A DNA stretch of 64,000 nt. Origin: Magnolia sinica. Taxonomy: Eukaryota; Streptophyta; Magnoliopsida; Magnoliales; Magnoliaceae. This document shows positions 1 to 64,000 of this stretch, one piece after another (position 1 is the first letter of the stretch; every line of letters begins with the position of its first letter). The position numbers were made by a program, and so were the translations under genes. The notes under the pieces are model-generated. The model searched no databases and was not told the DNA's origin. It saw only the letters and a program-made list of their open reading frames with translations. The stretch is taken from assembly GCF_029962835.1 (NCBI RefSeq), contig NC_080577.1, positions 7,912,501 through 7,976,500 on the forward strand, read 5' to 3'.

Positions 1-405
1 TGTATGTTTTTCATTCACGCCGTATATCTATTTTTTTTGAATTATTTTAGTATATGATTAAAAAATTAGGTAAATTTAAATCTCAAATGAAGCACACATT
101 GTTGATTGAGCGTTCACCATTAAAAGCTTCTTGGGGGCTAAAAAAGTTTTGGATCAAGCTAATATTTGTTTTTTCCATTCATCCAGGTCTTTGTGACCTA
201 ATAAACATGTTGGACGTCAAACAAACGTTACAGTGGCCCCTGGGGTGTTTTTAATGGTGGACAATCAATCACTACTGTTTTCTGTGGTGTGGTCTATATT
301 AGATTTAGATCTGTCTCGTTTTTCGGTTAAAGCCCTAAAATAATCTTTAAAAATGGATGGACGGCGTGGATAAAAATCATACATCATTATGGGACACGGA
401 GCCCC
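1..405 (+). mobile_element. Foldback MITE, core family, cut by left window edge
   Basis: The copy opens inside the left core repeat (TGTATGTTTTTCATTCACG) and ends with the inverted counterpart ATGGATGGACGGCGTGGATA near 353-373, followed by an arm (CCCCGACCACTAGCCAC) resembling that of the copy at 8094-9679. The central spacer motif GTTTTGGATCAAGCT at about 147 sets the + orientation. Its left end lies outside the window. Its outer right arm may be interrupted by the copy at 440-980. Short open frames here are by-products of the repeat. Confidence 0.8.
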
Positions 406-439
406 GACCACTAGCCACTTTTTAATAGCAGCGTCACGG

Positions 440-980
440 ACGCGGATTTACTACGGAAGCCTTTTGCTGGAAGTTCCTTCGCATGGATGCTGAACAGGCC
501 TACTTCACGTTTATGAGAAATCCACCCTGTCCATCCGTTTTGAGAGCTTATTTTAGGATGTTCTACCAAAAATTAGGTGTATAACACGATCAAATGGGCT
601 AAACGAGATGAAACAGTGGGAATTCAGTGAGCACCTTTGAAGCATTTTTATGGCCATAAAAGTTTTACATCAGGCTATATTTTTAGTGTTTTCACTTCAT
701 CCCATTGGGAATGACCTTATAAACGGTTTGGATAGCATATAAACATCAAGGTGGAGCCCAGAAAGGTTTTAACGGTAGAAATTTCTTTTCTCAATTTTCC
801 TTGTCGTGTGACTCTAGTTTTTTATCCACCTAATTTTTGTCACACGTACTAAAGTGAGCTCGAAAAACGTTTGGACGGAATGGATTTATCAAATACATTT
901 CAGTAGGCATCACACAGCATCCCTGCACAAGGCTTTCGCAGGAACTTCCTGCGAAAGGCTTTCGTAGGAAATCCGCGTCC
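440..980 (+). mobile_element. Foldback MITE with exact 9-bp target duplication
   Basis: A 541-bp non-coding element flanked by the exact 9-bp direct repeat CAGCGTCAC at 431-439 and 981-989. Its tips are inverted repeats (GGACGCGGATTTACTACGG on the left; the reverse complement of the right end begins GGACGCGGATTTCCTACGA). The arms match inward for about 90 bp before the shared core. A 9-bp duplication is characteristic of the Mutator superfamily. No transposase is encoded, so the element is non-autonomous. Confidence 0.88.
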
Positions 981-1861
981 CAGCGTCACTGGCCAAACCG
1001 CGTATTATGGAAGGTAGTTGGTACAGTGGATCTCGAAGAACCGTAATGTGGTAGAGCCATCTCGACACAGTACATGTGTCAGGGTGGTTGTTAAAATCAG
1101 ATCCGTCCATACGTAGGACCCTGGCATGGATGTTGTATTTGTTGAAAATAAATACTATTAGACAATCCTACCCAGACGGCAGAAAACAAGAACCATCAAC
1201 GGTGGAGTATACAGTTGTGTAAACTGTAGAAAAAGTAATGAATTAGATCACGTAATCCATCGGTACATGGATGAATCTGGATGGCTTTTCGTTTTTTCTG
1301 TTTTTCTAGCTATACCGTATCATCTCCGCGGATAAGGGGTAGATTCATAAGTTTGTTTTGCCCTATTAAAAAAAATGGTGGTGACTCATATTTCTTACCT
1401 TTGGACCTCACTCACAGCAATCTAGACCGTCCAAATTTTGGATCACATTGTAGATAGAGCATATATATATATATATAACTAGCACTGATCAATCAATTCA
1501 AACTATTCAATTAGTGCCCGGAAAATGGATTGTTATAAGTAAATAGCTAATGATCATAATTTAAAGAGAGAAATCAGATGGTTAATACTGTCTTTTCATT
1601 GCAATATTCTGGTTATGATTCATTCGAGGTTGGCCTAGTGATTTAGACGGCGTGGATTGTACTACAATTATGCCATACGTAAGTCTGCAGATTCACCCAC
1701 ATTTTTAAATGGCGTTAAACTAATAGGGAGTCTCTCGTTATTCACTGGAGCGGGTTTTTTGTTAGCCGCGTAACACGTACGCGGATTTCCACCAATCCAC
1801 CCAGATCATCTGTTTTTTGAGATCGTTGCAGCACTTGAGACAAAAAGTGAGAAAGAAGCGA

Positions 1862-2383
1862 GGATGCGGATTGCGTAGTGAGTAACTGAGTACGCTTAGC
1901 GTACTGAGTAAACTATGTGAGGTCCACCATTATTTACGTATTTCATCTGCTCTGTCCATTCATTTCACCAGATAATTTTAGGGCTTTAGCTAAAAAATGA
2001 AGCATGTACGATGTTCAAATGGACCACACCAGTTGAATTGAACATCTACCGTTGAAAAATACTTGGGGGTCGTGGAAGTTTTTGATCAAGATTATATTTG
2101 TTTTTTCCCTTCATCCATGTATTTATGATCTTATAAACAGGTTGGATGACAAATAAACACCACTGTGGGGGCTAGAAAGGTTTCAACTGTGGAAATCATT
2201 ATCCCTACTGTTTTCTGTGTTATGATCTGATTGATCTTTGGATACGGTTGAATTTTCAACTAAACCCCTTAGGTTAGATGTAAAAACAGATGGACGGCAT
2301 GGATAGACTACATACATTCAAGGTGGGCTCAACTAAGTTTACACAGTACCATAAGAGTGTAATGAGTTACGCAATCTGATTTC
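1862..2383 (+). mobile_element. Foldback MITE, CTGAGTAA-arm subfamily, 9-bp TSD (8/9)
   Basis: A 522-bp element between AAGAAGCGA (1853-1861) and AAGAAGCAA (2384-2392), a 9-bp target duplication with one mismatch. The arms carry TACTGAGTAAAC-type motifs near both ends (GCGTACTGAGTAAAC at about 1895; inverted counterpart near 2330-2375). The core and spacer are the same as in the other copies, with the spacer in + orientation. No coding capacity. Confidence 0.86.
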
Positions 2384-2439
2384 AAGAAGCAAGAGTCACG
2401 TGGGCCGCACCGTAGGGGTGGGCACGGCAATTCCTACAG

Positions 2440-2788
2440 TTGAAACCTCCCTTGGTCGACAGTGATGTTTAGATGCCATCCGTACCCTTGATAAAGTCAT
2501 TCCTACCGGAATGAATTTGAAACTACAGATATTAGCTTGATTTAAAACTCCTACAGATTTATAAATATTTCAACTGTAAACATTCAATCCTTACGTTTTT
2601 GGCCCACTTGAATAATAGATTCAGGTCTATTTTCTTTTGTTTTTTTTTGGCTTCTCAAGGTATAAGAAGCTTTAAAAACATGAATGAATGGAATAGATTT
2701 TTTACAAACATCACGGTGGGCCAACCTAAGTTTCCATCACAGCAACTTCATTGTAAAGGACTTTAACATGAAATCCGCATCTTACTAA
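2440..2788 (-). mobile_element. Degenerate foldback MITE remnant
   Basis: The right half of the core is visible (TTTGGCCCACTTGAATAATAG near 2600, then AATGAATGGAATAGAT and CATCACGGTGGGCCAAC near 2690-2730). It ends in TGAAATCCGCATC, like the inverted tip of the family. The central spacer reads in reverse (GACAGTGATGTTTAGATGCC). The left core repeat is lost or unrecognisable, so the left boundary is approximate. Confidence 0.5.
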
Positions 2789-2869
2789 GACGTTAGTTGG
2801 TGTTGTCCTGACCGTGGGACCCACCTTGATAGGGCCCACCGAATTTGCTGACGCCAAGACAGCTGGTGT

Positions 2870-3720
2870 GTGGTACGCCAGCCAATCCGTTTCCTAGAAA
2901 CTGCTACCTCCGAATGCTGCGGTACAAGCTATACGCCCCAGGATCTGCGTAGATCCAGTACATGGGTTTCGCGCCGTCTCTTAAACGGTGGTGGCTTACA
3001 ACCCTTTTCACGTCATGGTCATACGTCATTCTACACCGATCAATATGGAGTTGGCAGTACGTATCTTATTTCCAGACAAATCCACCGGAAAATCTTAACC
3101 ATCTGATCGGCGGCCACCGCATGGATGGTTAATTGGAAATGGTTCATTGTCCAATTTCAATAGGAATATCACAGGGTTAGGCATAGACATTGTTGCCAAT
3201 ATTAATGTATTATTTAAATATCTTTGATATTATCCGTATCTTCAGCTCGGCGATATCGACAACACAGGTAACAATATTAATAATTCAAGAGTTTATTTGA
3301 CAATTTGTATTTAAAATGCATTGAAATTCAAATCACAATTACACTAGATTTAAGGTGATTCTAAATGCCTAAATTATGATTGGTAATTTATAATTGGAAT
3401 GGGCTGGAATTCAAACCTTGTGTTCGGGAGCTTGTATTTAAAATTCATAAAAATTCTTTAGCGTATTAACCAAACTTGAACTGGATTAAGTCAGCTTGAA
3501 TATCCCATATGAATATTTTAAATGTGATATTTGATATAATATGCCCGTTGAAATATATAGTTCGGCAAAAAACAAGAAAATTTCAAGCATCAGGTGGGCC
3601 ACAAACGTAGGGATCTTAAATAAATGACTTATCAATGTTTTTTTAACATCCATTTGTATGGCTAATGTTTGGACAATTTAGATCATTCTATTAATGTGAT
3701 GTTAGTGTTGCAATCGATTA
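2870..3720. other. Gene-less stretch, nothing recognised
   Basis: The first 250 bp are of mixed composition with an open frame of 78 codons that has no recognisable motif. The rest is AT-rich. I see no gene, RNA or clear transposon end. The motif ATCAGGTGGGCCACAAAC near 3590 is a scrap of MITE-like sequence. Confidence 0.4.
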
Positions 3721-4413
3721 GGCCTTGTTTGATTTTTCTACTAAAATGTAATTATCATGTAAATAGGTAATAATTATTTACCTAGGTAATCACTACATGA
3801 CAAGTTACTTTTTTAACACTTAAATTGAGAATTTTATGAGATTAATGTGGGGCCCATTGTGATGTATGTGACTTATCCACACTGCTCATTTGTTATGTCA
3901 GATGAATTTCGGGCGTGATTAGAAAAATGAGGTAGATTCAAAGCTCAAGTGGACCACACTAAAGGAAACAGCGGGAATCGAACGTCTATCATTAAAAACT
4001 TCTTAGGGCTCTTAAAAGTTTTTGATTAAGCTGATATTTGTGTTTTCCCCTTATCCATGTCTGTGTGACCCTATAAACTAGTTAGATGATTAAAAAAAAA
4101 AAAACTCAATGTGGGCCCAATGATGGAAACAACTTTCAATGATGGACAATTTAAGGTCACTGTTTCCTTTCATGTGGGCCAATTGAGCATTGGATCAGCC
4201 TAATTTTTCGGCTCATGCCCTAAAATGTTCAAATAAAATAGATGGACAGTGCGGATATAACATATATATTAGAGTGAGGTCTACAGATTTAAGTCAACAT
4301 TTTTGTATCGATTTTCGAGGTAGAATTACTGTCACATTTTGAAACGAGGTGAAAAAGTAATAATTACTTATTTACCAGGATTTACAAGTATCATGGAAAA
4401 TCAAACAGGCTCT
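3720..4413 (+). mobile_element. Foldback MITE with alternative GGCCTTGTTTGATT ends
   Basis: The middle (about 3850-4300) is the common foldback core: GTGGGGCCCATTGTGATGTA, then ATAGATGGACAGTGCGGATA, with a + spacer (TTTTTGATTAAGCTGATAT). The outer ends are a different inverted repeat: AGGCCTTGTTTGATTTTTC on the left and AATCAAACAGGCTCT on the right, with inner arms rich in TAATTATTTACC on both sides. Flanking 9-mers CAATCGATT and AAATGAATT agree at 6 of 9 positions, so a target duplication is uncertain. Another copy with these ends begins at about 39990. Confidence 0.75.
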
Positions 4414-7400
4414 AAATGAATTGTGTTGGAGCGTCATTAGCGTGCCACTCGTACCACAACTTAATAGCCTAGCCACGCTTTTGTTATATGTGCAGCACAC
4501 CTTGCATTAAAAAGGAAGTCGAAAAGGCATTTCACTCTAACAAAAAAGTGAGGTTTTAAAATACATCAAGAGATGGTTTCGGCCCAAAACATAATTTTCA
4601 CTCCAACAAAAAATGTATTTCAATTAACTCCAAGTGTAGTCACGATGCCAAAATATGGTTTTGGCCCAAATCCTCTCAAAATCCCTTAAATACACTTAAA
4701 TAGAAGGTGCCAAATAACCTTTAAGGTTTATTTGATGAGGAGAACCATTTGACTAAATATAGACCTCTAAACATCTTATTTTTAACCATTCACTTAGCAA
4801 CCACCACTTGTTGGATATGATTTCAATGTAGAACGGGTTGCAAATGCATTCTTAATACATTTGGAGCAAAAGAAGCCCAAACATAAGTGGAAGTAGTCCA
4901 TCAAAACTGGGCCTAGTCCTACATAGGGCATGATGTAGTTGGGTTTCTAAGCATGTCATTCGAGAAGATTCATTTAGTATATGAAGAAATTATAGGCTAT
5001 TGTAGACACCCCACCTGAATTGAGAAAATCTACTCCTGAGTCTCTTGACTAGATTTCACTAAAATCGCCCATCTCTCAACAACCGTTGAAACCGTAGCAA
5101 AACTAAGAAGCAGGACCTTCGATACATCATAAATGCAGTTATCGGATTAGATCAAGAGACTCCCGAGCCTCAAACCCATAATCAAAGCCAATAGCACACG
5201 CTTGAACTCATACCCATACAGAACTTTGATAAAACCACGTGCATACACTTAAAGAAAAGCGTTGAAAATTGGCTAAATAGAAAGAATATAACCTAAGCGC
5301 CTTGAGAGGCAATGAATGACCTAGATCGGTCAATCATAGATCTTGTGAACCTAGATCAACTAGGAAACATGCTCAGAATGTTGTAGAATATCGTTGAAAA
5401 AAAAAAAAAAAAGAAGGAAAATTTATATACCATCCGCCTACGACATCCACATGCCGATGGTCACCTGACATTCTTTTTACCAGTCCAAGATGCAAATCCC
5501 CTCTTACGAATCTTGTAGTGGTAAAAATTAACAAATGTCCACCATTGACCCATCATAAGCTGATGGTCTACTTTGATACATTCGGACCCCGTCAGTTGTC
5601 TGGGAAAACAAACTAAGGAAAAAATGGCTGAAAAAGCGCCAAGAGAGACAATATAAGTATATAGAGTGAGCTACACATACATGCCTGGGCGGGTCCCCCT
5701 TCTCTAGGAATGTCCATAAAATCTCCCACCAATGCCAAGATTTAAAAAAAAAAAAGAAAAAGAAAAAAAAGAAGCTAGCCCTTGAAAAGTCAATCCCATC
5801 CACGTAAGTCTGCTAGATTAGGAGTAGGGTTAGGTCCAGGAATGTCTAATTATCCGAATAAAAAAATGCATCTAATTTTTCTTTTTCTTTTTGGTATCTC
5901 AATCAAGTTCAGAATACAATCCATTCCAATTTTAATTAACTATATATGATATGAAAATTTTCATAATAATTACATGTGAGGCATCACATTCTGCTATTGG
6001 AAAGCGCAAGTAAGCGATAGCCACATAGCTTCACCTAATTACTTAGATGGCCAATTTTTACTTTAAAACCCTACCTTATATCATTTAATAATAAAAAGTC
6101 TTAGCCTTTATTTTCTGTACTTTTGTCTTGAACTCACTTACTTTTCAGAGAGAAAAATAAAATAAAATAGAAAATATTGTTACTGAATTTGTCCACAGTA
6201 AACACTTTAATTTTCTTTTGGTAATTTGGAAAGGTGCAATGGCATATGTATGTTAATATCTCTATAGCACTGGATCATACCATGGAAGGCCCAAGCACCA
6301 ACAATCCCCAAAATAACCCTAACCCTTCAATGAGCGGCCATGATATTTATGGTTAACAAAGAAAATACAGAAATGATTAACTTTTAATAAGAACCAACAA
6401 ATTTTTTATAACTAAGATCTTTCAATTCAGGGAATGATTGGTGAATGTGCCATCTGTGGTGGACCCGCCTTACCAATAGCTCACATCGTTGTAGCATGGG
6501 CTGCTTGCATGAACTTAGAGCTCAAGCATATTGCACAAACCTTGGGCTTGGTCATTGGACAATACCTAAGCTATTTGGATGGGTGAAATCTTGCTTTCAC
6601 TGATGAAAATGAAATCAATCTCCTTGGATTTGATGGTTTTTTATGTTTGCAAAGCACATTTAGCTATGGAAATTGACTTCCATTTTTGTAGTTTTTTCTT
6701 GAAAAATGGGATTTCTATTTAATTAACAAAACCTGTTATATGAAAATTTTGCTTTGTTATTGTTGACCTTTTACATTAAAATAAGAAATCACTTGTGCTA
6801 CAATAACTAGGTTAGCAAGTATTCTTCAATTTGGATTGTCCATATGACACACATGTATGACTCCTTAGGTGGGCTACATATGATCATATGATCATTGGTT
6901 TTGATATGATTGTTAGATTATCCAATTTAAGTGATTCGGTGGGTCCCACTACAGCTGTGATCATTACATAAAAATTTATAGTATGAACGCTTGAATCGTG
7001 ATCTCTATACATAGTTATTAAGATGGTTATAAAAATTAATTTACGAGGAAAGAAGTTTGACGGGTAAGTCTCTTCATTTCTATTTTTATATTAATATGTC
7101 TTGATTCTCTCACCAATATAGATAGAAAACTTAATTCTATTGGGATGATTTCAAATATCTTTCTCAATAACATCAAGGTATTGGAAACACCTTCCCACGC
7201 AGTGATGCATTTAAGATTTCAGTTTGTGATTTTCATTATTGATGGATGGACGATGGACTTCAATTTGAAATATCATATCACATATCAAAATGCACGTAGA
7301 GAAAATCTCGAAGATCACATTGATTAGACAATCTAACCATCCAATTGATGAACATCAAATCGAAAAGGAGGGCATATGAATCAAACGGTCTGGATTGGCG

Positions 7401-8084
7401 GCGATGAATCCCATGTGTCCAATGGACAAGTAACAGCATGCACAGTGGCATCAGAGGATACTGCCCGAGGCTTCAAAATAGACAAACGTCAGAGTTATTT
7501 AAGCCCCACCATGCATATAAATGCAGTCCTTAAAATCCCATTCCAGAATGGGCCACTCCACTGCAAATAGATATGGTCCCTTTAGAAGGTACCTTTTGAA
7601 ATATAGGTACCAGGTACAGCTTCTTGGAGAATCATTTAGAAAAAGGCTCTTTTCCATGGCATCATTTCCTCAGCTGATATTCCTGGTAATTTCATCAATG
7701 AATGTTTTTCTAATGTGGGGTGGTGTGACACAGCCACTCAATGCCAGGGACACTATTCAGGTGGGGAATTCATGCACCAGGTGATATAATCAGGACCGTC
7801 AGGCTGCTAAAAGAGGATGGTGGGCCTGACCCTACATCGAGGACAGTCCCTTTAATGGCCATGCCATGTTCTAAGATTAGGTGCTTCACATGCAACACAG
7901 GTGGGTGTCGGCTGCAAAGCTGACCATTACTGAGATTGAAATATCAAGAGAGCCTACTAACTTTGACATTCATACACTGAGAACTCTCATCTTCAGTGGC
8001 CCACCTATAAAGAAGTGAAATATGAGAGAGGAAAAAACTCTGGCGGATCCACTTTCTACACATTGCTGCATTCTCAACGGGACC
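4414..8084. other. Gene-less stretch of mixed repeats
   Basis: No gene is supported. Homopolymer A runs occur near 5399-5412 and 5741-5770. Several open frames of 60-127 codons near 7145-8350 lack conserved motifs and partly overlap repeats. The interval 7370-8000 is less AT-rich and could hide an old repeat, but I cannot name it. Confidence 0.4.
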
Positions 8085-8872
8085 TGATTCAACGGGAACG
8101 GATTGGCTACTCCTGCCACCAGCCAATGGCTGGTGTTCAGTGATCTGTGGGCCCCACCATGATGTATGTGTTTCATCCATGCCGTCCATCTATTTTTATA
8201 GATCATTTTATAATATAAAAACGAAAATGAGATATATACCGATCTCAATTGGACCACCTTAATGGAAAGAGTGTTTAGTGAATTTCGACCATTAAAAACT
8301 TTTTGGGGGCATAAAAGTTTTGGATTAAGCTGATCTTTGTTTTTTCCCTTCATCTGGCTAAAAATTAGGCAGATACAAGACTTAGGTGGGCCACACTACA
8401 GGGAACAATGGCGTGGGGATGCTAACCATGTTGATTTTACAAAATAGGCCGCAACAGAAGACCAAGTTAGCAAATGGTGGCTGTAGGTGAATCTGATGCT
8501 CCGATAAGTCTGTTTTGTTGGGTGGTGCAACAATGCAAAACCAGAGACCGAATGATATTTGATTGTTGTATTTAGCAGTGTGAGAAAATATTATCATGAG
8601 AAATACACTAAACAATATTATCACACGTTTTTCGTTATGTCAATTGATTTTAAAATGTTGCATTTTCATGGTGATATTAACTTAAAAAATTATTATATAA
8701 ACATGTATTTATGTTTTAGATTTATTTAATAACTCAAAATAAATACTTTTATTTAATAACTCAACAGAGGAAAAATACGAATCCCAGCCGTCCACCAAAA
8801 AAAACAAAAAAACGAATCTCAGCCGTCCATATAAAAAAAAAAAAAAACCGTCGAATATAAAAACAAAAAATT

Positions 8873-8945
8873 TTCCGTTGCCGGGATTCGAACCCGGGTC
8901 GTTCGGGTGAAAGCCGAATATCCTAACCAACTAGACTACAACGGA
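8873..8945 (-). tRNA. tRNA-Glu (anticodon UUC)
   Basis: Read on the minus strand, this 73-nt sequence folds as a cloverleaf: acceptor TCCGTTG paired with CAACGGA plus discriminator A; an A-box region TAGTCTAGTTGG; anticodon stem TTCGG/CCGAA around loop CTTTCAC, giving anticodon TTC; and T arm with GGGTTCGAATCCC (B box). Runs of T follow the 3' end on the minus strand (the oligo-A tracts below 8872), as expected for RNA polymerase III termination. It lies inside a MITE and looks intact. Confidence 0.93.
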
Positions 8946-9051
8946 ATTGTGAATACTGTTGAAAATTATTATATTTAATGAATATTTAAAAATGGTTTCC
9001 AAAACCCAAAAATTAACCCCAGCCGTCGAATGTATAAAAACTAAAAAAAAA

Positions 9052-9124
9052 TTCCGTTGCTGGGATTCGAACCCGGGTCGTTTAGGTGAGAGCCGAATAT
9101 CCTAACCAACCAGACCAAAATGGA
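9052..9124 (-). pseudogene. tRNA-Glu (CUC-type) pseudogene
   Basis: The duplicate of the neighbouring tRNA-Glu gene. The B box (GGGTTCGAATCCC) is kept and the anticodon loop reads CTCTCAC, which would give CUC. The acceptor stem is damaged: TCCATTT faces CAACGGA with mismatches at two positions. The anticodon stem TTCGG/CTAAA has an internal mismatch. Function is unlikely. Confidence 0.8.
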
Positions 9125-9701
9125 TTCCCAAACATTATTAAAAATTATTTTATTTAATTCATTGTCTTAAGTCGTCATTAAAAAATATTTTGAAAATCTT
9201 CCTAGGAAAATTGCCAAGAATGAGACAAGTTTAGCAAGGGAGTTTTAAGAGCGCTGGTTCTTTAGCAACATGCCCCCAGGATTGATTAAACAACCTGTAA
9301 AGTGCATGTAGACTCCCACCCCGTGACCAGACCGACCGAAGTGGATTGACTGAAATCTGTTTGCTACACATTAGCAAAGAGAATTGGAGGAGAAGATGAG
9401 TTTTCCTGTATTTCCAAAGTGGTATTAGACAGATTGGATGTCAAAAAAACAGTAGGGGGGCTTAGGAGGATTTTAATGGTGGATATCCAATCACTATTGT
9501 TTTCCTGTGGTGTGGTCTACTTGAAATGTATATCCCTCTCAATTTTGGGAACAAGCCCTAAAATAATCTGTAAAATTGGATGAACGGGATGGATGAAACA
9601 CATACATCATGGTGGGGCCCACAGAGCACCGACCACCAGCCACCGGGCTGCTGGCAGGGGGAGTAGCTAATCCGTTTCCTGATTCAACAGCCTAAATTGA
9701 C

Positions 9702-10161
9702 AGACGTGGATTGCCTGTGACCCCAACCGCATGAAGTTCCTGTGATCAGAAGCTAGGTGGGGCCATTGTGATGTTTCTGAGAAATCCAATCGTTCATCTG
9801 TTATTCCAGCTCATGTTAAAGGACATGAGTCAAAAAATTGAGACAGATCCAAAGCTCAAGTGGGCCACACGACAGGAAAAAACAAGGATGGAAATGCCTA
9901 CTGTTGAAGTCTTCACGGAGTTTACTGTGATGTTTATATGTCATTCCCACTGGATGAACTGAAAAATAAAAAATATTTAGGCCGATCCAAAACTTATTTG
10001 CCCCGTGAATATTTCAACGGTGGACGGTCACTCCCCAGTGTCCTAACGTGACCCGGCAAAACAGATGTATCGGGTGAATTTCTCACAAAATCACAGTGGG
10101 CCCTACCTAGCTTCCAACTGCAAGAACTTCCAATAATTGAGGTCACAGTCCATCCGCTTCC
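9702..10161 (-). mobile_element. Foldback MITE, 9-bp TSD (8/9)
   Basis: A 460-bp element between TAAATTGAC (9693-9701) and TAAAATGAC (10162-10170). The arms pair as inverted repeats: the left contains GATTGCCTGTGACC and GAAGCTAGGTGGGGCC, the right contains GGGCCCTACCTAGCTTCC and GGTCACAGTCCATCC. The spacer is reversed (GTGATGTTTATATGTCATTC). Its target duplication starts only four bases after that of the preceding element. Confidence 0.85.
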
Positions 10162-10170
10162 TAAAATGAC

Positions 10171-12558
10171 TCACATATGTCAGGTGTACGGTCGATCACT
10201 TGCCAGAATTTATGAAAGGTAGGCGCGTTGAGCTGTCCAAACTGGGCCTGTATTGTCCACCGTAGGCTGAAGCACAAGCCGGGCTCGTGATGGGCCAAAA
10301 TAGACCACTTGACATGTTTATGCTAGACCCGAACCCGAATAAATGAATAGAGAAGACAAACATGCTGGGACGCCGTTGTTAAAGGCCCCGTTGGAGTAGA
10401 GAAAGAGATGGGATCAAAGGTAGGAGGTGAGAGGGATGAAATGCATGGATTGGAGGTGAGAGAGAGAAAGACAGCACTATGGGATGCTCCATTTATTTTT
10501 CTTTTGTTTTTGACCATTGGATTTCGCAAGTTTTGAAGATGGACGAGGAGCCTTCTCCTTCTTATACGCCATCTCTTCTTAGCTCGGTTGAGATTGCTAG
10601 GTGTTATTTATTTATTTATTTATTTTTAAATGGCCAAGAACGGATGCAGGGACGGGAGTATTTCATTAAATAATAATAATAATAATCCTTATGAGCTGAG
10701 CTCACACACTTGCTTTTGGATATCTACATCCAAGCCTAGTTTAATGTCGAGCCGGGCTTGATTTTTAAGCCAGCCAACTTTTATTACCAACACGCCAGCC
10801 TAAACTCAGTCGAAGGCGGGCCAGGCCCGAAATCCGGCGGGCCAATCTGGCCCATTGGCACCCCAAATGAAAGTTGGTACCTGGACAATGATAGTCACCC
10901 CCGTACCCCACAGATTTTATTAAAAGGTCACAACTCACCATCACGCATGCTACTGTAACGTCGGTGATTGCGAACCGTCCATCTGGGCCATATGTAGAGA
11001 CGCCTAACAACTCAGCGGTCCTGGACATCGATCTCCACACACCTGGAATTTGAAAAGTTCAGAGAACTAATCACATGTACCATACTACTCGTGCTACCAT
11101 GACATCCTTTCCCATCGACATGCCACTTCTAGAGGAAATCGGTGCCGAGAAAATGGTAGGCCCCAGCATGAAGATCACCATTCTCTAAAACCATTAAGAT
11201 CTGCTTACTAGGTGGACCACACCTGTATATTGAGTCAAACCTTTGGTTATCCATTGATTCCAAAAGTGTGCGAAAGATGATAAATAGAACGGACTAATTT
11301 TTATCCCATTCAATCCTCACGGGGGGACCCACTGTTTTAATGGTCCTGATGCCTTACAAAAAATGTAATGTTAGCGGGAAGGATGGTGCCGTACCACTAG
11401 CCGTTGTCACTTGCCTGGGTGGGATCAATTCTCGAAAGTCTGATTATTTATGAGGAAAGATCATTCCAGATGCTGCCTCAGCTTGATACGTTTACCATAC
11501 TGATTGTTTTTCGGGTGGAAAATCCGAGCCTTGGAAAAGATGGGAAGCTTCACTAAGATCATCTGGCGCAAAAAATCATTCTGATGTACTCATCATGTGG
11601 GCCACGAGGGCGTGTTAGGTCAGATCATCATCCTTCCGTCGATTTCAAAGATGGAGCCGCGTGATCGCTGGATCATCCTAACGTTTCTGCGAGCTTATCT
11701 TTTTGATGGGGCCTACCTTTTCCTCGGGATCGGATGTTATACAATGTGACACGTGCGGAAACACGAGGCAACTAGCAAGCTAGTGGCTGTATTTATGGGA
11801 TCAGCTATCATTTTATCGGTGCCGTTGACTGTTTGACTACGGTAGAGCCGAGTACGATCAATCAAGAATCAGGAGGATTTAGATATGGAGCTACCTGCCT
11901 GGAATCTTCTGCGGCACCAGTTTAAGCAGCGTAGTAAAACGCTGAAGTTCTTTGAGGTACACTAAGATGTATATGTGAAATCTACTCCGTTTATCTGGTG
12001 ATAGAATTTAATTAACCGTACCTGAAACAATCAGCCAAATAAAAAGTCATATAGACCACACCATTACGAATAATGTAGAACTGATCATAAAACCTATAAG
12101 TTCGCGCTTTGTGGCCTGCATGAGTTTTGGATTGAGATAATTTTTCTAGTAATCCCGGTGAATAAGACATGATGAACGGTCTAGATGAAGGATATACTCC
12201 ATGGTAACCCCACGCTCTGGTTAGCGTCTGATCCCCATTGTTCTCTCTGATGTGGGCCACATGAGTTGTGAATCTGTCCAATGTTAAATCAATGGTCTAG
12301 CATCGAGGAGAAACTTGATAGACGGAGTGGATTTCACATACGTAATACGGTGAACCAAGAGAGCTTGAAGACGTGTTTAGAAGTGAGCCGTAATGTAGTT
12401 TGTAAGTGCCATTGTTGCTAATTTTCGGCGTTTGGTGGAAAAGGACATTCAACGAGATTTTTGAAGGCTTTTACATTAGAGGAAAAGCTTCCAAATTTTG
12501 TCTCAATTCATAAGAGAAATCGGCCGTCATTCCTACTGCGGGTATGTGACCGCTCATA
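10171..12558. other. Gene-less stretch
   Basis: No gene is recognised. About 10240-10330 and 10720-10870 contain GGGCC/CCGGGC-rich low-complexity text (GAGCCGGGCTTGATTTTTAA). A TTTA microsatellite lies at 10603-10627 and AATAAT at 10671-10685. The part 10950-12500 is of moderate GC content with scattered GTGGGCC and CCACC motifs typical of decayed MITEs in this window. Confidence 0.4.
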
Positions 12559-12567
12559 CTCCATTTC

Positions 12568-13185
12568 GGACGTGGATTAGCTGCGACCCCGAATTCAGCG
12601 ATGTGATTGCAACCTTGACTGTGGGTCTCACCTTGATGTAGGGTTGTATATCCAGGCCGTCCATCCATTTTTCCAAGATTATTTAGGGCATGATCCCAAA
12701 AATGAAGTAGATAAAAATCTCAGGTGTACCACATAGTAGGGATTGAATTCTCACCATTGAAAGCTTCATAATTTTTGAATCAAGCTGCTAATTTTGTTTT
12801 TCTCTTCATCCATATTTGTGGATGGCAAATAAATAATGTGGTGTAACCTAGGGCCTGTTTGGAACCTAGGATTAGGTCACATGGAATTGCATTTGGTCCC
12901 AACAATAGATATCAGTTGCGAAATCTAATCCATTGATTATTATAATTCCATAGCCTACCAAACATTTACAAGTTTAACATAATACAAAATTTTTTCCAAA
13001 GGAAAGATTTAATTTACAAATAAGTTCGTTCTTAATTATGGGCTTTCAATTACCACTGTTTTCTCCATGCCCTAAATTAAGTTAGATATATGTTGTGGAT
13101 ATACAATGCATACATCGAGGAAGGCCCTATAAATAGGTTCACACCACTTGGCTGGATGTAGGTCACAGCTAATCCACCCACGTAC
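12568..13185 (+). mobile_element. Foldback MITE with a nested insertion
   Basis: Tips GGACGTGGATTAGCTG (left) and CAGCTAATCCACC (right). Flanking 9-mers CTCCATTTC (12559-12567) and CTCCATCCC (13186-13194) agree at 7 of 9. The left core is clear (CCAGGCCGTCCATCCATTTT) and the spacer is in + orientation. At about 12853 the core is interrupted by about 180 bp beginning GGGCCTGTTTGGAACCTAGG, probably a smaller transposon. The right core then continues with CTTTCAATTACCACTGTTTT and GTTGTGGATATACAATGCAT. Confidence 0.75.
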
Positions 13186-13238
13186 CTCCATCCCTTTCTT
13201 CCTTCCATTGTTACCTTTCTTCCTTTTTAAATGGAAGT

Positions 13239-13850
13239 TGTTGATGCTCAAATTTGGTCAATTATGTCTTACCTTCTGTAAGTCGCTAAGTACCTACAAT
13301 TTAATAGAGAATAATAGAAGATAGTGGGGGCGCCGGTTAAGGCCGGGACCCTCCAATGCCTAAGTCACACATATGGACTCACGGTAGGCATAGTAGAATC
13401 AAGATAGTTGTGTGTACCTATTAGACATGGCATGGAGTGTATTTACAGACTTTCTAGGCAGTCTACGTATCCGAGTTGATTTGCTGGATATGTTGGAGGG
13501 GCTCGTATTGGAGTCGGACTCTAATTTCAAGAATATATGTGACTTTACCTCGATTGATGTGATTTTCAGCTAAAACCTTGTTGGATTGATCTTATCTTTA
13601 TATATTGCGAGATTCTCTCCGAATATTTCTATTCCGAGGTCGATATCCGAAGTTGAGGTTGGTACCCGAGGTCGGGTCAAGGGCCAAAGTGATAACTGAG
13701 GCCAAGGTAGAAAGTAGTCAACATCAAAGGTTGGGGTGATTTTTCGGCCTTCAAGCAATATATAAATATATAGTCAATGTGTCTCGTTGCTCGACTCATC
13801 TGTCTCATACATTTATTTAGTTCTATTTTATCGATAACAGTGGCCCCCTT
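13239..13850 (-). mobile_element. LTR remnant, probably Ty3/Gypsy type
   Basis: The block starts TGTTGATGCTCAAATTTGG and contains GGCCGGGACCCTCCAATGCC. Read on the minus strand these are the familiar end and interior of plant Gypsy-type LTRs (a GCATCGGAGGGTC-like stretch and a terminal TTTGCATCAACA-like stretch). The right end and any target duplication could not be placed. It is an old fragment with no coding part recognised. Confidence 0.4.
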
Positions 13851-14924
13851 CTTCCGAACTCTATACTTTATGAGCTTAGGAAGTAACTTTTAAACTAATG
13901 TATGAGCGATGAGTCTTGATTCTTTAACTAGAGAAGATCAGCTCATTTCATATATGTTCATCGATTTTGTTGCCTAGTAATTAATGCGAAAATTGGAAAG
14001 GGACGACACCTGCTGTGGTGATCAAAGAAGATATTACGACAGTATCTCCATACAAGGAGTCATGCACAGCGTGGTGAGCATTGTTTTGCCTTTATGTGTA
14101 GGTGGTCGTGTATGATTACTTAGTAAATACAATAGTCGAGCATGTAGATTTTTAGTCGATAGTCGAATATGTAGGTTCTTAGTCGATAGTCGAGCATGTA
14201 AATTTATACTCGATAGTCCAGCATGTAAATTTTTAGGTTATGTAGCTTGTAGACAAATTATTAAAAACGAGAAAGCTTTTCCCTTCAACTAGAGGATGTT
14301 CCTTATGGTTGAACAAGTAACTCTCGAGCACAGTAAGAAAAATCGTAAGAACGAGAAAGATCACCTTCGTTTATTTAACTTAGGGAGGTCACTCACAGTC
14401 GAGCATGTAGATAAAAATGATGGATAAAATAGTATAAATAAATGGAAGAACATTCCTCCCTTTGACTGAGGGAGGTTTCTCATAGTCAAACATGAGTAAC
14501 TTTTATCGAGGTAATCAGTCGAACACAGTTATTTCACATGTCAGAGTTCCTCATGAGTAGTAAATCTTTAGATGCTCAATGTTTTATGAGTGAGGTAAGA
14601 GCTTACCATCCATATCTTTTAGTTGATACGTCTCTCATAATGCCTCTGTCTTCTATTCAATACATCCCTCAATTCCTGAGGTCAAGGTCAGGGTTGGCTG
14701 ATAAGCCTTATTACCGAGCTTGGTCGACCGACTTAGTTAGGTCATAAGATCTCAAGTTTTCAAGCTTGCGTGTCGTGGTTATCTCTCGATATCCTTGATG
14801 ATCAGAGATCTCCTTGACAATATGTTTGAGCGGTCAAAATTCAAAAAAATTAGACCCTCCGCTGATGGTCAAGTAGTTGAGCCGAGCTATCCCTTAAAAA
14901 CGGATCCTTCCTCTTGCTGGGTTG
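13851..14924. other. Unassigned AT-rich stretch, possibly decayed LTR-element interior
   Basis: Adjoins an LTR-like block and contains a 27-bp tandem repeat. No protein domain is readable in any frame. Open frames of 60-70 codons near 14538-14992 show no motif. Confidence 0.3.
14134..14240. repeat. 27-bp tandem repeat, about four copies
   Basis: The unit is about AGTCGAGCATGTAGATTTTT plus AGTCGAT. Copies start near 14134, 14161, 14188 and 14215, with a few substitutions each. Related single motifs (TCGAGCATGTAG) recur near 14400 and 14480, so the repeat was once longer or seeded more widely. Confidence 0.75.
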
Positions 14925-15034
14925 GTAGACTCATGGGAGTTTCAACACCCGGTCAAGGGTTCGAGTATCCATATGTGGTGAAATTCCACTAGCGTGAGTG
15001 TGTGGGGTGTGTGTGTGTTAAAAAAAATGGTAGG
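14925..15034 (+). mobile_element. SINE-like 3' part
   Basis: The sequence TAGACTCATGGGAGTTTCAA, GGGTTCGAGTAT (B-box-like), GGTGAAATTCCACTAGCGTG, then a GT-rich tail and oligo-A matches a second copy at about 41808-41960. A polymerase III B-box-like motif, a GT-rich 3' part and an A tail suggest a tRNA-derived SINE. The 5' part is missing or unrecognised. Confidence 0.5.
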
Positions 15035-15499
15035 GGTTTTTTTTTAAAAAAAAAGAAGCTACCCCTTAAAAATGCTGTGTTCTCTCCTGTACTGGTCGCT
15101 ATTCATCGGTCCATTTTCACCCACAGCAATTAACATGAAAGGGAAGGCAGCCTCCCTCTCTCACAGGGGATCACGAGGATAGAAAAGTTATCTGGTCTTC
15201 AGTACAGTCAGCAGATACTCGTATTTTCAGCTGTGAAAGGTGGGCCCTTCTACTCAATCTGATACGACGATTCTAACATTTTTATTTTTGGCCTTCAAAA
15301 AGACTTCGTGACAAGGAAAATAAAGCAACGGTCTACAAGATCCGGAAACCTTTTTTTTTTTCACATTGGACATGGACGGTGGAAGGCAGCGAAAATGGTC
15401 TGCAGAGATCCAAAATGGTGGGTCCCACCTATCAAAGACGAAACCTGAGTGTACTGTACAAATCCTCGGGTCGCGGATTCTACGGTCACACGTAAATGA

Positions 15500-15727
15500 T
15501 GTCAGTGACTTGAGTCTGGACACTCTTCCCCCTCTTCTGGCAAACAAGCAGCGCACTCTCGCCTCAACGGTAACCTGCGCACCCCCTTCGAGATCTGTTC
15601 GTTTCTCCCTTTCTTCACTACTCTATTTTAAATAATTAAAATAAAACGCACCCCCAATAGCGTTATACTTTTCCAGCTCTTCCATTCTCCCCCATCTTTC
15701 CATCAAATCTTCCAATAAATTCCTCCA
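15500..15727 (+). promoter_or_regulatory. Probable promoter and 5' UTR of the X8 gene
   Basis: The interval just upstream of the start codon is pyrimidine-rich (TTCTCCCTTTCTTCACTACTC; CTCTTCCATTCTCCCCC). It includes TTTTAAATAATT at about 15626-15637 as the only TATA-like stretch. Nothing more precise can be said without transcript data. Confidence 0.35.
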
Positions 15728-18366
15728 ATGGCGACCACACAATCTCTTCTCCCTCTCTTCATCATCGTCTCCTTCTGCCACGCCACTCTCTTCCTGTCGG
15801 CGATTTCGTCGGAAGCCGTACAAAACCCTAACCCTAGCTTCAATCCCTCTTCGGCACGGGTTCCATTTCCAAAGACGACGAGGAGATCGTCTCTGGAATC
15901 GTCCAAGGCGTTGGAGCTGTGGTGCGTCGCGAAAAATAACGCGGAGGACGCGGCTTTGCAGTCGGCGCTGGATTGGGCATGTGGGGCCGGGGGCGCCGAC
16001 TGTGGGCCCATACAGCAGGGTGGGGCCTGCTTTGAGCCGCAGGACATCCAATCCCACGCTTCCTACGCTTTCAACAACTACTTCCTTAAGAACGGGGTCG
16101 CCCAACAGAGCTGCGATTTCAGTGGTTCCGCTGCACTCACCTCCTTGAATCCGAGTAACGTCTCTGTCTCTTTGGATTTTGAAAACTCTCAGTATCGGCC
16201 GATACGTGCCGGGTCTATTATCTGGTGTGTTGTTTGGCTTCTTTAGCTTCGGTTTCTGAAATCGGATCCGCCTGTATTTGCCTTGTGTGTCGCAGGTCAC
16301 GGGATTTGCGTTTTTCCGTCGAGGTACGCTTTTGGATGAGAACTACTTTTATACTCTGGTAGACTGTGATGGATGATACGCTGGCACTCAGTAATAACTT
16401 AGAAATTGCACATGTGTCATACACGTGTCCAATTAAACCATCCAAATTATGGTACTGAGTGTAGATGTATCATGAACTAAAAGTTAACATTATTTAATAA
16501 CCTGACTAATGGATTGGCGGACATGCTTTGGACGGTTAAAAATGAAAAATATCCAACGGTCCTCTTTCGTCCACGAATCAGGGGTAAGGATTGTTCAAAC
16601 AATCTGATATTATTGTGGTTGTGACTCGGCGACAGTGGGCTGCCAATCAAGTCGGTTTTATTTGAGTTAATCATGTTACATGTACAATTTCTTGCCTCCA
16701 TATCAAGTGTAGTACTTAGCCCGAGCATCATATATAGTTCTCTGCTTGCATCATTTCGTTTACATGGCTCGGAACCCAATATCTGCGCACGTGCACGGCT
16801 CAGGTCAATTTCAGGCCAGGGTAATGGATGGGCTTGGGCTCATGGCCCGGTCAGATTTGAAAGTTTTTCTAGTGAGCCCCGCTAACGTGATTCGCGTATG
16901 TGTGATCGTGATGGGGCCTCGTCGTGCACGTGCCAAAGCTGCACACATACACATGGGAAGCAGATTGCGCACTGAGTAAATTCTGTGGGGCCCACCGTTA
17001 TTTATGTATTTTATCCACTCCGGCCATCCATTTAACCATATAATTTTAGGGCTTGAGGAAAAAAATAAGCATATCCAAAGCTCAAGTAGACCCCACCACA
17101 TGAAACAGTGTGAATTGAACGTCCACCGTTGAAAATTTCTCGGAGGCAGCAGAAGTTTTGGGTGAAGCTGATATTTGTGTTTTGCCTTCATCCATGTGTG
17201 TGTGATCTTATGAAGAGGTTGGATGACAAATAAACATCATTGTGGGCCCTAGGAAGGTTTCAACGGTAGAAATCATTATTCCCACTGTTTCCTGTGGTGT
17301 GGTCCACTTGAGTCTTGGATATGCTTCAATTTTGGGCTTAACCCCTAAAATTAGCTGAAAAAATGGATGGACGGCGTGGATAAACTATGTACATTCGTGG
17401 TGGGCCCAACAGATTTTACTCAGTACGCAATCCAATTTAGCACCCCTTGCCCGAAAATCCGGCCGTTCCCGTCATCACTTGGGACAAACCTCTAAAAAAA
17501 GGCTGGTCGATGAGGAAAGAGATCGACGGTTCACATACAATTTACAATTGTGGTCCACCTGATGAATGTACCAGCACGGTTTTTGACCTGGGCATGTTCA
17601 ATCTAGGACCCACCTGTTAAATGTGCCGATTTGACACGTAATCCTCCTACGTTCGTGTTCAGCGAGGCACCTTCGCCATGTCACTTTGTCATGTGGGCCT
17701 GATTTTGGAGTGATTGACTGGGCATGAATTTCAGGCCCAGCAAATAAATGGTTGGACAGCCATGTTTTCCAAGAAATTGATACTTACAATCTTCCTTTTT
17801 TTTTATTTTTTTTTATTTTATACATAGTTACATGCACCCTCTTTTGGTTTTTTCTTTTCTTTTCTCTCTTGAATTGGCTAGAGATTATGTGTAATTAGAG
17901 TAGAATGGTAGAAATTCTTGTTTGAGGAGAATGCATTGCTATGTTTCCCGCCTGAAATGAAATGGATATGTATATAATAATATCTCTTACCTATTGTTAG
18001 AAAACCAGGAACTCAGGGCTCCGCTCAGTCACCCAATGAGTGAAGACCTAGATGAGTCGACCCATATTCATCAAGTTTTACTTGGTTTAACAAAAACTTA
18101 ATAAAAATTGAAATTTAAAAGTAATCTCTCAAAAACAAAAACAATTAAAAGTAGGTAAAAGAAAATAATAAATTAAGAGAAATGCTCCAGTGCTCTTTGA
18201 TCACTATTAGTTATACTGCTCCTAGTAACATTGGGATACTTGAACCATCCAATCGCCTGATCTAGACTGTACATTAGGTCCACCATCGAAATACCGGAAT
18301 AATCTGATAATCATAACTATCTAATCATCAGCCTTTAGTTCCATATCAGTTATACAAAAATAGGTC

Positions 18367-18406
<40 letters not shown>

Positions 18407-20263
18407 AACTTCTGTCCATTAAATTTGCAATTGCGTCTATATGATTAATTCATCAAATACCTCACACGTTTAGAAATTGATTTTAAGAGCGTAATCCCAC
18501 TCCCCCTCTATCCACATGCACATCACACACAAAACTTGATAAAATGTGAGCTTTAGTTAAAAATTAGGGATTCTACCCCAAATTTCCTCAAGAATTCTGA
18601 ATTTGCTCTACAGTCCCTTGACTAATTGAAAGGCCTGAAAAGTGCTTTGAGGAATTGAAATGACCAAAGCTTACTCATTTACCTTTTTCGAAAAGTGAAG
18701 TCGAGCATTGTGGGGTCCATGTGATGCATGTATGACATCTAACCCATCCAATTGGTGCAAAACACCATGTTGATCAAACAAACTGAAAATTAGGCTGATT
18801 CAATCATCAGGAGGGCTGCACCATAAAAAAGTGTACACCGCCCAAAAACTCTGACTTCACGTGTGCCCACCTGATGAATTGGATTGGCCTAATTTTCATT
18901 TTATCTAATCATTATAGCAGGGTGCATTTGTTGGACACTTTTGAATGTCATCTGCACACCACAAGGGCCCACAATGCTTTTCTTCACCACTTTTTAGAGG
19001 AAGAAAAAAAGAAAAGAAAAAAAAGACAGAATTACCAATTAAAAAACAGAGAGATGAGGACACTTGGTCATTGTTGAGAAAGTATGCTCTAGTGATCCCA
19101 TTGTTTTATGAAGTAGACTTTTGTGTCTGTGATGGATCCAGAAAACCCTGTCTTTGATCCAAAACATGTCACATTTCTGGACAAGATCCCGATTGTTCGT
19201 CAGGTGAGCTCTATAGTGGAGGGCCTGTAGCTTAAAAAAATACACTAATTGGCCAACTCTAGTTGTTTTGTTGGGACTTTCTTAGCTATCATATTAGTGG
19301 CATCTAAATGGACATTTTCAAACATGATGAACAAAATATAAGCCATTGTTCAACGGGAAAAGATCACCCCAATCATTGACTAGGATTGCCTTGATTCAGG
19401 GCTGTGGCCCATCCACATGGCAGCTCATCAGATCAATGGCTCTAATCATCATGCACATGTTTGATGGTGGTGATAAACAACGTGTACTCCAGCTTTCTAT
19501 TTCTCATAGAATTTTAGGACATATTTGTAAGAATTAAGCTCCTTTTTTTCTTTTCTTTTTTTTTTTTTTTTTTGTTTTTAATTATCTAAAGAACATGTTG
19601 TCACAGACCAGACAATCCCAAGAGGGTATTCCAGGTATTTAGCCAATTTTGATTCTTTTTGTAGATTAAGAGGCTTGAGCAATTTAGAGAACCCTAGAAA
19701 ATTCTAGAGAATGATAGAAGTGTATATGGTAGTGAAGAGATTTTTAGAAGTTTCTATAGATCTCTAGTTCGTTCATGTAGATAGGGTGGTGTACAAAAAT
19801 CTAGAAAGATTTTAGAGTGTTCTTGGTCATTGAATGATCGTCAGGTTACCTTCATCCTAGCTATTCATGTAAATTTGCTAGAAGGTTCCTTGCCCTATCT
19901 AAGGAGGGTTTTGCATTAGTAGAGGTGTGCATTAGAGTTACTGGATAAGTGATAAGTGCTCAAACATTTTAATGAAAGCTTGTGGAGCATAGTGATTTAT
20001 GGCATATTTGATCACTTATCCTCTTGATCAAAGATGATTTCTTTCTATTCTTTTCTCATAATTGTATAACATTTTGTGATTGTATAAACTGTCGCAGCTC
20101 GGCAGCAAAGAACGGAAGCTTTACTGGCTTGACTGGAGGAACAATTACTGGGGTTGGACCTGCTGGGGCAGACTTAAGCGGTAGCCAGATTACATGTATG
20201 TGGGTGTGGCCTTTAATTTCAGCCCTTATGATGTTAGTAATGACTGTATTGACTTTACAATGA
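15728..20263 (+). CDS. GPI-anchored X8 (CBM43) protein, PDCB-like, three exons
   Basis: Predicted exons: 15728-16154, 16296-16323 and 20098-20263 (427+28+166 nt, 206 codons plus stop), with GT-AG borders and consistent phases. The first ATG is used; a hydrophobic signal peptide (about 1-29) follows. Residues 64-150 form the X8 domain, starting LWCVAKN. Its six cysteines are C66, C85, C92, C101, C129 and C147. The last, in HGICVFP, comes from the 28-nt microexon. A Ser/Gly/Thr-rich linker with one NGS site leads to a GPI-type signal: small residues near 179-181, then a hydrophobic tail (about 186-204). Family knowledge: X8 proteins of this architecture bind callose (beta-1,3-glucan) at the plasma membrane/wall, often at plasmodesmata. 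The ALTSLNPS motif resembles plasmodesmata callose-binding proteins. Intron 2 is 3774 bp and carries several MITEs. Reading straight through exon 1 would give a 172-residue form lacking C147 and the anchor. Confidence 0.9.
16345..16600. mobile_element. Short inverted-repeat MITE (family 3) in intron 2
   Basis: The motifs GATGATACGCTGGCACTCAG (about 16371) and TTTGGACGGTTAAAAATG with CAACGGTCC correspond to pieces of the better copy at 61498-61875 (TTGATACGCAGGCACTGAGG; ATTTTAACCGTCCAG). Boundaries are approximate. It begins about 20 bp after the microexon's donor site. Confidence 0.45.
16955..17438 (+). mobile_element. Foldback MITE, CTGAGTAA-arm subfamily, in intron 2
   Basis: One of the clearest palindromic copies. 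The left half TGTGGGGCCCACCGTTATTT ... CCAAAGCTCAAGTAGACC is answered by the right half GTGGTCCACTTGAGTCTTGG ... CGTGGTGGGCCCAACAG. About 190 bp pair on each side of a spacer of about 100 bp in + orientation (GTTTTGGGTGAAGCTGATAT). Arms end GCAGATTGCGCACTGAGTAA and TTACTCAGTACGCAATCC. No good 9-bp target repeat is seen. When transcribed in the intron it would form a long hairpin. Confidence 0.88.
17440..20097 (+). other. Remaining part of intron 2 of the X8 gene
   Basis: Non-coding. It contains T-rich tracts (17796-17820, 19543-19573), an AT microsatellite, and a fragment at 18175-18368 opening GAGAAATGCTCCAGTGCTCT that belongs to the same family as 39060-39417. The acceptor GTCGCAG ends the intron at 20097. 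Confidence 0.6.
18370..18402. repeat. (AT)n microsatellite
   Basis: About 16 uninterrupted AT units within intron 2 of the X8 gene. Confidence 0.97.
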
Positions 20264-21120
20264 AATGAGAAACAAACGCAGCTTCTTAATTCAGCAAAAT
20301 TGTTTCTCCATTTCATCATTTGAGCATTTAAGTTATGCTGCAGTCTCATTCTGGTTTAAGCTAGATGTGATGTAGAGAGTGAACTGGATTTGTAGATTTT
20401 ATTCTTTATTATTATTATTATTATTGTGACTATTGTTGTTGCTGCTGCCGCTCTAGCTCAAATCATGAGCATTTGATTTTGACTTTTTTTTAATCACCCT
20501 AAACATCAAAAGCTCAATCTTGAGTAGAATACTTGGCATTCTTATTGAATGATCCATATGAAACCTTGCCATTCTTGGTGAAAGATCCATATTAAAACAC
20601 TTTCTATGACTTACAAGTAAATCTTATCATACCCAAGCTTTATGGTGATATGTGAAGTGAGCTCCACTTGCTTTGACCCCTGAGGAGGTGGTATCATGTT
20701 CTTTCAACTAACAGCACCATCATTGAAGATAAAATGGTGACAAGACTCGCTGCAATACATTTTTAAGTCACGGAGTGTTATTACGGATAATTCCCCTTGA
20801 GTTCATTTGAAAAGTAGCTGCATGTTGGTGGCAACACCATTCAGGGTGTAGATGACAAGGATCGTGCAGATATGTTAGACAAAACATCCTTATCATTGCT
20901 CGTGAGAGGAAAACTTACAAACTAGTTGGGGCCCATCAGTACCTATAATCCGCCATGAAATCTATGTCGAGTGGATCTAGCATGATCATGACAACATGAG
21001 AATCCTGTCTCCATGAATTTCTTTCTATCTGACTTTGTTTAGCACATCTCTCTTGAAGTCAAAAGCCTAGCCTTCTTGTTCTTGCCATTTTGATTGTGTT
21101 TATATATTTTCCTTTAGTGG
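20264..21120. other. 3' flank of the X8 gene, gene-less
   Basis: The 3' UTR of the X8 gene should lie in the first few hundred bases. There is no clear AATAAA. A TTA microsatellite lies at 20406-20427. No second gene is recognised up to 21120. Confidence 0.4.
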
Positions 21121-21383
21121 AGCTGTTTTGGTTGGTGGAAATAAAAAAGCAACTGAGGAAATAAAATCAATTTTCTCAAATCTGACAGTTTCTCTCGTCT
21201 GCAAAAGACTAGAGGATTGAGGAAATTGATTTCCTTTTCCTCAGATTTCCTTTTCCACTCTTAGACCTATTTTTTTAATTTTTTAATTTTTTAATTTTTA
21301 AAGAAACCTTTTCACGTTTTCCCTAGTTTTCTCAAATGTGACATTTTCCTTTCTTCATCTATTTTTCCACCAATCCAAACAGG
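21121..21383. mobile_element. Short MITE, hAT-like
   Basis: A 263-bp element with terminal inverted repeats AGCTGTTTTGGTTGGTGGAA and TTTTCCACCAATCCAAACAG. It is flanked by the 8-mers TTTAGTGG and TTTAGAGA, which agree at 6 of 8. An 8-bp duplication would suit a hAT-type element. The interior has a repeated TTTTTTAATTTTTTAATT tract and no coding sequence. Confidence 0.65.
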
Positions 21384-21994
21384 TTTAGAGAAAATGAAGT
21401 GGGTCGTCATTTAACATTTCATGGAGCCACACTATAGATCAAAACGCCCTTAAGATTTTTGGAAGGAACCAAGGCATTAGTGAAGTACATCTCATAGCGA
21501 CTGAGAAACAACACTTGCTATGAGAATGACAATATATAAAAACATCTGATAGGCAGTAATCTGCAATGCTGCATGCTAGCTCTTAGATGTGTTACAAAAG
21601 AAGGGGAAAAGAAAAGAGTCCAAGATGGAAGTTCATAGAGCATGACAGCCCGACTATACTGGCAATTCAACTGTGTATGATGTTGACCAAACCAATCAAG
21701 GGAGCTGAATTACAGAATGTTATATCTTCATTCTGGAGAGTCCTCTTGGTTTTGTGCCCTGAGTTCTACTGATGCACGAGAGACTTGTGCTGTTGATGGG
21801 TCACCCAGAAAGAACCCATCAAACCATTAAATTCATCAATGACATGATCGCCCTAAGAGACTAAGGGCTGTTGGGGAGTCGCGTTAAAGAACCCATCAAG
21901 CATCATTGGCACGATGAGTACATTGATCATATCAACCTTTAAGAGGCTTCAATTCACGAGGAGTCTCTGGTGTCAGTCTTTCTAGATTCCTAGA

Positions 21995-22260
21995 TTCAGC
22001 CTACAATGGCTGCCAATAGCCTTGCTGATGCAGGGCATTTTCACACCGCGCTTGAGTGGGGTATCCGGTGGGATGCAGGGGCACACTTGGGATGGGCGGC
22101 CCATGTAAGGTGGGTGGCTCGTGTGAGGTAGGCCCCACCCGTGTGAGGCGGGTGGCTCGTGTAAAGCAAAACCCATGTGAAGTGGGGTTCACGAGGAGGG
22201 TTCAGCCGGTGTTTTAATCCATGGGATGTGGGGCCTGGGTTATAAGATAAATAAATTAAT
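21995..22260. repeat. GC-rich degenerate repeat block
   Basis: Repeats of a motif about GGTGGCTCGTGTGAGGYGGG / CCCATGTRARGTGGG fill 22060-22200. Three overlapping minus-strand open frames here (proline, histidine and serine-rich) are consequences of the repeat, not evidence of a protein. The wider block may be a fragment of a larger dispersed repeat. Confidence 0.5.
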
Positions 22261-22564
22261 TTGCCATGCTCTATCAATTCAAGCTTTTAGAGCAAGTGGT
22301 TAATTGTCTTGCATCACTTGCATCTTGTCCAATGCTCAGTTTGGTCTCATCTTCCCCTCCAACAGCTCCTGTTGCTTCAAATGTGTGAAGAGGGCGGGCC
22401 ATGTCTGTCTTTTCCTCGACTGGGTCATGGCTTTGGAGGGTGACATGATACTCTCTGTCATCATCAAAGTAGGCTGTCAGCATTGTGCTTTTAGGATGCT
22501 CATTTTTAGATTCCAATTTGTAGAATACAAACTCTTCATGTTCTAGTTGAGCTATTACCACCTA

Positions 22565-23561
22565 TGGCCACCGCACGGAGCGCTGACAGTCATACAGAGA
22601 ACTTGCTGCTCTGCTTCAAGAGGAACTACAAGTTGATGTTCAGCGACGAAGTTTGCAACTGTTCGGTATTCTAACCCTCCATCGGATCAGTTCCCCGAAA
22701 ATATTCCACATCTGATTATCCTAAACTGTCAAATTTATGAGTTTTTGTTGAATATAGATTATTACTTTATTTTACAAATGACTCTGTTGTAGGCCATGGA
22801 TTAAAAGCATAGGATATCTCAATCTGGGAGACTTTTGGGGCATCCCACATTCACGAGGCAGATCAGATCGATGGTAGGGATTACCACGACTACATGCCCC
22901 ACTTGGACAGGACTGCACATAGGCTTGCTGCTGGGATGGACATTGTAATTCCTACTTCAAAGGCAAGGTAGTGCTTATTGCCTGCACTATCATTGCTAAT
23001 GGCAGCCTGGCATGTCCATCCTTCTTGAGTACCCTTTACTATCCTACTCAAGATCTATGTGAAGATTGCATGGTTTATGCAACTTCCGAAGTTATCAATG
23101 GTATTGAAAACCAGTTTTCAATTCCGAAAGCTCCTGTCCATCCATCTGGACTTACAAAGCTGTCCACTGTCCATGAAATTTCCATTAGAACTGATGCATC
23201 TACAAGGAATGCTGTCACCACTGCTCCCACAGTACACTACTTCACCAAAATCTATTTTTCCTGGTTGATGTTGGGATCCCAACGATCTGAAAAACCGCCT
23301 ATGTCTTAATTGGGGTTTTAGAGACTCCGACAGGCCATCTATGAGTATGATTTGCAGCTTAAACGAGCGGCCAGCATGCTCCCAGATCTTGCTTTGATTA
23401 ATGCGTCATTCCAAGTGTTGGCTATTAGCACCAGTACCCATTTTCCATCACCCTTCAGAAGGCAACAGAAATTCAACTGTTTGGATGATCCTAATCATCC
23501 TCTCGCCATGAATGAACAGATTCAAAAAGACGCGGTCAGCTGGAAAAGCAAAATGAATTAG
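22565..23561 (+). pseudogene. Possible degenerate gene, family not recognised
   Basis: GC content and codon-like texture rise here compared with the flanks. Several frames carry protein-like stretches: SYRELAALLQEELQVDV near 22588, GRDYHDYMPHLDRTAHRLAA near 22873, an open frame of 112 codons at 22971-23309 and a short one at 23352-23561 ending DDPNHPLAMNEQIQKDAVSW. No single frame links them, no splice model is convincing and I do not recognise the family. It could be a broken host gene, exons of an unidentified gene or chance. Confidence 0.25.
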
Positions 23562-23699
23562 GATAAATCCAATCAATGTGACTTTTGGGCCTTTCAGAAC
23601 CACAAAGAGACCCTCAATATGGGTGGCCTGGATTTCATACACGCATGCCACGTGTTCAGTAGATTGGTGCATCAGCATATCCCGAACTTTCCGAATGAT

Positions 23700-24652
23700 T
23701 CCTCAATAATACATGTGCATGACTGCTTGGAAAGAAAGGCAATCTTCTACCAAACCCTTTGAAATTTGCTTTTCTTTCTTCCCCACCAAGTCAAGCAGAC
23801 TGCAATATAATTTGAGACTTTCTATACAATATTGGGATGCCGTTTGCACCTAACCAAATGGAGCTATGGTCTTTGTTTGATCAAAACCATTGATATGATG
23901 TGCCTCATTGTCGATGGTCATACACCCAAAACCCCCAAAACAAAACAAAACAATCATAGCCCTCAATAGGTGAAAATACAGTAAGAATTCACATACAACA
24001 TATCAACGGCATCGATCACCGAACTATGGGCCCCACTTGTAAAAACTGAAGATCCGGATTACAAACTGTCACCCATCATGTATAAATCTGAGTTTAACAC
24101 TAATTCCTCCAAAAAAAAAAAAAAAACCATGTCCATAACCATAGAAATCTCTGTGCGATTCATAAATATATAAATATATAGTCTATCAAACCCAATATAC
24201 ACACAAACAGAAAGTACAAATAACCAATCTATTATAACATGAACCGCTTGTATAAATTTAAAATAATAACAAATAAGAGGTCTCACATGCAACTGGTTGG
24301 ACCACTAAGTTACAGTCCAATCAATGCACAATTGCTCACATGTATGCTTGTATGAAATCCAGCCTGTTGCCCCATCATGAATATCATTCATTGTAAAAAT
24401 CATTCCAATCCACTTATCAAGTGGGCCACACATGCACTTTGATCATCCAATCCATGTCTGTCCATGGTTTTGTAGGGTGTGGTGGTCTTTGATAAGTGTA
24501 CCTACCTGATTTCCGAATCTGATATTCTTTCTGATGAGTTGGATTTTTACAAACTTGAAACATGGACATTTATGCAGTAGTTGGATGGTAACATATCAGT
24601 CCAAGGTGAGGAAAGAGGGGGTGTATGAAATAGGGTAGATGTATACCAGAAT
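23700..24652. other. 3' flank of the ATL gene, gene-less
   Basis: AT-rich, with an A tract at 24110-24126 and scattered CCAACCCA/GTGGGCC scraps. The 3' UTR of the minus-strand ATL gene should occupy the right-hand few hundred bases. Nothing else is recognised. Confidence 0.4.
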
Positions 24653-25375
24653 TCACTGCCTCTCAATATCTTCAACAGCATCAGCTTGGCCACAAGATTG
24701 CATTCTCCTATCTGATTTCTCCCTAGTGATAATTCTCCGAAACGAGCTCAGCCGTGAACCCGATTCACCCCCCTTCGACGACTGGCCTACAGCGTCCGAC
24801 GGACCCTCCGAGGCCATCGACATCGTGCGATCCAACGGTGGAGCTGATGCGACAAACACCATCGGCGCGGTGGCCTCCTGGGCTTGAGGTTCTGCATCAG
24901 TCCGGCATATGGGGCACGTAGAGTGAGAGTGTAACCACATATCAATGCATTGTAGATGGAACATGTGCTTACAGTTTGGTAGAATTCTAGCAATCTCTTC
25001 TTCCTCTAATGCACTCAGGCAGACTGAACACTCGGCGCCGGTATCGTTGAGTGGGTCGGAACGCTTGTATGTGAAAATTGGGAGGGTGTCGATTACCGAC
25101 GGATCGAGCCCCGTCTTGGGTGGCTCAGGGGTCCCCCTTTGGGCGGCTGTGGCCAGGTGACCGATCAAAAAACGCCGTCTTGCCTGGCGGCGGGCGACTC
25201 GTCTAACGTAGAGATGGAGAAGGATAACGAGCCCGACGACAATGAGCAATGAGCCGAAGGCGATGAGCATGGCCTTGTTGCTTACACCGTAATGATGTCG
25301 GCGTTTGTGGTGGTCGTCGTCTGACATAGCGATTAGGAGGGAGAGCGGGCACAAGGTGGATGGTATGGTTTGCAT
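24653..25375 (-). CDS. ATL-family RING-H2 E3 ubiquitin ligase (ATL40/41-like), intronless
   Basis: 240 codons in one frame. A transmembrane segment (about 35-57) is followed by a basic stretch (RRVARRQARRR) and the ATL GLD motif (GLDPSVIDTLP, 89-99). The RING-H2 finger is C116-x2-C119-x15-C135-x-H137-x2-H140-x2-C143-x10-C154-x2-C157, with all eight zinc ligands present and the ATL tryptophan in CIDMWL (W147). The C-terminus is Ser/Gly-rich and probably disordered. Family knowledge: ATL proteins are membrane-anchored E3 ligases that pass ubiquitin from an E2 to unknown targets, often in defence or stress, and most lack introns. The second methionine (M17, codon at 25325-25327, MSDDDHH) may be the true start: TGATATAGTA on the minus strand near 25395-25404 is the likely TATA box, which would place transcription start close to M1. 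Both starts have a purine at -3. The ATL40/41 subgroup call rests on motif memory only. Confidence 0.93.
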   Translation of the reverse strand: MQTIPSTLCPLSLLIAMSDDDHHKRRHHYGVSNKAMLIAFGSLLIVVGLVILLHLYVRRVARRQARRRFLIGHLATAAQRGTPEPPKTGLDPSVIDTLPIFTYKRSDPLNDTGAECSVCLSALEEEEIARILPNCKHMFHLQCIDMWLHSHSTCPICRTDAEPQAQEATAPMVFVASAPPLDRTMSMASEGPSDAVGQSSKGGESGSRLSSFRRIITREKSDRRMQSCGQADAVEDIERQ

Positions 25376-25389
25376 TTTTTATGTAGGGT

Positions 25390-25410
25390 GCATGGTACTA
25401 TATCAGGGGT
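25390..25410 (-). promoter_or_regulatory. Possible TATA box of the ATL gene
   Basis: Read on the minus strand, CCTGATATAGTACC lies about 20-30 bp before the first in-frame ATG and about 70 bp before the second. It is the only TATA-like element close by and argues mildly for the second ATG. Confidence 0.35.
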
Positions 25411-27960
25411 CTGTGTTCCTTTTTCCCTTCAATAGATTGACTGAGACTGCATTCATTTTTCAAATTGACTTTGCAAGCTGAGTAGTTAGAGGAATAGAGA
25501 CGGGATTCCGTGCAGAGGTTTATACGTTGAGATTAACCTAAAACGAAATATGTGGGGCCCACCTTGACTTGTGCAAGACATCCAATCCGTCCATCATGTG
25601 CCCATCGTGTTCTCTTTGGTACCCAAAAATCAGGCCGATATTAAAACTGTTGTATATCATATTTTTAACCGTTCGTGGAACCGTCAATCCAGATTGGCCA
25701 TGTGTCATTGCAGGAAAGGTATATCATACAAAGGATCTTTAAGGATACATGAGTGCGGCGGAAATATTTACAAGCTGAACACCTTTTCAAGAGCAATTCA
25801 TGATTGAGAGGAATAGAGCTTGGCTTAAAAAAGACGAACAATCAAAAGCAAAAATGTTACAATAAAAGTATCTAAAGGGCGATACCTTAGTTGTCATAAC
25901 TTTCAAATAAAGAAGAAAAATGTTGGAAGAATAGCTGTTGAAGAAATTTATAAATAGCAGGAAGATTGGGAGAGCAAACACACACAATCAAATTCAACAA
26001 ACAAATCAAATTTATTAATTTAATTTAGATCATTTTATCTTAGGAATAGTAATAATTCAATAGTAATAATTTCTTAGTTGTAATTTAAATTTACATACAT
26101 ACGTTAAACTTGATATTTATTTAATACAAGTACTTTAAAAAAAAATTTATTGCAATTGCTCTTTTGTAAATGATTGTAAGTATTTCTTTTTATTTTATTG
26201 CACTGTCATATTGAAAAGTTACTTCTTGTGAAAGTCAAGGTACAGTTCATCTTGGGAGGAAGAATCCCACTTTTCAACAATTGCGTGATTATTACAAATA
26301 TTCTGTAAATAGTTGGGTAGGTGACCAATTTCCTCATCTTCTGGTCATATATTGTTTAGTTAGATGTATGGGTCAAAGTTGGTCAATTTGAATTGAGCTG
26401 TTCTATCAATTCTAATAGCAGGATAGAAAACAAATCAAGGCACCAAAGGAAACGGTTGGGATTTGGGCGTTCCACAACTAAACTTTTCAGATTTTGTGTC
26501 GGGTCCAAAGTATTTTGCTTACACCATGCAGCCTATATAAAAGACGCACCCCCACCAATGGGCACCCCAAGTAAACACAACAGTCCTGAAACTCAGGTGG
26601 GTCATGCTGCGTGATTTTTAGAGGTTTTGGGCATGATTTACATGGTGTGGCTCGCCTAACTTTTGGATCACTCAGATTTTTGGTCTCCAAGGGAAACATA
26701 AGGCAGATCGCATGATGGACGGATTGGATGTCACGGACTTATCATAGTGGCGCATGGGTTGAATCCAGGACAGAGCTATTTTTGATATAGCTAATTGAGG
26801 TGTAGACATGGGCTAGCATTTGCCTAGAGCCCAATCGGCCGGCCTAACCAATCTTATTTAGATCTCGTACTGGTCTGAGACTGTACTCAGATCAAGGGCT
26901 GTAATTGGATACCGTTGCTGCTGTAATCATAATAGACAGACAAGGGACGTGTCCCAGAATAACACCTTAAACTGTGTGGTGGTGGACCACTAGGACGAAT
27001 TACTAATGAATAGCTAACAAAGAAGGAGAGTTTAATTTCTAATCGTCCTTTTTCAGGTCGTCAAGCACAGGCTTTTCATCGTTCCCCACTTGATTCTAGC
27101 ATTATCAGGCTCTCGTCGCATACAACAAAAATACCAAGGGATGATTGCAGCCGACCATCAACATACACCAAACACAGGCGGGGCCTCATGTGATGACGTG
27201 GCACGCTTTGTTGAGATCCATACCATTCATCAGGATGGAATCCATCGTGAAATCCTTATATCTAGATTCTGGTGTGTATACTCATCATACTGGGCCACAG
27301 ATGCACCAAACAATGAGCGTTCAGAAAATGATAGCTGGCGGTCCACATTCAACTTACATGCGTGCATCCACCTGATGAGTGATCCAATCTAAATTTACTT
27401 TGATAAATATAGCATAGTTGCCTATCTGATCAACGTCCAGGATCTCTTAATAGTGTGCCACATCCGGCACGCGTAGGGCGCTTGTGATTATTCACCTACG
27501 TGTGAGACTGGAAAGTATGACGTGGGGTGAGTTGACCCTGAGGAACAGTGGGACCCGAAAGGCACCGAAAGTCCCGCGCACGAGCTTTCGCTTCCCTTTC
27601 TCAGAGCACTGGTGGGGCCCAGTAGAAGAATAGCCTAGATGACACGTTGGCTTTCCGTGACCCTTACTCCACCAACTACCGACGAATGTTGCTGCCTTGA
27701 CCTAAAGGGTTTATTGAAGGGCCGTTAATATAGCAGAGTTGCAAGAACCGGAATACCGTTCATCCATCTCTTCATAATACACGTGGCATGATAATGTACC
27801 GATCAGGCCCATTCATATATTTTCCCCTAGAATGGATGGCTCATAACCAAAAATACACACCAATTATAAAATTTTATCCGTAGGATTGATTAAAATTAAA
27901 GAGACTGTAGAAAACGGAAACGATTCACGGTCATATATTTCGTAGGTTATTGAAGTATAG

Positions 27961-27999
<39 letters not shown>

Positions 28000-28182
28000 T
28001 TTTATAATTAAACAAATACGTCATCCAATCTATTTTCCAGTAGATGGATTGACCCGATTGACGCGTTTCCTTTCCACGTGTACTACGGAGAGATGATTGT
28101 ACCATATTACGGTCTCTCGGTTCTGCCGTATCTTCTCATATGTGGAAGGCTCTGGAAGTCTCCGTCGGAATCGGTCTTCGCC
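25410..28182. other. Gene-less stretch with MITE scraps
   Basis: Fragments resembling the MITE core occur at about 25552-25670 (TGTGGGGCCCACCTTGACTT; CATCCAATCCGTCCATCATG) and 26480-26720 (ACTCAGGTGGGTCATGCTGC). The part 26000-26220 is very AT-rich. Around 27050-27660 composition is more balanced, with GGTGGGGCCCAG scraps. No gene is recognised. Confidence 0.4.
27963..27998. repeat. (AT)n microsatellite
   Basis: About 18 uninterrupted AT units. Confidence 0.97.
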
Positions 28183-28718
28183 GACTGGGGGAATTGCGTG
28201 GCTACCCCGCTGCCACGGACGTCCAGGGTGGTAGGACTCTGTGGGCTAACCGTGATGTATGTGTTTTATCCACGCCGTCCATCCTTTTTACGAGAACATT
28301 TGAGGGCAATAGGAAAAAATGAAGTATTTACCAAGTTCAAGTGGACTACACCACAAGAAACAATTAGGGATACTGACGTCCACCGTTGAAATCTTCCAAG
28401 GGCCTACAGTGATTTTTACTTGTCATCCATCCTGTTCATAAGGTCATATAGACATCGATGAAGGGAAAAAATAAATATCAGCTTGATCCAAAACTTCTGC
28501 CCCCCCCAGTTAGTTTTTCAAAGGTAGTCGTTCAATCGCTACTGTTCCTGTGGTGTGGTCCACTTGAGATTTTGATATTCTTCAATTTTTCTCTTATTAC
28601 TAAATGAACTCAAAAAACTGTTGGACGGTGTGGATAAAGCATATGCATAGCGGTGGGCCCCACAGTGTCCTGCAACCACGGAGGTCGGTGGTGGCGTGGT
28701 CGCTACGGAATCCGCGTC
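28183..28718 (-). mobile_element. Foldback MITE
   Basis: Left core TGTGGGCTAACCGTGATGTA, right core GCATAGCGGTGGGCCCCACA. The arms pair imperfectly: TTGCGTGGCTACCCCGCTGC on the left, and the reverse complement of the right end contains GGATTCCGTAGCGACCACGC. The spacer is reversed (TTATTTTTTCCCTTCATCG on the complement). No target duplication is evident. Confidence 0.8.
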
Positions 28719-28739
28719 TGGAGGAGCATTGATCAGATA

Positions 28740-29884
28740 TATCCCCAACTACCATACTGCACGTTTTTTCCCTCCTAACTCGTGTGGCATCTGATCGACA
28801 TCCGAGCCGTCGTAAAAGTGTGTCCCATCATGAAGATGGGCCATGGGCCACTGTGAAAATTGATCGGATCCACTCATTATATGGACTGCAACTCTACGCT
28901 GAGTTTGATCCTCAGCCTTCCATTGATTTCAATTGTGCGGTCCGCATGAGATATTCGCGTATTTTGAAGGCAACTGATTTCACGACGGGGCCGAATCTTT
29001 GCATGTACCAGAGGACACGTCCCTGTAACCGTGGGTGTTATTTAGAAATAGGGGAAACGAAGGGGTTTCTATAGTATTTTATAATTTGGCATAGCATGGT
29101 GGATCGCAAGTATGCACTCATAAATTATACTAATGCCATTCCTCTAACTTAGACAGACTGTCAAAACTGTGGGACCCATCTTTGATAGGTCATAGCCTTA
29201 CAAGCAGACTACTAGACCACCTTAGCATTAGATTATTGCACATTAAAAATCTGGACCATTGGATATTTTTCATATTAACCGTGCATTAGATGTCCATAGA
29301 GCTGGGTGTCGACTCCAAATGGACCAAGTTAGGGCTAATTTGACTCGATATGGTTTTGAAATAGGCCACACCCAAACTTGATCTACCTTGATATCGAGTC
29401 CAGCATGCCTGGCTCAATCTGAGTTCAATCTATCTTGAATTGATCCGGATTGAGTCCAATTCGATCAGAAGTATCAAGTCGGGTTGAGTTGGCATCAAGT
29501 CGGATTGGGAGATGACGGAGGGAGGGAGTGGAGAGGAGGAGGAAGAGGAGGGTGATGGTGGTGGCGGCTGCCAAGCTTGGCAGAGGTGGAGGATGAGAGA
29601 GGGAGAGGGGGAGAGAGAGGTTGTCCACCTAGATTTAGAGAATTGGGTCGAGTCGGGTTTCGGATCAAGTCGAATATAACCCAATCAAATTTTGAGTCGA
29701 GTTAGATTGAGTTAATGGATTAGTCAAACTCAACTTGGTTTGAGTTTGGTTCGGACCGACTCACCCATTCAACTCAGGTTAAGTCAGATGAGTCAAGTCA
29801 GTTGGATCGGGCCGTCCCATGCCCACCTTTAGATGTCTACGAGTTGACCGGATTAAAAAGCAACGTGTTATTTTCCAGGTTTTG
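28740..29884. other. Gene-less stretch
   Basis: The part 28740-29330 has no recognisable feature. The part 29330-29830 is degenerate low-complexity text built from GAGTCGGGTTGAGTT-like and GGAGGAGGAAGAGG-like motifs; open frames on the minus strand (Ser/Pro-rich) come from it. Confidence 0.4.
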
Positions 29885-29889
29885 TCTTT

Positions 29890-30220
29890 GCTGTGGAACC
29901 ACCTTGATGTATGCACTCTGTATCCATTCAATCCACTCATTTTGCTAGATTATGTTAAGGTATAAAACCAAAAATGAAACAGATCCAAATTTCAAGTGGG
30001 CCATAGCATAAGAAAAAGTATTGATTTACTATTAAAATCTTCCCGTGGGCCACAAAATTGGAAGACAAATAAACGTTATCCAAACATTATTGTAAGCATT
30101 CAATCACTATGTTTCTGTGATATGGTCCACCTAAGATTTGGATCCGATTCATTTTTGAATTCATGCGGATGGACGGCGCAGATATACGACACATCTATCA
30201 AGAAGGGCCACGATCACGAC
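29890..30220 (+). mobile_element. Foldback MITE, shortened copy
   Basis: Left core GTGGAACCACCTTGATGTAT, right core ATGCGGATGGACGGCGCAGA. It is shorter than other copies, with much of the spacer missing. Arms outside the core do not pair clearly. It lies directly before the next copy. Confidence 0.65.
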
Positions 30221-30245
30221 CTCCCCAAATCTGGGTTGGAATGAG

Positions 30246-30775
30246 GTGCGTACCGAGTAACTCAGTACGGTAAGCGTACTGAGAAAACTCCGTGGGCCCC
30301 TTTGTCATTCATGTATTATATCCACTCCGTCCATCTCTTTTATCACATAATTTTAGTGCTTAATCCCAAAAATGGAGTATATATAACCCTCAAATGGACC
30401 ACACCATCAGAAACTGTGTGAATTGAACATCGACCGTTGAAAAATTCTTGGGGACAACAGAGGTTTTAGATCAAGCTTATATTTTTGTTTTCCCTTCATC
30501 CATGTTCTTCTGATCTTATGAACAGGTTGGATGACAAATAAACATCACTGCGGGCCTTAGAAAATTTTCAATGGTTGAAATCAATAGTTCCACTTTTTCC
30601 AGTGGTATGGCCCACTTGAGCTTTGTATATGCATCAATTTTGGGTTGAACACATAAAATGATCTGGAAAAACGAATGGACGGCGTGGATAAACCACATGC
30701 TTTCGCGGTGGGCCCAACTGAGTTTACTCAGTACGATAAGAGCGTACTGAGTAACTCAGTACACAATCCGATTTC
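30246..30775 (+). mobile_element. Foldback MITE, CTGAGTAA-arm subfamily, exact 9-bp TSD
   Basis: Flanked by the exact repeat TGGAATGAG (30237-30245 and 30776-30784). The right end has the full tip CACAATCCGATTTC. The left end begins GTGCGTACCGAGTAACTCAG and appears to lack about ten terminal bases. Arms carry GCGTACTGAG motifs on both sides. The core is well preserved with the spacer in + orientation. Confidence 0.86.
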
Positions 30776-30979
30776 TGGAATGAGAGAGCATGGACCAGTG
30801 CCCTTCTGGCACGTGTCAGACGAATAGTCCTTCCTAATCCATCAAGTGGAAGCCAAAACCTCCTCCTTTTCCTGCGTGGATGACTTTATGTGGTAACGTG
30901 CAGAGACCGTTCATGTGGTGGGCCAGCTAGATATTATTTCTGTCTCGATGAAGAATTTTCTTGTCGGAAAATCTCGAGT

Positions 30980-31004
30980 TTATATATATATATATATATA
31001 TATA
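30980..31004. repeat. (AT)n microsatellite
   Basis: About 12 AT units. Confidence 0.95.
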
Positions 31005-31029
31005 CCTGTTCCACCCCCTCTCCCCCCAG

Positions 31030-31270
31030 GCGGCGTGTGGGGCCCATCGTGATGTACGGCCGGCATTTAGTCCGTCCATAAGGTGCGCCCCTTCTAAATT
31101 AACATTGTATCCCAAAGAATCAGGCAGATAAAAAATACAGGTGGGCCGAAAAGTACCCTATCGTGTTTTTGCATATGTCATCCAATCCATTCAAAAGATG
31201 CGTCCCACAAGGATAAATTGACATACCAAAATTCGGTCCATTCCAAGACTCAGGTGGGCCACCATATGAT
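31030..31270. mobile_element. MITE-like fragments
   Basis: GTGGGGCCCATCGTGATGTA and ATTTAGTCCGTCCATAAGG recall a left core, then AGGCAGATAAAAAATACAGG and ACTCAGGTGGGCCACCA. The order and length do not match an intact copy, so this is a degenerate or related element. Confidence 0.4.
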
Positions 31271-32809
31271 TTGAGAGATGTTTCAGCCAAGATTTTACAT
31301 CGCGCGGCCACGTGGGTTTTAGGCGGCAAGATTTTTGGGTCCGATGAAAAACTTGTATTTTTTTCAGGGAGGAAGCTACGACATGATTATTATTCCATTG
31401 CCTTCCCTCGCACGTCCACGTTGCAAGAAATGGATCGGTAGCCCCGGTGGGCCCCATCCTGATATTTATATAAAATTCTTCTTGACCACGTGTATCACCT
31501 CATGTTATTCCAATGGCTTAAATTCAGCTGTATTTATGAATCATGTGGACAGCTGATGTGAACTGCAAATGAATATGAATTTTGAGCTACACGACTAAAT
31601 TTTTGCTTGTAATGGGGAGATTAGATTTTATATAATTATGATATGGGCCTATGAAAATTCAAGGGAGGCGGCTCTTAGATCAGTCATAGTTTTTCTTATA
31701 TAAATATTACGGTGGGTGCCGTCAAAATCAAGGGCAGCTACCTTTACCATTCATTTTTTCCCACCCAGTCTATTTTGAGAGAGGGACTGAAGAGGACTTG
31801 ATTTTTGAGAAGCAACCATGACGTGTACTTTGGACAATAGATGTGCCATCTAGGTTTTGGCCCAAAGCTACAATGTCAGGCTGATTGACATTGTTCTAAG
31901 TGGGCCACACCAGAAAAACAGTTGTGAGGGAGAGGCCAACTTTTGCTTTTAACATCGACTACTATTGTGAAGATTATATAAAATTCATTCCAACTATTAA
32001 ATATCCTGAATCTTAAAAGTAAGCTTATTTATAAGTGAAGGGGTCCATCCCAGGGTAAACAGCTCAGAGGGGACTCTTGCCCTATATTCTCTTTCAATCA
32101 TATGATCCACCTGAATTATAGATGAAGGTGAATTTTGGGCCTAACAATAGGTGAGAGATTGAGTGGTTAAGGTGAATTTTGTTGGGAGACCGCCGAACAA
32201 TATTAGGATGAATCAAGTAAAGTATTTCAATTTCATAAACAAGTCCAATCACAAACATTCTAAATTTTATATAAAAAAATTCTTATGAAAAAAAAATAAA
32301 ATCATGGCACAAAGCGACCGTAATGCAGCTTGATGTGTGTCATGGTTTGTACTAAATTAGATATTTCATATGCAGTGGGTGTTGTTATTAGATACATGTC
32401 TAATTCTGAAAAAAAAAACATTAGGAAGCAGTAAAATGGCTAATTCGATACATTCGAGGTATACATTGTTAAAAATTATGTTTATCACTCACGTATTAAA
32501 CGTATTGATGTACGTTACTATTTTATCCAATAAATATTTAAGGATGGAGGTGTGACTCTAGAGAAAATTCATACGAGCGTGAATTCGGCTAACATACTCA
32601 TTAAACTGGTTCCCACACATAAGTTTAAATTCTGTGCAATTTTTATGGGCTTGGTGAAGACATAAATAGAAGACAGAGTATGCACGAGAAGTGATGATGG
32701 AGTTATGATCCAACGCATAATTAGAAATGACGAAAAGAAACTATGAAGAACGAATATTGAAGACATTGTAGAGATTGTTGTTGATGTCAATTTCTTTTAG
32801 CAACAGGGT

Positions 32810-33120
32810 TTGTCGATGCCATCGAGAGACCGTTCTATTCCATTAACAACTGTTCAATGCCATCGACAACTGTTCGATGCCATCAAGAAAATCCGAAAAT
32901 CCCATGTTAGTTGATGGACACTTTATGGTGTTTTGCATGATGTCATCAAAGGGGTTCGATACCATCAACAGGTTGTCAATGCTATCAAAGTCACATTAAA
33001 GATGCCATCGAAAAAATTTAAAAAATCCATATTTAGTCGTTGGAACGTTTTGGTATTCTATTCAATGACATCAAGGGTATTTGATGCCCATCAAATTGTC
33101 ATCGAAGGTGTCATCAAGGG
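32810..33120. repeat. Degenerate ATGCCATC repeat block
   Basis: The motif GTTCGATGCCATCGACAAC and variants recur at irregular spacing (about 32815, 32850, 32875, 32955, 32980, 33005, 33080), mixed with GTCATCAAGGG. Divergence between units is high. Confidence 0.6.
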
Positions 33121-33185
33121 CGTGCAGAATTGCATAAATGTGAGATTTGTTTTCGATTTCGATTTCGATTATAATTCTCATAAAG

Positions 33186-33188
<3 letters not shown>

Positions 33189-33248
<60 letters not shown>
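33189..33248. repeat. (AT)n microsatellite, 30 units
   Basis: The longest AT tract in the window, about 60 bp, uninterrupted. Confidence 0.97.
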
Positions 33249-33250
<2 letters not shown>

Positions 33251-33684
33251 GTGTAATAGGGATTTAGGAGATATAGAGAGGTGTTCTAAGTTTTTTAAAT
33301 TCGTTCCTAAGGGTTTCAGGGGCATAACTTGGGTAGATTCGAGGGTTGTTCGAATCAAATAATCTTTATCTCTTGTAATTTTTTGCTTTCATAGTCTATT
33401 AATACTGTCGCTTTGTGTCAAAATTTATTTCTTTAAAAAAAATTTCGCGTAAATTTTGGAGTGTTTGTGATTGGAGTTGATTGTACAATTGGAATGTTTT
33501 GATTCATCTTTGTATGCTTCTGCGGTCCCCCAACAAATTTTACATAAACATTAAGGTGGGGCCCATCTAAGTAACCAACTCATTTGTTCTTAGCCCGCAC
33601 ATTAAAGAAATGTAACGGAAGATTAAAAAATGATAATTATATCGATTAATGTAACCTTTTGAAGAAGATACCATAATATAAATT

Positions 33685-33689
<5 letters not shown>

Positions 33690-33728
<39 letters not shown>
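33690..33728. repeat. (AT)n microsatellite
   Basis: About 19 AT units. Confidence 0.96.
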
Positions 33729-33733
<5 letters not shown>

Positions 33734-33839
33734 CGCTAAGTGAGGAACGGATTACATGCCATGCAAACATCCAGGTGGGCCCCATAAGCAGCATCCTAGA
33801 ATAAGCTTGTTGGCTAGAGGACCCGGCCTCTGAATTTCC

Positions 33840-34560
33840 TAATTTATGAATTCATACACACCAGTCATCGGATGGTTATGATGGTCTGATGGGAGAGAGA
33901 TTTCGAGAATGGCCCATTCATGATGAGGGCCACCAGATGTATGGCCTGGAAATCTGAAAAGGAAAAAAGTTGTATTGTTCAAAACAAGCATCATGGGATG
34001 GAAAGGAAAATGACTGGGGGATGCGACTAAAGAGAGATTGAACAATCCATTCATGGACATGTGCCCTTGCCCCATACTCAAGTCAGTCCACTCATCATGT
34101 GCGGCCCACCTAAATGGCGCACTCCTGAATTAGGATAAGTTGGTTCGAACAAAGGAAAACCGGTGTATCAACAGTACTCCAGCCCGATCAACTACTCGGC
34201 CATGCTTAGAGCCGGACAGGCCTTAAATTGAAAATGTTGTAGACTTTAAGCCCAAGCCCAGCCCATTTTTCTCTGTGAAAACTTGGACCGCGGCTCATCC
34301 AATGGGCCTAAAGTTATAACCCAAGCCCAACCTATTTCGGTCTGGGTCTGATCATATGGGCCAGCCCAGCATTCTCGAATGGCCCGTTCATGATGAGGCC
34401 AACAAATGGGTGGCAATTGTATCCGTTTATTCCTTGATGACCCGACTTCTTAGCCCGATATGGGCATTACCATGTCGGCTCCCTTTCCAACCCGCTTATA
34501 GTTCTGATTATCTTTCAATAGTTTTTATCTAACTTGGAAATATTTGAGGGACAGGATCGC
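33840..34560. other. Gene-less stretch
   Basis: Low-complexity GCCCAAGCCCAGCCC-like text fills 34230-34400. No gene, RNA or transposon end is recognised. Confidence 0.4.
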
Positions 34561-34569
34561 ATTGAAAGA

Positions 34570-35775
34570 AGAGAAATGCTCCAATGCTCTCGCATCAGTT
34601 AACTTGGACAGTCCAATCCATTGATCTTAACTGTACACCAAGGTCAAAACACATTTCATGGGCTATCGTGCTAAAATCATAGCGATTGGATGATCCGATC
34701 CACCCTTGATTTGTTCTTATTTACAATACCCATCCTTTTTCCAATCCATAGATGGGATGGCTACGATTGCCTCACAAAAATGATTCTTTAGAATCATAAG
34801 CAATTTATTATGGGGAAAAATGGACCGACACGTAGAGGCAAGTCAAGTCAAGATTTGGCATGCCTCGATGCTCAATAAAGGATGAGAAACCCAACTCTCG
34901 GATTAAGGAGGAAGGTTGGGACGACTAAGGTTGGCACGACCTAGAATAGACTCCCAAAGGGATAACTTAAAGAGACTATTAGTACTCATTAAGTAGTTAA
35001 AGGCTATGAAAATTGGACATCATAAAGACATTTTTCCTAATTGAAAGGACAGATTAGTAGGCGGGGTGAGCTTATCCAACCTCATCCGAGAGCCAGACAA
35101 ATCCACATCGATCCCTAACGAGCATCCAACCATATCCAAGGTTGCAATTCGACTTTATCCGAGGGAGCGATTCAAAGTTCTCTCCATGGATTGTGGAGGT
35201 ATCCACAACTTGGGATCCCGAGCCCTCTACCAAGCATCGCAGGGAGAATTCCTAAATGTCAAGAGCCCACATACTTTCCAAATAAAAAGGTTTCCTCCAC
35301 ATTATGACCTCTCCTCAGCTATAATGAGGGCATCTCTTATTGAGAAAGTACACGTACACAGGACACATACATATATCATATTTACCCTTAAACCAATTCT
35401 ACTATCCCCAGATTTCCGACTTTGGCATCAGAGGATCCTCTACTTTAACTAGGGTCTCATTTATCTTCTTCCAGTGAAGATAGTTAAATGTCTAAATGAA
35501 TGAATCAAATTTTTGCATCAACATAATCCATAATGGCCCCTAACAAATCGACGGATCAAATTGTTGCTTAAGCCTATTTTTGTGAAAATGATATGCATCA
35601 TCCACATTTAAGGCCACTGTCAAATGGTTAATTTTTGTCGTATTACTCTGATGCTTTCGTGGTGGCCCAAGAAATGTGAGATTGACCTAACGATCAATCT
35701 AGATCAATGGATTGGACTGTTTAAGTATTCCAGTGAAAATAGTAGCACTGTAACTCCCAATGCTCTAAAAATCAC
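34570..35775. mobile_element. Inverted-repeat element (family 4) with nested LTR-like block
   Basis: The left end GAGAAATGCTCCAATGCTCT ... GACAGTCCAATCCATTGATC is answered by the right end GATCAATGGATTGGACTG ... CCCAATGCTCTAAAAATCAC, in inverted orientation. The compact relative at 39060-39417 is only 358 bp, so about 700 bp of extra sequence sits inside this copy. Confidence 0.6.
34815..35529 (+). mobile_element. Probable solo LTR (Ty3/Gypsy-like) inside a MITE
   Basis: Typical plant Gypsy LTR features are readable in order: a degenerate TATA region (CTCAGCTATAATGAGGGC) near 35315, GACTTTGGCATCAGAGGATC near 35420, and a terminal TTTTTGCATCAACA at 35511-35524. No internal coding part is attached. 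The left boundary and target duplication are not resolved. A 128-codon open frame at 35066-35452 lies within the LTR and is not a gene. Confidence 0.45.
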
Positions 35776-35789
35776 CAGTACAAGCTCTT

Positions 35790-38090
35790 CCTAAAATGAG
35801 ATATGATAGTTGTCTCTAATCCCGTGCTTTGATTGAGGTTTCGGCCGAGAGGATGCCTTTATTCTTTTCAAGATGCGGCTTCAGTGCTAGATCACCACCA
35901 TTTTTAATGGCAGTGATTTTCCCGCCATACACATCACATGCATTTACAGCAATCTTAACCATCCAAATCACAGGCCCCATTTTTTACATATCATCGCTCA
36001 AAAACCAAAGTGATCCAGCGATCCCCTCTGTTGATCTCGTGGTGTACAATAGGGGTGGACGGCTGTTCAAATTCAATGGGCTAAATCAGAAGGTTAGGAT
36101 CGTTTGATCAATATGATTATCAAGCTACTATCCATCAGCGACAGGGGTCATGGTCCAGATGGGTGTAGATATATTCCACGTGTGATTAGTCACCACCACC
36201 ATGAACATGGTGGTAAACTATCATGGTAATTGAGAGCCTTAAAAAGATAGAGGTACGATTGGACCCTCTGTGAAGTCATCCTTTTGATTTTCTTCCACCT
36301 TACAGCTACTCCGTGGAGTATAAAATTTGAGAAAAAGAGAGTATGCTGCGGTGGGGCGCTGGATAGAAGTTCGATGTATCTTTTTCCTCAAGGTGCATTT
36401 GGAAAACATATGATGATCCGACCGTTGATCTAGTGGGTCACCATGTGGATAAAATAGGCACCAAAATTTATAGTGATTGAACAACTCTAGCAATGCAACT
36501 TTCACAAGGTTTAATGGTTCAATTCTGACTTCGTTTTTCAACCGTTTATTTTACGGATACCATTTTATCACATGGCTAATGCAGTTCATTACCCTCCATT
36601 TTTTGCATATGTTCTATCAATAATTACTGTCTCTACACGTTTGAGGAGGCTGCCGCATAGAAACTGTATACAGCAAACGCCGGATAGAAATCTCGACATC
36701 CCTCCTTTTTACCCGCGCAGATCCGTTTACCTCTACAGCCGAAATTTGCGGCGGATGAACAGTCCGCATCCATTAAAAAAAAAGGAACGGCCCACATTCA
36801 ACAGGCGAAAATCACATCAACAGCGCGGTAAGATCGTTGATTATCACAACTTCTATGACATATGGCTGGCCCACCAAATCAATTGTCCTGATCATTCACA
36901 TGCGTGACGTGTAAGATAACCTTACCCAGAAAAGCACTTGGCTGTTTTGGTAGTACTTGAATGTGCATGCGAGCTTCGCATACAGGCTCCAAACGTACGT
37001 GCAACACGTGTGCATGACATCTTAACACGGGAAAGTGGTCCCTCTGAGAAATCATCAACACGAATATCATAGCCGTCAGCGGTCAGATTAGATGCACTGG
37101 CGTACCTCACCTGATAGACAGCCCTGATTCTTGTCATTCGGGTCCACATCTTTACGGTTAGGATGTCGAGCATACGTAACATGTTGGCAAGTGAAAAATA
37201 TTTAATTGTTTATCAGTACGTTTTTTATTCAAAGAAACGCTTGCACGTGACTTTTGTACGGATCTCTATTAGCAAAACCCAGGTTCTAAACTACCTATCC
37301 CTCGAAAAATCTCTTAATTGATTAGACGTTTAAAGTTATATTTTAGAAGACAGGGAAAGAAGTCATTTTCTTTAAACAAATCCATATTTTTTTAATAAAA
37401 TGCATTTCATTCAACAGGACTTCTCTTGCAGAAATTTAAAAATTAAAGATTGGCTGTTACCTGCCACTCTTAATCTAAGTAAAATGTGACAATTTTTAGT
37501 AGATGCAGATAACTTGAAAAGAATGTAGTGGGTAGAGACAAAAAACACTATTCCATTGCTAATGTGTAGAAATTGTCATTGTTTTAATTTTATATATTAC
37601 TGTGAAAATTGGAATATAATTACTTTCAATGTCTATACTTGAACTATAATTATTTTAAAGACCTATAATTAAAAAGTGTTCGTTCTTGAACCTGTAATTA
37701 ATTGTAATCATTAATAAAACTTATAATCAGATTTTAATTATTTTTGGCAGCTATACTTGGATCTTAATAGCTCTCGGGAGCCATTATTTTAATCTTTTAT
37801 AACAAACTGGCCTATGTATGCTAATATGCAATTTAAAAATAAATAAATAAATAAATAAGATGGAAATGTAATAAAGCCTAACTTTTTGCCATTTTCATTT
37901 TATTTTTTTTTCTTATATCAAAAATTTTACTAGGATTTTAATTATCAAGATCGAATATAAAACACAAACATTATTATATTACTTTTTTATGATTTTTGTT
38001 TTTTACTTATTGTTGTGTGAATACATAGGGCATAACTTTCACTGATATTGACTGAACAACTTCACGTGTATCACATCCACCTGTATTTGA
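35790..38090. other. Gene-less stretch
   Basis: The part 35790-37190 has balanced composition with several unsupported open frames of 60-110 codons; 37200-38040 is very AT-rich, with a (AAAT)n tract at 37838-37858. No domain or splice model was recognised. Confidence 0.4.
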
Positions 38091-38159
38091 AAAAGGGAAT
38101 CAAATGTTTGGCCTGTTCAACACGTGTGGGCTCCAACGTGGGAAACAATTTAGAAGTGA

Positions 38160-38745
38160 AATTCAAGTGATGAAAACGTCCATTATTGTGTGTACATTAT
38201 CAGAAATTTGATTCCCTGAAAATCAGGATACAACTCATGTGGGCCACCACAAGTGAATTTAAGAGTTTTAAGTATTTTACACTGTTTCCTATGATGTGGT
38301 CCACCTACGTCTTGGATTTGACCGATCTTTAGAATCCATGGTGAAAATGTGATAGCTCACCTGATGGATAGTGTGGATCTGATGCATGTTTGTCTAGCTT
38401 GTATTAGTTAGCACAAGTCGAGGACCTCCACATGCCCGTGCAAGTTAGTCCGTGTGAAATCCACTGCTTTCATCAACTTCACTGGCTCATGTTAGCATGA
38501 GAGCCCAAAAGTGAGTCAGATCCAAGACTTAAGTGGGCCACATCTTTGGGAAATAGTAGGGATGAAAGAAAGTAGTTTTTGAGAAAGTTTCAACGGCGTG
38601 TATTCAATTCAATTTATTTATTTATTAGGCCACTTTAAGCCTTGGATTTGATTTAATTTTTTAGGTAGAGAAATTAATGGACGGAGAGGGTTTCATGTAG
38701 ACATCACGGTGGGAGTACAAAGCTTTGGATCACGGAAATTCTGTG
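38160..38745. mobile_element. Foldback MITE fragments
   Basis: Two separate pieces: TGTTTCCTATGATGTGGTCC with ACGTCTTGGATTTGACC near 38285-38325, and ACTTAAGTGGGCCACATCTT ... TTAATGGACGGAGAGGGTTT ... CATCACGGTGGGAG at 38525-38715. Both are internal parts of the core with ends missing. Confidence 0.5.
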
Positions 38746-39059
38746 GAGCTCTCGTCCTCTTTTTCTAATTTATACTAAGATATTTCTCTAGATTGGTGTA
38801 AGTCTCTTTCGGCCAAGTGGGCCACGTGATCTTTCAATGAAGGGCAAAGGGCATGTACTCCTCGGACCATTGAAGTAAAATCCAACTCCTCTAGCTGTGT
38901 CAGTGTAAGACCCACTTGGTGAATTAGGGCCCACCATGGGTGGACCATCAATCCTAGCCGTTCCAAAATTGAACATGTTGACCATTCTGTGAATTCACCT
39001 GTTCATCCATCAAATGGCTAGGATCATTTATTCATGGTGGTGGGACCCACCTGGCCTCT

Positions 39060-39417
39060 TGATGCTCCAGTGCTCTGGTGTTCCTGGTTGCATCTGGACT
39101 GTCCATAGTTTTGAAACTATCTTTAATCCGAAGCCATCAATGGATCGGTTAGGATGGCCTAATAAAAGTAGCATATGGTGGGCAGTAGATTGATTAAATT
39201 GTTAATTGAACCCTTTTTTAAATGATCTTGACCGTTCATATTAAAGGTGAATCATCAAAGAATTATGATCGTCAGATTGTTATAACATTTGCATGGAGCA
39301 CATGAAAACCATGTTAGACCCAATGAATGGTCTAGATCAATCAATTAAATTTTATAATTGTCTCGATGCAACTACGAGCACTATAACTTACGGTGACCTG
39401 AGAGCACTGGAACATCT
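39060..39417. mobile_element. Short inverted-repeat MITE (family 4)
   Basis: A 358-bp element with ends TGATGCTCCAGTGCTCTGGT and CTGAGAGCACTGGAACATCT. The interior is AT-rich with no coding capacity. Related ends are seen at 18175 (in the X8 intron) and 34570. No clear target duplication. Confidence 0.65.
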
Positions 39418-39419
39418 CT

Positions 39420-39985
39420 TTTTTTTTTATTCTTCTTCTTCAAGAGTTGGAAAATGTAAAAGAGGAATGCAACCCAAAAAAGCCAAAGAGGAATATGTGG
39501 AAGATGTGCCTGGGAAGCTTTGTCACGTATGGAAAGTCTATCCTCGCATGGCACATAAAGATGGGGTCACGTTGCATTAAGTTCGTCAATATATGTACGT
39601 ATTAAAAAACCATGTGGTAAAGTGCCCTGTCTCATGTGGTGGTAGCACATGTTTACCTTTTTCCACCGCATTATTCTTTTGAAATGGAAATACCACGAGA
39701 ATATTGTTTTATTTATTCCCATGAAATGTTACCCCACCGTTCATATTGGTCCGCCAAATGGACCAAAAACTCGCAGTAACCATTCCGTCGGTTATTTTTG
39801 CTTGTGGGTAGGGGCGTACATCGAACCGAACCGGGTCAAGCAGCTCAACTCTAACTTGGCTTGGCTTGGTTCTCGAGCTTGATTGACCAGCTCAGCTCGG
39901 TTCGGTCAACAACTCGGGCGAACTCAACCAAGTTCAAGCTCAAATAGAGTTGAGTACACCATTGAGGCATTTTTCCCGTACACCT
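39420..39985. other. Gene-less stretch
   Basis: The part 39420-39800 has an open frame of 95 codons without motifs. The part 39810-39965 is low-complexity text (CCGAACCGGGTCAAG, GCTCAGCTCGGTTCGG) of the type seen at 10.3 and 34.2 kb. Confidence 0.35.
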
Positions 39986-39989
39986 TAAG

Positions 39990-40395
39990 GGCCTGTTTGG
40001 TTTTCTAGTGCACCAGTAAATACCAGATAAAAGAGTAATAATTATTTTCCATGTATTCAGGGCATACTTGATTTGACCACTTATTTTTTTATCCATAAAT
40101 TGAAAATATTACAAAATATATATAGGTCTCACTGTGATGCATTTCACTTATCCACACCGTTCATCTATTATGTCATTTGAATTTATAGTATGAGCAAAAA
40201 AATGAGGTATATCCAAAACTCAAGTAGACCACACCATGCGAAAAAGGAAATCGAATACTTACCGTTAAAAACTGTATGAGGCCACTGTTTCTTTTGGTGT
40301 GTTCATTTTTTATCTCATGCTTCAATATATTGTAGTAAAATAGATGGACGGAACAGATATATCATATACATTATAGTTCTCTTCCTATTGCATGG
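39990..40395 (+). mobile_element. Foldback MITE with GGGCCTGTTTGGTT end, truncated
   Basis: It begins GGGCCTGTTTGGTTTTCTAG, then an arm with TAATAATTATTTTCC as in the copy at 3720-4413, then the common core (CACTGTGATGCATTTCACTT ... AATAGATGGACGGAACAGAT). The spacer and the right arm are mostly missing. This is a second copy of the core in the alternative terminal setting. Confidence 0.65.
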
Positions 40396-41545
40396 GACAT
40401 CTAACACAAATTGGCGTTTGTACGGTGATTCTCTCGTTTAGCCTCAATTTCCGTCTGATTGACTTCACGTGGCCCCCACATCTAACCAGAATATTGAGGA
40501 ATAAAAAATTGGCATTTCATTTACCTCAAAAGCACGAATTCGCTCCCACGTACTCTCTTTACTAATCAGATTTTCATTGGGAAAATGTCCTGTATCCCGT
40601 GGCTCCACCCCAAATTGTGTTCTCTAATTTTGGAATTTTGGTAGGACGTAGCCCCATTCATGATGGTTGATGGACAACGGACAATCACTTGCTTCCAATG
40701 GACGGTAGAATGAAAGGTGTCATTATATGCGCACGTGATTCACAGCGAATGCTTTGTGTCATCTTATATTTGTTCCAACTCCTTTTTGGGAGGCAGCTGG
40801 GCCCACATAATATCATGTTGTAACACTCAATAGAAGTAATCCACACACTGTGGTAGATGATCCTCTAATCAGCCTGATTGGATGATCAGAACCATCTGAT
40901 TAAGGGCCCACAAAATGGACGCTGAGGCAATTCTTATTCTTACTATGCATTTGCATGCCCTTAATCCGAGTCGTTTGATTGATAGGTCATGTTGATCTTG
41001 GGATCATGACTAATCTGCAGTGGATCCTACCCATCCAACGGTCACAAATTATCATAGGTGGGCCAACAAGGCCCTCATAGGGATCAGCACCGGAATAACC
41101 CATCCACCATTCCTGACGGACCATTATTCATTACATGAATGTCCGAGATAGGAACTTTGCGAAGTGTCTCCAAGCCTTGTGTTTGGAATAGTGGGCCCGC
41201 ATGATGGAATTCCAGGATTCCCTTCGTAGTCATACGAACCATGCATCCTGCCGGATCCACCGTTCCTTCGCCGCTAACCAAAAATTGCCTTCAGCAAAAA
41301 ATCTTATCCATCTAAGAAAATGAGCTTTTTCTCATCAAATGTGAACTGTATTTAATTTTCATCCATCACTTAAACGGTTTGGATGGCCCAGACAACACTA
41401 CTTTACATGCAACCTACTGAATGAACGGTTCGGATCTTGTCCATTTGTACCATCTGTACGGTAACGACATAAGGTACCACTGGAACAACTCATGATTATA
41501 AAACTTTTAAGTTGTTGATTGGATATGCTGGTCGAATAAGGGCAG
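40396..41545. other. Gene-less stretch
   Basis: Mixed composition, with MITE-like scraps (ATAGGTGGGCCAACAAGG at 41054) but no paired ends. No gene is recognised. Confidence 0.35.
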
Positions 41546-41549
41546 CTTG

Positions 41550-41805
41550 GATACCGTCTAATAAGTTACTTTTTCTACTTACAGCAGCGAATAGGTAACT
41601 TATTTCAAATAAATAAGTTTAGTTTATCGTTATTTATAAATAATTTTTTTACTTAAAAGTATTTAATCTTTTTAATTAATTTTTTTAATTTTTATACTTT
41701 TCATAAATTACTGGTAAGATAAAAGAGAGGAGAAGGTAATAAGTAGATTGTTTATTACCTGCACTTATCTTCTTAATATTTTTATTTTGAATTCTTATCC
41801 TTACC
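41550..41805. mobile_element. AT-rich MITE-like block
   Basis: ATAAGTTACTTTTTCTACTT near 41561 is loosely mirrored by AAGTAGATTGTTTATTACCT near 41742. The interior is T/A-rich. The right end abuts the SINE-like sequence. Assignment is tentative. Confidence 0.35.
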
Positions 41806-41807
41806 TG

Positions 41808-41965
41808 AGTAGTAGATTCATAGGAATTTCAACACAATGGGTTGGATTCAATACCCATGAGTGGTGAAATCCCACTAAGTGTGGGTGTGTGTGTGTGTGC
41901 TGTGAAATCTCACTACTGGGTGGCCGTGGGCGTGCATGTGTGGGATGTGTGTATTAAAAAAAAAG
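41808..41965 (+). mobile_element. SINE-like 3' part
   Basis: TAGTAGATTCATAGGAATTT, GGGTTGGATTCAATACCCAT (B-box-like region), GTGGTGAAATCCCACTAAGT, a GT microsatellite, then TGTGTATTAAAAAAAAAGG. It matches the copy at 14925-15034, with an extra duplicated GTGAAATC unit. Confidence 0.5.
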
Positions 41966-41969
41966 GTTG

Positions 41970-44594
41970 GGAGTTTCAAATCCACTCGAAGAGCTGTAAC
42001 ATGTGCCACCGTACCACTATTCTATTGGGCACATGGCTCACTAATAATATCCAAAAATAATTAGATTATCAATGGCATCACTATTAATTACTTTAATATA
42101 ATGATCAGCACCACCGCACAAACATTGTCTATGTATATCAACGGTTAAAATTGTTGGTTAGTCACTTGGACATGATCTTGTGCTTGTGGCCCATCCGAGA
42201 CTTGGAATTTCATTAATTTCGGGCAAGGAATATACTATAGTTGGCTTATTACAACTATTGTGTCAAACACGTCATATGTCACTAATTAGAGCTATCACCA
42301 AAAATCCTCAAAAACTTTTGGATTACAGTTAATTCCCAATCCAAGATGCCAAACACAATAGGTGGATTTTAAATCCAGGGGGTTTCAGATCCTGGGGTTT
42401 CAAAAACACACTCCCCATACAAGCCCTTGCAAGGCAGCCAAACGATCCACCGTGTATTAAAATTATTATAAATGTACAAATGGCGTATCCACGGAATCTA
42501 AACTACCTCGTTTTTTAATTGCAAACCACTCAACCTACTATAATTCTTCTTGTCAAACATCACATCTGCATTCATTTGGGCCATAATCCACGGATCTCAT
42601 TGTGTTTTTTTCTAATCAATGCATTAATATTTTATTAGCATTTGATTTTAAAATAAAATGGTGGTTATGTTACAATGATTAAACTTCGTTTTTTTTTTTG
42701 GGCACGAAATCCCAAGAAAGGAAATTTGTTACTCTGGCATTGAATGATCGTCTAATGTACACATGGCATTCATGTATCCCGATTCAGGCCGTCCATATCC
42801 TGGAACTACATAGATGGGGCCAAATCAACGAATGAATTTCAAAGAATAAGAGGACCGTCCAATTCGTACGGTTATAAGGCTCTGTCCCATCTGTAGTGGG
42901 TCTTACAATTTGGACGGTTCTGATTGAGGTGGACATACACAGCAGATAATGTGACTGCGTGGCTGTGCACAGATGATCATGCTTCATCAAATAACTCCAA
43001 TTCTAATATATCCACAACAGATAACGTGTTATACGTTGTATGTGAACTTTCATACACAACGCTTCTTTCCGAAAGGTGCGACTTGCATGGAGCATCGGAG
43101 AACTTTTTAAGTACAACGCTTTCTTGCCCACAACACGCGAGAAGTAGAAAATCTGAGCCGTCTAAAAGTAGACCTCACAATTACGTTTACCACGACAGTC
43201 CATGGTCTCCATGTATCACCTACTCACTCAACATACGTCGTGCGCTCATGTCTCTCCCTGGAATCCTCTTTTCTACTTCTTTTGGAATTAAATAAATTGA
43301 AATTTTTATTTTAAATTAATTTCAACCGTATAAAGAAGGTATACAGGATAAGATGAGAGTACCTCTACCTCAACCCACCTTAACTATAAAATCAGATGGT
43401 TGATGAAATACTTTCTCCTTATGTAATTAGGTGGACCTTTGGCTGCTTAAGGTTTACTTTTTTTACTTTTACAAGAATCCCAAGATAAGATAAAATGTTG
43501 GATCTTTGACATACATATTTCAATTAGCTTTTAGAAATAATAAATTTTCTTTTTTTATTATCAGTATCGGATGTCTAACATATATACATGATGCTTTTTT
43601 ATTACCAACACATCATCACTATAGATTATGTGTACAACACTTTATTATATACACTTGTCTAATTGTAAGGTGGCTGGTGGCAGTGGGCACAGTAAAACCT
43701 AAAATAAGGTCCCGGTGAGCTTAGTTCAACAAGCCCAAGTCCAGGGTTAAAAAAAATGTTGGTGGGCCCTCCCAACTCAATCTGGAAATTGGTCAAAGCT
43801 CTGCCTTTTAAGGTGAACATTTTCAATCCATTCCTTGATCAGGTGGGCCACATGTGCACAATGGTAATATATATTGAAAAGAAAATTGATCAAATAACTA
43901 TTTCCCACTCCTAATGCTTACCTTGATAAGGTGGACTGCAAAAATAACTGAGCATTAGAAAATGAAACCAAAGCCACACATGTAAGTTGCTTGCTTGCCT
44001 AAACAATAACCGGTGTATTATTAGAATAAACCACGTGTGAATGAAGTGGGGTCGGCGGATGTAAGCCGGGCCATGGACCAAGCTAACAGGTCCGACCCAA
44101 GTCCAAAGCCAGCGAGGTTGGTTGGCCTGCCCGGTCATTGCCACTTCCGTGTTAGTTTTGCACCATTTAAGAAAATGATGGTGGCGCTTCAAATGTACCC
44201 ACACCATAGTTTATCACGCCATCCAAATCGCTGACGCAGCTATGGATGGAGCATAATTTAGACGTTGCACTAAAGAGATGATATTAACCATCAGATTTAT
44301 TATTATTATTTTTTAATGCTTGATATTTTACATTTAACCGTTGGATTGTTAGCCATTAATCCGATGGTTAGGATTTCTTGATCGGTATGGTTTTAAGAAA
44401 TATGTCCCGTCCTCAATAAGACCCACCGCTTGGATGGTCTGACGGGATTCAATCAATGCTCGGCCTGAGAAAGTTGAGTCATCACTAGTTTTAGGATGGG
44501 TCGCAAACTAACATAGGAGTATAAAATAGCAATATTTAATTTTAGGAATTAAGTAAATGGTTTATTTAAATTAAGTATTAAATCTAATGTGCTT
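41970..44594. other. Gene-less stretch before tRNA-Ile
   Basis: AT-rich with many short unsupported open frames. The longest (42924-43295, 123 codons) has no domain or compositional sign of coding. Scraps such as GATCAGGTGGGCCACATG (43839) are MITE-like. Confidence 0.4.
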
Positions 44595-44668
44595 GGTCCC
44601 GTAGCTCAGTTGGTTAGAGCGTTGGTCTTATGAGCCGAAGGTCGCGGGTTCGAGCCCCGCCGGGACCA
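44595..44668 (+). tRNA. tRNA-Ile (anticodon UAU)
   Basis: A 74-nt cloverleaf without an intron: acceptor GGTCCCG/CGGGACC plus discriminator A; A box TAGCTCAGTTGG; D stem GCTC/GAGC; anticodon stem TTGGT/GCCGA around loop CTTATGA, giving TAT, which reads AUA; T arm GCGGG-TTCGAGC-CCCGC with the B box GGTTCGAGCCC. A T7 tract about 20 bp downstream (44687-44693) can terminate polymerase III. It stands alone with no flanking duplication seen. Confidence 0.94.
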
Positions 44669-44679
44669 TTACTTTGAAT

Positions 44680-46228
44680 CTTTAATTTTTTTAAAAAAGA
44701 AATTTATTCTCTATAATTCCTATAGTTTTTTTTTTTTCTTCTCTCTAATTCCTGAAGTTTTTTTTTTTTTTTTTTTTTTTTCCATTTAATACTCTTATAA
44801 TATCTATGGTTGCCTTTCATTTATCGACTCATGGTTGCCTTTCATTTACAGACTCATGCATGCATTTACAGCTGTTTTTATTTTATTTTTCTATAATTTC
44901 TATAGATAATTTTTATTTTATTTTGATTTAATTTCTATATTTGCCTTTCACTATATATATATACTTTTATGTACTTTTATTTCTAGATATTTAATCATTC
45001 AGTTTTTTTTAATTTTGCTTTATTCGTTTATTTTTTATTTTGTTTTACAGGAGCTGCCAATCATTCAATTTGTTGGACCACCTAATGATCTATTATATTC
45101 TTTTCTTTATTTATTATTTCCAATCATTCTTTTCCTAATTTACTGTTTTAGAACTTGGTTATAAGTTCTATAATGATTTCTTTTGCACAAGTACAATCCA
45201 CGGTCAGTTATGAGATTTTGTCTGATGAAACATACCAGTGTCTGCTATCAATACTGCTACCTCTATTAATAACTTTGATTTTTTTTAATAATTTTTTTTT
45301 TTTTTTTATAACTTCTTTTATGTCCTAGCAGAGCACATGATTTAAGACTAGCCCGAGTTTATTGTAACTTGTCCAAAGTCTACTTGGATTTAATACAATC
45401 TTGGTTAAAATATGTAGTCCTGTGTTTGATTGAATAGTGAATGGAGGGATGCGTGCGCATTTGAGGCTTATTAAAGGACAACAAAGTCTTTGTACGTACA
45501 TGCTTTGATATTCTTTTAAGGCAAAAAAAATATATTAAAAAAATCATTTTTCACATAATTTACTGATTTTAATAAGATTTATCGCGTGTGAATAGCAACT
45601 TCATATATAAATAATTTGTGAGTTGGCCAATACAATTTATTTACATATAAATAGATTATAACTTAGAAGCCAAGAAGAATAACACATAATTAGTTTACAT
45701 TTGTAATTATTTTTCAGATATAAAGTGTTCACAACTTAAAGCTTCGTAGGCATCTAAACAACATTAAGATATTCGGAAATAATTCAATTGAGAATATATT
45801 TTTTTCTTATAAATGGTTTGGAACATTGGAATATGACTCAGCTTCAAATGCTAAAGTCCCAAGGCATTATATATTTCATCAAGGATGTATTGTGTAAAAA
45901 TCTTTTTTCCTATGAATGTTTTTGTTTGTTTTTCTAATCTCCCAGTTCTTTTATTAATTATTTTACAAATAGAATGCATGATCAACTATCAAGATATGTG
46001 CACTTCATTATTGTAACCACTCTCTTATTTTAACTTTTATTTTTACAATTTTTATGCTTCAATAAGCGTTAACCACTAGTTGGAAACCCTTTATCTACTG
46101 ATACGTGCTCTAAGAGTGCATAAGTCAAAAATTACACTAGTGAGGTAATCTGAGCTACTGATTAGAGGAGTATGGTCTAGGAAATAAGTCCACCAAACGG
46201 CTCACGTTGAACATGTAGAGTTCATCTG
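44680..46228. other. Gene-less, very T-rich stretch
   Basis: Long T tracts (44726-44737, 44759-44780, 45294-45308) and a twofold repeat of CATGGTTGCCTTTCATTTA near 44807-44850. No gene is recognised. Confidence 0.45.
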
Positions 46229-46726
46229 GGAAATCGGATTGCATACTGAGTTACGCAGTACACTTTTATTTTACTAGTAAACTCTGTTGGGTGTACCATA
46301 AATGTATGTTGGTTATCCACCCTTAGCAGCTCATTTTAATGGTAGAGCCCAAAAATTGAAGTATTACCAAAGCTTAAGTGGACCACACCATAGGACAAAA
46401 TGAGAATAATAACTTCCACCATTAAAACTTTTCTAATGCTGACAGTGATGTTTGTTTGTCATCAAAGGAGTTCATAAGATCACATGGACACAGAGGAAAG
46501 GAAAACACAAATATTGATCCAAGACTTTTTAAAAAAATTTAACAGTAGAATTTCAATTCACACTTTTTCCCCATGGGAAGGTAGACTTGAGATTTGATAT
46601 ATTTCATCTTTGACCTCAGCCCCCAAATTACCTGTTAAAATGGATGGACAAGGTGGATAAAATGTGTAAATCATGGTGGACCGATGGAGTTCACTCAGTA
46701 CGCTAATCAGTACTCAGTCCACTTCC
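46229..46726 (-). mobile_element. Foldback MITE, CTGAGTAA-arm subfamily
   Basis: Left tip GGAAATCGGATTGCATACTG (the best-preserved tip in the window), right tip CAGTACTCAGTCCACTTCC. The core is present on both sides (GGGTGTACCATAAATGTATG; AATGGATGGACAAGGTGGAT), with the spacer reversed (GTGATGTTTGTTTGTCATC). Flanking 9-mers do not match. Confidence 0.82.
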
Positions 46727-47112
46727 ATCATTGAGCTCTGACTGTTGATGTAATACTTTTTTGAATCTGTATTCTGTTTATTTCGATCTAATCGGGACAT
46801 ATCATCACGTCTGCATTTAATGGAGCAGAAGCCGGATTCTGCCCTCTTTATTTTCTTGGGAAGGTCTTTTTTCTTTTATTTAGGTCGCGATTTTTTGTGT
46901 AGAACGGATTCCATTCTGGAGTTGTTGAGAAGTCTGGATCACGGCATGTATGAGTTGGGGCCAGGGTGGATGATAAGACCATTGACCTCTTCCGCCAAAA
47001 CCACGTTCATTGATTGAGACAGATGATCTGAGCCGTGGATATACTACACATACACACATACATCAAGGTGGACCCACGTTCAGGGCCGTTCCTAATCCGC
47101 TCCTCATAAAAT

Positions 47113-47300
47113 GAGTTCCTTTTGCCTTTTTCGCGACTCAGATCGGGCGAGTTTCACCATCCACTGGGGCCCACATGCGGAGATTAAACAGGTTATTTGA
47201 GAGTGACCAGACGCTGAGATTCCCTGGAAATAGGTGATTACCGGGATCTCAAATTAATCCACTGGGGCCCACCGCAATTGCCAAAGATGGCCTTCGAAAA
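47113..47300. mobile_element. Family 2 MITE, left part
   Basis: GAGTTCCTTTTGCCTTTTTC, then GCGACTCAGATCGGGCGAG and CCATCCACTGGGGCCCACAT, matching (inverted) the right part of the copy at 49405-49755 and the tip of 61940-62270. The right end is not identified. Confidence 0.5.
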
Positions 47301-47355
47301 CCATTCCGTTGATTGGTTAAAGAGGTTATATGATACGGAGTCTGTGTATGAAGAT

Positions 47356-47579
47356 TGATACTCGGTCACTCAGAAATTTTACACCTAGTATATGTTAACT
47401 CTAATTACAAACAGAAGATCACATTGGTTGAAAAATCCTAACCGTTGATAATAAAATATACTAGATCTTTGGTACCATAAATTGAACGGTTTAATTTGAC
47501 TACTTATATTCCACTTACCCAATTTCTAATTATTTTCTGAAGGCTTGTGTATCATACATCACGGTCTGCCAGAGTATCA
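47356..47579. mobile_element. Family 3 inverted-repeat MITE
   Basis: It starts TGATACTCGGTCACTCAG and ends CACGGTCTGCCAGAGTATCA, an inverted pair like that of 61498-61875. The 224-bp interior has TCCTAACCGTTGATAATAAA. No coding sequence. Confidence 0.55.
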
Positions 47580-47624
47580 AGGTCATTCTCTTAGTAAAAT
47601 AGCTACGGTGGAGAGCCCAAATAA

Positions 47625-48055
47625 CTGAATGGTCTGTGGGACCCAACATGATCTGATTATTAAATCCGATCCGTTCATCATTTGTGTGAAATGATTTTAG
47701 TATTTGAACGTAAAAATCAGATGGATCTGTAGCTTAAGTAAGCCACACTACAGGAACAGGGGTATAAGGGACGACTACCATTGAAACTTTTCTAGAACCT
47801 CAACCTTTGGCTTATAAGCCATCCAACCCATCCGTAAGGTGTGTCCCACTGGAAGAAGGGAAAAACCAAATAACAGCCTTGTCTAAAACTTCTCTGGCCT
47901 CAAAAACGTTTTGATTGGAGGCATACCATCCTCACTTTCGCCATGATATGGCCAACTTTAGTTTTTGGTGGACCATATTTTTGGGTCCGCAAATGATGGA
48001 CGGAATGGATTTGGTAAGAAGAAAGACATAAATCACAGTGGGCCCCACAGAGCTT
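47625..48055 (-). mobile_element. Diverged foldback MITE
   Basis: Left part CTGTGGGACCCAACATGATC, right part GATGGACGGAATGGATTTGG with CACAGTGGGCCCCACAGAG. The spacer is in reverse orientation (AGAAGGGAAAAACCAAATAA). It is more diverged than its neighbours. No clear arms or target duplication. Confidence 0.65.
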
Positions 48056-48230
48056 TTTCTTGCACAACTCTCTTCCCAGGCTGTCGCCGTGAGTGCCGCC
48101 TACACGCACGTAAATACATCCGGCGTACTCGCACCTACTATTTATAAGACCGAAAATGCCCCTCTGGAGCGCGCAAGATGCAGGATGGTAAGTCAACGGC
48201 CGATGGAGGCTTCGTACCGTTGTTTTTGTA

Positions 48231-48745
48231 TATACAGAGCGTCCTGCTCCCGTCCGGACCGAATCGGTCCAGTCAGGGGCCTGTGGGGCCATTGTAATAC
48301 ATGGGGTTTATCTATGCCGTTCATCTATCTTTACATATCATTTTAGGAGTTGAGCCCAAAAATAAGGCAGATAAAATCCTACATAGACCACCCAAAGGGG
48401 ATTTAACTTCCACCATTAAAACCTTCTCGGGGCCACGGAAGTTTTGGATCAAGCTGAAATTTGTATTTTCCATTCATCTATTTCTGTGTTATTATGAACA
48501 GGTTGAATGGAAAATAAACATCATGGTGGGCCCCAAGAAGGCTTCAACGGTGGTCATCATTATCACCTCTGCTTGTTTTGGTATGGTCCACTCAAGCCCT
48601 GGATCTATTCATTTCTGGAATAATATACTAAAATGACCTGTAAAAATGGATGAATGGCGTGGATAAAACCCATACATCACTGCGGGCCCCACAGAGGCCC
48701 TGCCTGGACCGATTTCCGTTCAGGCGAGGGCAGGACGCAATCCAC
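48231..48745 (+). mobile_element. Foldback MITE with GC-rich arms
   Basis: The arms pair clearly: GCGTCCTGCTCCCGTCCGGA with GGTCCAGTCAGGGGCCTGTG on the left; the reverse complement of the right end has GCGTCCTGCCCTCGCCTGAA and GGTCCAGGCAGGGCCTCTGT. The core and + spacer (GTTTTGGATCAAGCTGAAAT) are well kept. These arms are shared with no other copy in the window. A 9-bp target duplication was not found. Confidence 0.85.
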
Positions 48746-48749
48746 TTGC

Positions 48750-49404
48750 ATTAGATCCGGTCTCAAAAATGATTCATGGGGGTTAAGCAAACGAGAAGTC
48801 GTATGATCCTCATCCACTCGCCTACAGTATGCGACTGAGTTCTTGCACAGTTTACTACTGCTTCTTAGTTTTCTTCAATTAGGGTCCATGGATCAAAAAT
48901 CAAGACCGTTGGTCAGTTGGAAATCTCTGTGGATGGAGCATCTACTAAATATAATCTCAGTCGGACAATCTCAGCCTTACATTCTTTATCCTGTGAGTAG
49001 ATGGCAGGAAAGGGAAATGCAGCAATAGTTCATATTCAACTGAAAAGAAAACCCGAAAATGGGTGGCTAGAAATTTCTAAATTCTAGATTTTTCAGGCTC
49101 ATGATCCATCTAAAGGTGAGCCAATATAGATAAACGGTCTCGATCGATGAAGGAAGGGCCCATGAAATTGAGATCCATACTCTTGATTTGTTGGCCCTCT
49201 TAATCAGTGGGTAATTAATTGTCCATCAAGAAAATATAACAGTGGTCCACATTCAAAAATAAAAAATGCCAAACACTGTATGGCTGCGATCTTCCCTTCT
49301 AATCCATAATGGGCCCACCAAAGCGATAGTCTGCATCATCAAACACCCTGCAAGTACTCAAAACCTGGCAAGGCAATGAATAATCTCACCGCAACGAATT
49401 CCAT
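48750..49404. other. Gene-less stretch
   Basis: No gene is recognised. One open frame of 61 codons (48843-49028) has no domain. Confidence 0.35.
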
Positions 49405-49755
49405 GAATTCGTTTTGCCCCAGTGGCTCACGAGTCACGAGTCAGGATCCAGCTTATGTCGCAGCGCATTGGGATCGTTCTCCAATGATCAGAACCGTCCA
49501 TGAGAAAATGAACGGATGATTCTGACCATCACTATCTGTAGATGACTTTACAACAATGAAAATAATATTTTCAATGGCTCGCGTTCAACTAAAAAACTAT
49601 AGGTTAGGATATTATATGTAGCGTCGTTACACTAGAACAGATTCTTTCTAATAGTAACGAGAATATGGACGGTTCAAATCATTGGACCATCTCAGCATGT
49701 GGGCCCCAGTGGATGGCGAAACTCGCTCGATCTTAGTCGCGATCCTTTTTATGAT
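49405..49755. mobile_element. Family 2 MITE
   Basis: It starts GAATTCGTTTTGCC, with AGGATCCAGCTTATGTCGC and TGATCAGAACCGTCC. The right side has GGACGGTTCAAATCATTGGA, GCATGTGGGCCCCAGTGGAT and GATCTTAGTCGCGATCC. The two sides pair as inverted repeats, as in 61940-62270. Confidence 0.6.
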
Positions 49756-49782
49756 CCTCAGCCCTGTCAAGAACATCCTTAG

Positions 49783-49880
49783 TAGGTAGCCGTGGAGGAA
49801 TTAAATGATCCTCGGGTCTTTCCATCCTTGGGTCCTGAGTTCGAACTCTGTTGGGCCTCGTGATCCAGACTCACGAACGT
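49783..49880 (+). mobile_element. Possible SINE-like fragment
   Basis: GTAGCCGTGGAGGAATTAAA loosely resembles an A box and GAGTTCGAACTC is a good B-box match about 55 bp later, the spacing expected of a tRNA-derived promoter. No A tail or second copy was found. Confidence 0.25.
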
Positions 49881-50274
49881 ACGGTACGGATCACCTTCAT
49901 CGTTGTACCATTGCCACAATGCAATGCATCAGATCAAGTGTCTCAATCAAAGAACGCGGTTTTGACGCATGAGGTCAGTTGTCTTGATCATCAACCGTAG
50001 ACCCCACTCATACATACTTAGATCTGGACCGTTCAACTACTCTATCATGTATAGGTTTTACAGGGAAAACAAAAAAACAAAAACAGTAAAAATTTCTACA
50101 AATGAAAATTAATAATGTTTTACCACAAATTGCAGTACTGAGATGGTAATTTGAGATTCCCAGGTTAACATAATACGAGGAGTGGAGATAATCCGTTGAT
50201 GATGGAGAGGATTCCTGTTATAAATCAAGCCACTTCTGTACGTAGGCCAACATGTTCTATATGTAAAATCAAAT

Positions 50275-50735
50275 CTGTGGGCCACCACGATGTATGTGTA
50301 AAATCCACCCGTCCATCAGGTGAGAATCCTTACGTTCACCGTATATATAAAATGTTCACCCGTCCATCAGGTGAGAATCCTTACGTTCACCGTATATATA
50401 AAATGTTAGCCCGATAACAGGATTGGATGGGCTATATCAATGGGGAAAAAATAAAATTTCCGCCTAAAACTTTTATATGTTCATATGGTGTGGCCTATCT
50501 GAGTATTAGATCAGGAAAATTTTGTATTTTGTTTTCATCTTGGGCAATAACACTTGATTAACGAATTTGATGAAAGATAACACAATGGTGGCCACACATA
50601 TAAAGCTACAATGAGTGTGTCATCTCCATTGTTCCTTGTGGTGTGGCCCACCTGAGTTGTGATTATAGCTGATTTTTTAGCTTCTTGGATATCATCCAAG
50701 AAGGCACCAGATGAAGTGAGTGGATGTCATGCATG
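50275..50735. mobile_element. Diverged MITE of the core family
   Basis: Left part TGTGGGCCACCACGATGTAT with AAATCCACCCGTCCATCAGG, right part TGTGGTGTGGCCCACCTGAG with GATGTCATGCATGCC. It contains a perfect 51-bp tandem duplication in its left part. Confidence 0.5.
50306..50407. repeat. Perfect 51-bp tandem duplication
   Basis: Two identical units (50306-50356, 50357-50407) starting CACCCGTCCATCAGGTGAGA. Because 51 is divisible by three, an open frame through it repeats a 17-residue peptide; this is a by-product. Confidence 0.93.
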
Positions 50736-51214
50736 CCATATGGTGGGGCTACTGAGATTTATTGTTGCACACTTGTGTAAAAGACTATCATGGAGAGAAG
50801 TTAGATATGGCAGAAGAAACATGAATGAGAATGGAAGTTGTTGGGAGACTAGTAAGATTTCTCTTAAAAAAAAAAAATAATAATTCTTTTAATTTATTTG
50901 TAATTATTATTTATTTACTTAGCTTTTGTCTTATTCCGTTTTAGCAACTACTAAAGCAATTAATTTTAAATTACTTTTCTAATCTAACGGCCAGTAATGG
51001 GCAACTGATGCTTGAGCCTAAGTGGTGATTGAGGGGAGATGACCTCTTTTTTTTTTAAATGAGATTTTCTTGAATAGGTGATGTAGATGCACTGCCTTTA
51101 AAACAAAAGGACTGCAATTATAAGGGTTTGTTTTGTGTGTTTTTCTTTTCTTTAATTCTTGTTAATATTTAATATTCTTGGCAATTGCATTTACAATTCA
51201 ACTGGGTTCTATAT

Positions 51215-51454
51215 ATTTCAGCAAAGTTTGATGAACTTGACACATTTCAATATATTTCAACATACTTTAGCAAATTTCAAATGTTTTCAATAAACTAACT
51301 GGACTTCAATGGATTGTGATGTACTCCAGTGAACTTCGAAGTAGTTATCCAAACTTCGAAGTTTGTTGACATTTGTAAAAATTTATTTAAGTTCACTGAA
51401 GTATCTCAATGTTTGTCAGTGCATCAAAGTTTATTGGAATTCATTGAAGATGAT
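51215..51454. repeat. Degenerate short repeat (GAAGTTTATT type), left of the Copia element
   Basis: Motifs such as CAAAGTTTGATGAACTTGA, CAAACTTCGAAGTTTGTTGA and CAAAGTTTATTGGAATTCAT recur every 12-20 bp. The same texture resumes at 56840-57190, showing that the Copia element inserted inside this array. Confidence 0.65.
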
Positions 51455-51459
51455 ATACC
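51455..51459. repeat. Target-site duplication of the Copia element, left
   Basis: ATACC, matching ATACC at 56825-56829. Confidence 0.85.
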
Positions 51460-52053
51460 TGTTGGAGATTTGCTCTGCGGAATCATACAAATCTAGATCT
51501 AGGATAGCAATTCAATAGTAACAAGCAATCACAGAAGAACACAAAGTTTTAACGTAGAAAACCCTTGAAGGAAAAAACCACGGAACAAAGCGACAGAAAT
51601 CCACTATGAAAAGAAAGTTACAAGAGAGAGGACTTACCCGATTCAAACAACCTTGAATCTTACCCTTGCTACACCCTTTGATAACCTTAGAACCCCGTTA
51701 GAAAGCTTTAAAATAATTTCTCATCCTCCTAGAAAAAACGCTAGGGACCCCTATTTATAGTTTAAGCAACTTCCTTTCACACCTTCCGAAAGACCGAATC
51801 AAATTTTCGTAGTCCGCATCAGATTCGGAAACGAATCTGCGTAACTACGACTAGTCGAGCCGAGGCTACGACTGGTCGCAGGACCCCTACGACCGGTCGA
51901 GCAATCCCTACGACCGGTCGTGAATCTCAGACACCAATGAAGAGAGCTCCATGGACTTTGAGTCGAGTGGGCTACAACCGGTTGAGACGACCCCTACGAT
52001 CGGTCGAGCAATCCCTACGACCGGTCGTAGGCGGTGAAGACTTTCTGACAATA
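51460..52053 (-). repeat. Copia 3' LTR (594 bp)
   Basis: It is the left copy on the + strand and the 3' LTR of the minus-strand element. It contains a TATA box (CTATAAATAG on the minus strand, 51751-51760). The U3 part holds about seven palindromic CGACCGGTCG-type motifs, including the 18-bp perfect palindrome CCTACGACCGGTCGTAGG at 52014-52031. Confidence 0.92.
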
Positions 52054-52070
52054 ATCTCCACCAAGTCTTC
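52054..52070 (-). other. Copia polypurine tract
   Basis: On the minus strand CTTGGTGGAGAT lies directly before the 3' LTR, as expected for the plus-strand DNA primer of Copia elements. Confidence 0.7.
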
Positions 52071-52399
52071 AACCTTCAATGGTGTAACACCTTGACCTCT
52101 CCTCTTATCTCTTCATCGCATCATAGCTTTAATCAACACTTCTCGTGCACACTCCGTCCTTCTTTTACGCCATCGCCAAGCCCAGAGAAGTTACACAGAA
52201 CTTGAACTTCTCTATAAGAACGACCTTGGTGAGCATGTCTGCTAGATTCATGCTGGTTTGTATCTTTTTCAATGTGACGCCTCCTTCCTCAAGCACCTGT
52301 CGGATAAAGTGCTAACGAACATCAATGTGTTTAGTACGTGAGTGATAAACAGAATTTTTAACCAAATTGATAGCGCTCTCGCTATCACAGTTAACCGGC

Positions 52400-55300
52400 A
52401 CGGCCTCCTACTGAAGTCTCAACTGATTTATTATGCCTCTGAGCCAAACACTTTCTTTAAAAGCTTCCGTCACTGCCATATATTCTGCTTCGATCGTAGA
52501 AAGAGCCACCACGGACTGAAGTTTCGACATCCAACTAATTGCTCCACCTGATAATACAAACGAGTATCCTGAAGTATACTTCTTGTAATCTATACTGTCT
52601 GCGTAGTTAGAATCCACATACCCTACCAACTTTATCCCTGTTTTCTCAAAAGTTAAGACGTAGTCTTTCGTACCTTGAATATATCGAAGTAGTCATTTCA
52701 CCGCCTCCCAATGTTGCTTGCCGGGGTTTAACATGTATCTGCTCACAACATCGACTGCCTGTGAAATATCCAGTCTCGTACAGACCATGGCACATATTAA
52801 ACTGCCAACCGCATTCGAATAAGGCACATGAGACATAACCTGCTTTTCCTCATTGGATTTAGGACATTGTTCTGAGGAAAGCTTGAAATGAGCCACATGG
52901 GGATCGCTTACCGACTTTGCCTGATCCATCACATACTTGATCAATACCTTTTCAAGGTATTCTGCCTGTGATAACCAAAGCCTGCTCCTCTTCCTGTCTC
53001 TATGAATATCTATGCCGAGAACCCTTTTTGCAACCCCCAGATCTTTCATCTCGAATGTCGCTGATAACTGAGTCTTCAGTACGTTGACTTCAGACATATC
53101 ATGACAGGCGATCAACATATCATCAACATACAGTACTAGGATGATGAATTTTTCATCACTCAGTGTCTTGTAATAGACACAGTGATCGTATTCACTCCAA
53201 GTATATTTCTGACTCACCATGAAATAATCAAATTTTTTATACCATTGACTAGGCGACTGTTTTAAGCCGTACAACGACCTCATTAACCTGCAAACTTTTT
53301 TTTCTGCCCTTTTAACTTCGTAGCCCTCTGGTTGCTTCATGTAGATCTGCTCTTCCAATTTCCCATGCAGGAATGCAGTCTTCACATCCATCGGTTCTAG
53401 CTCGAGATCGTATTGGGCAACCAGCGCCAACACGAATCTGATAGATACCTGCTTAACTACCGGCGCAAATATCGCTGTGAAGTCAATTCCTTCTCTTTGA
53501 GCATAACCCTTCGCTATCAACCTTGCTTTGTATCTATCCTGTTTCCTTTTGAATAACCACTTGCATCCGATCATTTTTCGGCCCACAGGAAGCTCCACCA
53601 GCTCCCATGTGTGATTTTTGTGCAACGAGTCCATCTCATTATCCATCGCCGCCTTCCACTTTTTTGCATCAGGCTCATCAAGAGCCTTCTGAATAGTAGA
53701 CGGGTCCCCCTCATCTGTAATGAGGGCATATGCAATATTAGAGTCGTCCATGTATCTTGCCGGTAACCTGCGATCACGCGGTGGGTTCCTTTTCACAGGT
53801 GGCTGCTCCACCTGACCCTGTACCTCTGTTTTCGCATCTGTCTCTGCCTGTGTATCATCTATATCAATCTGGACGTCTACGATCACCCTTTCCGGTTCCT
53901 CTTGCTCCTTTTGGTTATTCTTGCGAAATAGGGAGTTTTCATCGAATTTGACTTCACGGCTAGTGATAACCTTGCGTGTGACCTTGTCAAATAACCTGTA
54001 ACCTTTCACATCAATTTCATAGCCAACAAAGATATACTTTTTGGCTCTATAGTCTAGCTTATCTCTCTCAACTGACGGTATATGAGAGTAAGCCTCATAA
54101 CCAAATATGCGTAAACCTGAGTAGTCGATTTTCTGACCACTCCATACTTCCTCTAGGATTTTACATTCAATTGTCGTTGAAGGAGACTAGTTCACCAAAT
54201 AGCAAGCCGTGTTAACGGCCTCAGTCCATAGGTCCTTACCCAACACAGCCTTACTTAACATGCATCTAGCCCTCTCCAGGAGAGTTCAATTCATTCGCTC
54301 AGCCACACCGTTTTGCTCGAGCGTGTAACGCACTGTGTTGTGTCTGATGATCTCTTCATCCTTGCAATAATCATTAAACTCAGTGGAAGTAAATTCTTCA
54401 CCATTGTCAGTCCTTAAAACCTTTATTTTTCGTCCTCACTGTTTTTCCATCATTGCCTTCCATTACTTGAATATGGTGGAAACTTCGGATTTACGTTTCA
54501 TGAAGTAAACCCAAACTTTCCTAGAGTAGTCGTCAATGAATGAGACAAACCATGACGACCCCTCCAATGGAAACTTCTGGCGATGGCCCCCATACGTCAG
54601 AGTGCACATAATCAAGCACTCCCTTACAAATATGTTTTCCAAATTTAAAAGATAGTCTATATTGTTTACTATATATACAATACTCGCATATATCTAAATC
54701 AGAATTTTTAAAAGCTGGAATCAAACATCGATCAGAAAGTACCTTCATGTCTCGCTCGCTCATATGGCCTAGACGAGCATACCACATACGTAGAGACATG
54801 AAGTCTACAATAGCTGCTGCCGCTCCACCTGCCGAAGTGCTCCCAATCAGCTTGTAAAAGTTTCCATGCCTCTGCACGCTCATAACCACGAGTGTCCCTT
54901 TTGAAACTTTAAGGACAACATCAATACCAGTGAACTTGCACCCTATAGCCTCGAGTGCACCGAGAGAAATCAGACTTTTCTTCATATCAGGAACGTGTCT
55001 GACGTCAGTCAAGGTACGCTCCATCCCATCAAACATCTTGATACTCACTGTGCCAATAGCCGCAACATTACAGGCATTATCATTGCCCATAAAAACCTGT
55101 CCACCATCGCATTCCTTATAACTGGCGAACCAACTCCAATGAGGAGTTATGTGATAAGATGATCCTGTGTCAAGTATCCACTCGTCTTTATGATTGTCGC
55201 GTAAGTGACCAATCATGAAAACAGACAGAACATCACCACTACTTGATTCTTCATCAGATGTGACCACATTGGCCTCCTTGGAAGAAGCTGCTGAATTTTC

Positions 55301-56070
55301 TTTCTTCGTTTTAGGATTTCTACAATCCTTCTTCATGTGTCCAGACAACCCACAATTCCAACACTTTAATTTTCCTTTGCCCTTGCCCTTGATTTGGATC
55401 TAGGTCTTGAGGACCCTGTATCTTGCTCAAAATCTCTGCCCCTCGTAATCAGTGCATCGGAAGATGCCCCCATGTCACCGTTTAACTTTCTCATAGCCTT
55501 CCCTTGAAGGGCTGAGATAACGGTGTTAACACTTATGGTTTTATTTGCTGTGCACATCGTGTCCTTGAAAGACTCATATGATGTAGGAAGAGAATTTAAC
55601 AATATACATGCATGTTCCTCGTCTTTGACCACTTCCTCCATATCCAGCAATTTGCACATCAATTTATTAAAGTTGCTGATATGGGCTTCTAGATCTCCAC
55701 CCTCTGCTATCTTGAAGGAATAACACTGTAGCTTCAAGTGTAGCGATTTTCAGAGGACTTCTTTGTATAGATGTTCTCTAACTTCGCCCACAAACCAGTC
55801 GCAGTTTTCTCCCATAAAAAATTATAGAGAACCTCATCCGTGAGACATAAACGGATAGAGGCTAAAGCATTACTATCAAGGTTTTTCCATTCATCATCTT
55901 TCATGGTAGATTTCCGCTCCTCAAGAGCCTTAATCTCGCCTTGCTTGGTCAACAGACTTATCATCTTAACTTTCCATAACTCAAAATTATTTTTGTCCGA
56001 GTACTTCTCAATATCAAACTTGCCGTTTCCCATTATTACTAATCCTGCAGATTCAGATTTGTGCCCCAAC
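52400..56070 (-). pseudogene. Copia gag-pol remnant
   Basis: Domain order from the right: gag; zinc knuckle; protease; GAG-pre-integrase; integrase; reverse transcriptase with the YVDD catalytic box; RNase H. The reading is interrupted, so no functional polyprotein is made. Host-gene interpretations can be excluded because LTRs enclose the region. Confidence 0.92.
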
Positions 56071-56076
56071 GATTAC

Positions 56077-56088
56077 TTTGATACCACT
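56077..56088 (-). other. Copia primer binding site
   Basis: On the minus strand TGGTATCAAAG follows the 5' LTR after two bases. It resembles the TGGTATCAGAG complement of initiator tRNA-Met used by most plant Copia elements. Confidence 0.8.
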
Positions 56089-56824
56089 TGTTGGGAATTT
56101 GCTCTGCGGAATCACACAGATCTAGATATAGGATAGCAATTTAATAGTAACAAGCAATCACAGAAGAATACAAAGTTTTAACGTGGAAAACCCTTGAGGG
56201 AAAAAATCACGGCACAAAGTGACAAAAATCCACTATGAAAAGAAAGTTACAAGAGAGAGGACTTACCCGATTCAAACAACCTTAAATCTTACCCTTGCTA
56301 CACCCTTTGATAACCCTAGAACCCCTTTAGAAAGCTTTAGAATAATTTTTCATCCTCCTAGAAAAAACCCTAGGGACCCCTATTTATAGTTTAGGCAACT
56401 TCCTTTCGCACCTTGCGAAAGACCGACTCAAATTTTCGCAGTCTGCATCATATTCAGAAACGAATCTGCGTAACTACGACTAGTCGAGCCGAGGCTACTA
56501 CTGGTTGTAGGACCCCTACGACCAGTCGAGCAATCCCTACGATCGGTCGTGAATCCCGTACACCAATTTTCGCACCTTGCGAAAGACCGACTCAAATTTT
56601 CGCAGTCTGCATCATATTCAGAAACGAATCTGCGTAACTACGACTAGTCGAGCCGAGGCTACTACTGGTCGTAGGACACCTACGACCAGTCGAGCAATCC
56701 CTACGATCGGTCGTGAATCCCGTACACCAATGAAGAGAGCTCCCTGGACTTTGAGTCGAGCGGGCTACGACCGGTCAAGTAATCCTTACGACCGGTCGTA
56801 GGCGGTGAAGACTTTCTGACAACA
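56089..56824 (-). repeat. Copia 5' LTR (736 bp) with internal tandem duplication
   Basis: The right copy on the + strand. Its TATA box is at 56380-56389 (minus-strand CTATAAATAG). About 164 bp of U3 are duplicated in tandem (about 56407-56570 and 56571-56734), which accounts for the length difference from the 3' LTR. The duplication multiplies the palindromic CGACCGGTCG-type motifs. Confidence 0.92.
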
Positions 56825-56829
56825 ATACC
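56825..56829. repeat. Target-site duplication of the Copia element, right
   Basis: ATACC, matching 51455-51459. Confidence 0.85.
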
Positions 56830-56839
56830 TTATAAATAT

Positions 56840-57190
56840 TGGCATACTCAAATAGACATAAACGATGGATATTAATAGATAGAAATGAACTTCGGCGCTT
56901 TAAACTCTATTGAAGTCTGTCAAAGTTTATTGATGTTCATTACAATTTGTCGAAGTTAATTAAAATATGTTGAAATCTATCCAAGTGCATATAGGTTGGT
57001 TGAAGTGTTCGAAGTTTATCAAAGCCTATTAAAATTAGTCAAAGGTTATTAGCATTATCAAAGTTTGTTAGAGTTAGTCGAAGTCCTTCAAATTCTTTGA
57101 ATTGTGTTGAAGTTTGTTGAAGTACATAAAAGTCTATTAAAATCCATTGAAGTTAGTCAAAGTCTTTATAAGTCAATCCAATTAAGTTGA
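56840..57190. repeat. Degenerate short repeat (GAAGTTTATT type), right of the Copia element
   Basis: TTGAAGTCTGTCAAAGTTTA, TTGAAGTTTGTTGAAGTAC and similar motifs continue the array interrupted by the Copia element. The same text recurs at 57800-57970 and 60665-60800, so the array may once have spanned about 4 kb without the insertion. Confidence 0.65.
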
Positions 57191-57199
57191 TATTAATGT

Positions 57200-58500
57200 A
57201 AACAACTTGATTAAGCTCATATGTAGCTTATATGAAAGAAGTGTTGTTGGATTAGGCCAATATTGTAACAGAATGGCTTGATTAAGTAGGTTTTAAAGAA
57301 TAATGATATAGTTCCATTAACAATGAATACAAACACCCCAAAATGACTATATTAGAGATATTGATACGTTTAGGGGTGTGTATTATGTGATTTTTAGAGT
57401 GACATGTTTATTGTTTACTTATTCCAATGGAGTGCATGTTTTGAAATCTTCATTCATCACGTGAGACCACTCATGTTTTTCTTAACATCTAAGCTAATTA
57501 TTCGTCATAAATTACAGTCTAATTAATACATTCACCTTCAATATTAACCTAACTAAAATGTTTATCTTTAACATCGGCATAATTAAACCATTAAACTTTA
57601 TCACGAGGCGTTTAAACTCTTCATTTTAATATTTGTGAAATCAGAACTTTGATCATCGATATCAACCTAAACTATGTGTTTAAAATATTGAGCTGAATTC
57701 GACCATTCAATTTCAATATCAGCCCAATCAACACATTCAACTTTACTTTAGCATCCCTTCAATTAAACATATGTAATTCGACTTGGATAGGAATTATAAG
57801 CACCCAAATAAAATTGGATGCACTTCAATAGACTTAATTTAGTAGACTTCGACAAATTTGATGGACTTCACATTTCAAAGTTTGTCAAACTCTCTTGGAA
57901 TTCATCAACATTTATTGAAATATGTAAAATTCTATGTCTATCAAAATTGATTGAAGTATATACAAGCATGTCAAAATGTCGCGTCCCGAAAATCGAAATT
58001 TGAGTTAGCCAGGCCTGAACTTAAATTTTAAGACTGTGAGTTGTATTTAAATAAAATATACATTGCAACCCACATTATTTCTTGCATTTTCAAGGTAATT
58101 AAATCAACTAAAAGGATACTAATCATCGTCATTAAATATTATTTACTAATCAATCCTTAAATTTTTAATTACATTAACATTTAAAAATAAATAATAATAA
58201 CATACATTGAATTTTAATTAATTTATAAATAAATAGGATAAAAATCTTCAATCTTGCTCAACTGATTCTTCATATACAAATCCTGCAAAATAATCTATAT
58301 GGGTGTGAGCGCGACAGCTTGTAGGGTCACATCATTCCCAAAATTAAAAATTATACGTTAACACAAATACGACTCAATAAAATAAATATGATTAATTACG
58401 AGTATTGAATCATTATTGTACGTAACAACAATAGCAATTTATTTTTCATAATAACAAAATAAGACAATATAGTCATCTAAAATCCTTTTTGGTTCAATCC
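57200..58500. other. Gene-less AT-rich stretch
   Basis: Contains a block of GAAGTTTATT-type repeats at 57800-57970. Otherwise AT-rich with no coding signal, RNA gene or transposon end. Confidence 0.45.
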
Positions 58501-58519
58501 AAGGCAAAGCACCCATGTG

Positions 58520-58765
58520 TGTTGATCCTTTTATGGAATGACCATCGACAAAGCACCAGTGTCAATCCTTTTAGGGAATGACCCTAAGCAGAGCACCTGT
58601 GTGTGCATATCTTTAGGAAATCACCAAGGGCAGAGCACCCATGCTGATCTTTTCGGGAATAACCCTAAGCAGAGCACCCATACTATGTCGATCCTTTCGG
58701 GAATAACCCTAGGCAGAACACCCATAAAAATACAACGATCCTTTTAGGATAGAGCACCCATAAAT
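58520..58765. repeat. Degenerate tandem repeat, about 50-bp unit, five copies
   Basis: Each unit reads roughly GATCCTTTTGGGAATAACCC, TAAGCAGAGCACCCATG and a short variable joint. Copies begin near 58528, 58573, 58628, 58650, 58690 and 58737. A 69-codon open frame across it is a by-product. Confidence 0.75.
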
Positions 58766-58769
58766 TGAA

Positions 58770-60460
58770 ATACATTATTCATCATGTAATAATAAGCAAA
58801 TAATTGTAATTTAAGTACGCCACGATAATAAAATGAAGTCAATAAATTAATAACTCAAATAAATTATCTCTACAATATGTAACTAAGAAATCAAATAAAA
58901 TAACATGCAATTAATGACAATGATCAAATAAATTTAATACATAATAAATAATCAAATCAATTTATATGTTAAATTAAAAATTTCAACACAGAAAATCACC
59001 TACCTGCTATTAGAGTGATAGATTTGATGTTATGATGGATTCTACATGTAGATGTTCTGAGTCCGATTTCTCATAAACTCAATTTGACGCATTTAAACTA
59101 GTAGTACTCAGAAAATGTTTTCAACGTAAAACGATTGCGTCCTACACAAATCATACATGCTGATTTATTAAGATCTACACTAATGTTTCTAATTATCTAA
59201 TATTTAAAATATAAGAAATATAACACGTTAAATTACTGAGTTGACTAGGTGAGTCGACTCGAATCAAGGCTACTTTAACGTATAAAATCAAAGGATGGAG
59301 ACAAAAACTTAGCTAATAAATGGCTCAAAGTTGGAACATGGAATCAGTTCGAATGATTGGGCCAGCGAGTCATCGGGTTGACTCACTAAGTTAACTCAAT
59401 GAAACTACTTGCTTTTCTTTCTTCATTCTTTCTTTTCTTCTCATTTCCTCTAGCTTTTTCTTCTGATTCATTCTTCTGATCTTGTCAAAAATACACTAAA
59501 ACAACAACTCAGATGGGATGAAACAATGAGCCAGGCGACTAAGAAAACTTGACTATCTCTTCCTTTCACTGATTCGTTTTCTTTCAATTTTCTTTTTATT
59601 TATATATCTGATCTCTTTCTTGTGATGGAGGCTATCTGAAGTCTCAATGGACATACACATATGTCTTTAGAAAACACGGCTCTGGAGTTGGGTGGTAATA
59701 GGAGTCTTTGACGTCTTGCGTACAAAAGTAAGTTGCACTTGTGAATAGTTTATCTCTAACAACAGATTGATCTAATGGATCTAATAATCATATTTAGATT
59801 AGATGGGCCTCATGTGATGATTTGGATGTTGAAACAAGTTTAGTAAATAACGGCCTGTGGTGGGTTCTTGGTGTGGAAGATGATTGACTATTAATAACAG
59901 GTTTATGATGAATGACTTTTCTTTTATTTTGATTTTTGCGTGGATGATAAGGACTGACTACTTGTGAATGAGGAGTGTTGGAGGATCACAAACCATTGAA
60001 TGTAGGTTAAATCTGAGGCTATGAACAGTGGAGATCAAAAGCCATTATGGAGAAGGAAGGTTGTGCCTGCAAAAACAAAACGAGTTTCCGCTTCGAACGG
60101 AACTTGTGTTGGATGCTAAAGTTTCCAGTTTTGATGGCTAGGCTAGGTAGTATCCACTAGTGGTGGTTAGAGAGATCTAAGTTGTTCATCAATTTTGCAA
60201 GATAAGGATAGATTGTGAGCTTAAAACGAAGAAGATCCGAATCTTTAATGCGCCGCATCAAAGGTTTTTAGGCAAAAGATTTCAAGGGATAAGGTTACTC
60301 GAGGGTCCGAATCTATTGGGCGGTTTAGATTGAGGAGTGACTCCCACCATGATGATAGCATGCATGGACAGATGGGTTCATGTCTGCAACTGTATTGCGG
60401 AGAAGAAGGAGAGAGAGAGTATCGAGGAGAGGAGGGTTGTCCGTGGGTGACTGCCGGACA
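58770..60460. other. Gene-less AT-rich stretch
   Basis: Imperfect GAGTCGACTCG and GGGTTGACTCAC motifs near 59235-59400 and T/C-rich tracts near 59400-59480. No gene is recognised. Confidence 0.4.

Positions 60461-60463
<3 letters not shown>

Positions 60464-60491
<28 letters not shown>
60464..60491. repeat. (CT)n microsatellite
   Basis: About 14 CT units, adjoining a foldback MITE fragment. Confidence 0.95.
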
Positions 60492-60494
<3 letters not shown>

Positions 60495-60495
<1 letters not shown>

Positions 60496-60645
60496 CGGTG
60501 GGATTCACAAAGATGGCATGAAAAATCCACTCCGCCCATCCATCTTGTCGAGTCAAGTTAGGGCAAGGGCCCAAAAATGAGGGCAATCCAATGCTCAAGT
60601 GGGTCACATCATATGGAACAATTAGATCAAGTATTCGCCATTAAA
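60495..60645 (+). mobile_element. Truncated foldback MITE (left half)
   Basis: AAATCCACTCCGCCCATCCA, AATGCTCAAGTGGGTCACAT and ATATGGAACAATTAGATC follow the left core in order. The copy stops before the spacer, at the start of the GAAGT-type repeat array. Confidence 0.6.
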
Positions 60646-60664
60646 GAAAAATAACAGGTGTTAC

Positions 60665-60800
60665 ACAAAATGCATCAAAGTTTGTCCAAGTATGTTGACG
60701 AGGTTCATCGAAGTCAGTTAAAATATGCCAAAATTCAATAAGTCTATCAAGTTTGTCGAAGTCTATTAATTTTGTGAAAGTACATCTAAATGCAACCAAA
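60665..60800. repeat. Degenerate short repeat (GAAGTTTATT type)
   Basis: ATCAAAGTTTGTCCAAGTAT, CATCGAAGTCAGTTAAAATA and GTTTGTCGAAGTCTATTAAT. Same texture as 51215-51454 and 56840-57190. Confidence 0.55.
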
Positions 60801-60809
60801 GGTTCATAT

Positions 60810-61497
60810 GAATGATGAACCGTCTTATCAAAATAATTTTTCATAAGAACAATGAAATTATGCAAATGTGAGATATAGACAGTCTAGTTTCATTGATATT
60901 GAAGATGATCGAGTCAAACATATTAGAAATAAATCAACAATTCACTCGGGCCATTTGTCAAAGATTAGAAGTCATGATTATCATTATTTAGATATTAGTT
61001 ATCAACCAATCAAACTATCAAATTTTTTATTTAATTTTTTTTACATTAAACATCTAAGGTATGGCCCATCATATGAATGGTTATGATGAGTTATACATAA
61101 ACCAAGCATAGATTTATTTTTATTTTTATTTTTTCCATTCATGTTCACCATTAATAATAGTCTCATTTGCTCATAGAGCTTTTCATAATTATTACACACA
61201 AGCAAGTTTTATTACCAGTAGATTTTAACCTTTTAGGGTTGTACATCTTTCCTCCATTCTGGACATAGAAGGCTTTGTATTCCATCCGGGCCCATGAATG
61301 TCTTTTATGTTTTTTTCCACTTTTGTGGATTCGATGTGGAATAAAGAAAGGAGGACCGTCATCATCAGGTGGGCCACCGTTTGTTCCCCCGTCGCTGTAA
61401 CCATAGTTGGGGTCCGAAATCAGCAACCAACCGTCCCAGCTACAAATGAGTTGGGATGGAACCGTCGGTTGGGAGAAAAGGAGAGGGCTACCTGTTT
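60810..61497. other. Gene-less stretch
   Basis: The part 60810-61150 is AT-rich. The part 61150-61497 is more balanced and open in two overlapping frames, neither with motifs. No gene is supported. Confidence 0.35.
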
Positions 61498-61875
61498 GAT
61501 ACTCTGTGTGTCCGTGACACTTGATACGCAGGCACTGAGGAATGGTACACATTGAGTATATTAACTAAAAATAAACCGACTAAATTGTGGAATACACTGT
61601 ATTTAAGTTACATGCCGAAAATCAGATTGGTTAGAAAAACATAGTCTCTGATCTGTGGACACTTGTTTGTCGAAGAAGAATATGGGATATTTTTCAATTT
61701 TAACCGTCCAGTAAATGTCCACCAACAAATAAGGGTATTTTTTGGATTATGATATATCTAGAATGTTACATATATCTTGGAACGTTTCTTTTGAATTACT
61801 TGTAAGCCACGTGTAATTTTTAAAAGCAATTCCTGAATGCATGCGTAGCATACTACACGCTCTGCCAGAGTATCA
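61498..61875. mobile_element. Family 3 inverted-repeat MITE
   Basis: A 378-bp element starting TGATACTCTGTGTGTCCGTG and ending CACGCTCTGCCAGAGTATCA. About 40 bp at the ends pair as inverted repeats (TTGATACGCAGGCACTGAGG inside the left end; CTGAATGCATGCGTAGCATA inside the right). No coding sequence. This is the best copy of the family in the window. Confidence 0.65.
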
Positions 61876-61939
61876 GAGTTTTACGATAGATGGTAATAAC
61901 GCTGATAGTTAACCACCATTTTAAGATATGAATGATAAG

Positions 61940-62270
61940 GAGTTCGTCGCGAGGCAGGATCTAGCGTGTGCCGCCGCCCACTGGGGCCAACATGCTTAGC
62001 GTTCGAATGATCTGATCCGTCCATTCTGTGGAATATACTCTATAAGGATACCATATGAAACTTTCACTGGATGGATTATTACGACCATCACTATGTATAG
62101 AAGTATTGAGAAGCATTCAACTTTAAAAATCGAAGGTTAGGATCATCAATGGAACATCACTAAAAGTAATAAAGACAACATGGACGGTTCAAATCATCAG
62201 ACCCTCAAGGTATGTGGCCCCCACTGTGGCGACATGCTGGATCCTGAGTTGCAAAAGGCAAAACGAACTC
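61940..62270. mobile_element. Family 2 MITE with possible 9-bp TSD
   Basis: A 331-bp element with tips GAGTTCG and CGAACTC, subterminal GGATCTAGCGTGTGCCGCC (left) against GGCGACATGCTGGATCC (right), and inner GGACGGTTCAAATCATCAGA. Flanking 9-mers AATGATAAG and AATAATAGG agree at 7 of 9, hinting at a Mutator-type target duplication. Confidence 0.65.
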
Positions 62271-62279
62271 AATAATAGG

Positions 62280-63700
62280 CGAGCGAGTACACTTTCTGGA
62301 ACTCTGATACGTATGTGTACACAAGGAGTTCATTTATAATTCCTCTACTTAAAATGGTGGATCCGTCCCAACGTGGGGCACACCCAGAACAAATCCGGAC
62401 CATTAAAATCTATTTGCACTCAGAGAATTTTGACAGCCGGGCATTTTATTTTCAACCGTCTATTAATTAGCCACTAATCAAATGCTTAAAAATCACTCCA
62501 TCAATTGTGACATTTTTTCCTCCACCTTTTTGGACAACACCATATCCCAATATCCTACAACTTTCCTTATATTTTTCCTACAATAAGTCAGCTAAAGCAG
62601 ATCCAAAACTCAAAGTAGGCAGTGATCGAGTCTCCTGCATTGAAACCTTCATAAGACCACTGCAGTTTGGATTTTCAACGGTGGGTGTTTGATACACACT
62701 GTATAAGGCTTGCCCAATTGAGGCTTGGATCTACTTTATTTTTTTAGACATATATCCTAACATAAGATGATGAAACTAATAATATAATAGATGTCACACA
62801 CAATTATAATAGGCTCCATAGAATTTCCACATATATGAGGTTAGAAGAAATTTGTGTCCTTCTAAATTACTTGTATTCCAACTAGCTTCTATAAATTCTC
62901 AGGTTGGGATATGAGCATGTGTCAGGACGTTTGATTCAGAATGTTTCATTCCAACAGCTCTGTCTATATACTCATTTTTATATCTGTAATGTTCAACAAC
63001 AATTATTTAGACACTACTAATTTTAATAGAAATAAAGACATTTGTTTAAAAATAGTTATTTTTGCTGATTGGGTAATTCAATTGCAAAGTTATTTTTAAC
63101 TTATTTTTCATTAAATAAGCAAAAAAGTGACTTTTTATGCACATGTATGGCACATGCATTACATCTACCACATAAGCCATATCATTATGTTATAAGTGAG
63201 ACCATTATTCAACCACCCCACATAACACATTCTACTACTGTCTACTGGGCTGATATGTTGTGTGTACAACACTTTGGGTGCTTGATTGCATTGTGGTTGG
63301 GATACATCATCTTTGAAATGTAATAGTGCAGCGTCTCAAACAAAGGATCCCGATTCTGTAAAAAAAAATAAGATGTAATATCATGTATATTTAAGTGAGC
63401 CACAAATGTCATTGTCAATTTACAAGTATGCGAGATATTAACATGCCAATATGCTTAATGTGTATAAGAGACATTTATATTTGTTCAATCTAGTGTTTTA
63501 CACAAATATAATAAAATAGTCCATCTATAAAGCTTGATCAGACACCAATGGTTACCACATGGGTCGTGTCCGAATGTAACTTTGATGTACAAAAATTGGA
63601 CAAGTAGATCCTAACAGCCACCACCGTTTTAGAAATAGAGGTGGACTGATGCCTGAATCCAAACAGATAAGAGCTTCCCAGCTTTTCATTTTATTTATTT
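62280..63700. other. Gene-less stretch
   Basis: AT-rich with MITE-like scraps (CCAACGTGGGGCACACCC at 62370). No gene is recognised before the promoter-like region near 63711. Confidence 0.4.
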
Positions 63701-63710
63701 TATTATTTTA

Positions 63711-63889
63711 ATTATAAACGCTTTGGAGGAGAGAAAATCGTGCTGCTGCTGGGCCATGGGAATCCACCAGCTTCTCTCTCTCTCTCTCTCTCTCACCCTG
63801 CCTTTTGCTAACCTTGTTCTAGAAAAATAAAATCCAAGAAGACCATATCTTCCCAAAACAGCCTCATCTCATCCTCTGCTCCTCCTCAG
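63711..63889 (+). promoter_or_regulatory. Possible promoter and leader exon of a gene beyond the right edge
   Basis: ATTATAAACG at 63711-63720 is TATA-like. It is followed by a CT microsatellite (63773-63794), typical of plant 5' leaders, then CCTCCTCAG at 63881-63889 directly before GTATGAATGG, a good splice donor. If real, exon 1 is non-coding and ends at 63889. The body of the gene is outside the window, so this cannot be confirmed here. Confidence 0.35.
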
Positions 63890-64000
63890 GTATGAATGGC
63901 ATTCCAAATCTTTTCTATCTAACCAAAAGCAATGCAACCATCTTCTTCTTTTGTTATTTCTCATGCTATTTTCCTGGTTTCTATAGATAGTTTCTGAGAG

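Follow-up and report, generated by a model that had tools for sequence, protein, structure and literature searches.

Maize Mu elements belong to the MULE superfamily, with 9-bp target duplications and long TIRs, and their copies have TIRs in common and differ in their interiors. The MITE of Magnolia sinica described here is the opposite, the interior being shared and the ends being different. A wider open question is how transposon ends that are recognised jointly can change while the element stays mobile. For Galileo of Drosophila mojavensis, Marzo et al. 2013 have proposed that repair of a broken TIR draws on its partner within the copy, or else on a different copy (PMC3573991). The TIRs of Galileo are described there as strikingly variable and their exchange is proposed to found subfamilies, some copies having the TIRs of one subfamily and the interior of another, and 12 copies carrying TIRs of two subfamilies without matching duplications (PMC3573991). 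Galileo is a member of the P superfamily with 7-bp duplications (PMC3573991), whereas those of the magnolia MITE are 9 bp long, and family-private arms without common sequence go unmentioned in the parts of that paper on which we draw. The piggyBac-like CMITE families of Acropora corals also combine different TIRs with a highly conserved interior and, like the magnolia MITE, keep a short terminal motif; tandem arrays of full-length copies are found among CMITEs (PMC2872659) as well as, for the magnolia MITE, on C13. However, CMITEs are about 100 bp long with TIRs of 13–14 bp and TTAA duplications (PMC2872659), whereas the magnolia MITE has 9-bp duplications of varied sequence. In the plant MULEs with multiple long TIRs studied by Ferguson and Jiang 2012, TIR structure changes, as it does here, but by addition of a second TIR (PMC3310237), while in the magnolia MITE the arm is replaced; the terms ‘gene conversion’ and ‘gap repair’ are absent from the text of that paper. 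The statement of the original prediction for this DNA that no described mechanism fits exactly is not supported, given Galileo TIR repair (PMC3573991) and the coral CMITEs (PMC2872659). The mechanism was proposed earlier for Galileo, and what is new is the quantitative separation of end and interior history in a plant MITE. With several families that have one interior and different matched ends in a single genome, the tract length, direction and rate of copying become measurable.

The stretch of DNA analysed here (the window) is 64 kb of the M. sinica assembly sequence. Within it, searching with a half-core profile yielded 68 half matches at E<=1, and a core motif allowing up to three mismatches gave seven matches versus none in 100 shuffles. 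Among 128 distinct paired copies, the 9-bp target duplication was perfect (9/9) in 40 and matched at 8/9 in 20; the 60 copies with at least 8/9 are referred to as duplication-supported. Random flank pairs (n=1328) reached 9/9 in 0.3% and at least 8/9 in 1.05% of cases. With a length of about 0.5 kb, the copies belong to the Mutator-type (MULE) MITEs, the MULE class being given by the 9-bp duplications and by long TIRs with a conserved tip (made up of the tip, the arm and some 120 bp of outer core). They are short (534–559 bp with a few flanking bases counted in, for 35 copies of families A and D) and of high copy number, with 19 paired copies per 200 kb of spaced genome stretches, and they have TIRs and target duplications as MITEs do. 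The PF10551 domain of MULE transposases occurs commonly in the genome (of 1104 candidates at least 150 were scored, all over the cut-off), and none of these was tied to the MITE ends. An exact-pattern scan of viral contigs gave no match, and the single match on a bacterial MAG contig was rejected, its surroundings being unlike the MITE. The two halves of the element, End1 and End2, are distinct in the interior, so that copies have an orientation; those at 9702–10161, 28187–28719, 46228–46726 and 47634–48050 are reversed.

Left and right arms pair in 10 of the 20 window loci examined, the outer ends of several copies being approximate. Eight of these had been reported in the original prediction and all eight do show left-right pairing, weakly at 46228–46726; two are new (~12568–13180 and ~28187–28719), and the other 10 loci are truncated, decayed or unpaired. 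The copy at 438–980 (plus strand) has arm type A (CTACGAAAGCC...), the tip GGACGCGGATTT at both ends, a TIR alignment score of 64 and the duplication CAGCGTCAC (9/9 by script). Type D (CTGAGTAA) is found at 1862–2383 (plus strand), with arms that are long at both ends and decayed on the right, so that the left end is classified as D and the right end is unclassified (duplication 8/9 by script; TIR score 29.5). It recurs at 30246–30775 (plus strand; TIR score 58.5), where the arms are long at both ends, the left tip is lost, TGGAATGAG stands on both flanks as a duplication recognised by eye, and the right arm has at least 15 genomic matches identical over 67 bp, its own copy counted. Further type D copies are that at ~16955–17438 (plus strand; TIR score 66.5; right tip approximate), a short form without the hairpin segment at both ends, and that at ~46228–46726 (minus strand), decayed, class D at both ends and weakly paired (score 19). 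Type B (GGCTACTCC) is represented by the 1.6-kb copy at 8094–9679 (plus strand), which carries in its interior some 1.1 kb of additional DNA, two tRNA-Glu-like genes among it, and which has an 84-nt inverted repeat, 89% complementary, and the duplication TGATTCAAC (9/9 by script). Type C (CTGTGACC/GAAGCTAGG) lies at 9702–10161 (minus strand, from the alignment; TIR score 59; duplication 8/9 by script), and an apparent relative of it, GGATTAGCTGTGACC, forms the arm at ~12568–13180 (no strand assigned; TIR score 32; ends approximate). Copy E10 (~28187–28719, minus strand; TIR score 67; ends approximate) has an additional arm type (CCTGCCACCACCGACC...) with at least 32 genomic matches, its own copy counted, and copy E18 (~48231–48749, plus strand; TIR score 67; left tip decayed) carries the type CGTCCTGC/GGTCCAG, for which a first look at the genome gave 523 candidates, 40 of them being scored. 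A target duplication was sought and not found at five paired window copies (~12568–13180, ~16955–17438, ~28187–28719, ~46228–46726 and ~48231–48749). At 47634–48050 (minus strand) a decayed copy is left as a core that lacks matching arms (arm score 12, best duplication 5/9), and at 3845–4286 (plus strand), one of the 10 loci outside the paired set, a core has similar long AT-rich flanks that lie outside the classified arm types and may be a further arm type.

Across the genome, the two ends share one arm type in 57 of the 60 duplication-supported copies, and in three copies one end is unclassified, so the predicted co-variation of left and right arms within copies is borne out; most copies entered the set because one of their ends was among the best 32–40 matches of a query. 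The mismatched intermediates for which a search had been proposed did not turn up, no copy among the 60 having two different arm types, and the spread of a new arm is therefore not directly seen. That the arms of each copy are paired holds in general and fails as an absolute statement, as 8 of the 60 copies have arms differing in length by more than 12 bp; since these copies have intact duplications, one-sided changes leave the element mobile. Likewise, the arm types are mostly, and not wholly, unrelated to each other: at p<=0.05, uncorrected, 13 of 162 comparisons between types matched versus 9 of 9 within types, the best between-type pairs being A–C, J–C, B–J and B–E10, and one of the 13 being type C against the related arm of 12568–13180 (types J and C are single copies each). 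The arm type marks a family stably. Differences between End1 and End2 of family D persist through amplification. Within family B a subfamily shows co-change of its ends: among 24 distinct rows the TGGT adjoining the core was seen by eye at both ends in four and at a single end in none. The idea of arms on unrelated interiors was rejected from 94 loci (L030–L123, fetched from the best 32–40 matches per arm by arm match, or by arm and core for L100–L109; 82 usable pairs), a sample in which combinations of lower frequency might be overlooked. Of ten unpaired loci inspected, nine had at least one core half, and the tenth, L081, is an arm with a core stub and reads as a truncated copy. Nested insertion was rejected as the arm source, for no relics of tips or duplications lie between arm and core in the sequences read by eye.

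The ends and the interior of this MITE have different histories. In a quartet profile of seven family consensuses (21 family pairs, 30-bp windows), similarity was best within the element in windows starting at 0 to 90 (21, 20, 18, 16, 18, 20 and 18 of 21) and between the same ends of different families in windows starting at 150 to 210 (16, 21, 21, 21 and 21 of 21). Taken as a whole, the outer 120 columns showed the best similarity within the element in 21 of 21 pairs (95% range 18–21 in 200 column bootstraps), and beyond about 150 bp the order reverses, the same ends of different families then being more alike. As the interior past about 150 bp may have lacked inverted repetition from the start, this reversal would reflect shared family ancestry rather than absence of copying. 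The copy-level FastTree analysis of 56 ends agrees: by median distance, each of the 56 lay closer, for the outer core, to its own family's opposite end and, for the interior, to the corresponding end of other families; by nearest neighbour the figures were 46 of 56 and 56 of 56. In the interior tree End1 and End2 each form a single clade; in the outer-core tree families B, D, E10 and E18 do not. Agreement of core and arm trees throughout, which would indicate simple old subfamilies and refute the original prediction, does not hold when ends are compared with interior. Because the outer-core likeness runs for about 120 bp, it is the arm together with the outer core that co-varies and not, as had been supposed, the arm alone.

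The longest identical run between consensus ends is 112–124 bp in family A, 113 bp in K, 54 bp in B and 49 bp in E10. In six of the seven families the outer parts of the two ends lie closer to each other than they do, on average, to the nearest other family, by a narrow margin in family B (0.191 versus 0.203). Family D is the exception, its outer-core ends being 0.293 apart versus 0.242 to the nearest other family; its arms match by 83% and the adjoining 30 bp of core by 62%, either because the copied tract was short or because selection kept the arms. Apart from the outer core of family D, the repeats behave as in concerted evolution, being more alike within a lineage, with the opposite in the interior. 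These data support a more recent common ancestry for the two ends of a family than for the families themselves, meaning that sequence passed between ends. The idea that a new arm is copied to the other side is thus upheld as regards transfer between ends, and not supported as regards an arm swap independent of the core. A comparison of ends inside one family with ends of different families, made for the outer and the inner parts separately, is a simple test that could be applied to any MULE or MITE lineage.

Could the matching arms simply have been inherited? Old subfamilies derived by mutation alone from an ancestor with near-perfect TIRs, with no end-to-end transfer, would account for the arm types that mark families, for the family D ends that stay different through amplification, and for the correlation of outer-core with End1-interior family distances (r=0.81, p=0.004; with the End2 interior there is no clear correlation, r=0.31, p=0.21). 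However, such subfamilies forbid that the ends of one element be more alike than the same end of two families, which is what all 21 family pairs show over the outer 120 columns, and two family consensuses have end identity over more than 110 bp. The quartet result refutes this account as a complete one, in which form we consider it very unlikely, and it is right for the time after a family's founding. The converse, a founder made by duplicating one entire half in inverted orientation, would produce matching arms immediately and would fit the long inverted repeats that extend well into the element, but End1 and End2 interiors are distinct, common to all seven families and each monophyletic in the interior tree. 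Such duplication is refuted for the seven families examined and is scarcely credible.

Selection might also have acted on both ends, shared binding by a transposase making the second end follow the first without copying. The arm lies where the transposase-binding sites of other MULE TIRs are situated, and the better match of the arms than of the adjoining core in family D would fit. On the other hand, the ends of families A and K are identical over more than 110 bp, a stretch that takes in outer core, which is hard to obtain without copying, and the copies of unequal arms and intact duplications imply that perfect matching is not required; we regard selection as an unlikely explanation, albeit one compatible with copying. 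Slightly less improbable, though still doubtful, is that TIR pairs of different MULE families took up the same interior by ectopic recombination between copies. Galileo, for whose X-E-X copies this has been proposed, offers a precedent (PMC3573991), and locus L061 combines a B arm and an A arm on opposite sides. Yet L061 is outside the 60 duplication-supported copies and, having no matching duplication by eye and an unusual length, reads as two overlapping elements. Moreover, the outer core can be aligned across all seven families, and divergence between families is similar outside and inside (0.27 versus 0.20 and 0.24), as expected if whole elements share ancestry.

We therefore consider it quite probable that end-to-end copying occurred occasionally, was fixed in the founders of families and was followed by faithful inheritance. 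The copies form one very abundant lineage of a non-autonomous MULE-type MITE, each TIR of which consists of a common tip of about 12 bp, a family-specific arm of about 40 bp and about 120 bp of outer core, and the interior between the TIRs, with its distinct End1 and End2, would be inherited as in any transposon family. The ends would evolve in concert, one being occasionally copied onto the other within an element lineage, presumably after a new arm had first appeared on one end. Gene conversion might do the copying, as might the repair of a break or gap with the opposite inverted repeat serving as template; the homologous tip outside and outer core inside would let the tract cross the arm. 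Amplification of the copied element would then yield a family with matching private arms, the two ends of which would drift apart again after founding.

One further, and rather doubtful, suggestion is that the arms are exchangeable recognition cassettes at the presumed binding place of MULE transposases, a new module at one end being copied to the other by repair on the template of the opposite repeat and handing the MITE to a different transposase. If so, one core would have been adopted successively by several MULE families, explaining its very high copy number. The private module is often a hairpin (unit, inverted unit, unit). When 10 arms of nine types were folded, six types (A, D, E10, K, E18 and H) beat their shuffles (z −5.6 to −2.3; for type H, 7 of 200 shuffles folded equally well). 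Types B (−0.9), J (0.0) and C (+1.6), the last two being single copies, did not, and three core controls gave −0.9, +1.8 and −0.1. Arm hairpins as a general rule were accordingly rejected, three of nine types folding no better than shuffles. Compensatory stem changes were few and were not counted as evidence: there were three double versus 28 broken changes in 165 cells of type H, and no double changes among 281 cells of type B, 398 of D and 386 of A.

As to the rate and direction of the copying, an excess of likeness between the two ends of the same copy was absent in 11 of 14 within-family tests, so copying is rare. Ongoing homogenisation in every copy was ruled out on the same grounds, the K arms even leaning the opposite way, with own pairs a little less similar than pairs drawn from different copies (p=0.995). 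An own-pair excess was seen in the outer core of family A (p=0.0002), in the D arm (p=0.01) and in the K outer core (p=0.04), neither of the last two being expected to survive correction. Over the seven families, outer End1 distances correlated with those of the End1 interior (r=0.70, p=0.025; 0.02 with the End2 interior), and outer End2 distances did so too (r=0.84, p=0.0016; 0.54, p=0.06 with the End2 interior), which suggests that copying went mainly from End1 to End2.

A general feature of these MITEs is that the arms at the two ends of a copy belong together, as the original prediction had claimed. Seven arm types are represented by several copies (A by 17, B by 10, D by 22, H by 9, K by 10, E18 by 7 and E10 by 4) and two, J and C, by one copy each. 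Arms from opposite ends match each other in 9/9 types (z 6 to 39), and 13 of 162 comparisons across types reached p<=0.05 (uncorrected). Genome copies were retrieved with queries containing one arm, so that the opposite end was unconstrained. This gave 82 pairs: the two ends agreed in type in 66, a single end escaped classification in 13 and both ends did so in two, and one pair, locus L061, carried two types; because of its unusual length and the lack of a matching duplication (by eye), L061 is read as two overlapping elements. The nine-base target duplication was perfect (9/9) in 40 and matched at 8/9 in 20 of 128 distinct paired copies from the window and the genome, whereas among 1328 random flank pairs drawn between copies 0.3% matched at 9/9 and 1.05% at 8/9 or better. 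Of the 60 duplication-supported copies, 57 had the same arm type at both ends and three had one end unclassified. None had two different types.

The history of the ends was compared with that of the interior by aligning the consensus End1 and End2 (the two ends of the element, distinct in the interior) of seven families, starting at the core border and running towards the interior, and by asking in each of the 21 family pairs whether an end is closer to its own family's opposite end or to its counterpart in the other family. In 30-bp segments starting every 15 columns, the own family won in 21, 20, 18, 16, 18, 20 and 18 of 21 pairs at starts 0, 15, 30, 45, 60, 75 and 90, and in 13, 12 and 8 at starts 105, 120 and 135, while the other family's counterpart won at start 150 and beyond, in 16, 21, 21, 21 and 21 pairs. 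With the outer 120 columns pooled, the own family won in 21/21 pairs (bootstrap range 18-21). Copy-level trees (up to four copies per family, 56 ends) agreed with the consensus result for 56/56 ends in each direction by median distance, and by nearest neighbour for 46/56 in the outer part and 56/56 in the interior. The outer tree recovers families A, H and K as monophyletic but not B, D, E10 or E18; the interior tree has one monophyletic group for End1 and one for End2. Core and arm trees agreeing throughout would, according to the original prediction, have spoken against exchange; such agreement is absent when the ends are set against the interior, the outer part and the interior giving opposite answers. 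It may be that the interior ends were at no time inverted repeats of one another, and the interior pattern shows one ancestral element common to all seven families. Given such an ancestor, the closer likeness of ends inside a family than across families requires that sequence moved from one end to the other once the families had split.

As judged from identity runs and end-to-end distances, the tracts seem to differ in length and age among families. The consensus ends of A are identical over an unbroken 124 bp (about 112 with another A consensus) and those of K over 113 bp; the longest runs are shorter in B (54), E10 (49), H and E18 (22 each) and D (16). In the outer core, the roughly 120 bp next to the arm, six of the seven families have an end-to-end distance smaller than their mean distance to the closest other family, narrowly so in B (0.191 vs 0.203). 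The exception is D (0.293 vs 0.242), whose arms are 83% alike; there, it seems that only the arm was matched or that the arm match was kept by selection. The arm figure for H is lowered by an End2 consensus that mixes long and short arms. Family distances in the outer core correlate with those in the End1 interior (r=0.81, p=0.004) and not clearly with those in the End2 interior (r=0.31, p=0.21). Between the two interiors the correlation is weak (r=0.51, p=0.09), and outer End2 tracks the End1 interior (0.84) more than the End2 interior (0.54). Copying mainly from End1 to End2 would fit, seven families being too few for more.

Copying appears to be rare and afterwards inherited. Most of the 19 aligned D copies retain two different ends, GGAAGCGG... 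with loop GGTAAG on the left and GAAATCGG... with loop CTCTTAT on the right. Ends of one copy were more alike than ends from different copies in the outer core of A (p=0.0002), the arm of D (0.01) and the outer core of K (0.04); the 11 remaining within-family tests gave no such excess, and K arms were slightly less alike in own pairs than across copies (p=0.995). In family B, TGGT stands beside the core at both ends in four of 24 distinct rows (L003, L104, L105 and L106) and at one end only in none (by eye); since the four rows are probably one subfamily, this co-change counts as a single event.

The simplest account is that one inverted repeat is repaired or gene-converted from another, in the same element or in a second copy, and that homology of tip and outer core takes the non-homologous arm along. 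It had been held that no described mechanism fits exactly, but the Galileo authors already proposed repair of one TIR from another (PMC3573991), the same kind of repair as proposed here. Coral CMITEs have different TIRs around a common interior (PMC2872659), like the Magnolia families. In the literature searched, whose scope left out most subscription papers, no description of these elements or of the end-versus-interior test was found.

Equal arms are not needed for mobility. Arm lengths differ by more than 12 bp in 8 of the 60 duplication-supported copies. In family H, five of 11 copies (L004:1875, L073, L076, L077 and L078) combine a long End1 arm with a short End2 arm that lacks the hairpin segment, three are long at both ends and three have a disrupted or unclear end. 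The five unequal copies include three with a 9/9 and one with an 8/9 duplication, and their family D counterpart, L044, has 8/9; thus, one-sided length changes happen and such copies still move. Window copy E9 has a short D arm at both ends, and a duplication looked for there was not found. At six family B loci (L005, L009, L101, L103, L107 and L127) the End2 arm and outer core are apparently part-duplicated in tandem over about 40-50 bp (by eye), L009 having a 9/9 target duplication. The observed length changes lie within one arm type, and no copy halfway between two types was found among those collected. Arm order and folding are suggestive only: A, D and H arms read, by eye, as unit, inverted unit, unit, and in single-stranded DNA folding six of nine types (A, D, E10, K, E18 and H; z -5.6 to -2.3) did better than shuffles, B, J and C no better. 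The D loop looks inverted between the ends (GGTAAG vs GATAAGAG, by eye), which would fit a palindrome-driven event, again no more than suggestively.

Duplications, size and tips together match the profile of a Mutator-like (MULE) MITE: 35 aligned copies from families A and D are 534-559 bp long, inclusive of a few bases of flank, and the tip is roughly GG(G/A)A-CGGATT (read by eye). The PF10551 MULE transposase domain is common in the genome (150 of 1104 candidates were scored, all above the cut-off). The main text of the Magnolia sinica genome paper does not contain the terms MITE, Mutator or MULE (PMC10999834). A half-core profile search gave 68 half matches at E<=1 in the window (C5:7,912,501-7,976,500). 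Twenty spaced 10-kb stretches from contigs C1-C9 held 19 paired copies, 15 of the stretches having at least one half match; rough extrapolation from these 200 kb gives a copy number of the order of 10^5 in the 1.84-Gb assembly. In an unselected set of 30 script-paired copies from the window and this sample (the script missed the window copies at 438, 9702 and 12568), arm-to-arm scores reached at least 30, the 99th percentile between types, in 8/30. Only three had a duplication of at least 8/9, namely window copies 8145 and 1915, with matched arms, and L018:5718, whose two arms are A-like and related to each other (score 26). In unselected sequence, then, most copies are too decayed to be judged, and arms are related in the few that are intact.

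The B-type element at 8094-9679 (duplication 9/9) has about 1.1 kb of extra interior at 8340-9440. In this extra stretch lie two tRNA-Glu-like genes, at 8872-8946 (68.9 bits) and 9052-9124 (32.2 bits, close to the cut-off of 29), possibly captured by the MITE. D-type arms are spaced at roughly multiples of 544 bp at C13:66,260,873-66,265,834 (five of 40 matches listed) and twice, 535 bp apart, at C16:42,461,136-42,461,737, probably as head-to-tail arrays of whole MITEs; at L035 a neighbouring element's end is visible. The right flank of the truncated first window copy (1-395) is B-arm-like at 395-437 and is followed by the element at 438-980, so that one MITE may have landed within or next to the arm of another. 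Window copies E4 and E15 share similar long AT-rich flanks (at 3747-3845 and 40025-40125; GTAATAATTATTT...), which may be a further, longer arm type, and L057 may resemble them in this. Direct repeats of 208-300 bp, 78-93% alike and about 4.6 kb apart, occupy 51457-56775, and a field of short degenerate repeats lies near 56900-57930.
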